From Nereocystis luetkeana (lineage: Eukaryota; Sar; Phaeophyceae; Laminariales; Laminariaceae): a stretch of 64,000 nucleotides of DNA. Shown in pieces: positions 1-64,000 of this stretch. The stretch's first letter is position 1; each line of letters opens with the position of its first letter. The notes under the pieces are model-generated. The model was not told the DNA's origin. It saw only the letters and a program-made list of their open reading frames with translations, and did no database searches. Location of the stretch: assembly GCA_031213475.1 (NCBI GenBank), contig JARUPZ010000016.1, positions 7,332,270-7,396,269 of the forward strand, written 5' to 3'. Made by a program: the position numbers and the translations under genes.

Positions 1-1200
1 GGGTCAATTTTTTTTTAGATTCGACGCCAACCTGCGATCGAACTCCCACTGCAGTGTCAACCGCGATGGAAGCCAGCCTGAAAACCAAGCTCCCACAAGT
101 AGTGTAAACCTAGATAGAGACCAATCTGTAATCAAACTCTCACAGGAAGCTAGCCTGATATCAAACATAACTCCCAAGAACCAGGTACGCCTAGATGGGA
201 GCCAACCTGTAATCAAGCTCCCGAATACGGGCAACCTAGATGGAGCTAGCCTGTAAGCCAACTTGTCATCAAGCTGCCCAATAGGGTCAGCCTAGATGGA
301 CCTAACCTGTAATTAAGCTCCCACAATAGAGTGAACCTAGATATATGGAAGCCGATCTGAGATCAAGCTCCCACAACAAAGTCAACTTACATTGAAGCCA
401 ACCTGTAATCACATAATAGAGTCAATGTAGACGGAGGCCAACCTGTGATCAAGCTCTCACAATAGAGTCAACCTAGATGGGGCTAACCTGTAATCAAGCT
501 CCCGGAACAGAGCCAACCTAGATAGATGAAGTCCTATTTGAAATCAAGCTCCCATATCAAATTAAATTTTATAGATGGAAGCCAACCCGTAATCAAGATC
601 CCGAATAGATAGGGTCAACCTGGATGGAAGCTAGCCTGTGTAGCCAAGCTCCCACAATAGAGTCAACTAAGATACTAGATGGAAGCCTACCTGAAATCAA
701 GCTCCCACAACAAAGTCAACTTAGATGAAAGCCAACCTGTAGTCGAGCTCTCACAACAGAGTCAACCTAGATCGAAGCCAACCTGCAATCAAGCTCCCAC
801 AAACAAGGTAAACCTATTAATATATGAAAGCCAACCTGTAATCAGCTTTCACGATAGGGTCAACCTAGACGGAAGCCAACATGCGATCAAGCTCTCACAA
901 TAGAGCCAACTAAGATGGAAGACAACCTGCACTCGAGCTCCCACACACAAGGTAAACCTAGATGGAAGTCAAGCTGGAATCAAGCCTCTCAAAATAGGGT
1001 AAAACCTAGGTGGAAGCCAATCTGCACTCAAGCTCCCGCATACAAGAAAAAACCTAGATGGGAGCCGACCTGTAATCAAGCTCTCACAATAGGGTCGGTC
1101 AACCTACTGTATGTAGATGGGAAGCCAACCTGAAACCCAAGCTCCTACGACCAGGATCGAAAATTTAGATGGAAGCCAATCTGAAACCAAGCTCCCACAG
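1..1200. repeat. 46-49 bp minisatellite array running off the left edge
   Basis: About 25 imperfect head-to-tail copies of a unit whose core is CCTAGATGGAAGCCAACCTG followed by ATCAAGCTCCCACAA. Units differ by small indels (for example extra ATATAT or a second AAGCCAACTTG). The array starts before base 1 and fades near 1200. Short ORFs across it on both strands follow the repeat and are not supported as genes. Confidence 0.9.
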
Positions 1201-1203
1201 TCA

Positions 1204-1515
1204 TGTCTCGCTCGATTGGACCGCGTCGTCATCGGACAACGTTTCACGCATCGGCAGATCATCTACAGGTCATCTACTGGTCACAATCTACAATAGATCT
1301 TCCAGGGCAGACAGATAGATCATCTATCCCTGATCTGTATGACCTGTATGATCTAGCTCAATTGAATTGCCGGCTGGGAGCTGTATAACCAGCATGATCT
1401 ACGTCACGTTCCCTGGGTCGCATCACAGATCTCGCAGGATCTGTACGACACAGACCCCACACAACGTTTCACAACGGGCGGCTAGGATCTAGATGATCTG
1501 TAGATGATCCGTCGG
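1204..1515. repeat. GATC-rich dispersed repeat, copy 1
   Basis: A stretch dense in GATCTGT, AGATCATC and ATGATCTGTA. The same text, in the same order (CCTGATCTGTATGA, then a GGGTTGGATCTGTGT-type segment), recurs at 9190-9328 and 9667-9770, where a SINE splits it. Shorter related pieces lie at 2565-2690, 49490-49640 and 60560-61090. The family is not recognised and no coding is seen. Confidence 0.6.
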
Positions 1516-1629
1516 ACGTGTACACTTTTTTCTCGCACACCGCCCTTTTTCCCGGAGGGCAAAAGCTCTTTTCCGCTCGCCGGATTCTGGCCTATAATAT
1601 AAAAATCTTCAAGGATCTGTTTAGTACGG

Positions 1630-1850
1630 TACACACTCTGGATGTACCCGGGGATTTATCCGCGTATGACCAACATACCCAGATTTAGTACGCGGGTAGT
1701 TACCAGGGTATGACGAGTATAACCAGATTTGGTACCCGGGTAATATTTACCCGGGTATGACCAATATAACCCGGTTTGGTACCCGAGTGCTTACCCGGGT
1801 ATGGCCAACAAAACCAGGTTTGGTACCGGAGCACCCTAGAGTATCAACAT
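1630..1850. repeat. 44-47 bp tandem array rich in TACCCGGGTA
   Basis: Four to five units of the form CCGGGTATGACCAATATAAC then a TTTGGTACCCGGGTA segment. A single related unit, including the same left flank (CTCTGGATGTACCCGGG), is found at 40327-40397, so the array probably grew from a dispersed element. Confidence 0.75.
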
Positions 1851-2939
1851 ACCAGGTACCAGGTACTGAACAGACCATTGAAAGGCTTTGCGCGGGCCGA
1901 GCAATCCTGCGTAAAAATCACACCAAATCACACCAAACCAAACCAAAACAATCCTCTTTGTAGTTTCCTACGCATGTTCTCCGTGTCATACGTACACCAC
2001 TAAACCAAAAACGACACAATTATTTTGTATTTTTGTCTCCTACGCATGGTCCTATCACACGTACACAGTTACACATGTCGATGGGCTCGGCTGACCTGGC
2101 GAGAGCCACCTCATTGACGCACAGAGCCGAGAAGACTTCGCCTCGGAAAATAAAAATAAAAACGAACCAAGTAACAAAAACGAAACAAAACGCCCCTTTT
2201 TTTTTTGGCGTATACTTTACAAAAAAAAGTAAAAGGCCCGTCAACCCGAGTCCAAGTGAAGGCAGGGGGTCTTATCGTCCCTCGAAACTCGGAGAGTCTT
2301 GCACACGAGCGTCGTATGATATATAACACGGCGTGGGTCGGCTCGGTGCTGCAGTAGAGATCACAGCGAGGCCTGGCTGGCCCCGCTCATCCTCGCTGAT
2401 CGCTCGCTACCTTTTGCCTCCTTTCTATCTGCTCCAGCTGCCTGCAGCCGTGTGCGAGAGGGAGAGGGGGGGGGGGGGGGGGGGGGCGGGGGGGGGGGGG
2501 GGGGGAGGGGGGGGGCGCGGAGGAGGGTACGGGAAAGAGAGATTTTCATGAGGGAATGATCCACACCTCGGATAGACAGATCATGAGCTACGTACCTATC
2601 TATCTACTCACAGATCATCTAGATCCTCACGCGCCGTTGTGAGAGGTTTGTGCAGCAGGATCTGCCTTGTAGGTCAGATCTAACCCAGGAAGGGTGTCCC
2701 AGACCGCGCAGGTGAACGTGGGGTCCACCCGGCAACATCAGCTGCTGAAGATCACACAGGAGAGAAAACGTAGCTGTAGCGAAAGGATCTGGATCCCGAA
2801 GGTGGGAATCCTCGCCAATCTGTCCATAGGGTGTGAGAGATTCGTTGTCCGATTATTGACAGACGGCGTTTCTGTAGTTGGTTATTTTTCTCATCCCATT
2901 TATCGATTATTTGACGCCGTGTCTACCTACTGTAGATAG
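1851..2939. other. No gene seen; 46-base G-rich run at 2467-2513
   Basis: I see no supported gene here. 2467-2513 is almost pure G on the plus strand. 2565-2690 holds more GATC-rich repeat. Short ORFs either cross the G run or lack codon structure. Confidence 0.5.
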
Positions 2940-3230
2940 TTATTTTTCTCATCCCCTGTATATTATCTTCGCCCTTCTCAGCTCCCTCCTCTCCAGTCGC
3001 AACCCAGACCCGGGGTCACATAATAGCCCCCCCCCCCCCCCCCCCCCCCTGGTCATACGACTATGGCCGCCATACATGAGATCGAGTGCATCTCTCCTAT
3101 CGAGTACACCCCTCCCCCCCGCCCCACCACCGTACACGCCTTTGAATTTATAATCGCAAACGAAAAAAAAAAAAAAAAAAACACGAAATTCTCTCCCCTC
3201 CTCGGACCGTGTCGAAATTGATCATTTGAG
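2940..3230 (-). repeat. Diverged SINE fragment interrupted by a poly(C) element
   Basis: 2945-3030 matches the tail half of the window's tRNA-derived SINE in reverse orientation (TTTTTCTCATCCC, then ACCCGGGGTCACATA). The match resumes weakly after 3128. Between them, 3051-3127 is a plus-strand copy of the poly(C)-ended element (GGTCATACGACTATGGCC to ATCGAGTACACCCC). Confidence 0.55.
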
Positions 3231-3299
3231 CGAGGGGGAGCCTCACCCTCGCGTTCGCAGGTTTTAGCTTTTCGCGATACTATCAAATACTATCAACAC

Positions 3300-4020
3300 C
3301 ATTGTAATGCAGCGCCAACATTGCAGTGCGGCGCGCCAGCGATACGCCTTGCCGTGCTGCTCTCTGAGGTGAGTATGTTCAAGGTTGGATGGAGGCGTGG
3401 AACTTTTTTTTTCTGGGATGTTTTTTTCGGACTAAACAGTAAGGGAAGCGGCCAAAAACCAATTATTATATACTGTACCAGGTATGTACTTCGAAGAATA
3501 TATAGTTGAGTGGCCACTTTTTCTTCAGTTGTATTCGAAAGTTAGTGTACATCAATTCCTTCATCGGGCGAGTGGACCGTTTCGACAGAAAACGCTATTT
3601 GCCGGGGAGAAGTGAGCCTTGGCAAGGTACCGGCAAGGATTTTGTTGCGCCCTTAAGCGGCCGATACGAGGAGCCCGTACTGTCGACCGGCGTAAAAACT
3701 ACCGCTAACATATCAGGTATCGTTATGTGGCGTTTCTCGACGTCAGCACGTTTCGACTTTCCGCCGCGGATACCCCCCTTTTTTTTCGCGTATTCCGATG
3801 ACGAATTCCCCTTTGGGGTTGTATAGGGAAACAAAGGGTCGGGAAAGCAAATCGCGATTACATCATCGGCCACGGAACGATGCAGCCCGCGCTGCTGATG
3901 GGGAACAGCACCAAGGGGGAGACACAGTAATCAGGACCAAATACGCTTGGATCAAAATAATGGAATACATAGGTTTTAGTGTGTATTTGATGGGTCCTGT
4001 TTACTATGTCCCGCCTTTTC
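3300..4020. other. No gene or known repeat recognised
   Basis: Unique-looking sequence with overlapping short ORFs on both strands (for example 3506-3826 plus and 3595-3873 minus). None has a recognisable domain, and I cannot decide whether either is expressed. I leave them uncalled. Confidence 0.4.
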
Positions 4021-4025
4021 TCAGC

Positions 4026-4247
4026 GGGATGCAGCTCGCCCTTCATGCGACTGGCCGGACACCTCACGGCGCCTCGTGCTTGGTGCAAGCAAGCAATGTC
4101 TGCCTGGTCGGTGAAAACCCGACATGCTCCGTCTCGGCATTGTAGGGATGCGAGGGGCTTATGGTCATACGACTACGGCCATGCACGAGACGAGATCGAG
4201 TACATCTCTCCCTATCGAGTACACCCCCCCCCCCGCCCCCCCCCCCC
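4026..4247 (+). repeat. Poly(C)-ended short element, near full length
   Basis: Reference copy of a dispersed family of about 190-220 bp. It begins near GGGATGCAGCTC, passes through TTGGTGCAAGCAA, AAAACCCGACATGCTCCG and GCATTGTAGGGATGCGAGG, then GTCATACGACTACGGCCATG and ATCGAGTACA, and ends in a run of C. Further copies are at 16529, 32628, 51984, 59346 (plus) and 52979, 58680 (minus). There is no clear polymerase III B box or terminal inverted repeat, so the class is unknown. A SINE-like element with a C tail is one reading. Confidence 0.75.
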
Positions 4248-4251
4248 GTAA

Positions 4252-4396
4252 CAGTGGTCCCTATATATACTGCCGGTGTGTGCCAGGCGGATACACTGGC
4301 ACTAAGGCCGGCACCGACAATATTCCACTCACTTCCACACCGGTAAATCCCATCTGTGCCAAGCGATTTCACCGGCAATATATCTGGCACCGGCAT
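4252..4396. mobile_element. Small TIR element (GTGGTCCCTATATATA ends)
   Basis: The left end (CCCTATATATACTGCCGGTG) and the right end (CACCGGCAATATATCTGGCA) are approximately inverted copies. A related arm, with CTATATTGCCGGTAAAATCG, is at 25001-25040. It appears to be a MITE of about 145 bp directly abutting the poly(C) end of the element before it. Confidence 0.45.
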
Positions 4397-4445
4397 GACT
4401 AAATCGGGGCACTGAACTGCTGTACCAGATACCAGGTACCAGGTA

Positions 4446-4446
<1 letters not shown>

Positions 4447-4490
<44 letters not shown>
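4447..4490. repeat. (GTT)n microsatellite
   Basis: About fourteen uninterrupted GTT units following two TACCAGGTA motifs. Confidence 0.95.
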
Positions 4491-4491
<1 letters not shown>

Positions 4492-4839
4492 CTCACATTA
4501 ACTCACAATTCAATGCAGTCCGTGGTCGCAGGACAGGCTCCAATAACTCTGGAGTGGAAGAAATACCTCAAGTAAAAACAGAGGCAAAAAAAAAACAAAA
4601 AACAGGCATACGCACTCCACCACTGCGGACACCAGGGAAGCAAAAAGGAGATGTATATATATATAGCTGATGCGTCCGCAAATCTTGAGGAGACGCACGA
4701 CACGCGCGCAGCGATGGCGATCCCTGTGCTGCTGCAAACGCTCCGCCTAATATGATGGTAGGTGAAACCGCACGCTAACCTTTGCAGATCGCTGCACTAG
4801 ATATAGTCGAGTCACAATAGGGGGAAGTTGGCAGTACTG

Positions 4840-4947
4840 TTACGGGGGACCAGAGTAAATAGGACCTACGTTACAGACAAAAAAATCCATGTATTCGCCT
4901 TTTTTTGGCCAACAATATTTGGTCCTATTTACTATGGTCCCCCGTAA
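4840..4947. mobile_element. MITE family A (TTACGGGGG ends), copy 1
   Basis: Both inverted arms are present: TTACGGGGGACCAGAGTAAA on the left, and TTTACTATGGTCCCCCGTAA on the right, with the AT-rich core (CCAACAATATTTGGTCC). The left flank is TG rather than TA, so this is an older copy. Confidence 0.9.
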
Positions 4948-5639
4948 ATAGGCGGCATTTGGCGGCCTGCGAAAATCTGTTCTTCGGCATCGCAATGGAT
5001 CGGCCCGCGCTTTTGTCGTACGGTGTGTGCGCGCCAAAAAGTCAAGCTGGATAACGGCTATAGTGGTCGTACCGCTTGTAGGGAGGGAGCCATGTAGAGA
5101 CGGACAGCGGTAGACCAGGAGTGTTTACGCCTTGGCCTCGCTTAGAAGACAAGTGCTTGATACCGGCAGTCCAAACCTACTCATGTATACATGTTTTCGA
5201 GAATTTTCCCAGGCGGTCGGGGCTAGGGGTTTGGGGTTTAACCCCTTCAGGACTGCAATCTCTCCCGTTGTGAGGACGAAGCACATGGACTTACAGATAT
5301 GTTATATATATATATATCTATATATATACATATATAGGTTCATGTACAGTGCAGTACTAAAAACGGGGATGTGTTCATAAGGGTTTCCAGTGATATGAAA
5401 AGGCGATATTTTGGCGGTATAAAAAATACGAGATTGAGATATTTGAGTTACCCAATTCTTCCATTCTCAATCTACTGTAGGACTGAAAGATCGGCCGCCA
5501 AAAACAGCCAAAATTCAATCTCGAAATTCTCCAAAAAAAAAAAAGCACTATTTTTCAGGGCAATTCGAATCCAATCTCCATCGCCGACTAAGAGGGTTAC
5601 GACCAAGCGTACTTCAACCGTTTTGTGGTTGGGCCGTGT

Positions 5640-5975
5640 CATATACAGGCCTCCCAGTTGACGGGTAGGTGGGTTTTCGTTTTCACTTTCGTGGAACTCA
5701 TCCGAGGCGTTCTGGTCCACCTTAATTTTTCCGAGGCTCCTCACTTGAGGAGGTCCATATATCATCCGACAAATGACCTCAGCAAAAATCAAATTGCTTC
5801 CCGACGAAAAATCCCATGGTCCCAAGTATACAAAAACGTCATTTTTCGAAACAACATTGACGTTCCGACGATTTTGGGTTGAGGAGGCCCGACGGTCAGA
5901 AACCAAAAAGCGGAAATGTGCTACCTCTATCGTAGAACGCATCATGGGATCAATATTTACACCGCAGAAAAATTA
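5640..5975 (+). repeat. Dispersed repeat M, copy 1 (inverted relative to 12900-13470)
   Basis: The segment with CCGAGGCTCCTCACTTGAGG, then GACGAAAAATCCCATGG, GACGTTCCGACGATTTTGGG and ATGTGCTACCTCTATCG, reappears in reverse order and orientation at 12900-13075, with its end piece at 13365-13400. Both copies leave overlapping ORFs (157 codons on the minus strand here), but the translations do not look like a conserved protein. Possibly a DNA transposon fragment; class not determined. Confidence 0.55.
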
Positions 5976-6270
5976 AAAACGTGCCTGTCCACACCGGTAC
6001 TATTAAATAGTAGTTGCATCGAGTATTCCGGGACTGAGACTCGTCGATAAAATAAGTTAAAATTCGATCAACCTTTGGGTTTGGAAATGGGAGGGTTCTT
6101 TTTAAGAAAAAAACAAATGATACTTTGGCCACTGCTCGTAGGTTGTTTTTTTTTCCCGTCGGAATGCCCTCCAGGCGCACATCTAACATGCAGCGGTTCC
6201 CTTGGCAGGGGCAATACGCCGATGGCCTCACGATGATCGCCGTAACCGCGATCATCGTAACCGTCATCGC

Positions 6271-7245
6271 CACCACCACCACCACCACCACCACCACCAC
6301 CACCACCACCACCACCACCACCACCACCACCACCACAATCGTCACAATAATATATCAGCATTAGACGACGCCACCACCATCACCACCATCAACATCATCA
6401 CAACATCATTTTCACCGTGTGCCATGGCCACCATAATCACCACCACCGCTGCCACCACCATCATCATCACAATAATCGCCATTATCGTGTACCATGGTCA
6501 CCATATTTACCACTAGTACCACCACCACGACCGACACCACCATCACCGCTACATCAGCATCGTGCACCATCGCCATCATCATCATCACCACCGCCGCCAT
6601 CATTGTAATCTTGCACTATCGTCACCAATGCCATCATCAACACCAACACCACCACCACCACCTAGTCGACCCAACTCCAACCCAACACACTCACACGCCC
6701 ACACACCAACCATCACACCCTCCCACCCTATATAACCCAATCCAACCCAACTTACACAACCACCGTCACCATCATCGTGCGCCATCCCATCCCAATCCAC
6801 ACAACCACCACCATCACCACCACCATCCCAACCCAACCTGCACAACCACCACCGTCACTGTCACCGTGCACCTCAACCATCACCATCCCAACCCAACCTA
6901 CACAACCACCACCACCACCACCACCACCGGCACCATCCCAACCCAGCCTACACCACCACCACCATCACCAGCACCATCACCAACCACCGCCATCCCAATC
7001 TAACCTACACGACGACCACCCCCATCATCCCAACCCAACCTGCACAACCACCACCACCATCCCAACCCAGCCTACACCACCACCACCATCACCAGCACCA
7101 TCACCAACCACCGCCATCCCAATCCAACCTACACGACGACCACCCCCACCATCCCAACCCAACCTGCACAACCACCACCACCATCCCAACCCAACCTACA
7201 CAACCACCCCCATCACTATAACCGTGCACCACCGACAACCACCAC
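6271..7245. repeat. CAC/CCA-rich satellite block
   Basis: It starts as a pure (CAC)n run at 6271-6334, then degenerate CAC/CAT triplets, and from about 6660 a roughly 30-60 bp minisatellite built from CACCATCCCAACCCAACCTG and CACAACCACCACC. Long ORFs through it are His/Pro/Thr or Gly/Val homopolymers and are not genes. Confidence 0.9.
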
Positions 7246-7277
7246 CATCAATGTGCACCATCCACCCGGAGACACAC

Positions 7278-7445
7278 CTTCTTGCCCGCAGCCTTCCCCG
7301 GCGCCTTGTAAGACCCGACCGCCTTCCCATCGCCTCCCCCCTCCCTCCCAAGCTCCGCCGGCATTTCCAAGGCTATATGCAAAGCCGGAAACGCCTCGAT
7401 GTCTTCCTCGAACAGAGGGCTCAAACAATCCTCGGCATGTTCCTC
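7278..7445 (-). CDS. Candidate phase-0 exon, possibly 3' part of the NB-ARC-TPR gene
   Basis: On the minus strand a TTTCTCAG acceptor is followed by 56 open codons ending at an AAG|GTGTGT donor. If the donor is not used, the frame runs ten more codons to a stop near 7245, so this could be the last exon. The translation starts EEHAEDCLSPLFEEDIEAF and becomes Gly/Lys-rich (GSYKAPGKAAGKK). I do not recognise a domain. It is the next in-phase exon candidate after the TPR exon at 8153-8016, which is the main reason to link them. It borders the large CAC satellite, so the gene may end or be broken here. Confidence 0.4.
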
Positions 7446-8015
7446 CTGAGAAAGAGGGGTGAGGGTAGGGCGGTTGATTGTGATTGGTCTACGTCAAGTC
7501 GATTAAAAAAACGGGGGGCATTGCTAGAAAAATGCCTTTGGGCTTAAAAAGGAAGAAAAAATAGGGGGAAAAATGGGGGGCATGAGATAAAAAAAACAGG
7601 TACTACCGGGTACCAGGTATGTGTTTTTTAAGCATAAAAAATCGGGAAAGAGAGTGAAAAACGCGAACGAGAAGAAAAACATGCTCGTATGTTTACCACT
7701 GTCACCTGCATCGGCCACACCAAAAAGCAGCTTGGGCTGCGCGGGAAGCGCGTGGGTCCGCACTGCAACGCGAGGAAAAAACGAGATGCGTATCATACGT
7801 ATACGAGGTCCGTCTTTCCCCTCTCTTTATTTGCATTCCTTTCCTCCCCCCCCCTCTCCCCTCCTCCCTCCCCCTTCCCGCCTTCACTCTCTCTCTCTCC
7901 CCTTCTCTGTCCGCAGCAAATACACAGCGGATTGTAAAGCGGCTCCCTCGCATCTCCAGCCGGGCGCACGCGCGCGAAAGGGTTTTTCTTCAAATCTCGC
8001 GAGAAAAAATAATAC

Positions 8016-8153
8016 CTCTATCTGTGGAAGAAATCCCAAGTCGCCGAACGCGGTCAACGCGTCCTCCTCCTCCTCCTCCTCCTCCGGCTCATCCCCTCTT
8101 TCGTCCAGCTGTAGCGCTTCTCTTAGCGCGGCCTCCGCCCCGGCATAATCGCC
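8016..8153 (-). CDS. TPR exon (kinesin-light-chain type) with Glu-run insertion
   Basis: After a TATCCAG acceptor, 46 codons read GDYAGAEAALREALQLDERG, then EPEEEEEEED, then ALTAFGDLGFLPQIE, ending at GAG|GTATTA. GDYAGAEAALREALQLDE is a typical TPR helix pair start, and the second half matches the helix that begins the next repeat. In brown algal NB-ARC-TPR genes each TPR is commonly a 42-codon, 126 nt phase-0 exon. This one is 138 nt, and the extra twelve bases match a (GAG)n expansion. Both ends are phase 0, as are the three NB-ARC exons upstream, so splicing onto them would be in frame. The nearly 6 kb gap to 14059 holds only transposons. Whether it is the sole remaining TPR of the gene is inferred. 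Confidence 0.65.
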
Positions 8154-8546
8154 CTGGATAGGAGGGAAGGGGGCGTTTTTTGGAAGACAAGAGGGAAGGG
8201 GGCGGGATTTTTCAACGCATTTAGGAGTGCACGTCCGTTTTGTGCATAATCTACTTGGAGTTAGACGAAGTAGAGTTACGTGTGAGTTTCTGTACTGCGC
8301 AGTACTCAAAGGTTGGGGGTAATTTTGTTTTCGGAGACACTTAAGACACCTCTTGGGACCGCACCGCCGTTTCGTGGACAAAACAAAAACTGCGTGGAAC
8401 TGGAGTTAGATACAATATGTTTCTGCGCGGTGCAATACAGCACTATAAAAAAAAAAGGTTGGGGGGTGTTTTGGAAACACATCGGGGGGGGGTAAAAAGC
8501 TTCAAACATATTTTTAGAACAGTAATCCGGTTTCGTGGACAAACTA

Positions 8547-8659
8547 TCACGGGGGACCATAGTAAACAGGACCTACGGAACACACAAAAACCTACCAGGT
8601 ATATATTTTACCCATTTTTACAAACAATATTAGGTCCTATTTACTATGGTTCCCCGTAA
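8547..8659. mobile_element. MITE family A, copy 2
   Basis: TCACGGGGGACCATAG left arm, CTATGGTTCCCCGTAA right arm, TA on both sides. The core contains TACCAGGTA. Confidence 0.92.
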
Positions 8660-8959
8660 TAGTTGGAGCTACGAGCAGAGTTGAAGGTGTAGGTTTCTGT
8701 GCGGTGCAGGACTAAATACGGATCATAACCCTCTTACCGGTTCTACCGCTTTACTAACCCAGCTTTCACTTGCGAAGTAAGGCTCCCGTCACGAGGCGGT
8801 CTGAGTAATAGGGCGGTATCCCGATACAAGGCGGTCAATATCGCCTGGCGTGGGTGGGGGATTGCGCTCATAACCTGCAATGAATGAGGCAGCTTCCCCC
8901 AACAGTGCGGTCACATCGCTCTGGCACACCACCACCGCCTTAGTGGGGGAACCCTACTA

Positions 8960-9064
8960 TTACGGAGGGCCATAGTAAATAGGACCAACGGTAAAGACCA
9001 AAACCTACATATTTTCCTTTTTTTACGAACACTATTTGGTCCTATTTACTATGGTCCCCCGGAA
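8960..9064. mobile_element. MITE family A, copy 3
   Basis: 105 bp; TTACGGAGGGCCATAG left arm and CTATGGTCCCCCGGAA right arm. TA flank on the left; the right flank is mutated. Confidence 0.92.
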
Positions 9065-9328
9065 TGCCTGTACTGCCAAACTTATCCCACTTTATCGACC
9101 AGGGTAAGCAAAAAAACTGGTGTGGTTTCCAAGAGAGGGTTTCAACACCGTTCCGCAAACCGAGAGCACTCCCGCAACGCGAACAGATGACACTTATTCG
9201 GACAGATCATCTACAGATCATGATCTACACCTTTCAGTGCAGATAGGTCATTTATTCCTGATCTGTATGATCTGTACGGTCTATTAATAGCTCATGTTGT
9301 CGGGTTGGACCCGTGTAGTCTGCATAAT

Positions 9329-9666
9329 CTTTTTTCTTTTTTTTTTCTCATCCCATTTATTATCTTTGCACATCTTCTCTCTCTCCTTCCCACTCGTAAC
9401 TAAGATCCGGGGTCACATAGCAGGCTCTTCTCCCCCCTTCCCGCTACGGTACGTGCCTTCATTTTTATCGCGAGAAGATTTCAGCCTTTTCTTCCCTCGT
9501 CGACTCGCATCGAATTGTGCCTACCCACGCTGCAAGTCGCTCTCAACAATTGAATCCTTTTTTATTTTTGCAAATAAAGTCAAAGTCCGACCCACCTGGG
9601 GCTCGAACCCAGGACTCAAACAAGTAGAATTCGAGGTTAACCACTTGAACCACCGGGGCGACCGGA
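9329..9666 (-). mobile_element. tRNA-derived SINE, copy 1
   Basis: Full-length SINE read on the minus strand. The tRNA-like head is at 9666-9590 with A box TGGTTCAAGTGG and B box GGTTCGAGCCC. A conserved body follows (TTTGACTTTATTTGCAAAAA; GATCTTAGTTACGAG-type segment), then an A-rich tail read as T at 9329-9347. It sits inside the GATC-rich repeat, splitting 9190-9328 from 9667-9770, so it is younger than that repeat. Confidence 0.92.
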
Positions 9667-9784
9667 TTTACCTAGGTACCTATTAATAGTACACATGATT
9701 CTTGGGTTGGATCTGTGTACCATGACGCAGATCCCGCACAAATCTCTGACGACGGTAGGTGGGGCACTACTCGTAGATGATTTC

Positions 9785-9977
9785 AACCCTTTCAGGACTG
9801 CAGTCCCAACTATTACGGGGGACCATGGTAAATAGGACCAAATATTGTTAGTAAAAATAGGTAAACATATACCTGGTAGGTTTTTGTGTCTGCCGTAGGT
9901 CCTATTTTCTATGGTCCCCCGCAATACTTAGAATTTGAGTGGATCGTCCCCAAAACGGGACTGCAGTTCTATATAGA
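9785..9977. mobile_element. MITE family B split by a family A copy
   Basis: Outer arms AACCCTTTCAGGACTGCAGT (left) and GTCCCCAAAACGGGACTGCA (right) belong to MITE family B. The family A element at 9813-9924 lies inside, flanked by TA on each side (CCAAC-TA ... TA-CTTAGAATTTG), which restores the usual B core AAACTACTTAGAATTTG when removed. A dozen bases of the left B arm are also missing. Confidence 0.85.
9813..9924. mobile_element. MITE family A, copy 4 (nested in MITE B)
   Basis: TTACGGGGGACCATGG left arm; CTATGGTCCCCCGCAA right arm; TA duplicated on both sides. Its core holds TACCTGGTA. Insertion into MITE B dates it as the younger of the two. Confidence 0.92.
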
Positions 9978-9989
9978 ATAAAGAAGCGT

Positions 9990-10083
9990 AAACCCATTTA
10001 GTACTGCAGTCCCTTTATGGGTACAAACAAGTCTAATTCCAAGTGTTTTGTACCCAACACGGGACTGCAGCACTAAAAAGGTT
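9990..10083. mobile_element. MITE family B, copy 2
   Basis: Inverted arms around ACTGCAGTCCC and GGGACTGCAG, with the core AATTCCAAGTGTTTTGTACC. More diverged than most copies. A further decayed copy may lie at 10462-10552. Confidence 0.75.
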
Positions 10084-10827
10084 TCAAGTTGTAGATCACG
10101 ATCTGTCCCGATGCTTGTTTGCGGCTTGAACCAGCTTCGGTAAAAAGGTTCATCCATAGCCCACGAAAAGTCCTACTCATACTTCGACAAGAATGTCGGT
10201 CCAACTACAGACGGTATCATGAAATAAAACTCATTTTACTTCTTCGTCACGGGAAAATTTAGGCAGATGTCCAGGGTTTATACGCGCCTGTCGTATCCAG
10301 TATGATGGCATGGCATTGCATTGCCCACTGCTTTAGTGCATACGTGGCAACGTACTAACGTACTACTACCTGTCGTATCCCTCTGGATGTCAACGAGTAG
10401 AAAGGACGGTTTAATGTGAAGAACACACACATATAGAGCTCCACATATATAGGACTAGCATCTTGAACCTTCTCGGAATTGCAATTTTTGCCACACTAAT
10501 TTCAAGTGTTTCGCCCCCAAAAAGGTGGGGGCCGCTCTAAAGGGGTTGTAGTCACGTATATTTCAACCTTTTGGTCGGTGCTGGGCCCATAAGCCGACCA
10601 ACAAACGGTTAATAAGACAACCTATGTCTGCTATTAATACGAGTAGTGCTACTGTATGCGTAACCCCCCAGTACTTTTTCCGGGAAATTTCCTGGGTGGT
10701 CGGGGTCTTGGGGCTAGCGTTTGAAGCCTGGTGTGTTTCGACCATTGTGTCGAGTTTGGGCCAATAATACTTACCTGGTACCTGGTACGCGTATGATGTG
10801 CCGGTCGCCTCTCTGGGCCTATTAATA

Positions 10828-10912
10828 TTACGGGGGGCCATAGTGAACAGGACCTACGGTACAAACAAATTATATTTATCTATTTTTACGAGCAATATTT
10901 GGTCCTATTTAC
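10828..10912. mobile_element. MITE family A, copy 5 (right arm lost)
   Basis: TTACGGGGGGCCATAG left arm and core are present; the sequence leaves the consensus after GGTCCTATTTAC. It is inserted in the final TA of a TATTAATA site at 10820-10827. Confidence 0.85.
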
Positions 10913-10948
10913 AATATCAGCTCTGTATCGATAAGAGCCAAGCGTTAA

Positions 10949-11272
10949 GCCGGTCGCCCCGGTGGTTCAAGTGGTTAACCTCGAATTCTACTTGTTTGAG
11001 TCCCGGGTTCGAGCCCTAGGAGGGTCGGACATTGACTTTATTTGCAAAAATAAAAAAAGGGATTCAATTGTTGAGAGCGCCTTGCAGCGTGGGTAGGCAC
11101 AATTCGATGCGAGTCGACGAGGGAAGAAAAGGCTGAAATCTTCTCGCGATAAAAATGAAGGCACGTACCGTAGCGGGAAGGGGGGAGAAGAGCCTGCTAT
11201 GTGACCCCGGATCTGAGTTACGAGTTGGAAGGAGAGAGAGAAGAAGATGTGCGAAGATAATGAATGGGATGG

Positions 11273-11312
<40 letters not shown>
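10949..11312 (+). mobile_element. tRNA-derived SINE, copy 2, with 7 bp target duplication
   Basis: Head GCCGGTCGCCCC, A box TGGTTCAAGTGG, B box GGTTCGAGCCC, the conserved body, then GGGATGG and about forty A. The flanks are AAGCGTT at 10940-10946 and again at 11311-11317, a target-site duplication typical of LINE-driven insertion. It landed next to the B-box part of an older, diverged copy of the same SINE. Confidence 0.93.
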
Positions 11313-11313
<1 letters not shown>

Positions 11314-11455
11314 CGTTGATGCTGGAGTTCGAATCCCAGGTGGGTCGAACTTTTTAGTTTATTCGGACAAAATAAATGAAAATCGCAATCAGCTGCTGAG
11401 AGGGCCTACAGCAGTAGTAACGGTATTGATAGTAGTATTAATAGTGGTAATAATA

Positions 11456-11565
11456 TCACGGGGGACCATAGCAAATACGACCTACGGTACATTCAAAATC
11501 TAGATATTTCGCTATTTTTACTGGCATGTTTGGTCCTATTTACTACCTGTATGGTCCCCCCGTAA
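11456..11565. mobile_element. MITE family A, copy 6
   Basis: TCACGGGGGACCATAG left arm, TATGGTCCCCCCGTAA right arm, TA on both sides. Lies in the older SINE and abuts the GTA repeat. Confidence 0.9.
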
Positions 11566-11672
11566 TAGTAGTAGTAGTAGTAGTAGTAGTAGAAGCAGTA
11601 GTAGTATTAATAGTAGTAGTGGTAGTAGTAGTAGTAGTAGTAGTAGCGGTAGTAGTAGTAGTAGTAGTAGCG

Positions 11673-11735
<63 letters not shown>

Positions 11736-11740
11736 ATAGC
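11566..11740. repeat. (TAG)n microsatellite
   Basis: About 58 triplets of TAG/GTA with a few CGG and AAG variants and one TATTAATA site at 11605. Confidence 0.95.
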
Positions 11741-12597
11741 AGCAGCAGTGGCGTGGATTGATGCGAGCCGACCAGGGAAAAGAAAGGGCTACAGCCTTTT
11801 CGCGACAAAAATGCCTTCCAAGGCAAGAACCTTAGTGGGGAGGGGGGGAAAGCAGCCTGCTTTGTGACCCCGGATCTGAGTTACGACTGATAATCTCCAT
11901 AGATAGGGAGGAGAGAGAGTACACAAGGGCGAACAGAACAAATGAGATGCCGAAAAAATAATTTAAAAAAAATGATACGTATGATCCAAAGACAAAGCCC
12001 GCGAAGAGATCAGTTCTCATGCGTATGGTGGAGTTGGCAAGAGCCCCTGAAAGATATTATTGTAGTGTTGGACATCGTGTCGAAAGATTCGACGTTATCG
12101 ACACATCAAAACATTCGATATATATACGAGTATCATATCGGAACGAGTGCTGCGCTCCGTCCCCCATCCCCTGGCATCCCCGTGTTTTTATTTCAGGGTA
12201 CTCGCACTACTGCCGTAACTGACTGTATTGCACAAAAAAAAACAACTTAGTAGTGCTGCAGTGCACAGATACACACCTATTTTACCTCAAATTACAAATA
12301 AGTTGTGCCCAGGACGGGAGTTCGAGTTGTAAGTAGGCCAACTCCATGAAAATATCGAGATCGTGCGAATCGTTTTTTTTTAAATCCATTGTACACATAA
12401 CGAAAAGTAGGCCAACTCCATGAAAATATCGAGATCGTATCGGTATTTTTTTTAATCCATTGTACATATAATGTGTCGTTCGATGTAAAACACTACCTAC
12501 GTTGTCTTCCACACAACGATGCCAAGAGGCGGCAGTAAAACGCCTCTATTAATAGGAAGTCTCACACTATGATAATCGTAAAACCGCTATCAACAGC

Positions 12598-12632
12598 ATC
12601 ACGGAGGCCCATAGCAAGTAGGCCCAAAACTG
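12598..12632. mobile_element. MITE family A, left-arm fragment
   Basis: TCACGGAGGCCCATAGCAAG resembles the A left arm, but no right arm follows. Confidence 0.5.
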
Positions 12633-12899
12633 GCCCCAAAGCACCTACCTGGTACCTCACTTTGGTGCGTTGTGTCTCAAGAACCGCAGCGTGAAAACGT
12701 ACGTGTTAAGTCTGTTTCAATCACGCGGTTATAGTGACACCATAGGCTTTCCCTCGATGCTACGTTTGTGTTTTTCATTAATACATTGGGAAACCTCCTT
12801 TCCCCCCGTTTTCGGCCTACACAATAGGAGCCACATTGCTACAGTAGTAGCACACGTCGTTTCGACCGCCGTGGGTACACTAGAACCGCACCACAGACG

Positions 12900-13480
12900 C
12901 TTTTTACGATAGAGGTAGCACATTTCTGCTTTTTTTGTTCCTGAATGACGGGCCTCTTTACAACCCAAAATCGTCGGAACGTCCATCTTGTTTCGAAACA
13001 TGACGTTTTTTATACGTGGGCCATGGGATTTTTCATCGGGAACCAATTTTTTTTTTGCTGAAGTTATTTGAGGACCTTACAATCTGGGAGAAGGGATCTT
13101 CAGGTTGGTAGGCTGTTCGGGTGTTTTGGTTCCTGTTGGGATCAGGATACGAGCGAAGACCCAACCCCACCCCTGACTCTAACCCTAACCCTAACCCTAA
13201 CCCTGACCCCAAACCGCAGCCAAAACGGGCCAAAACGCGCCATCTCAGTTGCGGACGACGATTCCGAAGTGCAGACCACGCACCACATTTTTCAAGTAAA
13301 AAACATCCCTAAAAATCCCTTCTCCCAACCTGCTAAACCTAACTCAGTTATTTTTCGGATGAGGTCAGGAGCTCCTCAGGTGAGGAGCCTCGGAAAATTC
13401 AGGGTGAGCCCCTACCGTAGAACGCCTCCACACTCGAAATCTAATCCGCCGTGCGTACCACCGAAACTAGTAGATTCAGT
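12900..13480 (-). repeat. Dispersed repeat M, copy 2, with short telomere-like run
   Basis: Reverse-oriented counterpart of 5640-5975: GCGTTTTTTACGATAGAGG-type start, then CCCAAAATCGTCGGAACGTC, CCATGGGATTTTTCATCG and, after an insert, GAGCTCCTCAGGTGAGGAGC. Within the insert, 13181-13206 is four to five tandem CCCTAA units. Confidence 0.55.
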
Positions 13481-13659
13481 TTTCACCGTCGTGCACGAAG
13501 CAACTGCTTGAGTTAAAAAGCCCAGACCGCCTTCTGCCGCACCGAAACCGTTTAAAGTGGGGGGGGGCACATGCACTTACGGTAATTTCAACCCACACTG
13601 GACGGAAAAACCAGGGAATCCCTCCTGTGTTTTTACTTACACGCCAGATTTTTATTTTT

Positions 13660-13810
13660 TTTTATGACCACCTTGTTCCCCCGTAATAGGTTAATTTCAC
13701 CCTTTTAGGGCAAAGTGCAGTCTTTTCCAGGGGAGAAAACCACTCAAACTTACAAGTAGTGGTTTGTCCCCGAAAAGGGATTTTGCAGCTTTCGCCCTAA
13801 TAAAAGGGTC
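13660..13810. mobile_element. MITE A right-end scrap next to MITE B, copy 3
   Basis: 13672-13688 carries the A right terminus (TTCCCCCGTAATAGG). 13695-13810 is a diverged family B element with CCCTTTTAGGGCAAAGTGCA and TGGTTTGTCCCCGAAAAGGG arms. Confidence 0.65.
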
Positions 13811-13982
13811 GCGCCTAGACCGCTGTCCGTCACACCATTATAAAGCTACAGCAGCAGTGTGTCAAGTCACAAACCGCCGTCTAGCTCACCAAAACCGTGG
13901 AGAGTACACCACGTAGACTACGGTGAGTCTGGACCGCCACCTCCTGGCATCTTTGCTTCTGAGCGTCTACCCGAGGGAAAAT

Positions 13983-14012
<30 letters not shown>
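13983..14012. repeat. (ACA)n microsatellite
   Basis: Ten AAC/ACA triplets, followed at 14039-14056 by a CT dinucleotide run that reads on the minus strand as the GAGAGA right after the NB-ARC exon 3 donor. Confidence 0.9.
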
Positions 14013-14014
<2 letters not shown>

Positions 14015-14058
14015 TACCAAAGACAAGGGACCGTGACATCTCTCTCTCTCTCTCTCAC

Positions 14059-17000
14059 CAAGCGCTCCAGGAGGGTGCCGACCTCCACCCACTCGGCAGG
14101 CTTGGTCGACCCCTCCAAGCTCCCCGCGTAGTGCTTGCGCGCGCTCAGCTTCCCGTCGAGCTTCTTCGCCGACCCCCACAGCGCAGCGAGGGAGTACAGA
14201 CTCCCGCTGCTCGTCACCCCGCCCGCGGAATACTCGTGGAGAATTCCGAGCCCGGCCAGGTAGCGCGCCTGCCGGACGCTCGCCTCTTTCGCGATGCTCT
14301 GGTCCGTTTTCACGGCCGCTCCGAGGTACTCGAGGACCAGGTCGTGGACACGGTAACCGTCGTACGTCGATTGCAGTAGGCCGCGGTTCACCAGGACAGC
14401 GGCGTCGCTCGGCGCGTCGCTCGCGTCCTATTTTCGATTCAAGGAGGAGGAGGACGGCGTTTTCTTTGGTGTTTTCATCGAAAGCCATGATTTTGATTTG
14501 TTAGTCAGTTTGTGGCGCGGTTTTTGCTTGCGCGGTGGTTGCAGTGTAGTTTGAGTTTCGGCTAGTAAGGCAGGCTAGTGCGGTTTGGTTCGGTTTGGTT
14601 CGGTTCGGTTTGATTCGGTTCGGTTCGGTTCGGTTCGGTTCGGTTCGGTTCGGTTCGGTTCGGTTCGGTTCGGTTCGGTTCGGTTCGCGTTGACTCGATT
14701 GGGTTGGGATAAGGCTTGGTTGGGCTGGGATAAGGCTTGGTTGGGTTGGGATAAGGCTTGGTTGGGTTGGGTCGGGTTGGGTTAGGTTTGGATACCATGT
14801 CGGCAACAGCGGCGACACCGGACGAGGTATTTGCGCGGCAGGGGGAAGGGGGGGGAGGTGGGTCGGGGCATCGTGTCACCGAGCGAGCACAGCAGGCGGG
14901 GAGCCGGGACCGGATCGCCACGTGATAGGTTATCGGCGAGGTAAAACGTTGGCACTGTAATTCGCAAGCTGGCCAGCATGCCGCGCTTTGCGACGGAAGA
15001 GGCATTTGCATGGCATGGGGGTGGGGGGTGGTCTGGGACGGGGTCAGAGGGTCGTGTCGCCGAAACAAGACCTGCCGCTGCCTCGGACTGCCGGGCGCGG
15101 AGTCCGAGACCGTGAACCCACAGCGCGCGTAACAAAAGCGTCGGGTCAGGGGACAAACGAAAAAACGCTGACACGTCGTATTCCACAAGTTGGCCAGCAT
15201 GCCGCGCGTTACGACAGAAGAGGCATTATTTCCATGGGGGGGGGGGGGGGGGGGGGTCGGGGGATCGTGCCGCTGAAGTAAGACCGGCCGCTGCTTCGGA
15301 TCTCCGCGCCGAGTCAGATCAGGGGAAAAAAAAACCGTGGCGCACCGTATTCCACAAGCTGGCTAGCATCCCGTTCGTTACGATGGTCCCCGGGGCCATC
15401 ACCGCCAACAGCAGAAATTTCCGCTTGTGACCCTCCGATAGACCGTCAAAAGCCGCCTCCATCCCGGCCAAGAGGGCTTGGTGTCCTTTCTCCACCTTCT
15501 TGAACTTGGAGCGTTTATCCCACAGCCTTTCGTGCACCCGGCTCCACGAAGCAGGGTCCTCTGGTCGGTCCTGCGCAAGGGCTCCCGCCATGCCCAGGGC
15601 CAGGGGCAGCATCCCGCAGCCGCGAGCCACCTGTTTTCGGCCACCGCAATAAAAAAAATGTTTGATGATGGATCAAACTTGGGGGAGACTGCCTAACCCT
15701 AACCCCAACCCCCAACCCCAATCCTAGCCCAACCACAGACCTTGACAACCCCGCTCGAGAACGCGTTTCGACCTTAGAATTACATTTAGTCACCGACAGG
15801 ACCCATCAAGCACCCTATTCGCGCGCCGACGATGTCCACAGCTATCAACAGCAGGAAACAGTATCTTCTGACAAAATTCTCGTGAGACTTGCTCGCCGAA
15901 CCGGTAGTAAAGAAGGCCGGCTCGCCAGGGCCGGGGCTCTGGTGATTTAGCCTAAAGACGTCCGATAAGGAATTTCTCGAACAATCAGCGCACACGTACC
16001 CGCATTTAGTGCAGCGTGGTTTAGTCTTTTGTGGTATTGCGGTACGCCCGGTGACTTTCTAGCGCGCCTGGTGGCTTTCTACAGCGCCCGGTGATATTCT
16101 AGCGCGATCTCTGTAAGTGACGGCAGCGGTTCGTGCTATCACTTTCTAAACTAACAAAAAAAAAACGTCTAGTTGTGAGATCGAGGATTTCGGTACCCCC
16201 ACGGTCAGCTCGGAGTTCTCAGGTACGGGTGTGGGCACGGTCGCGAGCGGGATCTTCAGGGTTCACCATGTTCACATAAGGCTGTTCGTGTTCCCCGGCC
16301 CGTGCTAATGCACGACCCTCGGCCACTTCGAGGGGAGTAACAAAAATAGCAGCAACTTGCTGCCGAAATTGGTGGCAAGGACTGCTGCCCCAGACTCCCA
16401 CCCCCACCTCGCCCTCCCCACCGTTCATACACCCACACATATGCAGTCAGACCCCAACCCCACCCCAACTCTAACTCCAATTCAACCAGACCGAACCGAA
16501 CCGAACCGAATCCACCCGACCCCCCCGGTTACGGCCCTTCGCGCTTGGTGCAAGCAAATGTCCGCCTGGTCGCTGAACACCCGACGTGCTCCGTCCCGAC
16601 ATTGTAGGGATGCGAAGGTCTACGGCCATACGACTACGGCCATGCATAATAAATACCCCCCCCCCCCCCCCCCCGCCTCCCCGGTCCTCCACCTACCTGC
16701 GCGGCCTGCACTCCGGGCAGCGACCCGGTGGCTCGACTGGCTTTTCGGAGCACCTCGAGAGCCTCCCCCTGCGTCATCTCCCCGATCTGTGTTCGCAGGC
16801 CGGCGTACTCGGGCGAGACCACCCCGCGCTTGCGCGAGGTGACCAGGACGTGCAAGCCCGTGCTCGCAAAGGCGTCCACAACCTCGGCGTTCCTCACGTC
16901 GTCCAGCACCACCAGGCACCGCAGGTTGCCCCTGTCGAGGGTCTCCGACACGCGCCGGACGGCCGCCTGCGCGCCGCGCAGCTCGCGCGGGCGAGCGCGC

Positions 17001-17938
17001 GGCGTGCCGGCGGCAGCCGGCGCGGGCAGGCCTTTCGCGAGGCTCTCCAGGAGGAGGGTCAGGTTGGCCTTTCCCGCGCGCCCCACCGGGATCCAGTAGA
17101 TGCCGCGCTTGAAGGAGGACCGCACGCGGTGCTCGCGCACCACCGCGGAAGCGAGGAGGGTCTTGCCTCCGCCCCCTTCGCCGAAGAAGGCGTGGGTGGA
17201 AGAAGATTGCCGGTGGGGATCGACAAGGTCGAGGACGACCCGCTCCACCATGGCCAGCCGCGCCACGTACGTCAGGGGCAGGGAGGGCGCTCGGCGAGGC
17301 ACGTACGCCAGCTTGTGTAAGCTCGGGGACTCGCACGCGGCGATCATGCGGATGACCTCCTTCTCCTCCAGGGACGACTGGGCGGCGATCCCGGCCAGCA
17401 CCGCCTCCAGGAGGCCTTCCAGCCTACCCTTGTGCCGGGCCGCGGCATCGAGGTGGAGGGGACCGAGCTCCACGCTCCAGCAGCACACCGTGACGGCGCC
17501 GCAGGCCTGCACGAACCGCCCGACCGAGACCATCTCCTCGCGGAACCCGTCGAGCACAGCGGCAACCGCCTCGGGCATGGCCTTCGGCCCGGCGGCCTCC
17601 ACGACGCACGACGCGACCCCCACGCAGTACTCCATGAGCTCGAACACCTCATCTCGGGGGAAAGCCGCGCCCTGGACGGCGCCGAGGAGCTCTTTGTAGA
17701 CCGACATCACGGGGACGATCAAGTTTTCGTTCGCTGCGTCCAGAAGGCCGCTCAGGACGTTGAACGCCAGGACGTCTTTCACCGCTGCGTTGGCGGTGCC
17801 CCCGCTCCCCTCGCCCTTCCCGCCTCTCCCGTGGACACTACCCGTGCCGCTGCCATTCCCTCCCGTTTTCCACGCGAGTCCAACAGTCTCGTACCAAGGT
17901 AATTCGTCATCGATTCGTCTGGCCGCTTCGGAGAGGAC
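14059..17938 (-). CDS. NB-ARC receptor-like protein (NB-ARC-TPR type), three exons
   Basis: STAND-family ATPase, the nucleotide-dependent switch of intracellular immune-type receptors; presumed cytosolic. Minus-strand exons: 17938-16697 (414 codons), 15630-15346 (95) and 14427-14059 (123). All are flanked by AG and GT and all phase 0, giving 632 continuous codons. Visible motifs: P-loop GEGGGGKT (residues 253-260), kinase-2 LVVLDDV (about 342-348), RNBS-B LVTSR (365-369), GLPL-like MLPLALG (from 420), and a VHD variant of MHD in YRVHDLVLEYL (536-538). The join VQAAQ|VARGCGMLPLALG is what the family predicts. No first exon with ATG is seen upstream of 17938, so the N-terminus is incomplete. 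After the last exon a TPR exon at 8153-8016 could follow. Such genes with one TPR per phase-0 exon are described in Ectocarpus, where TPR exons are reshuffled. Motifs look intact; expression is unknown. Intron 2 contains a tandem duplication of the exon 2 end. Confidence 0.85.
14583..14790. repeat. GGTTC pentamer array plus 21 bp minisatellite
   Basis: 14583-14687 is about twenty tandem GGTTC units. 14700-14790 has three 21 bp units of GGGTTGGGATAAGGCTTGGT. Both lie in NB-ARC intron 2. Confidence 0.92.
14800..15390 (-). repeat. Roughly 190 bp tandem unit containing the end of NB-ARC exon 2
   Basis: Three partial-to-full units. Each has, on the minus strand, a version of GGCATGCTGGCCAACTTGTG (the end of exon 2 at 15346-15385), followed by a region with GATCCGAAGCAGCGGCC-type text and a G/C-rich run. 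The exon-derived parts lie at about 15346-15390, 15175-15215 and 14955-14995. The copies inside the intron have lost the exact donor dinucleotide. Confidence 0.75.
15640..16528. other. NB-ARC intron 1, distal part: no other gene seen
   Basis: Holds a short CTAACCCTAACCCC telomere-like stretch at 15693-15728 and a CCGAA run at 16488-16510. Otherwise no feature I can name. Confidence 0.5.
16529..16674 (+). repeat. Poly(C)-ended element, copy in NB-ARC intron 1
   Basis: TTCGCGCTTGGTGCAAGCAA, CCCGACGTGCTCCGTCCC, ATTGTAGGGATGCGAAGG, CATACGACTACGGCCATGC, then about eighteen C. The C run ends some 20 bp from the exon 1 donor at 16696. Confidence 0.85.
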
Positions 17939-18655
17939 CTGTTATTGTAGGAGCGCATGAAATATACCAGGTGTAGAGTCCACGTGGACCCACAGCAGTA
18001 TGACGAGGCACATGGTAAACAAAAAAACAGTGGACTTACACACGATATACCAGGAAGCAATTTTGAGTAGTTATCATGCCGCGGATACAGAAAGCCGCCT
18101 TGACGCCTTTTAGGAACTGAACTCACGGATTTGAGTACAAGCTACTCGGGTTCAGTGTGGGGTAGTGTTTTGGAGTGAGAAAAAGGGTTGTGACCCTCTT
18201 TCAATACTACTGCAGTCCCGTTTTGGGGACGAACCAGTCAAATTCCGAGTAAATTGTTCCCAAAACGGGACTGCAGCCCTAATCGGGTTGTAGCTGCAGT
18301 CTAGAGCCTAAAATGCCTCTGCAGTTGCCTGCACCTGTGTATACTACGCACGTACCTGGTAGCAGTGAAGGGATACCTGCCTTTGTTACTAACAAACGCC
18401 GTAGCGTATACGTAATACTCGTTTAACCAATAATACCACCAACCTACGCTACATACTGATGTACACATCACTCGTATTACAAAGACTCCCTACTACTACT
18501 GTCGGGGAAAAAATATACCAGGTAACGACCGACGATCAATACCAGCGTCATCCACCCGTTCACCAGTATACGCCTGCATAAAACTGAAGTATGCTGATGT
18601 AACCAAGGGTGGAGGTGGAGGTTGCGTCTGTTTAGAGTCTAGTGTGGTCTTGCTA
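17939..18655. other. Region upstream of the NB-ARC exon; one MITE B copy
   Basis: No first exon or promoter can be recognised. 18183-18297 is a MITE family B element (ACTGCAGTCCCGTTTTGGGG and CCAAAACGGGACTGCAGCC arms). Several TACCAGGTA motifs are present. Confidence 0.55.
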
Positions 18656-18760
18656 TTACGGGGGCCCATAGTTAATAGGACCAAATATTGTTAGTAAAAA
18701 TGGTTAAATATATAGGTTTTCATGTATACCATAGGTCCTGTTAACCATGGTCCCCCGTAA
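18656..18760. mobile_element. MITE family A, copy 7
   Basis: 105 bp, TTACGGGGGCCCATAG left arm and CCATGGTCCCCCGTAA right arm, flanked CTA...TAG. Core GGACCAAATATTGTTAGTAA is the empty form of the internal TA site. Confidence 0.95.
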
Positions 18761-18762
18761 TA

Positions 18763-20770
18763 GTCTTGCGGGTGGAGCGCTATTCTGGGCTATAAATCGG
18801 CACCTCTTCGACTACTATGTTGGCGTAGGCGTTTTTTCTCGTTTCTCGAGGGCTAAACCGACGCCTGTATGCAGGAGAAGGTTCTACGACAAAGAGTACG
18901 CGGGCCCCCGTGCATCCAGCCCGCGGCGGTGGCCGTTACTGAAAGGGGAGACTTTCAATAGTTTCGACCGGGAAAACATGGTCGGCGGTGTACATCGTGT
19001 ACCAGATACGTAGTCATATTATTCCTTCTGTAATCCGACAATGTGAGGCGAGAGTGTTAGGTACCTGACACAAAAATATTTACCCCATATATTATACCAG
19101 TACCAGGTACGCAGTACATACCAGTAGCGTTTTCCGCTGCAAAAACCCAGTTATATTTCTAGGGTAAAACAAAGTATGTATGGGGTTGCCATCCAACTCT
19201 ATTAATAGTGCAGCATGAACTTCAACTTTAATCACTCATAGACATACAGTAGTTCGAAAAAAGAAAAAACAAGGTAGAACAACAGGCGGAAAGCTTTGGA
19301 CGAAATAATAGTCCCACTCAACTGCTGTACAAAGGGTGAAGAATCTGTGATACTTCGTAACAAATTCTTGGAAAAACAGCATATGCATGCTCTGCAAAAA
19401 TGTAACGTCAAACAAATCGGTCTCAATTTTTTCGGCCACCACTGCAGTGTGCTCGTATGTGCTATTAGTAGTAGATCTCTACAGCAGCCAATTCGTGATA
19501 AATTCTACCGCCATACGAAGTATATGATGTAATGCAACCGCCATCACCTTTGACTAGCAACCTGATACACCTTACAGTCAGTGCGTGTGACTAACTGCTT
19601 GCTGCTGCATTAGTCAGTGGTTGACCTCGAGGAGATCCCACGCGGAAGTGCTCTGTAGTAACTGCTCAGTGGTAGGATCGTTCGAGACTTGAGACCGTAG
19701 TACGTGCGTAGCTTCGGCCTATGTAGTGCCTCTAGTGCCGTGCGCAAGAGCAAGACAGCACCCACCCTCGGATGACTTTCAAGGGCGGTTTTCTCGGCAA
19801 CGGGGGAGCGTACTGAGTACGCCGAGCGAAGCGCCTATGGAAATGTCTCCGCGAAATACTTCCAAAGCCACCATTTTCCATTTTCGGTGTATGTGCGCCC
19901 CCCCCCCCCCCCCCGGCGCCTTTTTTCCGATCCGATCCCTGATCGTAATCGTATTCGACCCAATTGGATCGGAAAAGTGCCGAAGGTGATTTCCTGCAAC
20001 TGGGCACCTGAAGAAGCGGGAAACAGCTCTAGATAGGTCTTGGAGAAAAGCCCAAGTCATTCCGAGGCGAGAAACAGCAGTTTTGCACATTTTGGAAGGC
20101 AAAAGCTCGTGCGAACGTGCCGATAGCACCATTTCTGACTGACTGCGAATCCGACTGTATAAGAAGTGGCCTTAATCTGTTCAGATGTGGTGGTATTGTT
20201 TCTTCAGCTCGTTCTATATATTAATAGTGTCTATCACATCCCCTGGGGGGGGGGGCACGGCAGCTTTTTCTTTCTCTTTCTCTTTCGATTTATTTTTCCT
20301 TGTTTTCTCTCTTTCAAAGAATGTGCCTCTCGTGCCTGTCGTATCCAGTGTGATGACATGGCATTGCATTGCCTACTCAGCTTACTGCATAACGATGTAC
20401 CAGGTATCTCTGACAGCTGAGTAGTTTGTGACTAAGAACTTACTTGTTCCTCGGGAGGATTGAAGAATCGGCACGGACACTGGTGGTGCTGGGCGTCGAC
20501 AGGTAGAAAGAGCGGTTTAATGCGAAGAACAAGGACACGGACGCCGGTTGTGCTTGGGGCGCACGGGTAGAAAGAGCGGCTTGATGTGAAGAACACGCAC
20601 AAGGAATTGCTCAGGATGGCATCATTCTGTATATGCGAGTAGTACATGAATATGTATACCCAGGTGTCCTGTCCCATAGCTTACCAACACCGGTATTACG
20701 TACCTGGTACACTATTAATGCTAATATTTATCCTGTATATAGAGGGGAAGTAGCCCTACAATATTAACAG
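18763..20770. other. No supported gene; fragments of dispersed repeats
   Basis: Contains TATTAATA at 19200 and 20219, a C run at 19896-19914, and repeated fragments such as AGAAAGAGCGGTTTAATG (20500-20600, twice) that recur near 10400 and 40860 in inverted form. Short ORFs have no recognisable domain. Confidence 0.45.
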
Positions 20771-20774
20771 TACG

Positions 20775-21178
20775 TAGAGGAGGTCTACGGGATGCTCCTA
20801 TTAGGGAGTATAGGGAGACGTCCATCCTGCTGGACGTCACCCATGCGGACCCTCAAGCGCAGATACACCTGCGAGGAGGCAGTGCCGATCAAGATGGATC
20901 AGATGCCTCTACCTCCGAGGCGCGCAAGCGCCAACACTACGCTCGTCCGGGACATGCGTCCTTTGACGAACGGAGTCTCAAACTTGCCACTTTAGCAGTG
21001 GAAAGCTTTGGGCGTCTCGCGGTAGAGGGCAGTAAGTTCATCGATCAGCTGGCTGCTAGGGTAGTGGGGGGGAGGGATGGTGGGTCGATGGGAAGGAAAG
21101 GATTGGTGAAGGAACGCCCACTCTCTCGGCGACTACACAGGTCGCCATTTCGCCATTTCGAGGAGGGTATCACGATTT
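20775..21178 (+). pseudogene. Possible C-terminal remnant of a non-LTR element protein
   Basis: One plus-strand frame is open for about 130 codons and reads like real protein: ILLDVTHADPQAQIHLRGGS, then RKRQHYARPGHASFDERSLK and LATLAVESFGRLAVEGSKFI, ending at a stop at 21178. The end of this frame (RRLHRSPFRHFEEGITI) makes sense only if shifted by one base near 21145, where the alternative frame gives FAISRRVSRFRL. That suggests a frameshifted remnant. From memory this phrase style resembles mobile-element proteins, but I cannot confirm the family, and it could be a host gene fragment. Confidence 0.4.
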
Positions 21179-21179
21179 A

Positions 21180-22470
21180 GACTCCAGCTTAGGGGTCGTC
21201 AGAATCGAGAAGGAGCAGGGGGGGGGGAGATGACAGACCGACACCGATGGCGTGGGGATGGAGCTTGGATGCGGGTTAGGATCCAAGAGTAGAAGTGACG
21301 AGTACGTATTCAAATGTATTAAGATGTAGAAGGGAGAAAAAACAACAGAATATCGAAGACAAAACATAGAGGAAGCATAGAAGGTAGATAGACTTGGTGT
21401 ATATAGGTTTTCTTCGTATACGGAGATTTCTTCTTTCAGGAATGTTTTGATTGATCAACGTGAAAGCTCATGCTGCACATTGTCGGATGGCAAGCCTAAT
21501 AATAATAATGATAGTACGCACGAGTACAACAGCAGTAGCAGAACCAGGTAGAAGAGCTGAGAGCTCGTGTACAATACACATACTACGGAGAAACAACAAA
21601 AACAGTCGTCGGTACTTACGTTTTACTCGACTTTTCTGCTGGCAGTGCTGCGCTGTAGTTGTCCACTTTGAGCAGGGCCCACGGAGAGTCCACGGAGAAT
21701 TGCTCAGGATGTCATAATTCCGTTCCCTATGCGGGTAGACACTTCTGAAACAATTGTTAATAGGTGTCCCGTCCCGTATCTTACTTTTATACTATTGATA
21801 CTATACTGTTGTGGGAAGTAGCCCTATATAGAACAACTACTGTGAAGTGAAGGAGACATGGAAAGCAACGAACAGCAGTCGTGGGTAATGAGCACCAAGT
21901 ATTTCCCTAAAAATAAGCACAGTTTGTGTATTAATATTCAATCAGAACGGTGTTCTTATATTTGGGATAGAGTAGTACCAGGTATTTAGTACCAGGTATT
22001 TAATACGAAATTCTGCTTGCTGTGCTGTGCTTTAGTCGTCCGTCCACTTTCAGTTTTCCGGTGCATATCACGCGGAAATGCTCAGGATGCTATCACCCAG
22101 GTAAATATGTACCAGGTATCTGGTATAAAAGGTGCCCTGCCCTGTATACCTGGTACTAGTATACTGCTGTTTAATACTACTATTAATAAATAATAATACT
22201 ATACTACGAACTCTTTTAGGCAGTACTTGGTGAGTACGTAGATCCCTACAATCGGCGCGGGATAAACAAGGAGGAACATCCTCAGTCGGGTTGTTTTGAT
22301 ACTCTGCACGAACTTTCTGCTAGCTGCGCTCTGTACGGCTGTGTGCTGGAGTTGCACGTTACATGCATTTTGAGGAGATTCCACGCGTTCTATGATGCAG
22401 GTACGGAGGTATATACATACAGCTGCCGCTGTATAGATTTCTTATCCTGCTCAAGACTAAAAAAACGCTT
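21180..22470. other. No gene seen; repeat fragments
   Basis: Recurring pieces such as TTGCTCAGGATG preceded by CACGG (21700, also 20600 and 22080) and GAGGAGATTCCACGCG (22370, also 19630) mark an old dispersed family. TATTAATA occurs at 21929 and 22181, and TACCAGGTA motifs cluster at 21970-22150. Confidence 0.45.
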
Positions 22471-22471
22471 C

Positions 22472-22801
22472 TTTTTTTTCTCATCCCATTCATTATCTTT
22501 GCACATCTTCTTCTCTCTCTCCTTCCAACTCGTAACTCAGATCCGGGGTCACATAGCAGGCTCTTCTCCCCCCTTCCCGCTACGGTACGTGCCTTCATTT
22601 TTATCGCGAGAAGATTTCTGCCTTTTCTCCCTCGTCGACTCGCATCGAATTGTGCCTACCCACGCTGCAGGGCGCTCTCAACAATTGAATCCTTTTTTAT
22701 TTTTTCAAATAAAGTCAAAGTCCGACCCACCTGGGGCTCGAACCCAGGACTCAAACAAGTAGAATTCGAGGTTAACCACTTGAACCACCGGGGCGACCGG
22801 G
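22472..22801 (-). mobile_element. tRNA-derived SINE, copy 3
   Basis: Complete on the minus strand: head GTCGCCCCGGTGGTTCAAG at 22797 downward, B box GGTTCGAGCCC, same body, T-rich tail at 22472-22489. Its body differs by few bases from copies at 9329, 24380 and 25255, so the family is young. Confidence 0.93.
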
Positions 22802-23081
22802 TAGTATAGTACCTGGTAAAAGAGAGCCCTAAAACTGACGCAGAAGAACCAAACGGCAACACCGGCAGTCGTGCGTATTTACTGCGAAACTTCTGGTTTT
22901 GATGTACTGCTGTGCTCCAGTTGCGTCCTCGCCGTGCAGAGACTCCACTCGTATTTGCTTAGGATGACAAGTGGTGGGGGGTTGTACGATACGTCTGACG
23001 TAGGCATGGCATGGTATTCTTGTATTTTCGGTCGTGTACGCGATGTGTAAACGCTTCGTGGACGTGTACATACAGTAGTAG

Positions 23082-23207
23082 TTTTTTTTTTTTTTTTTTT
23101 CTCATCCCATTCATTATCTTCGCACATCTTCTTCTCTCTCTCCTTCCAACTCGTAACTCAGATCCGGGGTCACATAGCAGGCTCTTCTCCCCCCTTCCCG
23201 CTACAGT
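23082..23207 (-). mobile_element. tRNA-derived SINE, copy 4, 5'-truncated
   Basis: Only the last roughly 110 bp and the tail are present (tail as twenty T at 23082-23100). The match stops at CCCGCTAC, with no tRNA head. Truncation of the 5' end is usual for target-primed reverse transcription. Confidence 0.88.
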
Positions 23208-23465
23208 TAGGGCGCGCTAAATCATCAAAATGTCAATGTTGTGTCAAGACAAGAGTCTTGGTTCTGCACGTAGGAAGCTATTAATAGCCAAGCTAGAAGT
23301 TACAGGAGAATATACACAGGTACGAAGGAACGTTTTCGACATCACAAAATACGAAACTGTCTTCGAGTGCGGCGGAGCGAAGGAAAAAAACAAGTAAGCA
23401 TGTGTTCGAGAGCCCCCAAGAGACGTACCAAACTGCCTAAAAAAATAAATGAGGAGGTCGGTTGA

Positions 23466-23550
23466 AATGGGAGCCAATTTTGGGGACAAACTACCAAGAA
23501 TTTGAGTGGCTTTGTCCCCAAAACGGGACTGCGGTGCTAAAACCTGACCA
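23466..23550. mobile_element. MITE family B, left end decayed
   Basis: TTTTGGGGACAAACTACC and GTCCCCAAAACGGGACTGCG arms with the AATTTGAGTGG core; the left outer arm is missing. Confidence 0.75.
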
Positions 23551-23829
23551 GGTAGGGGGCTGTAGAGCCCAGGTAAAAAATAAACTGCAGGTGATGTCTG
23601 TCCACAAAATGAGCTATTAAACCTCGACGTCCAATTGACGTTTAGCGGGTCTCAACCGCTGTACTTGTTTACCAAGCTCGATACTAGCAACCACACGCTA
23701 CCTACACAAAGCAAGCAATTGCTCACTGACCAGATATCACCCTGTCTGGAAATGTCACGATCTTTGCGTATTCATTTCAATATCCCTACCGACTTGCATC
23801 TGGTACAGCTACTGTACAACACAGTATTT

Positions 23830-24030
23830 GTGTGCTGTCATGACTTTAAATCGTCTTTTCTACCCAGCTTCATCAGTAAAAATCAAAATGTCCGTCCTAG
23901 TTCCTCATCCTAAGAGAGATTCTAGTTCTGTTGTAGACAAAGCAAAAATACCAGAAGCTAAAGATGATCGAAAATTCAGGGTAAAGCAAATGAAATGCCA
24001 GCGTATACCTGGTACCGGGTAAGCGGAACA
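23830..24030 (+). repeat. Dispersed repeat E, copy 1
   Basis: TTTAAATCGTCTTTTCTACC, CAGCTTCATCAGTA, GTCCGTCCTAGTTCCTCATC and AGCAAATGAAATGCCAGCGT recur at 40415-40600 in the same order, and partly at 36960-37010, 37140-37190 and 37320-37470. A family of at least 300 bp, unclassified, with no conserved ORF. Confidence 0.55.
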
Positions 24031-24062
24031 CAACAACACGAACGAGACCAGAAAATAAACGG

Positions 24063-24293
24063 CCATTCTTGTCGGAGAGCCTTTTTCGAAAAAAATCGGC
24101 ATTTTTTTCGCGCTATTTTTCAATCTTCCATATTTTTCTGTTTTGTTTCCAAATGTGAAGTTTAACGAACTTGATTTTTTTAGCTTCTGGAGAATTTCAC
24201 GAATAGTGACTGAACGCCTCCGCATATTGATACATATCTCCAATTATTTCCAAACTTTGGAAAATATGGAAAAAAGGCTCTCCGGAAAGAATG
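24063..24293. mobile_element. TIR element of about 230 bp (CATTCTTGTCGGAGAGCC ends)
   Basis: The left end CATTCTTGTCGGAGAGCCTT is matched by the right end AAGGCTCTCCGGAAAGAATG as a near-perfect 20+ bp terminal inverted repeat; the interior is AT-rich. This is the only copy seen, so the family is unknown. Confidence 0.75.
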
Positions 24294-24379
24294 AGCCTTA
24301 CAAGAACTACTAAATAGAAGACGAAACCATAAAAGGAAAAAAAGGATCAGCTAATAATAGCCGTTGTCGCAGCAAGCTA

Positions 24380-24727
24380 AGCCGGTCGCCCCGGTGGTTC
24401 AAGTGGTTAACCTCGAATTCTACTTGTTTGAGTCCTGGGTTCGAGCCCCAGGAGGGTCGGACTTTGACTTTATTTGCAAAAATAAAAAAAAGGGATTCAA
24501 TTGTTGAGAGCGCCTTGCAGCGTGGGTAGGCACAATTCGATGCGAGTCGACGAGGGAAGAAAAGGCTGAAATCTTCTCGCGATAAAAAAAATGAAGGCAC
24601 GTACCGTAGCGGGAAGGGGGGGGAAGAGCCTGCTATGTGACCCCGGATCTGAGTTACGAGTTGGAAGGAGAGAAAGAAGAAGATGTGCGAAGATAATGAA
24701 TGGGATGGAAAACAAAACAAAACAAAA
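24380..24727 (+). mobile_element. tRNA-derived SINE, copy 5
   Basis: Full length from GCCGGTCGCCCC; A box TGGTTCAAGTGG, B box GGTTCGAGCCC; tail is interrupted (AAAACAAAACAAAACAAAAA) rather than pure A. Confidence 0.93.
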
Positions 24728-25097
24728 ACCTACACTAGCGAAATACCTGGTACGTATTACGTAGTAGGTACACGCTAAATTTCTGTAACGATTGTTGTCT
24801 TATATATCGTATATACCTGGGAATCTGTAGTATACCGTATACCAGGTAAAACGTTATGACACCCCCCCCCATCGGGCGAATCCCCAGGTTGACTTTGTCT
24901 TGGAAATTTCTCGACGGGTTCGTACTTTCGAAACCCACCCATTTCGTTGGATGTGCCCCCCCCCCTTTGGATGTGCATGAGATGAGATACAGAGTGAGTG
25001 GTGGTCCCTCTATATTGCCGGTAAAATCGCTTGGCACAATTGTTACTCAGAAGTGTATGCGTTTTTCACATTAAACCATTTGTTCTATTAATAGCCG

Positions 25098-25240
25098 TCG
25101 ACGTCCAGCACAACTAACTGGTTGTTGGTGTCCGCGCCGTTTCTTCAAGCCTACAGTAGTAGTAGTAGAGAGAGATACAAGCTCTTCTGGTCACAAAACT
25201 ACGGCACAGAGATCCTACCACTACATTGCTATCCGGTAAT
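25098..25240 (+). repeat. Dispersed repeat E-related fragment
   Basis: GTCGACGTCCAGCACAACTA, then GAGATACAAGCTCTTCTGGT and ACTACGGCACAGAGATCCTA, matches 40868-40965 (GTCGACATCCAGCACAACCA and so on). Confidence 0.6.
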
Positions 25241-25253
25241 AAAGCAGAGTAGA

Positions 25254-25584
25254 AGCCGGTCGCCCCGGTGGTTCAAGTGGTTAACCTCGAATTCTACTTG
25301 TTTGAGTCCTGGGTTCGAACCCCAGGAGGGTCGGACTTTGACTTTATTTGCAAAAATAAAAAAAAAAGGGATTCAATTGTTGAGAGCGCCTTGCAGCGTG
25401 GGTAGGCACAATTCGATGCGAGTCGACGAGGGAAGAAAAGGCTGAAATCTTCTCGCGATAAAAAAAATGAAGGCACGTACCGTAGCGGGAAGGGGGGAGA
25501 AGAGCCTGCTATGTGACCCCGGATCTGAGTTACGAGTTGGAAGGAGAGAGAGAAGAAGATGTGCGAAGATAATGAATGGGATGG

Positions 25585-25614
<30 letters not shown>
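25254..25614 (+). mobile_element. tRNA-derived SINE, copy 6
   Basis: Full length with A box TGGTTCAAGTGG, perfect B box GGTTCGAACCC and a 28-A tail. No convincing target duplication is seen. Confidence 0.94.
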
Positions 25615-25616
<2 letters not shown>

Positions 25617-26037
25617 CCATGCATTTGCATGTCATCGCACTATTAGTATTAGTATTAATAGGCACGACATACACACAATGTGAAAAAGAGAAAACATTTG
25701 TAAAACATACGTAAAACAAGAAAAAAGAAAAAGGGAAAGAAACAAGAAAAAGTGTCGTGTGCTCTTCCCCCCCCGTGGGGATGTGGCAGTCAATACAGAA
25801 CGAGCTGAAGAAACAACAGCAGTAGCACGAAACAAAGCAGGCTCGTCATCCACCCACCACGCCACAAGACTCTCCGTTCATGAAGACAAGACGGAAGAGA
25901 GATAAAAAAGCAACACAAGACGTAACACAATCACGGAGGTTCGAAGCGCAAAAGTGTGGCATAGTAGTAATATGCCGGTTGCCATTATTATAGTGCCCCG
26001 TGTTGTTGGCTGATGCATACCGGCACTATTGTCCCTA
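25615..26037. other. No gene seen
   Basis: A-rich unique sequence; a TATTAATA site at 25653. Nothing else recognised. Confidence 0.5.
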
Positions 26038-26142
26038 TTACGGGGGACCATAGTTAATAGGACCAAATATTGTTAGTAAAAATGGTTAAATATATAGGTT
26101 TTTACGTAAACCATATGCCCTATTAACTGTGGTCCCCCGAAA
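26038..26142. mobile_element. MITE family A, copy 8
   Basis: 105 bp; TTACGGGGGACCATAG left arm, right arm CTGTGGTCCCCCGAAA, TA on both sides. Confidence 0.94.
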
Positions 26143-26157
26143 TAGTAGAGGCTACTA

Positions 26158-26364
26158 TTACGGGGTAGTTAATAGGACCAAATATTGTTATTACGGGGGA
26201 CCATAGTTAACAGGACCTATGGTATACATAAAAACCTATATGTTTAACCATTTTTACTAACAATATTTGGTCCTGTTAACTATGGCCCCCCGTAATAGTA
26301 AAACTGATTAAATATATAGGTTTTTAAGTATACCATAGGTCCTATTAACTATGGCCCCCCGTAA
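26158..26364. mobile_element. MITE family A, copy 9 (host of a nested copy)
   Basis: Outer element: left arm TTACGGGGTAGTTAATAGG (five bases lost), interrupted after ATATTGTTA, resuming with GTAAAACTGATTAAATATA, ending CTATGGCCCCCCGTAA and TA. Removing the inner copy and one TA restores the family consensus exactly at that point. Confidence 0.93.
26191..26295. mobile_element. MITE family A, copy 10 (nested in copy 9)
   Basis: 105 bp complete element in reverse core orientation relative to its host, flanked by TA at 26189-26190 and 26296-26297. This proves the family's TA target-site duplication. Confidence 0.95.
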
Positions 26365-26985
26365 TATTTAATACATAGAGTAGTAATACCAGGGTACATC
26401 AATACTAATACTGGAATGGGGGCTATCAAATATCAAGTTCATAAAATTCGTCGGAGGGGGCTTGACCGCGGGTGTTATTATTTACACGGAATATACATTG
26501 ACTTGCTGCTGCGGTATCATACCCGCCAATACATACTGGTATCCTTTTCACCATCATTTCATGTTCGGTCTAGACCTGTTCAAACTTCAGAACCAATGAA
26601 CGGAGTCGCCACAGGCATCTGCACCCTATACACACACACGTGTTACCCGGAAAATCCAGTGTGTGCAGGTGTGGTTGTGTGGTGGTGTGTGGTGAGTGGC
26701 ATGCGTGGGGGAGGGGTGAGACAAAAAAGTACCCGTGAACAATAAGACCAGAAAAAAAATCCAGCTGTCATCACGACATCTCTCTCGATCTCTCACCGTG
26801 CGTGATGATGTCACCGGTGCAATTACACACGGCAGCACTAAACTACCTACGTCTCACGTCGGTTGTGAACGGATCGCCCTGCTGTACACTGCACGCAGCT
26901 GCAACTTGCTTTTAACATTTTTCAAATAGAAGTGCCAGGTACAGCAGCAGTAGGTCATACCTGGTACCAGGTACCAGGTAATATA

Positions 26986-27050
26986 GACGGGAATATAAGG
27001 ACCGCTTAGATGTCGACATGCATATCGCAAACGGTCCTTACATTCCCGTC
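26986..27050. mobile_element. Short hairpin MITE (GACGGGAATATAAGGACCG arms)
   Basis: 65 bp with 19 bp arms that differ by one base (GACGGGAATATAAGGACCG against CGGTCCTTACATTCCCGTC). Related arms occur at 28202-28286, 32404-32475 and 62971-63052. Confidence 0.75.
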
Positions 27051-27589
27051 CATAGTAGTGCTGCCGCAGGAAATATGTAAAGTAGGCAAAATAGAACTAC
27101 CTGGTATTAATAATAACTAACTGGTGGTGCTCGAACTCAACTGTGAGCAAGCACAGGCGGACAGACACACAGGTAGATATTACCCCCGAAATCTGCTCAT
27201 GACAAAAATGAGACGGTAATCGGTGGAACCCTCTGTGCACGTTCTGTGCTGTGCGTTGTGCGCGGGTGCTCGTCTCCGCCCCGTTAGAGAGCGACGCTTT
27301 CAACAACCCCAACGTGTATGTCTGGTGCCTTCGCATCGAAAACCGTTATTTCTACCCAACTACATATTCGATAGCTACACCAGACCACCCACTTCTGTCC
27401 GTCCTGATTCCTAATATCCTACGTACGAGAGAGCTGCAAGTAATTCTGTCTTCCGACTGTGAGAGACGAAAAAAAAAAAGACAAAAAAAAGACAAAAACA
27501 CATACGAACCTCAAGTGTACAAGCATTTTTTCCCGGGTACTTTTTGTACTTTTTAATATGTAAACGTACAGGAGCGCAAGTATTATACA

Positions 27590-27626
<37 letters not shown>

Positions 27627-28035
27627 GCAGTGCAGTACAGGAGGACTTATTAGGTACTGCTTCTTGAGAGGTACTCGTAGTTGTATACCAGAGTATAGAA
27701 CGTGTGGTGATCGACATCTCGTGCCCTATTTGCTGCATATATACTGCTTGCTGCTGCTCTTGTTGTTGCCGTGAGTTGTGAGAGTACTCGCAGGTAGGTA
27801 GAGAGTAAAAGAGCCTGCTGTAGAGAGCCCTACTTCCTTGCAAAAGATGTCGACTCCATCATCGATCACCAGACTCCACAGAACGCAGGGATCTCCAACG
27901 AACTGACGAATAAAAAAAGGAAGAAAAAAAAACGCGAACGGATGAAGCAAGCAAGGCACGCAAGGCCGAAAAACAGAAAAAGAAAAAAATCACGCAGCCT
28001 CAACACCACACGGCAGGAAGTGCAGCACTATAGTA
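27051..28035. other. No gene seen; CTA microsatellite at 27588-27626
   Basis: 27588-27626 is about thirteen tandem CTA/ACT triplets. Old repeat E text (TCTGTCCGTCCTGATTCCTA) is at 27392-27412. No supported ORF. Confidence 0.5.
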
Positions 28036-28147
28036 GTACGGGGGAACATATTAAATAGAACCTGCGGTACACACAAAAACCTATATATTCACGTGTTTTT
28101 ACTACGAGTAACAGTATTTATTTGGTCTTATTTACTACGGGGTGGTT
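28036..28147. mobile_element. MITE family A, decayed copy 11
   Basis: GTACGGGGGAACATATTAAA left arm, core ACACACAAAAACCTATATAT, then TTTGGTCTTATTTACTACGG; the right terminus is degraded. Confidence 0.75.
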
Positions 28148-28201
28148 TATGGTAAATTAAATACGAGTAGTCGTACGGAGTGTTTTACCCTGAACTACAA
28201 A

Positions 28202-28286
28202 ACCACCCTGTCCGGAAATGTAAGAATCGTTTGGATACTGTTGTGAATGATTAAAACCTTGTTATATTTCCGGACAGAGTGGTGGT
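28202..28286. mobile_element. Short hairpin MITE (CCACCCTGTCCGGAAAT arms)
   Basis: Arms ACCACCCTGTCCGGAAATGT and ATATTTCCGGACAGAGTGGT are inverted copies around a 40 bp AT-rich centre. Same general family as 26986-27050 by the AAATGTAAG/TCCGG text. Confidence 0.75.
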
Positions 28287-28484
28287 GAGTGGTATTACTC
28301 TGCTGCTGTGGTATCGAAACATCTTTTCTATCTGAACGGGAAGTCTGAAGTATCCATGCGCTGCTGCATGTCGTCGTCCTAACGCACTCGACAACAACGA
28401 ACATGCATTTTTACTCAAAAGAAAGGCTGCTGTCGTGCGCGGGCAACCAGCGGCATTTTTTCGGGAAGCGGCTTGCTGACTGAC

Positions 28485-28592
28485 CTCCTCGGAAGTGACC
28501 ACCGCCGCCAGAGGCTCGCCTAGAGGTTGCAGCCCAGCAGGGCGACCACCACCACCACCACCACCACCGCCACCATCACCGATGGAGGCCAT
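28485..28592 (-). CDS. Possible first exon of a gene divergent from SMU1
   Basis: An ATG at 28592 opens 36 codons (MASIGDGG, a run of ten Gly in all, then RPAGLQPLGEPLAAVVTSEE) up to a GAG|GTCAGT donor. It lies 510 bp upstream of the SMU1 start in the opposite direction, as expected for a shared promoter. The Gly run comes from a CCA/TGG triplet repeat and there is no recognisable domain, so it may be chance. Confidence 0.25.
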
Positions 28593-29101
28593 GAGGAAAC
28601 AATCACAGCAGACGAAGGCAGCCAGTAGCCGCGAAGTCGGCAAGCACCAAAATAACAAGTTGTGCCGCACGTATTATAAGATAGCGAAAACAGACTCGGA
28701 GATTCGGGTTGCACGTGTGCACGTGTGTGCTACTCCCCCTCTCTTTGCGACCCCCGCTGGCCTTGCGACACCGCTCTCTGTAAAACCAGCTCCAGCTGCA
28801 GCAGTGCTCCTCAGCGAGTCTTGGTGCCCATGGGCGTTGCGGAAGAAATAGAGGGCGAAATTCTTGATTTTTTCCCCGGTATGCAACAGCTCAGCCAGCA
28901 GCAAATGTTTGCGTTGCTTGAGGCCTGACTTTCTTGTGGGGGTCTGAATCTAAGGGATATCCCTTTTTAAACACGCTTCTATATTGTGTGGAACTCCCCC
29001 TTAGACCTGAAGCACAAAGCACCACACAGCACAACACAGCGCGCGCTCTACTGCTCCACGTACACAGAAGATACTACAGCGTAACACTTTGTGCAACGAC
29101 C

Positions 29102-32100
29102 ATGAGTTTCGAGGTGGAGTCGGAGGATGTCATCCGCCTAATCCTGCAGTTCCTCAAGGTATTGTGGCAGCCCCAGCATGCAATAGACACAATAGTTTCC
29201 ACACTATAGCGCTGCGACGGGGTGCAGCCAGCAGGAGAAATCTTACCCCTCGGTGCACTCTACCCAAAGTGCGCTTAGCGTGCCGTCGAGGTCGATGCAG
29301 GATTGCATAAGAAATGTTCTAGAGTCACGGAAGAATCCTGCAAGCCGTGGGCAGGTCAGACGGATCCCTCGGCGAGTTGGCATATCGAGATCGTGCTAGA
29401 CGCATCAGGTAACTCTCGTAGAGTGTGCAGTCTTGATCTTGATGCTCAGGTGCCCATGGCTGCCCTATGGCTGCCCACGCCGTTGCTGGTACACCGCCGC
29501 CGCTGCCGCAACTGTTGCAACAGCCGCCGCTGCAGCTGCTATGATACTGCCGCTGTCGTTGTTGTCGTTGCCGTTGATGTTCGTCTACCAAGTGGAGTCG
29601 GCAACGTCGGGACATGAATAGAATTTGGCGGTCTACGATTCGCCCCGCTCCGACCACGTATGGGCTTCGTGCTCGTACTGCTGTACGGACTCATCTCATG
29701 ACGACCCTAAAGCCTACCTGGTACCTGGTAAAGCCCATATATAGCCCCCCACAACAACATGCGGCTACTGCTGTGTGTGTACCGTTAGACTACAGCAGGA
29801 TCATATCATACTACTGCCGTGTGTACCCCAGATTACGAGGGAGAGAGGGCGTCGTGTCTCCTGAAAAGCACGCAGGCTCCACTAAACCTCAACCTTTCTC
29901 AGATCGCGTCTGTGACCACGACGACTCGACCCAAGGGCATTTTGCCAGAGCGTGCGTTGCGACACGCCGCGGCTTGCCTGGCGCAAGACTGAAATTCCAT
30001 ACCCAACAATGGCGTGGGGTGGGCAGCCTGCAGTCGGGTCCGAGATCGATGTCGCTTGCAAATTATGGATTAAAACACTGCTACTGCTGCTGCTGATGCT
30101 GCTGCTGGTGCTGCTGTCTCTCTGTACGACAGCACGTTTCATGGCTTATGATTGTTTCGTCGTCCTTCCTGACCGATACGGCCGCAGTCCACAGCCCCCC
30201 GCCCCCGACCCCCCCCCGGCGCCACAACAACACGCCTGTTCGTATTTTGCGAATTGCGACATGAAAACCACCACTAGGTATGAGGTACTGGTACGTACGT
30301 ATATACTCTAAGTATGTGCGAGTACATCTTGTTGTACTCGTATTCCGTATGCTTCTTAGGCTGTTTCCTATGCGGTTCGATTTCGAGCTTCAGATGTATT
30401 TTTCGAGCCCAAAAACGAAAGCATGTTCTTATATAAGTACGCAGTTCGAATAAGCAAAATCCGACCTGATTTTTTTTGGATTTGAGAATCCGATGGCTCA
30501 AGTCCTCGGGTTTTGGCCCAAAATCCAACGATTCGGGTCATTATTTTAGCAATTAGAAAAATGGCATGGTCTCTAAATTCAAGATGTCATCGACGCCAAC
30601 TAGCAGCGGCAGAACGATCGATTAGTTGGATGGTGACACAGCTGTACAGCGACGTTGCTTGGCGCCCGACGCGCAGTCGGGTGTCGGCGCGTCTCTCCGT
30701 GACCAGACAGACTACAGTCGGCTAGCGCGGGCTCGGGCCTAGAAGCCAAGAGAACCACACTCGGCGCGCACCTCTCCGTGGATACGTGCTCGTAGACTTC
30801 AGCAGCAGCAGTCAGTCAGTCGACATGCTGGACTCGGATGCGTCATTGTGTCAATTTACAGAATACCAAGACAAGTTAATTCGGGAGCACTCAGCATGTC
30901 TCTTCGCCGCTAGACCAGAGGCAGTCAGCGTGGGCTCGGACGCTTGGGTCCTACGCGCAAGGCAGCGCACTCAGCGCGTCTCTTCGCGGCGCCAGATCAC
31001 AACAACAGTAGTTGATCTCGGCGTTTGCTCGAATCTCTGCACGCACAATAAATCCGTTTTTTTCGCATAGGAAGACTCTTGTGATTTGTGAACTTCACAG
31101 CGGAAAATGCGACCGGGTCGAAATTTGAAGCTCGCAATCGAACCGCGTAGGTAACAGCCTATGTTCCCTCCGCGGTTCGATACAAGGCTGTTTCCTATGC
31201 GGTTCGATTTCGAGCTTCAGATTTTATATTTTTCGATCTCAAAAATGAATGACCCTGCCTATGCAGTCCAAATATGCAAAATCCGACCGGAAATTTTCGA
31301 TTTGAGAATCCGATGACCCAAGTCGTCGGATGTTGGGCCAAATCTGACGACTTGGGTCATCAGATTGTCAATTCGAACTTTGGCATGCTCTCTAAATTCA
31401 AGATGTTACCCACGACAGCAAACAGAAGCAGAACGATCGATGAGTTGGATGGTGACACAGCTGTATAGCGACGTTGCTTCGCGCCCGACGCGCGGGCGGC
31501 GGGCGGCGCGTCCCTCCGTGGCCAAACCACAGTCGGCTCGCGCGGGCTCGGGCCTAGAGGCCAAGAGAAGCGCACTCGGCACGCACCTCTCCGTACACTG
31601 CTGTACAGCAGCAGCAGCAGTCAGTCACAAAATGGAACACAAAATACCGAGACAGGTTGGCTCTAGCGCACTCGCCACGTCTCTTCGCCGCCAGACCAGA
31701 GGCAGTCAGCCTTGGCTCAGACGTTTGGGTCCTACGCGCATGGCAGCGCACCCAGCGCGTCTTTTCGCGGCGCCAAACCACAATAACAGCAGTTAGTCTC
31801 GGCGTTTGCTCGAATTTCTACACACACACAATAAATTTGATTTTTCCGCATAGGAAGCTTGTTTCGATTTGCCAAGTTCACGTCTGAAAATGCGATCGGG
31901 TCAAAATCTGAAGCTCACAAATCGAACCGCAAAGAAAACGGCCTGAGGCCAATTCCTATGCCATCGGATATATACGTGGATCGAAAAAGCAGGTTTCCAA
32001 TTGGAGACGAAATCGGGCTTTCTTATACTGTTGAAAAAGATAATTTTCGATCGCAAAACAAAATGAAGCCCACCGCATCTCTCTCGACACCTCTCAACTC

Positions 32101-34783
32101 ACGGTCACGCCACACAGCAGCAGCCTAACACCTCTCCGATGCTGGGTTGACTGCTCTACTGCTGCTGCTCTGCTGCTGCTGCTCACAGTGCAGCACCTCC
32201 TAGAACCCGCGAGGAGGACACGAAGTAGTTTTCAGAATACTGTCGCCTGCTAATACAGTATTCCAAATAACAAAAAGTACAAACTCGATTTTACTGACGA
32301 TAAGGAGAGCATTCAGGCACACCCCGTCGAATTCATGGTGGATCGGAAACCGACCTTTTCGGTCCTTCCAATCCGACGGCATCGTAACGTAGCCTTACGA
32401 TACCAACCTGGACAGAAATGTAAGGATTTTTTCGTCTCAATTTCGAATTACAACGCTCCTTACGTTTCCGCTTACGAGAGTGGTACGTGGTACCCACCTG
32501 GTATGCACACCTGGTCTATGTACGAGCAAGTGGCTGTGGTTGTTGCTTCTTCCTTGTTGACCGTGGCGCCCGCAGTCCCCCCCCCCCCCCCCACACCCAG
32601 AAAATGCGCCTCAAAAGCGGTTCTTAGTAGGATGCAGCTCCCTTCATGCGACTCGCCCCACACCTCACGATGCTTCGCGCTTGGTGCAAAGTACCTGCCT
32701 GGGGGGGGAAAACCCGACGTGCTCCGTCCCGGCATTGTAGGGATGCGAGGGTGTCTACTCGTAGTCATACTTCGTACGACTACGATCATTCATGATAATG
32801 AGTACACCCCCCCCAACAAACACGCCTGCGCGCGAACCACACTTGGTAGCATCAGTATATATTTTATGTATCGTACGTGCAACTTGCAACAGCAGTACGT
32901 ATCATACGACTACAGAACCGCAGTACTGGACGTATCGTGTCAATAATTTATCAGCACTTTTTTCTTTTTTTTTTCTTGAAAATACCTGTTTTGTCGCTGC
33001 CTTCCGCTCGCAGGAGAACAACCTGACGAAGACGTTGAGGGCGCTCCAAGCCGAGTCCAGCGTCTGCCTCAATACCATCGACAACCTGGACAACCTCATG
33101 AGCGACATTAACCACGGCCGCTGGGAAGCGATCATGCCTCAGGTTGGGAACCCGATCTTGAATCGCACGTAAATGGTATCATACTGAGTACCTGGTACGT
33201 GTTACAACTGCAAAAAAAATACCCGCACTATTTTCATGTACTTTCGAGTATTACGTAGATTAATACTCCTTCTAAAAAACACGAGGGTGCAGTTCTCTCT
33301 CTCAAGTGTTGGGGTGAGGCAGCGGGTAGGATGTTTTATTTCCCATCCTCGTTTTTGTACAGCTCGTACATATCGTGCCAGATACGTACAAGCTTCCCCT
33401 TCGGGATGCGGTTGCTCCGAAGTCCCGGGGGTGTCGGGAGTTAAGGATGGGAGGATCTAGAGGGAAGTTTTTTGTCGTCAATACCTGGTACCCTGGTATG
33501 CGTGTTTCATTTATTTGAAAGGATACGTTGACAATCGATCCATGGGTTTCCAAACGAGGAGGCCTTGGCGCACAACCACCGCAAAAAAATGTTGATTCAC
33601 ACGTAGCCGTGGGATGATGTCAGGAGGGAGTGAACGCTGCTTCACGAACGCAACGATGTTTACCAGTTGTGGTGTTCGTTCTTGTCCCATCATATACCTG
33701 GTATATATATATATATATATAATATGGGTTGCGTAATGACACCAGCCGATCGTTCCCGCTATAAGCTTGTCTCTAGGAGCTGCAGGTCGCTCGCGCTGTC
33801 GTCGTGTCCCGAATGTTTGTTTTGGCGCAGCTGTGTCAGACTTGTGCGGTTGTTCTTTGCGGTTGTTCTTTCCGATAGACACAGCAACCACCCCCCCCCC
33901 CCCCACCGCCAGCGGTTATTCCATATCCACCGCCGACGATGGGCGTTTCTTTCGTAGCACCCCTCTCAACCTCCCGCATAGAGGCCGGTGCTCGATTTCG
34001 CGGCAGTTGGTCGCTGTTGTCGCTCGTGGGTCAGACATCCGTGGCCGCCTGCAGGCTTCTTGTTTCAGTCTGCTGTTGTTTCGGGTTTCTACGTTGTACA
34101 AGTCTGCTGCTTGACCCTTGTTGCCCCTCTTCGAACTCAAGCCGCACGCTCAGCTTCCTTCAAGTTCACTAGTAGCTTACAGCGGCAAGCTCCCTTGTAT
34201 CGCATGTAGGGGCCAAATCCCACCACGCGTGTGGTAGTCGGTTCCTTGGCGGAACGTGGTAGATGACGGAAAACGCAACAACACGACTACTCGAGCCAAA
34301 ATCAAGAAATTTGCACTACTTTTCCAGTACAAGTACAGGCGCGGCAAAAGGGGATGAATATGCCTACTATTATCACGGGGGACCACAGTAATTAGGGCCC
34401 AATGTTGTTATTAATAGTAAGAATAGGGAAATATATAGTTTTTTGTCTATACCGTAGGTCCTCTTTACCTTGGTCCGCCGTAATATCAGGAGAAAATAAC
34501 CAGGGGGCAGGGGATCATGGGTCCGCCGTGCTACCTTGAAAACGGGGAATACGATCGTCAGGCGTTCCTAAATGCGTGGCGTTCCTAAAATACGCGATGA
34601 CAGGCTGAGGTTCGACGATGTGGTGGTCGGTCTTCAAAATAGACGTGAAGATATAGTCACGATTGCGTCTCCTGGTGGGACACTGCTCACACACACAAAC
34701 AAAAATGGGAGCACTAACTGTGGCTATCACGAAATGCAAGGGCGTGAAACGCGGGTACTTGCTGTTGCGCCACTGCTGTTGTA

Positions 34784-34819
<36 letters not shown>

Positions 34820-37800
34820 TGTACCGCTGCTGCCGCCGTTGTAATGTACACATGCTGTAATTTCGCGGTCGCTCTTGTATTTCCGAGGAAGTGTGGTTTT
34901 ATATCGCGCCGCCCCAGCAACTGCTCCGCTCTTGGGACCATGTGTGTGCTCGCTTCTGCTTCCTAGGACGACGGTAATCATGGAACCGGGATATACTACT
35001 GTACCTGGTAGGCGTTTTCGGGGTTTCTTACTGCGAGTAATGGGCTGTACAGCAGTAGCGGTCCATCTGTAGTCCCGGTTGAGTGCAATAGCGCCGGCTG
35101 CCCGCTACGCAGTGGTGGCATCGCTTGGCCCAGACGGCATTTCACCTGTGTGGCAGTGTGTGGGGTAACGCCGTTTGCCGCCATGTATATGTAGTGCCGG
35201 CGCTATGGAGAAACCGCTACCTCCCTACGTAAATACTTCCAGGCCCTGCGAGTACTCGGCTGTACTATCAAATAAATGCTTTTGACGTTCGATACTGCGA
35301 TTGCTGGGCCACTCTTACTCAGCATGTTCTCCAGGTTTTGATGCTGCGAGTACTGGACTGGACTCAGTGTTTAGACTCTATGATACTGCTGTGAGTACTG
35401 CGAACCTGAGAGTATACTGGGGGCACCCCAGTATACTGGCAGTATACCAAGTACCCAGCTACTACTGTAGGAGTAAAGAGGAGGAATGCGGAGTAAAGGA
35501 GAACCGAAGAAAACAAAAAAACAAAAAAGGCCTGTTTGAAAAAGACCTGAGGTTGCGGATAGGTTGTCCACGAGCCAAAGCACAAGCCGAAGACCGCAAA
35601 ACCCAACAACGCCATACTGCACCGCCATGGATCTGGTCGATGTGTATACAACCACTTAGTTAGATCTCACTCTCTGAGCTTGCTCGGTTGGTACATCCCT
35701 GGCCTCTCGGAGCTCCCACTTCGAAACCGGCTCCCTTCATTACTTGCCGGACCTTTCCTGCGGGTCTTCGTTTTCTCCATTTCTCTTGGCACTCTCGGTG
35801 CTTTCTTCCCTTTTTCTTCTTTCCTTTCGTGTGCGTGCGTGTACTCCGAGTACGGCACCGCGGGTGAGCCCGGCGCCGTCGCGGGTGTCAGCGGGTGCTG
35901 GCGGGTAGAGGGGGAGTTGCAAGGAGCGCGGTCACCGCTTTCGTGCCTAGGCGTCGGGTGTGCCTCGAGACACGAGGGGTGCATGAATGGGCTGTCTGGC
36001 CTCAATTTGTGATTTTTTATAGGGTACGTACGAGTTATAAGGGTCGTTCGGCATTGCAAAATAATATTAAAGGGGTGCTTATTTTTGCGACCGGGCTGAA
36101 AATCACAGAGGGAGGTACCCAGTCTGAATAACAACATTGTCGAGCTGGCGAACGACGGCCACGGTGAGCACCGGGCTTAACGCGAGGCGGGCGACGGGGC
36201 TGACTGTGGCAGGGCAAGGAAAACTTTACCCGGACCGAATCGGTGGCGAGGTGGTCGCGAGAGAGGCGGGTGGCGTACGAGGCTGAGAGAGAAGCTCCGC
36301 TGTACGATTTTTTTCTTTTTAGATCGGTGCAAGGTGTTCCAATCAGACAGAAAAATATTTCATGAGGGGACGGGGATTTGTTTTCTTCCCGATTTTTTCG
36401 GTTTCATTTCCTTATTTCTCCTGAAGCATGGCGGCAGGACTCTTGGCATTATCAAGTCGCCAGGTTGCAACTACGATCGATCATGAAAAAACTATATTCA
36501 ATCATGGACCTCTGTCCGCTTGGCATAGTAATTTGATGATTTTTTTCTTCCTGAGCGAGCGTAGCGGGCGGCGTAGGCCGCCCGCGGAGCGAAGCGCCTT
36601 GTATGATACGTACTACCAACTACCAAGCACAACCGTATGCGTGCACGCTGAAATCGGTGGTCGGTATTAGCAGGCAGAAACGTCGAAGATGTGTTTTCTT
36701 CTGTGTCTTGGGTTGGGATTTCGTCTTTGGTTAGAAAGCCTTAATCGAGAAATTAAGAAATCAAGACACAATCTTCTACGTGCTGCTCCTGCCCAAGAAC
36801 CGTTGGAGAGGCCTCCAGCTCCTACTATTAATAAAGAGACGGAATACCAACCAGCCTTTTGTCGGCTGTGTGTGCTGGTGCAGCAAATTTCACCAAGAAT
36901 GCCGTTGTTCAGGAAAACCTGTGTTACAGTAGTGTGTGCTGTCCTCACATGATACCGTTCTTTCTACGCAACTAACCTGTACACCCAGTGTCCGTCCTGT
37001 TTTTTTATCCTATTACGGGGGACCATAGTTAATGGAACCTATGGTATACATAAAAACCTATATTTTTAACCGTTTTTACTAACAACATTGGGTCCTATCA
37101 ACTATGGTCCCCCGTAATAGAGAGATACTAATGGCGTGGTTCTTTGTATCCAACTACACCAGTACACCCAGTGTCCCTCCCGATTCCTCATCCTATTACG
37201 GGGGACCATAGTTAATAGGACCAAATATTGTTAGTAAAAATGGATAAATATATAGTTTTTAATATATACCATAGGTCCTATTAACTATGATCCCCCGTAA
37301 TAGAGGGATGGTAAGTTATGTTGGTCACAAGCTGGGAGATGGCGAAAACGTCAAACGAAAATAATCGCAAACGCATGAGTGAAGCAAGTGGGATATTAAC
37401 GTACCGGGTACGAGAACACAGCAACACAAGCCAGACCAGAAAATGAGAACCAAAAGACAATGAAGAAGACACCAAACAAGTATGACATGAGACACAATAC
37501 ACGAGCGACGCGGAAAGATCAGAGAGGCTGCTATTACATGGAAGAAGAGCTTTTACCAGGTACATGGTCAAGGGAAACAGATATTAATAGCTGCTGCACG
37601 CACGAGGCAACGCGAAAGAGAGGAAGATGCCGTCAAAAAAAGGACGGCGGGGAGGGAAAAGGAAGCTAAGAGAGTGTATTCGTATATCAAGGTATCAAGT
37701 TTTGATCGGAGAAAGCTCCCCCGCAATCTGAGGCACGCCGACATTCCACAAAAACTTGCCTCTAAAGCAAGCGAGAAGCGACCCGCGTTCTCGTTGTTAA

Positions 37801-40800
37801 AAGTGCTGCCGTGGTTGTATCAATAGTAATTTTATTAAATCTTAGATCTTATTCTTCCCTCGGCTGTAATTTCGTATGATATGCTGGTATCGGTAGTACG
37901 TAACACTCTGTTCCTAAGCATACGGACCGTATTGATTGACTATTAATATTAGTCTACAAAAGGTCCTTATATTTAGGGAAAGAGTGGTAGTCTATTAATA
38001 GTCGAATACCTGGTACACTATTATTACCAGGATACCTTTGCGTTTTGTTTTTGTACAGCTGTGCCAGGTGATAATCCGAGGCATGATGCGTGCATAGGCA
38101 CAGAGTAGGAAGACCTTGTTGTTGTTCTCACATTAACTCTCTGACGAAGGAGTCCGTGGTCACACAAAGGTGCTGGAGCCCTAGGAAGATCCGAAAAACC
38201 ATAAAAAAAATCGAAATTCGGCAGCCTAAAAATGTACGAGACGAAGAAAGCGCACACAAGATAAAACCAATGTGCAGACTGAACTACTACTGTAACATGG
38301 CCGCGGGTATATCCTCTCAACTACAACATAGAGTTCCCCCGTTCCCACCACTAACCAAGGTGTGGCTGCTGACTACAGCGGCTGCTGTCTGCAGTGCTGC
38401 CTGCACCGTACGAAACGCACGGTAGTCGTGCATACAAGAGGGGAACACACCTGCCTGCTATCTGGAGTGCTGTCAGAGTGAAGACTGGCGGATATGCAGT
38501 GAAAAAGGAGTAATCGAACCTTACTATTACGGGGGACCCTAGTTAACAGGACCTATGGTATACATAAAAACCTATATATTTAACCATTTTTACTAACAAT
38601 ATTTGGTCCTGTTAACTATGGCCCCCCGTAATATTAATACCACACGAATATCCACGATCGCCATCTCTTCCTGGGATGTCTGACACAAGCACAGCTATGA
38701 TACCACGTCCCTGATGATTGCGTGGGTTATCCCCCGTGAAGGGTATACAACAAAGACCAGTGACGTTAATAACAAGTAGATACTATTCTGCATCGTGAAA
38801 AACAAAACCAGGAAAAAAACAAACAAACTATGACTGCTTCTCTCGTGATGATGGTGTGTGCGCCGGCCATGGGTCTCCGTGCACCGTCTTGCTGCCGCTC
38901 TTCATGGCCGCCTCATCGCCTTAGCCCCAACCCGCACGCTCCTTTGCACGTGCTCTCGTTGCCACTCCCTTCCAGTCGGTTCCCTTTCTCCGCCATCCCG
39001 AAAAACAATATACTCATCGCACTTGCCGTTTTGATCTGAAAAATAAAAATCCTCGCGCAGGGGGAGTGCAATCCGTCTCTTCCCCGCACGTCGACGCTCA
39101 GTCTCCCTCCTCCCTCGTCGTCGAATCCAGCCTCCTACCGGCGCAATAGACTGTGCCGTAGTGTGGCCTGTGGTGGCGCCTGCCTCCGCGCACGGACACT
39201 CCGATTGAGCGTTGCTGCTCTGCCGCAGCTGCCTAAAAAAAGACAGCGCGAATCGTAGGTCTCCGTGCCTGACGCACCACGTACGACCCAACTCTACTGC
39301 CGCCTGAGCCTCGCGGCCACAGGCAGCAGCAAGAAGGTATCACTCCTTGAGGAAGAGTCCGGCCTTACACCCGCCAGAAAGACCTACCCCACTCGATATT
39401 AGCCTGATAGGGCATGCCTCGCAGCATTCCTTGCCGAGGCAGCGAGGGGAACGGTGCAGACCTATGCCAATGGGAAAGCGAAGTATCAATAAAAAGTTTG
39501 AATTTCCAAGATACCCGCCAAAAAAAATAGAACACGCTTCCTACGGGCACGTTTAAAAGAAAAAAAAGAAAACGTTGGGAAAGCCCGAAAAAAGGACAAT
39601 CTGGGGTCGATGTTGGGCCCGCCAACATATTCTTGAGAAAAAGTCAGGCGGATGTTTGGTTCGAAGCGGCGAGATTCCGAGTCCTTGACAGACATCGATC
39701 GACAAAACCAACGACTGCCTCATGAATTCTGAACAGAGTGCGCTCGTTAGGGGCTCCGACCCACCCTAGGGTCACCTTCCTTCACACCGTGGCCGGTGTC
39801 ATGTGGCTGGCTGGAGCTGACCAGGCGTATGATAAAAAAAAAAACAATTGGCCGCTGGTGGGCATAAAACAGAAGACAACACTTCTCCATCTGTCTCGAA
39901 TGGCAAAAAATTGGTTTTGTTTCTGGTTCGGGAGGATACCGTAGGATGCCGCCGGCAAGCTCTCGCCCCCTAGACCATTGCGTCATCTATATTCGTTGGC
40001 CTTACCGGACACCGAGCGGATCGGCCGTGGGCTAAATCTATGTTGAGATCGAGCGTCGATCGTCGCACGTGTTGACAATTTGCAACCGGAAAAAAAACGA
40101 ATTGCGCCGCCTGCAGCCGTTGGAAAAAAAAAAGTCAAACATGTTTTCTCTTTTTTCCACAGCGGAGGTAATGGGAAATTTTCGACTGTTCTTTGGAAGC
40201 AATATATTTGAAAGAAAACTTTTGGACTTCGATTTTTCCGTTGGCATAGGTCTTATAGTGGACGAATGAATACTTCAAGGGTGTATTGTTCGTATGTGTA
40301 GTATAAATAACAGGGTGTATCCTCTGGATGTACCCGGGTATCTATCGGGAGGTGACCAACGTAACCAGTTTGGTACCCGGGTATCCCAGGGTATGTGTGT
40401 GTGTTGTCTTCACATTAAATCGTCCTTTCTACCCAGCTTCGTCAGTACCTAGTACCCAGTGTCCGTCCTGATTCTGTATCCTAGAAAGATACCTTGTACT
40501 ATTTACGTGGTCACTGACTATGAGACAGAGAAAGCCCAAAAGCGAACAAAAATAATCGCAAGTTCGTGGGTAAAGCAAGTGAAATGCCAGCGTACCGGGT
40601 ACGAGAACACAACACAAGAACGCAAGCAAGACCAGAAAATGAGAACAGGAAGACGATACATGAAATAAAAACTGAAATGAAACATAATACAAATGACGCA
40701 AAGAGATCAGAAACGTTGCTGTTGATGTGTGTGGGTGTTCTTCACATTAACCCTTTTCAGGACTGCAGTCTCGTTTTGGGGACAATTGGGGAAACATTAC

Positions 40801-43800
40801 TTGGAATTTGAGTGGATTGTCCCCAAAACGGGACTGGAGTTCTAAAGGGGTTAAACCGTTCTCTCTACCCGTCGACATCCAGCACAACCAGTGTCCGTGC
40901 CGATTCTTCAATCCTAGAAGAGATACAAGTTCTGTGGTCACAAAGCTACGCCACAGAGATACTACGTTGCCACGTACCGGTATACAGTATAAGCACAGCA
41001 GTGGGCATAGAGGGAAAGCATACGCTCTCGAGAAGGACAGATTGCTGCACGGACGAAGCAGCACGAAGGAGAGGAAGATGCTACCCGGTTATGCATCCTA
41101 CTAAACACTACTGCTACTATTATTAGTAATACTTTCAATATGTGCATTGTATTTCATCCGTCTACGAGGACGTATAGAACCACTTTCTTGGATCTAAATC
41201 CCTGAGCGTGCTCGGTTGGTACATCCCGGGCCTCTCAGAGCTCCCACTTGGAAACCGCCTCCTTTTATTACTTTCCCGAACATTTCCAGCAGTTCTTTGT
41301 TTTTTCCATTCCTCTTGGCACTCTCGGTCCTTTCTTCCTCTTTTCTTCATTCGTTTCATGTGCGTGCGTGTACTCCGAGCACGGCACGGCGGGTGAGCTC
41401 GGCGCCGTCGCGGGTGTCAGCGGGTGCTGACGGGTAGAGGGGGGGTTGCAAGAAGCGCGGTCACCGCTTCCGTGCCTAGGGGTCGCGTGTGCCTCGAGAC
41501 ACGAGGGATGCGTGAACGGGCTCTGTCTGGCCTCAATTTGCGATTTGGGATAGAGTATGTACGAGATATAAGGGTCGTTCGAAATTGCAAGGTACTGTTC
41601 AAACGGTGCTTATTTTTGCAACCACGCTGAAGTTGAAAGAGGGAGCTCCCAGTCTGAGTACCAATACTGTCGCGCTGGCGAACGACGGCCACGGTGAGCA
41701 CCGGGCTTCACGCGAGGCGGGCGACGGGGCTGACTGTGGCAGAGAGTCGGGAAAACTTTACCCGGACCGAATCGGTGGCGAGGTGGCCGCGAGAGGGGCG
41801 GGCGGCATACAAGGCTGAGAGAGAAGCTCTGCTGTTCATTTTTTCTCTTTTTTGACCGGTGCAAGGTCTTCCAATCAGGCAGAAAATTATTACAGGAAAG
41901 GGACGGGGATCGTTTTTTCTTCCCGAATTCTTCGGTTTCTATGTACAGTGTTTTTGCGGTGCTGCTGTGCCGCTGTGCCGTGCTGTGCTTTCTCTTTTGT
42001 CGTACATGAAGCGTATCAAAATCATACATTAAGTACCTGGGGTATGTACGTACGTGCGGCAACCGCCCGCGATACAGTGTGTGGCGTCCGAGCTGTTTTC
42101 TTTTGGCGGCGGGACTCTTGGCATTATCAAGTCGCCAGTTTGCAACTACGATCATAATAAAAGAAACTGTATTCAATCGTGGACCTCTGTCCGCTTCGCG
42201 TAGTAATTTGATGTACTTTTCCTTCCTGAGCTAGCGTAGCGGGCGGCGTAGCTACTAGACCGCCCGCGGAGCGAAGCGCCTTGTATATTATACTCACCTG
42301 GTGTGTACCGAGTATCACTGATAATTCACAGCTACCTCTCGCCAACCCCCCCTCCCGGAAAACCAAGTAAGGATGGCAACACTTTGCGGAGCTCTGATGT
42401 ATACCTAGGGTGTATGATACTTTTTTTCGCGCCAGACTCGGGCGAGAGGCTGAAAAACCTTCCCGTTAGTAAACGGTTGGCCTTTGCGTCGGCGGTGCTA
42501 GGTTTTAGTTCTTCCGTGTTGCGTGTGAGGTACCGGTAGTGTGGGATATCGTATCGGAAACATCGGTAAAAAGTAAAGCGAATGTCGGACGCTCGATGAT
42601 GTATCACATCGAACGCGTTTTGGCCCTCGAACCCTGGGCATACGTGTCCATCCGCGTATTTTCTTTTTGCCGATAGTGGGTAAAAAGCTTTCGTGTATCG
42701 AATGTCGAGGTCGTATCGATAAAACGAAAAAAAAAAAAAGTTTATCGATATCGCATCGAACTCGATATTGTTTATCGATGTACAAACATTGGTATTTTCT
42801 GCTATCACATACTGCCCAGCACGTCCAACGCTATTATTTTCTACCACTCACTACGGTACCCAGCGCCTCCAACACTATTATTTCTACTATTACGGGGGAC
42901 CATAGTAAACAGGACCACATTTTGTTGGCAAAAAATAATTAAATAAATACCTGGTAGGTTTTTGTGTGTACCGTAGGCCCTATTTACTATGGTCCCCCGT
43001 AATATTAATACTGCCAAGCGTAAATTTGCGCGAGTCGACGAGGAAAGAAAGGGCTGAAGTCTTCTCACGACGATAGAAACCTTAGGCACGAACCGTATTG
43101 GGGGGGGGGGGGGGGGGGGAAGGGGGGGGGGAGGGGCTGCTATGTGACCCCGGGTCTGAGTTTCGACTATTACAGGAGAGAGAGAAAAAGGAAGGGCGAA
43201 TACAGTAATAATATCAACCCTTTTACATAGGACTGCAGTCTCATTTTGGGGACAACCCACTTAAATTTCAAATAGTTTTGTCCCCAAAAACGGGACTGCG
43301 GTCTTGAAATGGTCAACATTTGCATTGATGGGTGGGATGAGAAAAAAATGAAAGGAAGAAGAAAGAAAGCACGTGCGACGCACGACGTATTTATAGCAGT
43401 ATATATGAATGCAGTGATAGCGGGCGGGTGAAGATGTGTTGATGGACCCGGGCGGCGCAGCGCCGTTTTGGGGCCGGTACAAACAAGTCCTCCCGTTCTC
43501 CCCAGTTGGCGGAGGAGAAAACGCCTCTGGGCCCCCTTGGTTCGCGATATATACGTGGTAAAGAGACCTCGGTATTAATAGTTGCATTTCGCGAGGCAGG
43601 GTGCTGACACGCTGAATGCTGACGGGTTCTCGGTTGGTAGCACCATGCGATACGTATCGTGTTGCAAGTGTATCAGGTATTAACCTACCGGTGTACCGGC
43701 ATGGACGTTTTTACAGCGGCAGCATGCACTGCTGCTGCTGCTGCTGCTGAGTGTCACATCGCACATATCGCTTCTGCTGTTATATACCAGGTATGTACCA

Positions 43801-46294
43801 GGTATATGTCGAATGCTTAAAGCTGTTGCTGAGTGTGGTATCAATATAATACTGCCATGCCATACGTACACGTACGTACGTACGTACCGGTTATACCAGG
43901 TACCAGTATATGTAAAATGCTCAATGCTGTTGCTCAGTGTGGTATCAGCATAATTACTCCTATGCACTACGTACGTACGTACGTACGTACGTATGTACCG
44001 GTTATACTTGCACTTGTATGCATGTTTGTTTGTTTTTTTTTCGTTTTCGGACACGGGAGGCGGGCACAAAACAAAGGGCGATTCTGCCACCGTCCGTATC
44101 ATGAAAGCTGGAAGGGCGCCCGCTCTGAAGAAGAAAATGGAGGCTCGTTTTGATCACGATAACTAAAGAAGCTTGAGCGAAGAAACGGTGCCCAAGGTCG
44201 GGTGCCACGTTGAATCCCATACTATGTAACAGCCCAACTAAATTATTGGCGACAAAATATGAAATGGAACCTCGACGCTGCTTGACGTTCCTTGCTCTAT
44301 ATATTGCGGGCGCCCTCTGTACTTCAGCACGAGAACCACGTAACATACCGTTGACCCTTTTAGGACCGCTGTCCCGTTTTGGGGTCAAACTGCTTGGAAA
44401 TTGAGTGGTTCATCCCCTAAACGGGACTGCGGTTCTAAAAGGGTTAATAAAAGCGTTGAATTCGCACAGGGATGCGATCTTTTTTTCCGTCATTTTACTA
44501 TTACGGGGGACCATAGTTAATAGGACCAAATATTGTTGGAAAAAAAATGAAATATAGAGGTTTTTGTATTTACCATAGGTCCTGTTTACTATGGCCCCCC
44601 GTAATAGTTCTTCTTTCCGGAACCGGAAGGTTGCCAACACCGAACAAACTTCAACCCTTTTTAGGACTGCAGCCCCGTTTTGGGGACAAAGCACTCAAAT
44701 TCTAAGTAGTTTGCTCCCAAAACGGGACTGCGGTCCTAAAAAGGGCTGAGAAGGTGTCTTCGGAGAATTCTGAACGAGAGAGCCCTCCGAAAATAGAATT
44801 GCTCGACTTTAAATTTCGGCAGTAGAGCACCCTTGCCGTCGCTTGCCGATACCGTCGCTTGCCGAGAAAACGAGCGCTGAGAAAACGAGCGCTGAGAAAT
44901 GATCGCGCGCGCCCCCGCCCTTGCGCCAGCTCAACGGTCTTATTTACGGTGGCCTCGTTTTTTAATCTCAAGTTTGTCTTTTTGTTCTATAAAATTACCT
45001 AAAGGGTCCCAATTCACAGCAGGGGTACGGAAGTGTCCAGGTGCCTTGTTCGTTCATACGGCTGATGCTGCTCACTCACCATCGATGGGCGGACGAGTTG
45101 TTGAGACCTCGCTTTTACTTCTCTCGGTTTTGTCTTTGTTTTTGTGAAATACCCGTGGGTGGTCTCGATTGACAGCAGCGTGGTGAAATATGTATACCTG
45201 GTACGTTCATACGGATGATGCTACTCACGATCGCGATGGGCGGGTTGTTGAGATCTGGCTTTTCTTCTCATTTTTGTCTTTGTTCTATAGCATACCTGGG
45301 TCCTCATTCCTGATGGGTTGAGATTTTACCTGATACCTTCGTCCGGATGATATTATTAATAATAGTATTACTATCATGTCATCCCTCGGAGTAGTATTTG
45401 TAACAATCAGCATGTCGTGTTAATATTATAAAGTACCCTGGTAGTATAATATATGTGTCTATTGGTAAGGCTGCGTTCGCCAGGGTTTGGAAATCCCGAA
45501 TGCGTTTGTGCTCCTGCTGCTGCTGGTGTTGCTGTTTGTTGTTGCTGCTGTTGCTTCTGAGAGGTGTGTGTGTTTCGATCAGATTTTTCGTGGGTTTATG
45601 GTGTCGTGTATAGATAGCGCGCAACGCCATAGCAGCAGCACAGCATCTCGCCCTCGCTTTGCCGGTTGTACCGTTAGCCTCTCTCGCAGCTTGAAACTTG
45701 AAGAAACTTTGGCAAATACGCAGGAAAAAACACGCCTCTAGCCATACACGAAACCCCGCCGTTGTGCGAAGGCTGGGTCTTCTCCGCAAGGTACCGCGCG
45801 TAGGGGCATTCGAGCGCTATGTTTCATGGAAAGGGAAAGCGCGGGGGGGGTGTGCTTGCACGCGCTCTATATTATCTTTGCAGTTATTTTGTTAGTTGCC
45901 ACAGTAAGTACAGTGATATTCGGTATGAATGCCTTGTAAGTGTTCTTGACGACCTGTGAAGGTACGGGTGGGCTCGCTGCGTTCTTCCGGTGATGCCGAC
46001 GGCGAATGCCCTTGGTTATCTGCAGCCCACTGCGTGTTTTTCAAAGTTTAGTTGTTCCGTCTACTCATGTCTGCCCCCCCCCCCCCCCCCCCCCCCCCCG
46101 TCGCACGCCTTCATGAGATCAGGTATCGTCGCTGTCCCTCCCCCTGGCGAAGCTTGTCGCCGTGTACGAGCAGCTCGTTCTGGAGCTGCTGGAGATGAGG
46201 GAGCTCGACGTCGCCAGGTGAGACGTTTTTGCGCTATTGAGTTCCCTCTCCCCTCCCCCCCCCCCCCCCCCGACTGCTCGACGATACTTTGCCT

Positions 46295-46350
<56 letters not shown>

Positions 46351-47840
46351 GGCATTGTTGTTGTTGTCGTTGCTGTTGTTGATGAGGGAGGTTGAGGTCG
46401 CCAGGTGAGGCACTTCTACGTAATTGAGTCCCCCTTCGCCCCCCCCCGACTACTCGACGATAAATTGTCGTTTTTGTTTGTTGTTGCTATTATTGTTGCT
46501 GGTGGTGGGGGTGGCAATCGATATTTTGTCGCTGTAGTTAAGGCCCCACGTCTGCCCGGTGCCCCCGCTCTCTCATCACGAACGCCTCTATATACCCACC
46601 CGCCAGTCTGCAAACCCCTTCCTCCACCCCCCCCCCCTCCCCCTCGCTCCGTGTCTCGATTGGCCAAACAAAAAAGGGAGATATTGCGCACGGCCGATCC
46701 CTTCCTGCAAATGAAAAAAGAAGAGCCCGACCGCTACCTCCGGTTGGAGCACTGGCTGCAGAAGGGGGCTACGATAGACCCGCGAGATCTGTACCCCGCC
46801 GGGAGTTCGAAGGAGAAGAGGCGTGCTGAGATCGCCAACATGCTCATCCCCGAGGTGGGGCGGGTGGATGGGAGGGATGGATGGATAGGTTGGAGTCGGG
46901 TTTGGTTTTGTTGATCGGTTGGTGGCGCGCGCTGTGATGTTGTGCGAAACCAAAAAGGGTTAGTATGCTTGCTGACGGGCTTAGGGCTGGTGTTGGGGTT
47001 GCTTAGTGGGTTAACATGCTCGTTGATGCTGGTGGTGTTGGTATTGGTGTTGGTTGTTGCTGTTGCTGTTGATGCTGGTGTTGTGGGTGTTGTTGTTGTT
47101 TGTTCATGTTGGCGTTATTGCTGTTAGTTGCTGCTGCTCGGTTTCGTGCATCGGGAACGCCCAGCAAAGGCTGTGTATATAGATGGTGTAAAGTGCAGAC
47201 AAAATGCTTGTGCAGGCGTTTGTTGTAACCCCCCCCCCCCCATGCCCCCAACTTCCGCTCCCCACAATAAAACGCCCCCATATATACGGAACCAATCCCG
47301 ACTTCCCCCCACCCCCCCCCTCCTACTCCCTCTCCCTTCCCCCGTGCCACTCCCCTCTCTCCACCGGTTCCCTATTCTCGCCGAAACACACCCGCGCGAT
47401 CTCTTCGTGTTCCGCCGAATTTTGGTTCCGTCGGTAAACCGAAATTGACGGCATTTTTTTTCGTCGGTAACCGTAACCAAACCGATGGCGATAAACCGAC
47501 GCCAAATGGACCGACGGCGAGCAGGTCAGCGTCGTGCCGCCGAGCCGTCTGCTGGCGCTCGTCAACCAGGCCTTGAAGTGGCAGCAGGTGCAGGGGCTGC
47601 TTCCCCGCGGGCAGAAGTTCGACCTCTTCCGAGGAGGTGCCCGCGCGAGCAAGAAGGACCTGGAGGAGAAGCCGCCAAGGAAGATGGCCGGCCAGATCAA
47701 GTTCGGTGAGACCGGGGTCTTGTACGTAGAGAGAAGGGGGGGGAGGTTGGCGGGGGGGGGGGGGGGGGTGAGGCACCAAGGAAGATGGCCGGCCAGATCA
47801 AACTCGGTGAGACCGGGGTCTTTTAGAGAGAGGGGAGGTA

Positions 47841-47879
<39 letters not shown>

Positions 47880-50800
47880 TGAGGCGCCCAGGAAAATGGC
47901 CGGCCAGATCAAAGTCGGTGAGACCGGCGCCTTACTTTTTCTCTCTCTCTTCCCTCCCGCCCTCTCTCTTCATCTAATCTTGCCCCCCCCTTCCTCTCTT
48001 TTTTTTTTTTTCTTGAAATGCGTTTTGTGTGTTTCGTTCACAACGTGCAGGTGCGAAGAGCCACCCAGAAGTGGCCCGCTTCAGTCCGGATGGGCAGTAC
48101 CTGGCTTCCGGTAGCATCGACGGCTTCGTTGAGGTGAACGACAAAAAAAACGTCTTTTCGCCTCTTGATAAATAGGGCAGTGTTCTCCAGGCACCCCCCC
48201 CGACGCCCTCTTTCATACGGTATGTCTTTGACCTTGGGGCTCGAAACAACAATGGTTGGGAGATACCACTCTGCCAAGAAAAGTGAGGAACGTGTGGGTG
48301 TTATTACGGGGGACCATAGTAAATAGAACCAGATATTGTTCGTTAAAAATAGGTAAATGTACAGGTTTTTGTATGTACCATAGGTCCTATTTACTATGGT
48401 CCCCCGTAATAATATGAATAACCAAATGTCCTTACAATGTTCGGGCATTTGTCTCGAGCGCACCGACGGCTGTCGTCACGTTGCACACGACGCTGGGTTA
48501 GGACCTTGAGCCCCCACCTCGACCTGCGACCCGTGGCCCTCTAAACGCCGACCCTGATCTTGACCCAGCGAACCCCCGACTCTGGCCCTAGAACCCCGTC
48601 TGTAAGGCCTGGCCCTAGCCTTGAGGCTGACCCCTGAGTCTGAACCTGACCTTAACGCCCGGCCAAATCACGAAGTTAGGCATGAACNNNNNNNNNNNNN
48701 NNNNNNNNNNNNNNNNNNNNNNNNNNNNNNNNNNNNNNNNNNNNNNNNNNNNNNNNNNNNNNNNNNNNNNNNNNNNNNNNNNNNNNNTGTAGTTTTATGC
48801 AGTGTAAATAGCAAAAAAAAAACAGATGGGCCCACTTTGACCTTGACCCCCCGTTTCGACGTTGTGACATGGAGAAGTTTAGCACATCAGCCTGGTGGTT
48901 AACAGCAAAATGAACTATCGCTACGCTACAGTAGGAGATAGATGGCGGCCACAAAAGGAGGAAACAGGGTTGGAGATATGGTAAGCAAACAAATCATACC
49001 TGGTATGTGGTATTCGTACGTGTACGGAAAAACCCTAATGAGCGCCCAAACTGTTGAAGGTGTCTCCGTTGGGAGTAGAAACGGTGCTCCGTCTCGAAAG
49101 GGATGCGTGGTCGTTGGCCAAATGACTCAGGCAAGCAGCAGATGAGGAGTACACGCCCGGTATCGACTACACCCCTCCGCCCCCTGCCCCCCCCCCCCGG
49201 CCCCTCGGCGTAAGGGGAGAGAACGGGGGCCAGAAGGGGGGTAGGGATGTGCTGTTTTTGTTTGTGATGGAGCTGTGCACCGTGCACCCCAGAGTGCCCC
49301 AGGATTATGCCGCGTGGAGGTACAGGTAGCGCTCGAATAGTCCCCTTAGCAGCGAAAATGTGGCGGGCAGACCAGACCGACAGGCTGCCGGTTGCGATTA
49401 ATGATAACACATTCCAGGTACGTACGTGGCCAGTTTTGTTTCTTTGTGTAAACATAGTTATAGAGCTTATGGCATAGATCACCAGGATGGACGTGGAAAG
49501 TAGGATCTGTATATATGATTTAGATCGTGATCTGTCGCCCTTTGCCCTCCGCGGCAATATCTCAACGCGGCAAGTATAGATGTACAGCAGTAGGACCTAG
49601 ATGATCTGCTGTATTCAACAGATCATTCTAGATGATACGACAGCAGTAAATCGTGGTATGTTTCGACTATTTTGTTTCCCCTGGGGTTAGTCTTCCGCTC
49701 CAGCTTTTTTCTTGTTGTTGGAGCCTGTCCTTCCTGTGACCGCGGACTCACGATTTTGGACACGAGTTAATGCGAGAACAACGACAACAACAACAACAGC
49801 AACAACATGCATGCCTGGTATATACGTGGGATTTATTCAATCTATCAAATCAAATGCCCCACCTGGTAGATCAATCTATCAATAGACTATCTGCTGTATA
49901 GATCGTGATACTTTTTTGCCCTCCTCTCCCTTCCCGCCACCGACACCCCCCCCCCCCCCCCCCCTCTCTCTCTCTCTTTAGGTGTGGGACGCGAAGACGA
50001 CCGAAAACCTCCACAGCTTCCACCCGGCTCTGTCCATCGGCTCCCACACCGAGGCCAGCGTGCACACCGTGTATCCGCTGCCGGGGTCCACGGAGCAGGT
50101 GCTGGTGTCCAACCGGACCTCGACCGCGTTCCTGTGCACCCTTCAGGGTCAGGTCGTCCGGAGCTTCACAAGCCCCAAGGTGACGCGATGTTTTATCGCT
50201 GCCACTCGCAAGGCGGTGGGATGCCCACTTTTTACCCTTCTAGGGCGGTTTGCGATTTTGTTGGGCGGTTTGTCCGCACAAACGGGACTGCAGTTTTTTT
50301 GCCCTGAGAGGGGTCGTAACCAATGAATGAATGCCCTTCCAGTGGTATTTTTTCTCTCTGCTCATGATTCATTTTTTTTTTTTGTTTCCGTCATATTTTT
50401 TGCTATTATCAGGTGCTGCAAAATCGTGCCTGTAGTACTGGAACTCTCTACGTAGTGGGTTAGTTCTCGTGACCGAGCGTTTTTTTTCCTCCCTTGGTCT
50501 TTTATAATAGCAAATCCCGATAACTAGTGAAAACCGAATGGCCTTAAAAGTGGGTACACTCCACTGCACTGTGGTCTTCAGCTTTTCGATGTCGGCCTCG
50601 AGACTGCTTGAAGCGGGGCCGAAGGGTGGGGACCGGGCGGGGAGGGGGAGGGGTGGGATATCATGAGGCAGACTCGCTATGTACTCCCATCACTACGATA
50701 GACGCGTACTAAAAAAAAGCGCTCTGTGCGCGCGCGCGATTCTCACGTGTGGCGAGCTTAACCCTTTTAGGACCCCAGTCCCGTTTTGGGGAAAAACTAC

Positions 50801-53201
50801 TTATATTTAGAGTGAATGGTCCCCACATATGGGAGTGCGGTTCTAAAAGGGTTAAGCTTCATTTTTACCAATCCGTCGGAGGATAGAAAAAGAAAGAAAA
50901 ACGAAACAAAATCACCCCATGTGCGTGAAAAAACGTGTCCCCTCTACCTATTTCAAATACAAACCGCAGTATCATATTCGCCCTCTTATTACGGGGGGCC
51001 ATAGAAAATAGGGCCAAATATCGTTATTACGGGGGAACCTATTAAATAGAACCTACGGTATACACTAAAACCTTTATACTTCGCTTTTTTTACTGGCAAT
51101 ATTTGCTCCTATTTACTATGGTCCCCCGTAACAGAATAAATAGGAAAACATATAGCAGGGTAGGTTTTTGTGTGTACCGTCGGTTCTATGGTCCCCCGTG
51201 ACAGTAGACAGGAAAACATGTAGTTTTTTTTGTGTGTACCGTAGGTTCTATTTAATAGGTCCCCCCGTAATAGGGACAGTCGAGGGGGGAAGAAGGCTGA
51301 CGGTGAAAAGTTAAGTGACGAGCTACCGCAGAGGGCAGCGGCGGGCTGCCGCTGCGTGATGTAGGGGATGAGATACAATGGTTGGTGTCCGAGTCTATTG
51401 CGGGGGACCATAGTTAATAGGACCTATGGTATACATAAACACCTACACATTTAACCATTTTTACAAACAATGTTTGGTACTATTAACTATGGCCCCCCGT
51501 AATAGTTACAATGCGAGGACAGGCACAGGGGCGCAAGGTGATCCTCTACCCATACTGCTCCCAGACGGTTCAAATGGTTGTCAGACCCAGTTTTACCAAC
51601 CATTGTTCTGGCCGCTATCAAAGGAGCCCCCAAGGGGTTACCATTAATAGTAAGGTATTTTTGTGCACTCCTCGTGCTGGTACGTGCCTGGTACGATATG
51701 CAAGGCATGAAGCACGAAGGCCCAGCTATCAATAGCTGCTTCGGTGGACGGGGCTGCATCGACTACAAACCGAAAAAGCCAACTCGTCTTCAAAAGTTTT
51801 CTGGAATACAACGCAGAGCCTGGCTGGCAGAGGTTCTTCCCCCCCCGCCCCCAAACTTAACTGAGAGAAACCGGACACCCAAATTTCTCCACGAGGTCGC
51901 CAGTGCTTACCCCTCACCTCCCTTCATCGAGGACGGTATATTTCTTCTCTCGATGGCCGACGCTGTCAATGCCCTCCCCCCCAAATGTCTGCCTGGTCGG
52001 CGAAAACCTGACGTACTCCGTCCCGGCATTGTGGGGATGCGAGGGTCTATGTTCATACGACTACGGTCATGCATGATTGTGATAACGAGTACACCCCCCC
52101 CCCCCCTCCCCGCCCCTTCCCCCCCCCTTCCAAGCCACAACTGCCGATACCCCCTCCCCTGCCTTCCTCCCCTCCCAACCCCTGACCCCAATCCCTTCCC
52201 CCAGCCCACATGTCCAACCTCTTACCCCAACCCCTATTCTCAATCCCTGACTCCGATTCCAACCCCTAACCCCCACTCTTATAACCCCACCTGCTAACCC
52301 CAGCCCGTGTAATACCAACCCTTGACCCTAACCCCAAATACTAACCTACCAGGATACTACTAATTCCGACCCCTTACCCCACACCTAGACCCCAACCACT
52401 ACCCCCAACCCCTAACCCCAATCTATAACCCCAACCCCATACCCCAGCCCCAACCACTACTCTCAGCCTTTCACTCCAATCTCTAACCCCAACCGCGAAC
52501 CCCAACCCCCAACCCTAACACCTACCCCCAACCCCTGGTCCCAACCCCTTACGCCAACTCCTTAGCCCAGCCTCTAACCCACCCCCATCTCTAACCCCAA
52601 TCCCTATCACCTCCACCCAACCCTCTACCCTAACCCCAACCCCTGATCCCAACCCCTAACCCCAACCCCGAATCCTCATCCCTAACACCTATGGCAAACC
52701 CCTAACCTCAACCACTAACTCTAGCCCCTATCCCTCCGTCGATCGATGCCCCCCCCCCCCCCCCAAGTCGGTGCGTGCGGATTTCACATGTGCTTGCATG
52801 TCTCCGAAGGGGCGGTGGGTGTACTGCGTGGGGGAAGACGGGGAGATGGTCTGCTTCAACGCGGCGACGGCTGAGATGGAGAGGGTGATGAAGGTGTCGG
52901 ACAAGGAGGTTATCGGCCTCGCGCATCATCCCCACAGGTGAGGGAGGGAGGGTAGGAAGGAGGGAGGGGGAGAGGAGGGTACACTCGATACCATGCATGG
53001 CCGTAGTCGTATGGCCTCAGACCCTCGCATCTCTACAATGCCGGAACGGAGCCCGTCGGGTTTTCACCGTCCAGGGAGGGGGGGGGGGGGGGGGGGGGGG
53101 GGGCACCGACGAGTGGGTATCGGTAGAAGGAGATAAAGGCTGGGGAGTACGAAGTGCGACTTTGTGCCTGTGTGGCATCAGTCGTTTATTGTTGTTGGTG
53201 G

Positions 53202-53245
<44 letters not shown>

Positions 53246-53515
53246 GTTTGTTTGTTTTTGTGTTATTTTTGTGTCGTCCACACTCATCCTGCCGCCGCTC
53301 TGTTTAGCTCCAGTCTCCGCCGCCCCTTATGTCCTCTTCCCTTCCCCAGACCCCCCTGACACTCTTTTTGACAAATTATGACAGCCGGTGAAAACGGAAC
53401 CCTCGCCCTCGCCCACGCTTTCTTGCTCGTGAAACAAACCCCTTTCACCCGCGACGGCAGAAACCTCCTGGCGACGTTCAGCAACGAAGGGCTGCTCAAG
53501 CTCTGGAAATCATGA
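29102..53515 (+). CDS. SMU1: SMU1, WD40-repeat spliceosome factor (9 visible exons)
   Basis: Orthologue of SMU1, the nuclear LisH-CTLH-WD40 protein that acts with IK/RED in activation of the spliceosomal B complex. Exons: 29102-29158, 33014-33142, 46123-46217, 46677-46854, 47525-47705, 48051-48133, 49982-50179, 52768-52937, 53461-53515. All junctions are AG/GT and the phases agree. The start [19 protein letters not shown] matches human MSIEIESSDVIRLIMQYLK. LisH/CTLH run to about residue 110 ([19 protein letters not shown]). [20 protein letters not shown] and [20 protein letters not shown] are SMU1 hallmarks. WD blades follow ([52 protein letters not shown]). 381 residues are visible; human has 513. 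The missing roughly 130 residues, blades 2-4, fall between exons 6 and 7, where a 100-N gap lies. The two flanking exon ends are both phase 0. Introns 1 and 2 are 3.9 and 13 kb, full of transposons. ATG context is ACCATGAG. Confidence 0.95.
29159..30357. other. SMU1 intron 1, proximal part
   Basis: No feature beyond CTG-type triplet runs (29500-29580, 30080-30115) and a TACCTGGTACCTGGTA site at 29717. Long ORFs here follow the triplets. Confidence 0.5.
30358..31159. mobile_element. 0.8 kb TIR element K, copy 1
   Basis: The ends are inverted: AGGCTGTTTCCTATGCGGTT at the left, and AACCGCGTAGGTAACAGCCT at the right. The similarity extends about 45 bp (through TTCGAGCTTCAGAT). The interior (GATGGTGACACAGCTGTA, CGCGGGCTCGGGCCTAGA) has no transposase ORF, so it is a non-autonomous DNA element. 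A second copy follows after 24 bp. Confidence 0.8.
31184..31944. mobile_element. 0.8 kb TIR element K, copy 2 (tandem)
   Basis: AGGCTGTTTCCTATGCGGTT left end and GAACCGCAAAGAAAACGGCC right end, with the same interior as copy 1 in the same order, shortened by small deletions. The 24 bp spacer contains another terminus-like fragment (TCCGCGGTTCGATACA). Confidence 0.8.
31958..32384. mobile_element. TIR element L, about 430 bp
   Basis: ATGCCATCGGATATATACGT and GGATCGAAAAAGCAGGTTTC at the left are inverted at the right as GGAAACCGACCTTTTCGGTC and ATCCGACGGCATCG. The interior holds CTG triplets and no ORF. Directly next to element K copy 2. Confidence 0.7.
32404..32475. mobile_element. Short hairpin MITE, diverged
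   Basis: GGACAGAAATGTAAGGA and TCCTTACGTTTCCG form imperfect inverted arms, as in 26986-27050. Confidence 0.5.
32628..32814 (+). repeat. Poly(C)-ended element, full-length copy in SMU1 intron 1
   Basis: From TAGGATGCAGCTCCCTTCAT, CTTGGTGCAAAGTA, AAAACCCGACGTGCTCCGTC, GGCATTGTAGGGATGCGAGG to TAATGAGTACA and eight C. It contains a short duplication around GTCATACTTCGTACGACTAC. Confidence 0.85.
33143..34372. other. SMU1 intron 2, first part: no gene seen
   Basis: Unique-looking sequence with TACCTGGTA motifs and a TA run at 33703-33722. Short ORFs on both strands overlap and have no recognisable domain. Confidence 0.5.
34373..34483. mobile_element. MITE family A, copy 12, carrying an internal scar
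   Basis: TCACGGGGGACCACAG left arm and CTTGGTCCGCCGTAA right arm, TA on both sides. At 34409-34416 the usual TTAGTAA of the core is replaced by TTATTAATAGTAA, that is, a TTAA inserted at the internal TA at offset 37-38. Confidence 0.92.
34770..34845. repeat. CTG/TGT triplet run
   Basis: About 25 mostly CTG triplets with GTT and CCG variants; explains the overlapping Cys and Gln/Ser ORFs. Confidence 0.85.
35640..36612 (+). repeat. 1 kb direct repeat R, copy 1
   Basis: Nearly the whole block is repeated in the same order at 41168-42285: CTGAGCTTGCTCGGTTGGTA, CGGCGCCGTCGCGGGTGTCA, TGTGCCTCGAGACACGAGG, GCGAACGACGGCCACGGTGA, and a GC-rich palindrome (GCGGGCGGC/GCCGCCCGC) near the right end at 36563-36586. 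Edges start near GTATACAACCACTT and end at GCGCCTTGTAT, giving short inverted ATACAA ends. There are no coding domains. It could be a large non-autonomous DNA element or a pair of terminal repeats around 36613-41167. Class unresolved. Confidence 0.7.
36613..37012. other. Between repeats R: no gene seen
   Basis: TATTAATA at 36826 and repeat E text (ACACCCAGTGTCCGTCCTG) at 36981-37000. No coding support. Confidence 0.45.
37013..37117. mobile_element. MITE family A, copy 13
   Basis: 105 bp, TTACGGGGGACCATAG / CTATGGTCCCCCGTAA, CTA...TAG flanks; inserted in repeat E. Confidence 0.95.
37196..37300. mobile_element. MITE family A, copy 14
   Basis: 105 bp, TTACGGGGGACCATAG / CTATGATCCCCCGTAA, CTA...TAG flanks; also inserted in repeat E, 80 bp from copy 13 and in the opposite core orientation. 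Confidence 0.95.
37301..38526. other. SMU1 intron 2: repeat E remnant, otherwise nothing recognised
   Basis: 37320-37480 is repeat E (AACGTACCGGGTACGAGAAC). TATTAATA occurs at 37582, 37941 and 37993. 37925-37988 is a weak hairpin related to the GACGGGAATATAAGG family. Confidence 0.5.
38527..38631. mobile_element. MITE family A, copy 15, inserted at a scar
   Basis: 105 bp, TTACGGGGGACCCTAG / CTATGGCCCCCCGTAA. Its right-hand TA (38632-38633) is the first TA of a TATTAATA site. Confidence 0.94.
38640..40747. other. SMU1 intron 2: no gene seen; TACCCGGGTA unit and repeat E
   Basis: 40327-40397 is a single unit of the array at 1630-1850. 40398-40720 is a good repeat E copy. ORFs at 38830-39300 and 39347-39700 overlap on opposite strands and have no recognisable domain. 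Confidence 0.5.
40748..40854. mobile_element. MITE family B, copy with TTAA flanks
   Basis: TTAACCCTTTTCAGGACTGC left arm, GGACTGGAGTTCTAAAGGGG right arm, TTAA on both sides; core ACTTGGAATTTGAGTGG. Confidence 0.9.
41168..42285 (+). repeat. 1 kb direct repeat R, copy 2
   Basis: Same order of blocks as 35640-36612 with many substitutions. It has an extra segment of about 160 bp at 41942-42105 (ATGTACAGTGTTTTTGCGGT onward, containing a TACCTGG motif) and a longer loop in the GC palindrome. The divergence suggests an old pair. Confidence 0.7.
42286..42889. other. SMU1 intron 2: no feature recognised
   Basis: Overlapping minus-strand ORFs (171 and 95 codons) share this stretch in two frames; neither shows a domain. 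I do not call them. Confidence 0.45.
42890..43002. mobile_element. MITE family A, copy 16, inserted at a scar
   Basis: TTACGGGGGACCATAG / CTATGGTCCCCCGTAA; core with TACCTGGTA. The right TA (43003-43004) belongs to a TATTAATA site. Confidence 0.94.
43018..43205 (+). mobile_element. Diverged SINE body fragment with G-run
   Basis: GCGAGTCGACGAGGAAAGAA and GCTATGTGACCCCGGGTCTG match the distal SINE body; a G run at 43099-43120 and more Gs lie in the middle. No tRNA head. Confidence 0.7.
43214..43316. mobile_element. MITE family B with TCAA direct flanks
   Basis: ACCCTTTTACATAGGACTGC and GGGACTGCGGTCTTGAAATG arms. TCAA stands directly outside both ends in the same orientation, supporting a 4 bp target duplication. 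Confidence 0.88.
43317..44350. other. SMU1 intron 2: no gene seen
   Basis: ACGTACGT runs at 43868-43885 and 43970-43993 and two related segments (AAAGCTGTTGCTGAGTGTGG / CAATGCTGTTGCTCAGTGTG at 43820 and 43923) form a short tandem duplication of about 105 bp. Confidence 0.5.
44351..44447. mobile_element. MITE family B, intact arms
   Basis: ACCCTTTTAGGACCGCTGTC and GGGACTGCGGTTCTAAAAGG arms; left flank TTGA, right TTAA. Confidence 0.9.
44501..44604. mobile_element. MITE family A, copy 17
   Basis: TTACGGGGGACCATAG / CTATGGCCCCCCGTAA with TA on both sides. Confidence 0.94.
44651..44749. mobile_element. MITE family B, intact arms
   Basis: ACCCTTTTTAGGACTGCAGC and GGGACTGCGGTCCTAAAAAG arms around CACTCAAATTCTAAGTAG. 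Confidence 0.9.
44750..46072. other. SMU1 intron 2, last part: no gene seen
   Basis: Two related segments (45050-45150 and 45195-45300: TTCATACGGCTGATGCTGCT / TTCATACGGATGATGCTACT) are a tandem duplication of about 150 bp. A CTG/GTT triplet run lies at 45510-45555. No exon seen. Confidence 0.5.
46074..46099. repeat. Poly(C) run serving as pyrimidine tract of SMU1 exon 3
   Basis: 26 C bases end 23 bp before the exon 3 acceptor (AGATCAG|GTATCG at 46122/46123). No T-rich tract is present, so this run is the only polypyrimidine stretch available. Confidence 0.7.
46194..46490 (+). repeat. Duplicated SMU1 exon 3 end and donor
   Basis: 46194-46304 (last 24 exon bases, the donor GCCAG|GTGAG, then CCCTCCCCC and GACTGCTCGACGATA, GTT run) is repeated at 46381-46485 with the same order (GCCAG|GTGAGG, GACTACTCGACGATA, GTTTGTTGTT). 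Spacing is 187 bp. The copied donor, if used, would add 187 nt and shift the frame. Confidence 0.85.
46298..46350. repeat. (GTT)n microsatellite
   Basis: About eighteen TTG units between the two exon-end copies. Confidence 0.92.
47670..47935 (+). repeat. Triplicated SMU1 exon 5 end and donor
   Basis: AAGATGGCCGGCCAGATCAA plus the donor and GACCGGGGTCTT occur at the real exon end (donor at 47705/47706) and again with donors at 47806/47807 and 47917/47918. Spacings are 101 and 111 bp. Each copy is separated by a G run, the last 38 bases long (47841-47878). Confidence 0.9.
48134..48687. other. SMU1 intron 6 before the gap, with MITE A and a CTTGACC minisatellite
   Basis: 48500-48687 is a degenerate minisatellite of GACCTTGACCC-like units (CGACCCTGATCTTGACCC) that continues beyond the gap at 48833-48852. 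No WD40 exon seen. Confidence 0.65.
48304..48409. mobile_element. MITE family A, copy 18
   Basis: TTACGGGGGACCATAG / CTATGGTCCCCCGTAA, TA on both sides. Confidence 0.95.
48688..48787. other. Assembly gap (100 N)
   Basis: Exactly 100 N, the conventional placeholder for a gap of unknown size. It interrupts a minisatellite in the SMU1 intron between exons 6 and 7. Confidence 1.
48788..49945. other. SMU1 intron after the gap: repeats, no exon seen
   Basis: 49082-49200 is a strongly diverged poly(C)-ended element. 49490-49640 and 49860-49915 are GATC-rich repeat. An AAC triplet run lies at 49787-49806. Confidence 0.55.
50225..50320. mobile_element. MITE family B, decayed
   Basis: TTACCCTTCTAGGGCGGTTT left, AACGGGACTGCAGTTTTTTT and AGAGGGGTCGTAA right; about half the consensus is readable. 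It begins 45 bp after the exon 7 donor. Confidence 0.55.
50758..50855. mobile_element. MITE family B with TTAA flanks
   Basis: TTAACCCTTTTAGGACCCCA left arm, TGCGGTTCTAAAAGGGTTAA right arm. Confidence 0.9.
50989..51270. mobile_element. MITE family A cluster: nested copy plus an extra right arm
   Basis: The outer copy starts at 50989 (TTACGGGGGGCCATAG) and is interrupted at its internal TA (51025-51026) by an inner copy at 51027-51131 in the opposite core orientation. The outer right arm resumes and ends at 51201. A further right arm follows at 51204-51270 (TTTAATAGGTCCCCCCGTAA). The inner left arm shares the unusual CTATTAAATAG of that last arm. Confidence 0.85.
51398..51502. mobile_element. 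MITE family A, copy 21
   Basis: 105 bp, TTGCGGGGGACCATAG / CTATGGCCCCCCGTAA with CTA...TAG flanks. Confidence 0.95.
51984..52128 (+). repeat. Poly(C)-ended element in SMU1 intron 7
   Basis: AATGTCTGCCTGGTCGGCGA, CGTCCCGGCATTGTGGGG, CATACGACTACGGTCATGCA, GATAACGAGTACA, then C-rich. The end grades into the telomere-like block. Confidence 0.85.
52129..52745. repeat. Degenerate CCCCAACCCCTAA minisatellite
   Basis: About 600 bp of six- to twelve-base units such as CCCCAACCCCTAACC, telomere-like but not the exact CCCTAA unit, immediately 5' of SMU1 exon 8. Confidence 0.9.
52979..53070 (-). repeat. Poly(C)-ended element, minus-strand copy after SMU1 exon 8
   Basis: GGTACACTCGATACCATGCATGG-type start, CATGGCCGTAGTCGTATGG, CCTCGCATCTCTACAATGCC, CGTCGGGTTTTCACC; a G run follows at 53078-53103. 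The expected G run on the left is replaced by mixed GGGAGG. Confidence 0.75.
53203..53256. repeat. (GTT)n microsatellite
   Basis: About fourteen GTT/TTG units followed by GTTTGTTTG, in the last SMU1 intron. Confidence 0.92.
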
Positions 53516-54780
53516 CGGGGGACTTTTACTATTTCTATGAATACTTTAGGTGTTTGGGGTGTGTTGGGGGTAGGTGCAGGGAGGAAGTAAAAGCGGCGTG
53601 GTGGGTCAATGCATGAACAGGCCGGTGCGGGAGGAACTTGGGTGCGTGTGTGTGTGTGTGTTTTTTTTTTCGTCCCTGACCAAGCTATGGTATTAATAGT
53701 GCGCTGTGGCTCTTTTGAAGCGGGGTTGGGTCTTGTGTTCAGGCTTGGCTGGCGCGTAAGCAGGCGCCGGTAGCGTGCCAGGTAGTGAGTTCTGTGGGGG
53801 TTTCGAAGCGCGCGCGGCGAGTTTCCCTCTTCTTGCCCATATCGGTCGTCATCGAAAATCCGAGTCGGAGGAAAAAAACGGCCGGTCGTTCAGGAGCGGC
53901 GCTGCGTATTTTTGTTTCTCTTGCCCAACCCGAACAACCAAAGTTTTTATGCCGGCGGTATCGTGGCGGTTACGTGTTCGTTTCGAGCGTGAGCTACAAG
54001 CTTGTCGTCGCCCGTCGATCATGAGACAGGTCAGACAGGAGGGACAAGAACGGGTACGAGGCGTTTCGAGCGCGATTCACAGCAAGTTTCTCTTTGCCTG
54101 ATCGACTGGCTAGAGCCGAAAGCCGGTGGTACACCGTGTGGGTACAGCTTCAGCTCGAGCTCGCTTCTTGCCAAGGTGCTATTTTGCCCGAACGATCAGC
54201 TTATTAAAGTCAAGCCGGAGGGAAAGTGGGCACTACGCAGTAGTGGTAGCTCTGTTTTATACCAGGTATCAAGCATGCACAAGTTTATCGCGCCCGGTCG
54301 GCCAATCGAAAGTCAGAGCTAAAGGTGCCGTTTTTTTCGCAGCTTCGGCGGCGGCAGCGCTGGCGCTGCGGACTTTTTGCATTATAACACCGTCGAGTTT
54401 TACCTGAAGCACCACGCATAGGGTGGTTACATTAAATCTGGCGGGCGTTCCCGCTCAACCTTAAAGTCTCACCACACGTGTAGCTAGCGCTAGCCCGGCA
54501 TGCCTAGAGGGGGGAAGGGAGGGGCGGGGGGCCGGCCTAGGGAGGAGAGGGTGTGGGGGGGGGAAAGGCTCTCCGGGTCTTCGGGAGGGGCCGCTGAACG
54601 GGAACGGGCTGTTTGTTTCTGTTTCGATAAAACCTTGCAATCGGACCTTGGCTTCTTGCGTCTTGTGCCTCGCGACCCGGAGCTCGTCCAGGAACGGGAC
54701 GACCCCTGCACTACCTGCAGTAGCTGAGAACCGGTTGACTTCCATGCACTCCAGTAGTGAGTTATCAGATAGGAGACTCA
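53516..54780. other. Downstream of SMU1: no gene seen
   Basis: Probably includes the SMU1 3' UTR and terminator. No clear AATAAA near 53515. Plus-strand ORFs at 53775-54322 overlap in several frames without a domain; a minus-strand stretch at 54640-54715 is discussed among the rejected items. Confidence 0.45.
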
Positions 54781-55990
54781 ACGGGCATCCCCGAAGAAAT
54801 CCCGTGGGAGTCCCAACTTGTGCGGGAATTCCCGTGATAAATATTCCCGTGATAATTAATACCCTTGAGAGTCACCCGCAGGAATCCTTGCAAGAATCAA
54901 CGGTAAGAATCCTATTCGATAGGCTAAATCAGCAAAACCACTTGCTTGCTGCGGGTTGGAGAATGCCAAGGTGGAACCGCTTGCTTTCGCCGTGGATTGG
55001 ATGACGTCAGACTGGATCGGGTCGGTTGACGCCGGCCCGAAGATACCGTGCGGCAAAGGACAGCAGTGAGAATCAACAACTAATATACTTGCTCTGGGTT
55101 CATGATTGGAACTGGTTTGGATCGGGTTGCCTGCCAGTGCAGCAGGCGGAACGATACGGTGCCTAAACCAACAACCACTTCTTGGATTGGATTGGATTGG
55201 ATTGGATAGGATCGAATTGAATTAGATCGGTTGACAGGTGCTGAAATATGCGTCGGGCTAAATACCAACAACCACCGCTGTTGGGGATTTGGACTGGATC
55301 TGATTGAATCAGGTCGGTTGCCATTTCAAAGGCGGGAAACAAATACGGCGGCCATAGTAGCCCAACAGTCATTGCTTGCTGTGGATTGGGTCCGATTGAA
55401 GCGGAACTCTGAAGGAATCCTTGTGGGGATATACCGGTGTGCTCCCGCCGGAATCGCCGTCAAACCTCGCGGGAATTCATCTCCGTGAAATTCTCCGTCG
55501 GAGCCCGCGCGGTATTCCCGTACGTGGAGAACCAGTCCCGTACGAATCTCCATGGTAATCCCCGTGAGGTTCTCCATGGAACTCCCCGTTAGAATGTCCT
55601 TGGGGATCCTCACTGGGGTTCCCGTGGGATTGCTGTGGGATTCCCTGGGAATCTCCGCGGAAATCCTAGCGGGAATCTCGTGGGAATCCATCCCCTCGAA
55701 AACCCCCTTTGAGAAGCTCCGTGGGTTCTCTCTACTCCCCACGGTTTTCTCCTATTACGGGGGACCATAGTTAATAGGACCTGTGGTACACATAAAAACC
55801 TACATATTTGACCATTTCTACTCACAACATTTGGTTCTATTAACTATGGTCCCCCGTAGTAGGAAATTTCCGTAGGGATTTCTCCGGAATTTTCTCGGGA
55901 ATCTTCATGGTAACCATCGTTGGAAATATCATGGGGATCTCAGTGGGAGCCCTATGGGAACTTCTATGGGAAGTGGCGGTGAAGACGTCC
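54781..55990. repeat. Degenerate GGGAATCCCCGTGAG minisatellite with a 110 bp tandem inside
   Basis: 54781-54920, 55430-55750 and 55862-55985 are built of 18-24 bp units like TCCCCGTGAGGTTCTCCATG. Between them 54930-55425 has about four units of about 110 bp with ACCAACAACCAC, GGATTGGATTGG and GATCGGGTCGGTTG. MITE A copy 22 interrupts the first array. Confidence 0.85.
55755..55859. mobile_element. MITE family A, copy 22
   Basis: 105 bp, TTACGGGGGACCATAG / CTATGGTCCCCCGTAG, CTA...TAG flanks; inserted in the GGGAATCCCC array. Confidence 0.95.
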
Positions 55991-56900
55991 TTGGTAAAAA
56001 AAAAAACGTGTCTCCTCTCCTGGGCCATGCGTCCCCACCGGTAAGCATGTGGTACGTGTGTCCCAGGTACGTATATACGTGGTATACATGTGGTACCCAG
56101 ACCCTGTGACGCTTTTTTGGGGGGGGACCATACCCTAACGCCAATGGCGCGCCGTGTCTGATTTCGCCTGCGCTTACCGCCGCTGTAAAGAGAGCCATCC
56201 CGATGTGATGTGCTATACATGGTGTGTTCAGCAAGAATTGGACACATTACTAAAGCGAGTTGTTAAATTTAGTCGGGCGGCCTAATCATATAGGGGCTGC
56301 CAGTTTTGTTCGCCGCCTGAAATATAGGGCATGCCCTAAGGCCTTACTTTTCAGCTGAGGTGAAGCCGGAGATCCCTGTCTACAGAAAATCTGAAAGCCG
56401 GAGGTCCGCGCCGGCCAACCGATAAATCTTTGAAAACAAAAACCAAAAAAACGCGCCGGCCAACCAATAAATATTTGTGAATAAAAAAAAAAACGGGAAT
56501 GAAAATCAAGTCTAACACCAGCGAACACAGTTGGCAGATACAAACATCCACTGGTCCGAGTTCGTTCCTAGCGACAGTCGAGGCATGCTCTATCGAGAGT
56601 AAGGCATGCCTTATCTCCCCAACCGCCCGATGGTGCCGTGACTTAGTCACACGAGAGCCCAATCGGAAACGCAAACAAACCGGGGGCAGCGGGCAGGGGA
56701 CCACACGGATGGGTGCTGGCGACGTACCGGCACGCGTGTCAACCCCCCTCCCCCCCGCCTCCCTTGTCCCGGCTGTCCCATATCTTGCTCTGCCCCATAT
56801 CTTGCATCCCTTTTCCTGCAGCAGCAGCAGCAGAACACGTCTTCACGTGACGACAGGCAGGTCTTGGAGTAGACAGACCCCACTCTCCCACCCGCCCACC
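55991..56900. other. No gene recognised
   Basis: Two related segments (56375-56425 and 56430-56475, both with CGCCGGCCAACC and ATAAAT) are a short tandem duplication. A 195-codon plus ORF from 56499 has no domain and overlaps the opposite-strand candidate at 57230. Confidence 0.4.
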
Positions 56901-56929
56901 CACCCACCCTCCCTCCACCCAAACAAACT

Positions 56930-57230
56930 TCGTAAGAAATGCTGCTTCATTACAGCAGAAAACCAAGCAAAAACTTCGGGACTCTTTAACAATCTCAAGT
57001 ACGTCCTCCCTCAAAACTGCAAAACGGGGATGGGGCTGTGGCAACGGGATCAACAGCAGGCAGTGCTTCAAAGCTCTTGCGCATAGGTGCTCGTAACTCT
57101 GGTAGGTGAATACTTCGTCCCAGAGAGCACATAACAAACATATTGCTCTGCACGAGTCGGTTTCGACCCGATCGAGGACGACAGCTGGTTGTTCTCCGTC
57201 GGCCGTGAGGAACGCGCTACGATAATTCAA
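56930..57230 (-). CDS. Possible minus-strand exon, unknown function
   Basis: An open minus-strand frame of about 100 codons with protein-like composition: EQPAVVLDRVETDSCRAICL, then LCALWDEVFTYQSYEHLCAR and LREDVLEIVKESRSFCLVFC. There is no ATG at its start (TTG at 57230) and no clear acceptor, and after FLTKF it enters GGGTGG repeats. No family is recognised. It lies 3' of the SET gene on the same strand. Confidence 0.25.
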
Positions 57231-58070
57231 TTGGTTCGCCCTTCGCCCAGGGGAACTATAAATACGAGCAAGCGACTACAAGAAATGGCACCGGAAAACG
57301 ACGGCTGAGCGTAGGCGTCATTTCTCTTCTTATTGGCACCTCCTATTATCTCATGCTATTTTGTTTGGTCTTATTGTATTTATAGTACACATTGGGACAA
57401 AAAACGAACACAAACTCACGAAACGCACAAAAAACACGAACGACAATCGACAATCGGTATTGGAAAAACCGATCTGTCGACAAATCAACAAAACCGGAAG
57501 CCCGGTGGTCGATAGTCGGCGGTGGGGTACGCCCGGGCAAAAACAAGCAGGACGGGTAATTCTACGAGCGGCCAGGGAGGGCAAGGCAAACAAAACTAAT
57601 CTGAACTAACCTAAACAAAGAAAAACAAAACAAAAACGAAGACGAGGCGTCTCCCTCACCTCTCGCTCACGGCCGCCCCTTATCCTACAGACACCGACTC
57701 AAAACACACAACACCGAGATTCGTTTTGCGGCGCGTTCAACCCCCCCCCCCCCCCCCCCTCCCAAGGGGACATTGCTTTCGCAGACGGCCGTCAAAAACT
57801 GAAAGAAAACCCATGGAGGCACAGTCGAGCGCTCATTGCATATCACAAGCCCCCCAGCGCTCTATCTCGTGCGTCGGGGGTATTTCTGCGGCGATAATAG
57901 CGGGCCAGACAGGGGGTGCTGAGCATCACAACCAAGGTCGCCTCGGTTCTCGACAGACACAACAGCCAGCCTTTTCAACACCAACTGCCGAAACAAGCAC
58001 TCCGGTACTTTAAAAGGCTCCCATCCCTCCAGAGCAATCTACAAAAGTGGCAGGTGTCAGCATATTCCCT
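57231..58070. other. 3' side of the SET gene: no other gene seen
   Basis: C run at 57739-57758. The ORFs on both strands at 57330-57610 overlap and lack domains. Confidence 0.45.
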
Positions 58071-61000
58071 CTACTCGGTCGGTCCTTCTTCTTCTTTCTC
58101 TTCCTCCACTCCCACAACTTCACGCTCACCAGCGCCACCCTCACAATCGCCACCTTGTAGAGGAACACCCTCCTCCTTCCCCTCCTCCTCATCCTCCTTG
58201 TCCTGGTCGACACCCACCACCCCTCGAATGCCATCACCACCACCACCACGGCCACCGCCATGCTCTCCTCCCGCCACTCCCTCCCAATCGCCCCCTTCCC
58301 CCTCCCCACGCTCAGCTTCCTCCGCATGGGTTTCCAGACGCCCCCCCTCCCCCCCTCCGTCCTCCTCCTCGGCATCGTCGTAGTGGTCCCCATCCCCGCC
58401 CGACACAAAAACGCCTCCATCATCTTCCATGTCACCACCCTCGCCCTCGTCCCTGTCCCCGCCCTCGTCCTCCTCTTCGTCAGCATCAAAGTCGTGCTGA
58501 TTGGAGGACGGAGGCAATGTAGAGAGGCGGGGAGGGGGGGGGCAGAAACATGGAACGGAAAATAAACAAGGGGGATTATTGGCGCCGGTGATGATGCCGA
58601 GCATGACCAGCAAGAGCGTGAATGCGTGAGTGTGAGTGTGCGAGGGGGGGGGAAGGGAGGAAGCATTGGCTGGGGGGATCGGGGGGGGGGGGGAGGTGTG
58701 CTCATGTCATGCATGGCCATAGTCGTATCCCACAGACCCTCGCACCCCTACAACGCCGGGACGGAGCACGTCGGGTTTTCACCAACCAGGCAGACATTGC
58801 TTGCGCCAAGCGCCAAGCGAAACGCTAGGTGTTCGGTGAGTCGCATGAAGGATGCATCCTACTAATAACCGTTGTGAGGCAGACTTTCTTGCATACGGAC
58901 GACCGCGTCGAAAGGGCGGGGGGGGGGGGGGGTATGTCGTAACCCTCCGAGATAGGACTGGTGATTGACTGCGCGGGCTGGGCCTGGTGATTGATGTCCC
59001 GATTGTGTCATTTTTGGTCGGTCGTCAAAGTGCGCGAGCCTTGGGCAGATTGATAGCTCCAGTCGATGCATCAACCAATCAATCAGGCAATCAATCAATC
59101 AACCAACCAGCCAATCAGCCAATCAACCGGTCGATCAATAAACCAATCACCCAACCCCCTAAAAACACGGACCTTCCAACCTTCCAACCACCCAGCCAAC
59201 CATGAATCATTCAACCAACCCACGGATCAACCATTCAAAGAGAGCCGCCCGACGCCATCACCGAAACAGACCGTCAGCAAGCCCAAAAAACAGGCCAGCC
59301 CCGTCCCCTTTTTCAACAGCCCCTCCCCACCGCTCTCCCCACCCCCGTCCCGGCATTGTAGGGATGCGAGGGTCTATGGTCATACGACTACGGCCGCGCA
59401 TGAGATCGAGTACATCTCTCCTATCGAGTACCCCCCCCCCCCCCCCCCCCCCCCGCCGACGCTTGCGCTTACCCTCATGTAAATATCGAGGGGATTATCC
59501 GTAATGTCCCCTCGCAACGCCTCCCCCAATTCGTAGTCGTCCATGTCCTCGCAAAATATCTGACCAAAAGAGAGAAGAAATAAACAGAAACGCGTGAGTG
59601 CAGAGACGCCGCAACGACAACAACATATTGAGAACTCCCGACCAGGAAACAAAAAAAAAACACCTCGCCGAACTCAGCGGATGTTCCGAACTCAACCGGT
59701 GGTGTCTCGAACTCAGTGGATCCCCCGTTCCGAACCCAACGGATATTTCCTAAATCAACGGATGTTCCGAACTCAACGGAGATTCCGAACTCGACGAACA
59801 TTCCGACTCGGCGGATATTCCAAACTCAACGGATATTGATTCCGAAACTCAACGGATGTTTACGGGGTGAGACAGGACGAGCCGCGATGGGACACGGTAC
59901 GACGGCAAGAAAGCGAGATGATACTATTAATAGGCGAGACGGCACGAGGCCACCGACATGCACATAACTCCCACAGTCGAAGAGCTATCTACCCTCGTGT
60001 GCGGTGTGTGGGCCGACACAGCGCTCGCAACATTTCTGGAGTAAACAAGGAGCCATAGCACGACCAGCCTTTCCCTCGAGACACCACACGCCAGAGCGAA
60101 GAACCTCGGGAAACAAATTATCTTCATGGTATACGGTAATGACGCTCAGCGATTACTAAGCCTTCGACTGAAACAACACGAAACATCACAGCAACAGGTA
60201 CTCAAAATTCCAAGTGATTCGTACCCGACTTATGGTTGCAGTTATTTGTAAAGGGAATATAATAACGGAATAAGAACGCGTAGAAAATATGGAATAACAG
60301 ATACTCAAAATCCCAAGTGATTCGTACCCGACTTATGGTCGCAGATATTCATAAAGGGAATATTAAAAAAAGACTGAGAAAACGTTAAACATATAGAACA
60401 ACAGTAATAGTAAGACACCCCTCACGCACCCCGCCCACCCTATAGGGACATGCTGCTACTGTGTACGCATGCCCCCCTGCCTACTGCAGTATGTGTGGAA
60501 ACCCCGCACAACTTGGACATATTTCATCCCCTATATATGCCGTGGATGTTTTGGAGCAAATAGATCCCTGATTAATACGATCTGCGCCGGGTGGGCTATG
60601 TATATATGACACGGGTGTTGCGCACATGTTTGCCGCGTGTGCACAATATTGGTATCAGGTATCTCACGACGGAGAACACAGGATCAGCAATAGAATATCC
60701 ACGGCAGATCGTGATCTGACGCGTAACGGCAATTACGGGATCTAACATCAGATTTTCAGCAGCAGGTCGTGATCTGCCTTCTACAACGGAAAATACAGGA
60801 CCCACAACAGATTAGGCAAAATTCGAGATCTGCCTCATAACGACAAACACAGGATCTAATATCACGGGGGGGGACCATAGTAATCAGGACCCATGATACA
60901 CAATAAAACCTATATGTACCAGTACTATTCATAAGCATATTTGGTCCTGATTACTACGTCCCCCCGTATGTTGGTGGAATATGTAGATCATTGTCTCTCT

Positions 61001-61229
61001 CATAGCGACACATGTAGGATCAACTATAGACGATCTGCAGTAGATCGTCATCCGTCCGGTGCATAGGATTTATGATAGAGGATCTAGATCATGATCTGCC
61101 GGGCGCCCTCACCGAGAAAAACGAGGGCGTCTCCTCGTGCTCCGCCGTGGGGTCGATGTTCCAGACGAGGCAGGACTGCAGCTCCCTAGCCTCCTCCGTG
61201 TCCTTCCACTTCACCACCGAAAATGTCGC
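58071..61229 (-). CDS. SET: SET/NAP-family histone chaperone, C-terminal three exons
   Basis: SET/TAF-I-type member of the NAP family: nuclear, binds core histones through the earmuff domain and an acidic tail. Minus-strand exons: 61229-61113 (39 codons), 59559-59473 (29), 58496-58071 (141 plus TAG). All junctions are AG/GT and phase 0. The joined stretch EETPSFFS|IFCEDMDDYELGEALR, then GDITDNPLDIYMR, matches human SET around EPESFFTWF and ELGEVIKDDIWPNPLQYYL. Upstream, FSVVKWKDTEEARELQ matches STEIKWKSGKDLTK. The last exon begins HDFDADEEEDEGGDRDEGEG and stays Glu/Asp/Gly-rich to EEEGPTE and stop, far longer than the human tail. The N-terminal half (dimerisation helix) is not found; it lies in missed exons between 61230 and 64000 or beyond the window. 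The gene converges on SMU1. Confidence 0.78.
58680..58863 (-). repeat. Poly(C)-ended element, full-length minus copy
   Basis: Read on the minus strand from TAGTAGGATGCATCCTTCAT through GCGCTTGGCGCAAGCAA, AAAACCCGACGTGCTCCGTC and GGGATACGACTATGGCC to a C run (G at 58682-58694). Its start equals that of the 32628 copy, so the 5' end of the family is TAGTAGGATGCA. In SET intron between exons 2 and 3. Confidence 0.88.
59065..59220. repeat. (CAAT/CAAC)n tetranucleotide tract
   Basis: Runs of AATCAATC, AACCAACC and TTCCAACC, 59065-59150 densest. Confidence 0.85.
59346..59454 (+). repeat. Poly(C)-ended element, 5'-truncated copy
   Basis: Begins at CCCGGCATTGTAGGGATGCG, then ATGGTCATACGACTACGGCC, GAGATCGAGTACATCTCTCC and about 25 C. 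The C run ends 18 bp from the SET exon 2 donor (minus strand). Confidence 0.88.
59668..59862. repeat. 18 bp minisatellite (AACTCAACGGATATTCCG)
   Basis: About ten units of CCGAACTCAACGGATGTT with small variation; in SET intron 1. Confidence 0.9.
60195..60400. repeat. Roughly 100 bp tandem duplication
   Basis: TACTCAAAATTCCAAGTGAT, TCGTACCCGACTTATGG and GTAAAGGGAATAT occur at 60199 and again at 60301. The text resembles the right half of MITE family B. Confidence 0.8.
60560..61090. repeat. GATCTGC tandem region with MITE A inside
   Basis: Units of about 70-90 bp with CAGATCGTGATCTG and ACAGGATCTAATATCA, related to the GATC-rich repeat at 1204. Confidence 0.65.
60862..60969. mobile_element. 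MITE family A, copy 23
   Basis: TCACGGGGGGGGACCATAG left arm; right arm CTACGTCCCCCCGTAT. TA on the left; right end degraded. Confidence 0.88.
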
Positions 61230-61601
61230 CTGGGGTTTCGACCGGTACGGAGGGAGGGAGGGACGGAGGGAGGGGTTGAAGGAGGGAGGGTAAAAGGGAA
61301 GGGGGTGGCGCACTCGTGTCACGCACGGCCGTAGATATACAGCGAGAGAGGGAGGGCGGGGGGAAGGCAGAGAGGGAGGGTGGGAGAGTACGGGGGATGG
61401 CGTGGGGGCATACCTTTACCCTGTTCCTATGATGCTACAAGCCCCATATATAACTCAGATACCAGTACTTTGTGCTCCAAAGGTGAATGCAGACACCAAG
61501 AGGTTGTATACTATTAATAACATGCAGTGGGGTTTTTTGACCGGGAAGGAAGGGGCGGTGGGGGGACGGGGGAACGGGGGGGACGGGGGGGGGGGGGTCA
61601 C

Positions 61602-61714
61602 CCTATTGAAGGCTCAATGACCAGGCAGAAGACGCCCACGGCGGAGGAGGCACCGGGAGACAGGCAACACTCCCGAAAATCTCGGGAGTACAGCTCATGC
61701 ACGGATTCGTTGTG
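61602..61714 (-). CDS. Candidate exon upstream of SET, unassigned
   Basis: After a C/T-rich tract and TCGAGCCAG, 37 minus-strand codons read HNESVHELYSRDFRECCLSP, then GASSAVGVFCLVIEPSIG, ending at AGG|GTGACC. It looks protein-like but does not match the SET region expected here. Its phase (2) does not join the SET exon at 61229 (phase 0), so another exon would be needed or it is chance. Confidence 0.25.
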
Positions 61715-61865
61715 CTGGCTCGAAAAAAAAGAAGAGGGTGCACCGGATCCCAACCGCAGCGGCGGCGTGCGCGAGAGGGATGCTTCTCGAGTGGACGGGG
61801 GGGGGGTGCAGGCGACGGTTGGTCAGCGAGGGCGGGACGGCCGGCGGGCAGGAAGACAAAGGTTC

Positions 61866-62020
61866 GAACAACAACAACAACAACAACAACAACGACGACG
61901 ACGATCACCAAAAGCAACAACATACACACACAGCAACACACACGCACACAGATCCGAACAGATTCACAAAGACACACGCACAGACACACCCACACACGGC
62001 GGCATGCCAGGGTAGGCGGG
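61866..62020. repeat. (AAC)n and (CA)n tracts
   Basis: ACAACAACAACAACAAC then GACGACGACGA at 61868-61905, and CACACA-rich text to 62000. Explains the Asn/Thr and Val/Cys ORFs. Confidence 0.85.
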
Positions 62021-62183
62021 TCGTGGCACCTAACAAAGGTTTCCCAAAGCTGGCTTGAATAGTAACGAGCACTATTGTTGAAGCACAAAAATGGGCCCAC
62101 AGCAACATTGGGTAAAGTTCCATCAGTCACCCCCCTTTCACTACATGAAAAACAAAAAAAATCCCCACACTTTCCCTCACTTG

Positions 62184-62293
62184 ATCAGTCCTTTTAGGAC
62201 CGCAGTCCCGTTTTGGCGACAAACCACTTAGAATTTTGAGTGGTTTGTTATAAAAAAAGGTGGGGTACGGTTTTTAGCCCTAAAAGGGTCAAG
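62184..62293. mobile_element. MITE family B, right-side copy
   Basis: CCTTTTAGGACCGCAGTCCC left, GGTTTTTAGCCCTAAAAGGG right, core CCACTTAGAATTTTGAGTGG. Flanks TCAG and TCAA. A more decayed relative may lie at 62340-62490. Confidence 0.85.
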
Positions 62294-62970
62294 TCTAACT
62301 AGTTTGTCCAAAATAACGTGGGGTGCAGTTTCACCGGGGGGTTAATCAACCTCTTCAGGCCTTTGATTCTTCTGTACCAGGTATACAGCAGTAGGGCTGC
62401 ATGCACTCCCGTTGTGAGGACGAACCGCTTGAAAATAGACTCATATTTGGTTTCTGTGTAAGGTGCACTACTATAAGAAAAAGGGTTAAGAACACCCCCC
62501 GTCAGGCGAAAAACAAGAACAAAAACAAAAGCAAAACTTCGGCAAAAAACAAATGCCACCATTAACGCATACCCGCGCCCACATAGCACACACAGGGGAA
62601 GCACAGGCTGCCCCAACGCGTTGGGGTCATGTCGATATTTTCCGCAGAGATCACATCCACCGGGAGGCAAAACAAAAAGGTCCTCACCTCCTGCGCCTCG
62701 GCCGGCTCCCACTCTCGCCAGAGCTCCCTGTTCGAAAAAAAAGGGTTTTCTCGGAAAGTCTGGAGGCGTTATCGGACACAGCGGGGGGGTTGGAGGGGGT
62801 TGAGGGGGTTGGGAGGCGAAGGACGGCGGGCAACGGGCAGCGGAACGAATCGTCAAAACACACACACACAAACCTCTTAGTTCGCTCGATCGAAGTATCA
62901 CTCCCAGCTTCCAAAATTGAGTTTCGACTAAAATGATCGATTTTGACAGATGGGGTGTTTTTGTAGCATA

Positions 62971-63052
62971 TCATTTCTGGACGGGAAATATAAGCATCGT
63001 TTATGCATTACTTGGAGGGCCGAGCAGTCCTTATATACACGTCCAGAGTGGT
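62971..63052. mobile_element. Short hairpin MITE (TGGACGGGAAATATAAG)
   Basis: TCTGGACGGGAAATATAAGC and CCTTATATACACGTCCAGAG are inverted arms, as at 26986 and 28202. Confidence 0.65.
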
Positions 63053-63059
63053 GAATAAA

Positions 63060-63330
63060 CAAGAAGAAGACAAGACAAGACAAGACATGAAGATAAGAGG
63101 ATAGGGTCGGGTCGCCGTGGCCAAGGAAACACCGGAGCCGGAAACGGTAAGCCGATCAGGGACGACGACGACAATGGCAGCGTGACGAGAGTGCAGCAGT
63201 CCGCGAAACGTCTGCCGAGAAGCTTCGCGTGATGGAACCCTCTCCTACCTTACCCCCTCATTGCCGTGAGGGCCGTCGACGAGGTCGCCACGTTGCCTCG
63301 CCCTGGCTGGCACTTACGCAGTGCTACGCT
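63060..63330. other. No gene seen
   Basis: GACAAGACAAGACAAGACA pentamer run at 63070-63088; nothing else recognised. Confidence 0.45.
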
Positions 63331-63965
63331 ACATTAGATCATATCATGCCATGCCATGCCATGCCACGACATGCCAGGTCATGCCATTGCACACCATATT
63401 GTCATTCCACTCCATGCCATGTCGTTTCCTTTCGTGTCAGTCCATGCCAAGGTACGTCACGTCATGCCCTTTCATGCTATGCGATGCCAAGTCACGCTCG
63501 TCCATTGTGTGTCACATGCCATTTCACGCTATTCCATGCCATGCTGTTCCATGTCATCCCATCTCATTCCGGTTCCGCTGACATGACATGCCGTTCCATT
63601 TCATGCCATCCCATGTCATTCCGCGCCATTCCGTCCTCCATGGCATGGCATGCCATGCAAATCAACTCCATGCCACATTCGATTCCATGCCACATGTCTT
63701 TCTATTCCCCCATCTTCCATGCCATGTATGAGATGCCTTCCTACGCCACGCCCAATGGCATTCCATACCCTTCCATGACGTGAGACGCCCTGTGATGCCC
63801 TCCCATGCCATTCCATGCCAACATGCCATGCCATCAGACATGCCAATTCCGTTCCCTGATAAGCCGTTCCATCCAGTTTCATGCCACACCATTCGCGGCC
63901 CATTGATCCCATGCCAATACATTCCGTACCACTCCTTCCCCCACGACAGGTCATTTTACACCATG
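63331..63965. repeat. CATGCCATTC-type minisatellite to near the right edge
   Basis: More than sixty CATGCCA/CATTCCA/CATGTCA five-base-phased units. ORFs over it (Met/Pro/Cys/His-rich) are products of the repeat. Confidence 0.92.
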
Positions 63966-64000
63966 CCATCCCCTTCCGGAGTACTGTATGCGACGACGGC

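Follow-up and report, generated by a model that had tools for sequence, protein, structure and literature searches.

MITE A and the TATTAATA palindrome in the window

The window, the whole 64,000-nucleotide stretch analysed here, carries copies of a short element, MITE A, together with the palindromic 8-mer TATTAATA. MITE A, a 105-bp element with ends TTACGGGGG...CCCCCGTAA, has the hallmarks of a MITE: it is short and non-coding, with terminal inverted repeats and high copy number. Intact copies measure 104-108 bp and have TTACGG..CCGTAA ends; most are TA-flanked, often as CTA..TAG, the target-site duplication typical of Tc1/mariner elements, and bare copies of filled sites hold one TA. Genome-wide, exact matches to its 20-mer ends number 15,871, versus 0 for the control.

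Intact MITE A lies at 18656..18760 (105 bp, plus strand by an arbitrary label, TTAC..GTAA ends between CTA and TAG), 37013..37117 (minus), 37196..37300 (plus), 38527..38631 (minus) and 44501..44604 (104 bp, plus). A further intact copy, at 26191..26295 (minus), is nested in another MITE A, at the TA that is scarred in the copy around 34409. The element at 51027..51131 (minus) occupies the same internal TA of a broken MITE A, its right-hand TA reading CA.

TATTAATA occurs exactly 28 times in the window, eight times as CTATTAATAG, as the first-pass annotation had counted. Its listed positions are exact for 27 of the 28; the remaining one, given as 27115, is correctly 27105. No strand is assigned to any site. 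The scar at 815..822 lies inside a tandem/dispersed repeat whose copies have a bare TA and are 6 nt shorter, and that at 9282..9289 (CTATTAATAG) belongs to a repeat for which a first look gave 2091 candidates. Three of five paralogues of 25086..25093 (CTATTAATAG) are 6 nt shorter, TAC replacing TATTAATAG, and the scar at 34409..34416 sits within a MITE A copy (34374-34483) at a position where other MITE A copies have a bare TA.

Three sites adjoin MITE A: 10820..10827 at a left end (10828), 38632..38639 at the right end of 38527-38631, and 43003..43010 at the right end of 42890-43002. The sites at 21929..21936 and 37941..37948 are weak paralogues of one another, both with TATTAATA, and 27105..27112 shares a TA with TACCTGGTA at 27098. 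Presumed scars, as exact matches, are the CTATTAATAG sites 9681..9688 (C/G flanks, no informative paralogue), 12547..12554, 19200..19207, 23279..23286, 37993..38000 and 59925..59932, and the TATTAATA sites 10632..10639, 25653..25660, 36826..36833, 43573..43580, 53691..53698 and 61512..61519. Also presumed are 20219..20226, whose paralogues show gaps of other length, and 37582..37589, with a weak paralogue lacking TATTAATA. Four sites are doubtful and may not be scars, lying within TAG/TAT-rich simple repeats: 11436..11443 (TAG-rich repeat), 11605..11612 (TAG microsatellite), and 22181..22188 and 45354..45361 (both in TA-rich tracts).

Excess of the palindrome and the states of homologous sites

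About one TATTAATA had been expected by chance, and dinucleotide shuffles of the window bear this out, averaging 0.73 copies and never exceeding 4 (0 of 100 shuffles reach 28). The order-3 Markov expectation for the window is 2.0; it climbs to 9.5, 17.5 and 27.3 at orders 4, 5 and 6 because such models absorb the word itself. Among the 256 palindromic 8-mers, TATTAATA has the highest count in the window, and ranks third, after TATATATA and ATATATAT, when a sample of 20 stretches of 10 kb is added (261,400 bases without N in all); this combined set holds 80 copies versus 6.5 expected at order 3. Across the 465 Mb assembly, CTATTAATAG occurs 22,282 times versus 267 for its reversed control, confirming the genome-wide enrichment that the annotation had proposed as a check.

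Comparison of homologous sites reveals three states. One dispersed-repeat site, in 41 copies collected using a scar-bearing query, is a bare TA in 26, exact TATTAATA in six, TATTGATA in one, a full MITE A in one and something else in seven. Five copies of this family carry other short variants outside the prediction of the simple model, and four of its six scars cluster in a tree with weak support, so inheritance may account for some of them. Among 20 other repeat copies fetched for site 9282, 12 have a bare TA, one TATTAATA, one TATTGATA and six other sequences. Within MITE A itself, one TA is found bare, scarred (34409) or filled by nested MITE A (26191 and 51027) among the matches listed; this comparison used loose thresholds that admit many chance matches, and only matches within MITE A copies were counted. 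The filled state is represented by these two nested copies and one dispersed-repeat copy (L005), whose left TA has one base changed. Both the three-state sites and site 9282 display the Tc1/mariner footprint of a TA, a few end bases and a second TA. The site comparison called for by the annotation yields MITE, scar and bare TA, among repeat copies in one genome rather than alleles of related strains.

A flank-join test covered 84 sites, 15 of which have a paralogue on both flanks, with TANNNNTA sites (n=167) as control. A bare TA was found at 8/15 TATTAATA sites versus 7/167 control sites (Fisher p 1.3e-6), and equal length at 0/15 versus 88/167 (Fisher p 3.7e-5). The 6-nt length difference recurs at nine separate sites; TATTAATA is a 6-nt insertion at TA. 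In an untargeted indel scan, TTAA is the top insert between two TAs (7), followed by CGAC (6). TACGACTA accounts for 6 of the 46 six-base indels.

Scars have the same preference as MITE A for C before the TA: C precedes the site on 82/160 strands at scars and 33/52 MITE ends, versus 511/2263 controls. These direct frequency tests replaced a flank log-odds correlation that did not discriminate (scar versus control, 0.73; scar versus MITE, 0.68). Eight of 80 scars lie within 50 bp of a MITE, a weak excess over simulations (mean 3.2, maximum 9). The suggestion that excisions outnumber surviving insertions holds for the sampled stretches, where 52 TATTAATA stand beside 12 MITE A loci; it is not clearly borne out in the MITE-rich window, with 28 sites and 25 MITE A loci including fragments.

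Together, the genome-wide enrichment and the three-state homologous sites support the annotation's reading of TATTAATA, which we consider very probably the trace of repair after MITE A excision from a TA site. The most serious alternative, to which we assign a minor but appreciable probability, attributes the scars to another TA element with TTA ends, or to several families with the same termini, MITE A included. All TTA..TAA-ended elements could leave one common footprint, and the ratio of 52 to 12 in the sampled stretches would be accommodated; however, the filled state at scar sites is MITE A. Among TA-flanked inverted-repeat families with TTA ends, MITE A is also the one that chiefly recurs in the sample, where the scans returned 24 matches beginning TTACGG and two beginning TTAATA. 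It is very unlikely that TATTAATA is a pre-existing, never-visited target, with TATT and AATA receiving a core ACGGGGG...CCCCCGT between them and no bases being duplicated. A filled site CTATT-ACGG..CCGT-AATAG does collapse to CTATTAATAG on this account, but most copies have a bare TA and a minority TATTAATA in both repeat families examined in depth, 6-nt loss is rare at control TANNNNTA sites, and the length difference at the nine sites is left unexplained. Just as improbable is loss without a transposase, through cleavage of a hairpin or slippage during replication. The shortness of MITE A and the potential of its ends to pair speak for it, but slippage between TA duplicates should give a bare TA; the scar instead retains bases from each end, always in the same number. 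Least probable of all is an excess due to composition, simple repeats or another 8-mer-bearing sequence family, since, although some sites lie in TAG/TAT-rich DNA and TATATATA is common too, the shuffled and reversed controls fall far short, bases outside the flanking C/G vary between the window's sites, and homologous sites lack TATTAATA.

Proposed repair of excised sites and candidate sources

On the excision-scar reading of TATTAATA, MITE A insertion would duplicate TA, with C-TA-G preferred, and excision would keep both TAs with a few end bases between them. A Tc1/mariner-type transposase is predicted to cut at a point 3 nt in from each 5' end and so to expose 3'-TTA tails; these would pair through their last two bases (TA), and gap filling would give TA-TTAA-TA almost every time. 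We infer this staggered cut from the product spectrum alone: in sample and window combined, 17 CTATTAATAG stand against 0 CTATTTAG, 1 CTAAATAG, 1 TATTATAATA and 4 one-base-longer forms. The earlier rule of two bases retained per transposon end yields the correct 8-mer; the uniformity of the scar is probably better explained by 3' overhangs of 3 nt, TTA, annealing by way of the TA they contain.

Searches of the genome returned 0 matches to PF13358 and 0 to PF01359, no control genome giving any for the latter either, and 28 to PF03184, a pogo-type transposase domain. These searches yielded no transposase gene with MITE A ends: no MITE A-type end pair surrounds the 13 of these 28 whose flanks were read, and one PF03184 locus (L072) has TA-CAGTACCGGCC at its ends, which belong to another family than MITE A. 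Near another transposase match, TTACGGGG (L070:1179) is not part of an inverted repeat. A candidate autonomous partner of 7.65 kb with widely spaced MITE ends (L045) proved to hold end motifs of separate MITE A copies only. Plasmid BLAST of one MITE region gave no match.

The 9-mer TACCWGGTA, found 182,395 times genome-wide versus 1,744, also looks like a scar. None of the 16 TA-CC..GG-TA inverted-repeat pairs in a scan of the sample could be tied to it as parent: those starting CCA or CCT consist mainly of the 9-mer paired with itself or of MITE A stretches, and the others begin CCC or CCG, such as CCCGTCGACATCC in L006 and L014. Its central A/T may reflect a mismatch between annealed overhangs resolved either way. 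We put at about even chances a joint reading in which near-deterministic, overhang-paired repair leaves a countable excision record written in two or more scar alphabets: TATTAATA, derived from MITE A, and TACC(A/T)GGTA, derived from a ghost transposon, an element absent from the sample and known so far by its scars alone. TAC(A/T)GTA may be a third scar, from a pogo-type element with CAG ends. CTACWGTAG is over-represented, but 3 of its 30 sites have paralogues and none of these has a bare TA; we do not claim it as a scar.

A record of this kind has several uses. Excision usually leaves varied, hard-to-read traces and mostly survivors are visible, which makes it hard to tally how often a cut-and-paste element has moved over its lifetime. 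A uniform scar that is rare by chance makes gains and losses countable separately in one genome, gives a measurable ratio of excision to retention, site re-use and age of activity, and also reports the host's end-joining route. Over-represented short palindromes may, as a caution, be transposon scars rather than regulatory motifs, and if the TACCWGGTA case is true, extinct elements are recognisable from scars alone.

Comparison with known transposon footprints

MITE A resembles the Tc1/mariner elements Tc1, Sleeping Beauty and Mos1, as described in PMC7827188, in its TA target, TA duplication and the few end bases left between TAs; the same source reports 3-nt 3' overhangs at excision for Sleeping Beauty and mariner. 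For Tc1/mariner footprints 2-4 bp is quoted as the general size, and one fish element is said to leave zero to three base pairs (PMC7913693); unlike the footprints described there, one product dominates here, tens of thousands of times. piggyBac, which targets TTAA and excises seamlessly (PMC7351741), shares the TTAA at the centre of the scar, but MITE A duplicates TA and its excised sites keep 6 extra bases.

Stowaway MITEs of Triticeae, as portrayed in PMC1925063, offer close parallels: they too are MITEs of the TA type, leave scars at sites now empty, come and go repeatedly at a single site, and include an element inserted beside an old footprint; in contrast to the present case, several different footprints occur at one intron. 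A comparison of two rice genomes likewise took a genome-wide view of excision products, and in its account 8 of 94 excisions left the duplicated target alone, the others showing deletions, filler or both (PMC4423477); unlike in rice, repair here looks almost uniform, but our search targeted one product. Excision of TA-flanked elements is already known. What looks new is how large and how uniform the record is: this probable kelp genome appears to hold tens of thousands of near-identical 8-letter scars from one tiny cut-and-paste transposon.

Abundance of the 8-mer and its position at TA

The palindromic 8-mer TATTAATA, proposed as the excision scar of the 105-bp TA-flanked element MITE A, occurs 28 times in the window, eight of them as CTATTAATAG with C/G flanks, compared with a mean of 0.73 in dinucleotide shuffles (28 reached in 0/100) and ~2 expected from an order-3 Markov model. 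These counts bear out the first-pass annotation, which had given at least 28 copies for about one expected, eight with such flanks; its coordinates are all correct except 27115, which should read 27105. The genome-wide count it suggested as a check confirms the excess: across the assembly (465,085,209 bases, 1,987 contigs; window at C16:7332270-7396269), CTATTAATAG occurs 22,282 times versus 267 for its reversed letters, and the exact MITE A end plus flank, CTATTACGGGGGACCATAGT, 7,974 + 7,897 times versus 0 for the control. The window includes an assembly gap of 100 N (48688-48787).

Twenty sampled 10-kb stretches (L005-L024), one per contig C1-C20 at an identical offset and not random draws, total 197,500 non-N bases and contain 52 TATTAATA along with 12 MITE A loci; extrapolation from them suggests a genome-wide TATTAATA total on the order of 100,000. 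Scars therefore exceed survivors in the sampled stretches, whereas within the MITE-rich window (28 TATTAATA, 25 MITE A loci, fragments counted), for which the first-pass annotation had suggested it, such an excess is not clear.

Self-comparison revealed homologous copies of scar sites exactly 6 nt shorter, with a bare TA. A flank-join test of 84 sites (window, L005-L024, and L001-L004, the last four fetched by motif) identified a both-flank paralogue at 15, with a bare TA in 8/15 and the same length in 0/15. The corresponding control values, from 167 TANNNNTA sites with paralogues among 1,314 examined (excluding TATTAATA, TATATATA, and TACGACTA), were 7/167 and 88/167 (Fisher p 1.3e-6 and 3.7e-5, respectively). 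Among 302 insert-bearing sites in an indel scan not directed at the motif, TA[TTAA]TA tops the TA-x-TA type with 7/46 six-base indels, followed by TA[CGAC]TA with 6/46. A looser alignment test found a paralogue for 24/93 sites, with a bare TA at 13, the same 8-mer at 5, and equal length at 9; since a single repeat family accounts for five of the 13, they represent nine separate sites, three inside the window (815, 9282, and 34409). TATTAATA is an insertion at a TA.

Scars and MITE A have the same target preference. C precedes TA in 82/160 scar flanks (80 sites read on both strands) and 33/52 MITE A flanks, with no difference between them (p 0.15), compared with 511/2,263 for other TANNNNTA and 46/228 for AT-rich 8-mers. 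TAC precedes 22/160 scars, 12/52 MITE A, and 103/2,263 other TANNNNTA.

Bare, scarred, and MITE-filled states

The excision-scar interpretation of the first-pass annotation proves right in substance, with bare, scarred, and MITE-filled states at one site. At C1:115009, repeat copy L002 carries TATTAATA, and its homologue in L005 carries a whole MITE A at the exact same spot, with the left TA altered to TC. A genome search for this family (398 first-look candidates, 40 scored, 42 match rows) provided all 39 full-length non-self copies, which with L002 and L005 form a 41-copy set: 26 bare TA, 1 TT, 6 exact TATTAATA (L002, L026, L027, L030, L031, and L061; a fraction biased upward by the scar-bearing query), 1 MITE A, 1 TATTGATA, 1 TATAATA, and 5 other short variants. 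L002 and L030 have bare copies as their closest relatives. On the tree, whose support is weak, the other four scars form one group and may descend from a common ancestor.

Many MITE A copies carry TTGTTAGTAAAA (bare) internally, the copy at 34374-34483 carries TTGTTATTAATAGTAAG, and a further MITE A occupies this internal TA as a nested copy at 26191-26295 and 51027-51131; all three states are thus present within the window. For site 9282, 20 copies fetched from 39 non-self rows comprise 12 TA, 1 TG, 1 CA, 1 TATTAATA (L086), 1 TATTGATA, one terminating in TATTAACA (L095), and 3 with longer local variation. TATTAATA directly adjoins MITE A ends four times (window 10820, 38632, and 43003; L018:9955), which may reflect a TA favorable for re-insertion or the departure of one of two neighboring MITEs.

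A putative second scar and other elements

The window contains 44 copies of TACCWGGTA (0.45 in shuffles), as at 1850-1865, 4430-4445, 10772-10787, 26958-26980, and 29715-29730, and the whole genome 182,395 (control 1,744), with 10 head-to-tail occurrences around a common TA in the sample plus window. At L005:5266, the seven extra bases are found in 0/20 homologous copies fetched from 86 non-self rows, many partial (12 TA, 7 variant two-base sites, 1 gap); further sites with this insertion are one MITE A subfamily and L008:3808. In its behavior TACC(A/T)GGTA resembles an insertion of 7 bp at TA, and no parent element with CCA or CCT ends was recognized in 281 kb. In the MITE A subfamily (window 8593, 9870, and 42948; L022:7056), TACCTGGTA occupies one internal TA that is bare in other copies, either as a scar inherited via amplification or as a recurrent site. 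Nested inverted GCTGCC/CAGACA repeats with TA junctions at L008:3464-5169 bear TATTAATA and TACCTGGTA sites.

Genome profile searches returned no matches for PF13358, none for PF01359 (likewise none in controls), and 28 for PF03184 (pogo group), with no MITE A-type ends on both sides at the 13/28 whose flanks were read. TA duplication and footprint, rather than a gene, are the grounds for assigning MITE A to the Tc1/mariner mechanism. One TA-flanked 2,184-bp element (L072:739-2922, contig C33) has inverted ends CAGTACCGGCC around a pogo-type PF03184 match with one in-frame stop, so a Tc1/mariner-superfamily element of a family other than MITE A is present; L074 has one CAGTACCGGCC end. The L072 ends would presumably predict TAC(A/T)GTA footprints. 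CTAC(A/T)GTAG is over-represented in L005-L024 plus window and fits the footprint of CAG-ended elements, with no bare-TA paralogue at the 3/30 testable sites.

A second MITE family, CCCTTTTAGG..CCTAAAAGGG (window 9993-10081, 18199-18287, 40762-40850, 44355-44443, 44656-44744, and 50762-50850), has TTAA at each end of at least two copies (40762 and 50762) and appears piggyBac-like by its target. The window also contains long inverted-repeat elements (9420-11197 and 22535-25530, three overlapping arm pairs), stretches at 24478 and 25354 that are 97% identical across 251 bp, a degenerate tandem repeat of ~50-bp units at the left edge (95-1207), and a minus-strand NB-ARC reading frame (16634-17782) with overlapping frames on the opposite strand. 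The NB-ARC frame shares 96% identity with a partial protein labeled Laminaria digitata, and additional hits carry the names of other brown algae; judged from this single protein, the host is most probably a kelp.

Probable excision products compared with known systems

The excision process itself is already known; what looks new is how uniform and extensive the scar record is, together with a putative second scar, for which no parent was recognized in 281 kb. In the open-licence literature, no comparable genome-wide scar census was found, a motif search returned only unrelated plant work, and neither of the kelp genome papers PMC4421812 and PMC10498591 mentioned MITEs or mariner in a text search.

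MITE A duplicates TA, and the scar retains both TAs plus four bases. The MITE A ends would leave a 3-nt 3' overhang, as given for Sleeping Beauty and mariner in passages of PMC7827188. Two TTA tails could then pair via their own TA, leaving one-base gaps filled in to TTAA, while two-nucleotide TT tails would be unable to pair. Such pairing would account for the dominance of one product: the sample plus window contains 17 CTATTAATAG versus 0 CTATTTAG, 1 CTAAATAG, and 1 TATTATAATA among alternative joins and 1 CTATTTAATAG and 3 CTATTAAATAG among one-base-longer joins. In contrast to this single dominant product, the relevant passages of PMC4423477 and PMC1925063 describe varied ones, with mixed rice excisions (8/94 perfect) and several Stowaway footprint kinds at a single intron, respectively.
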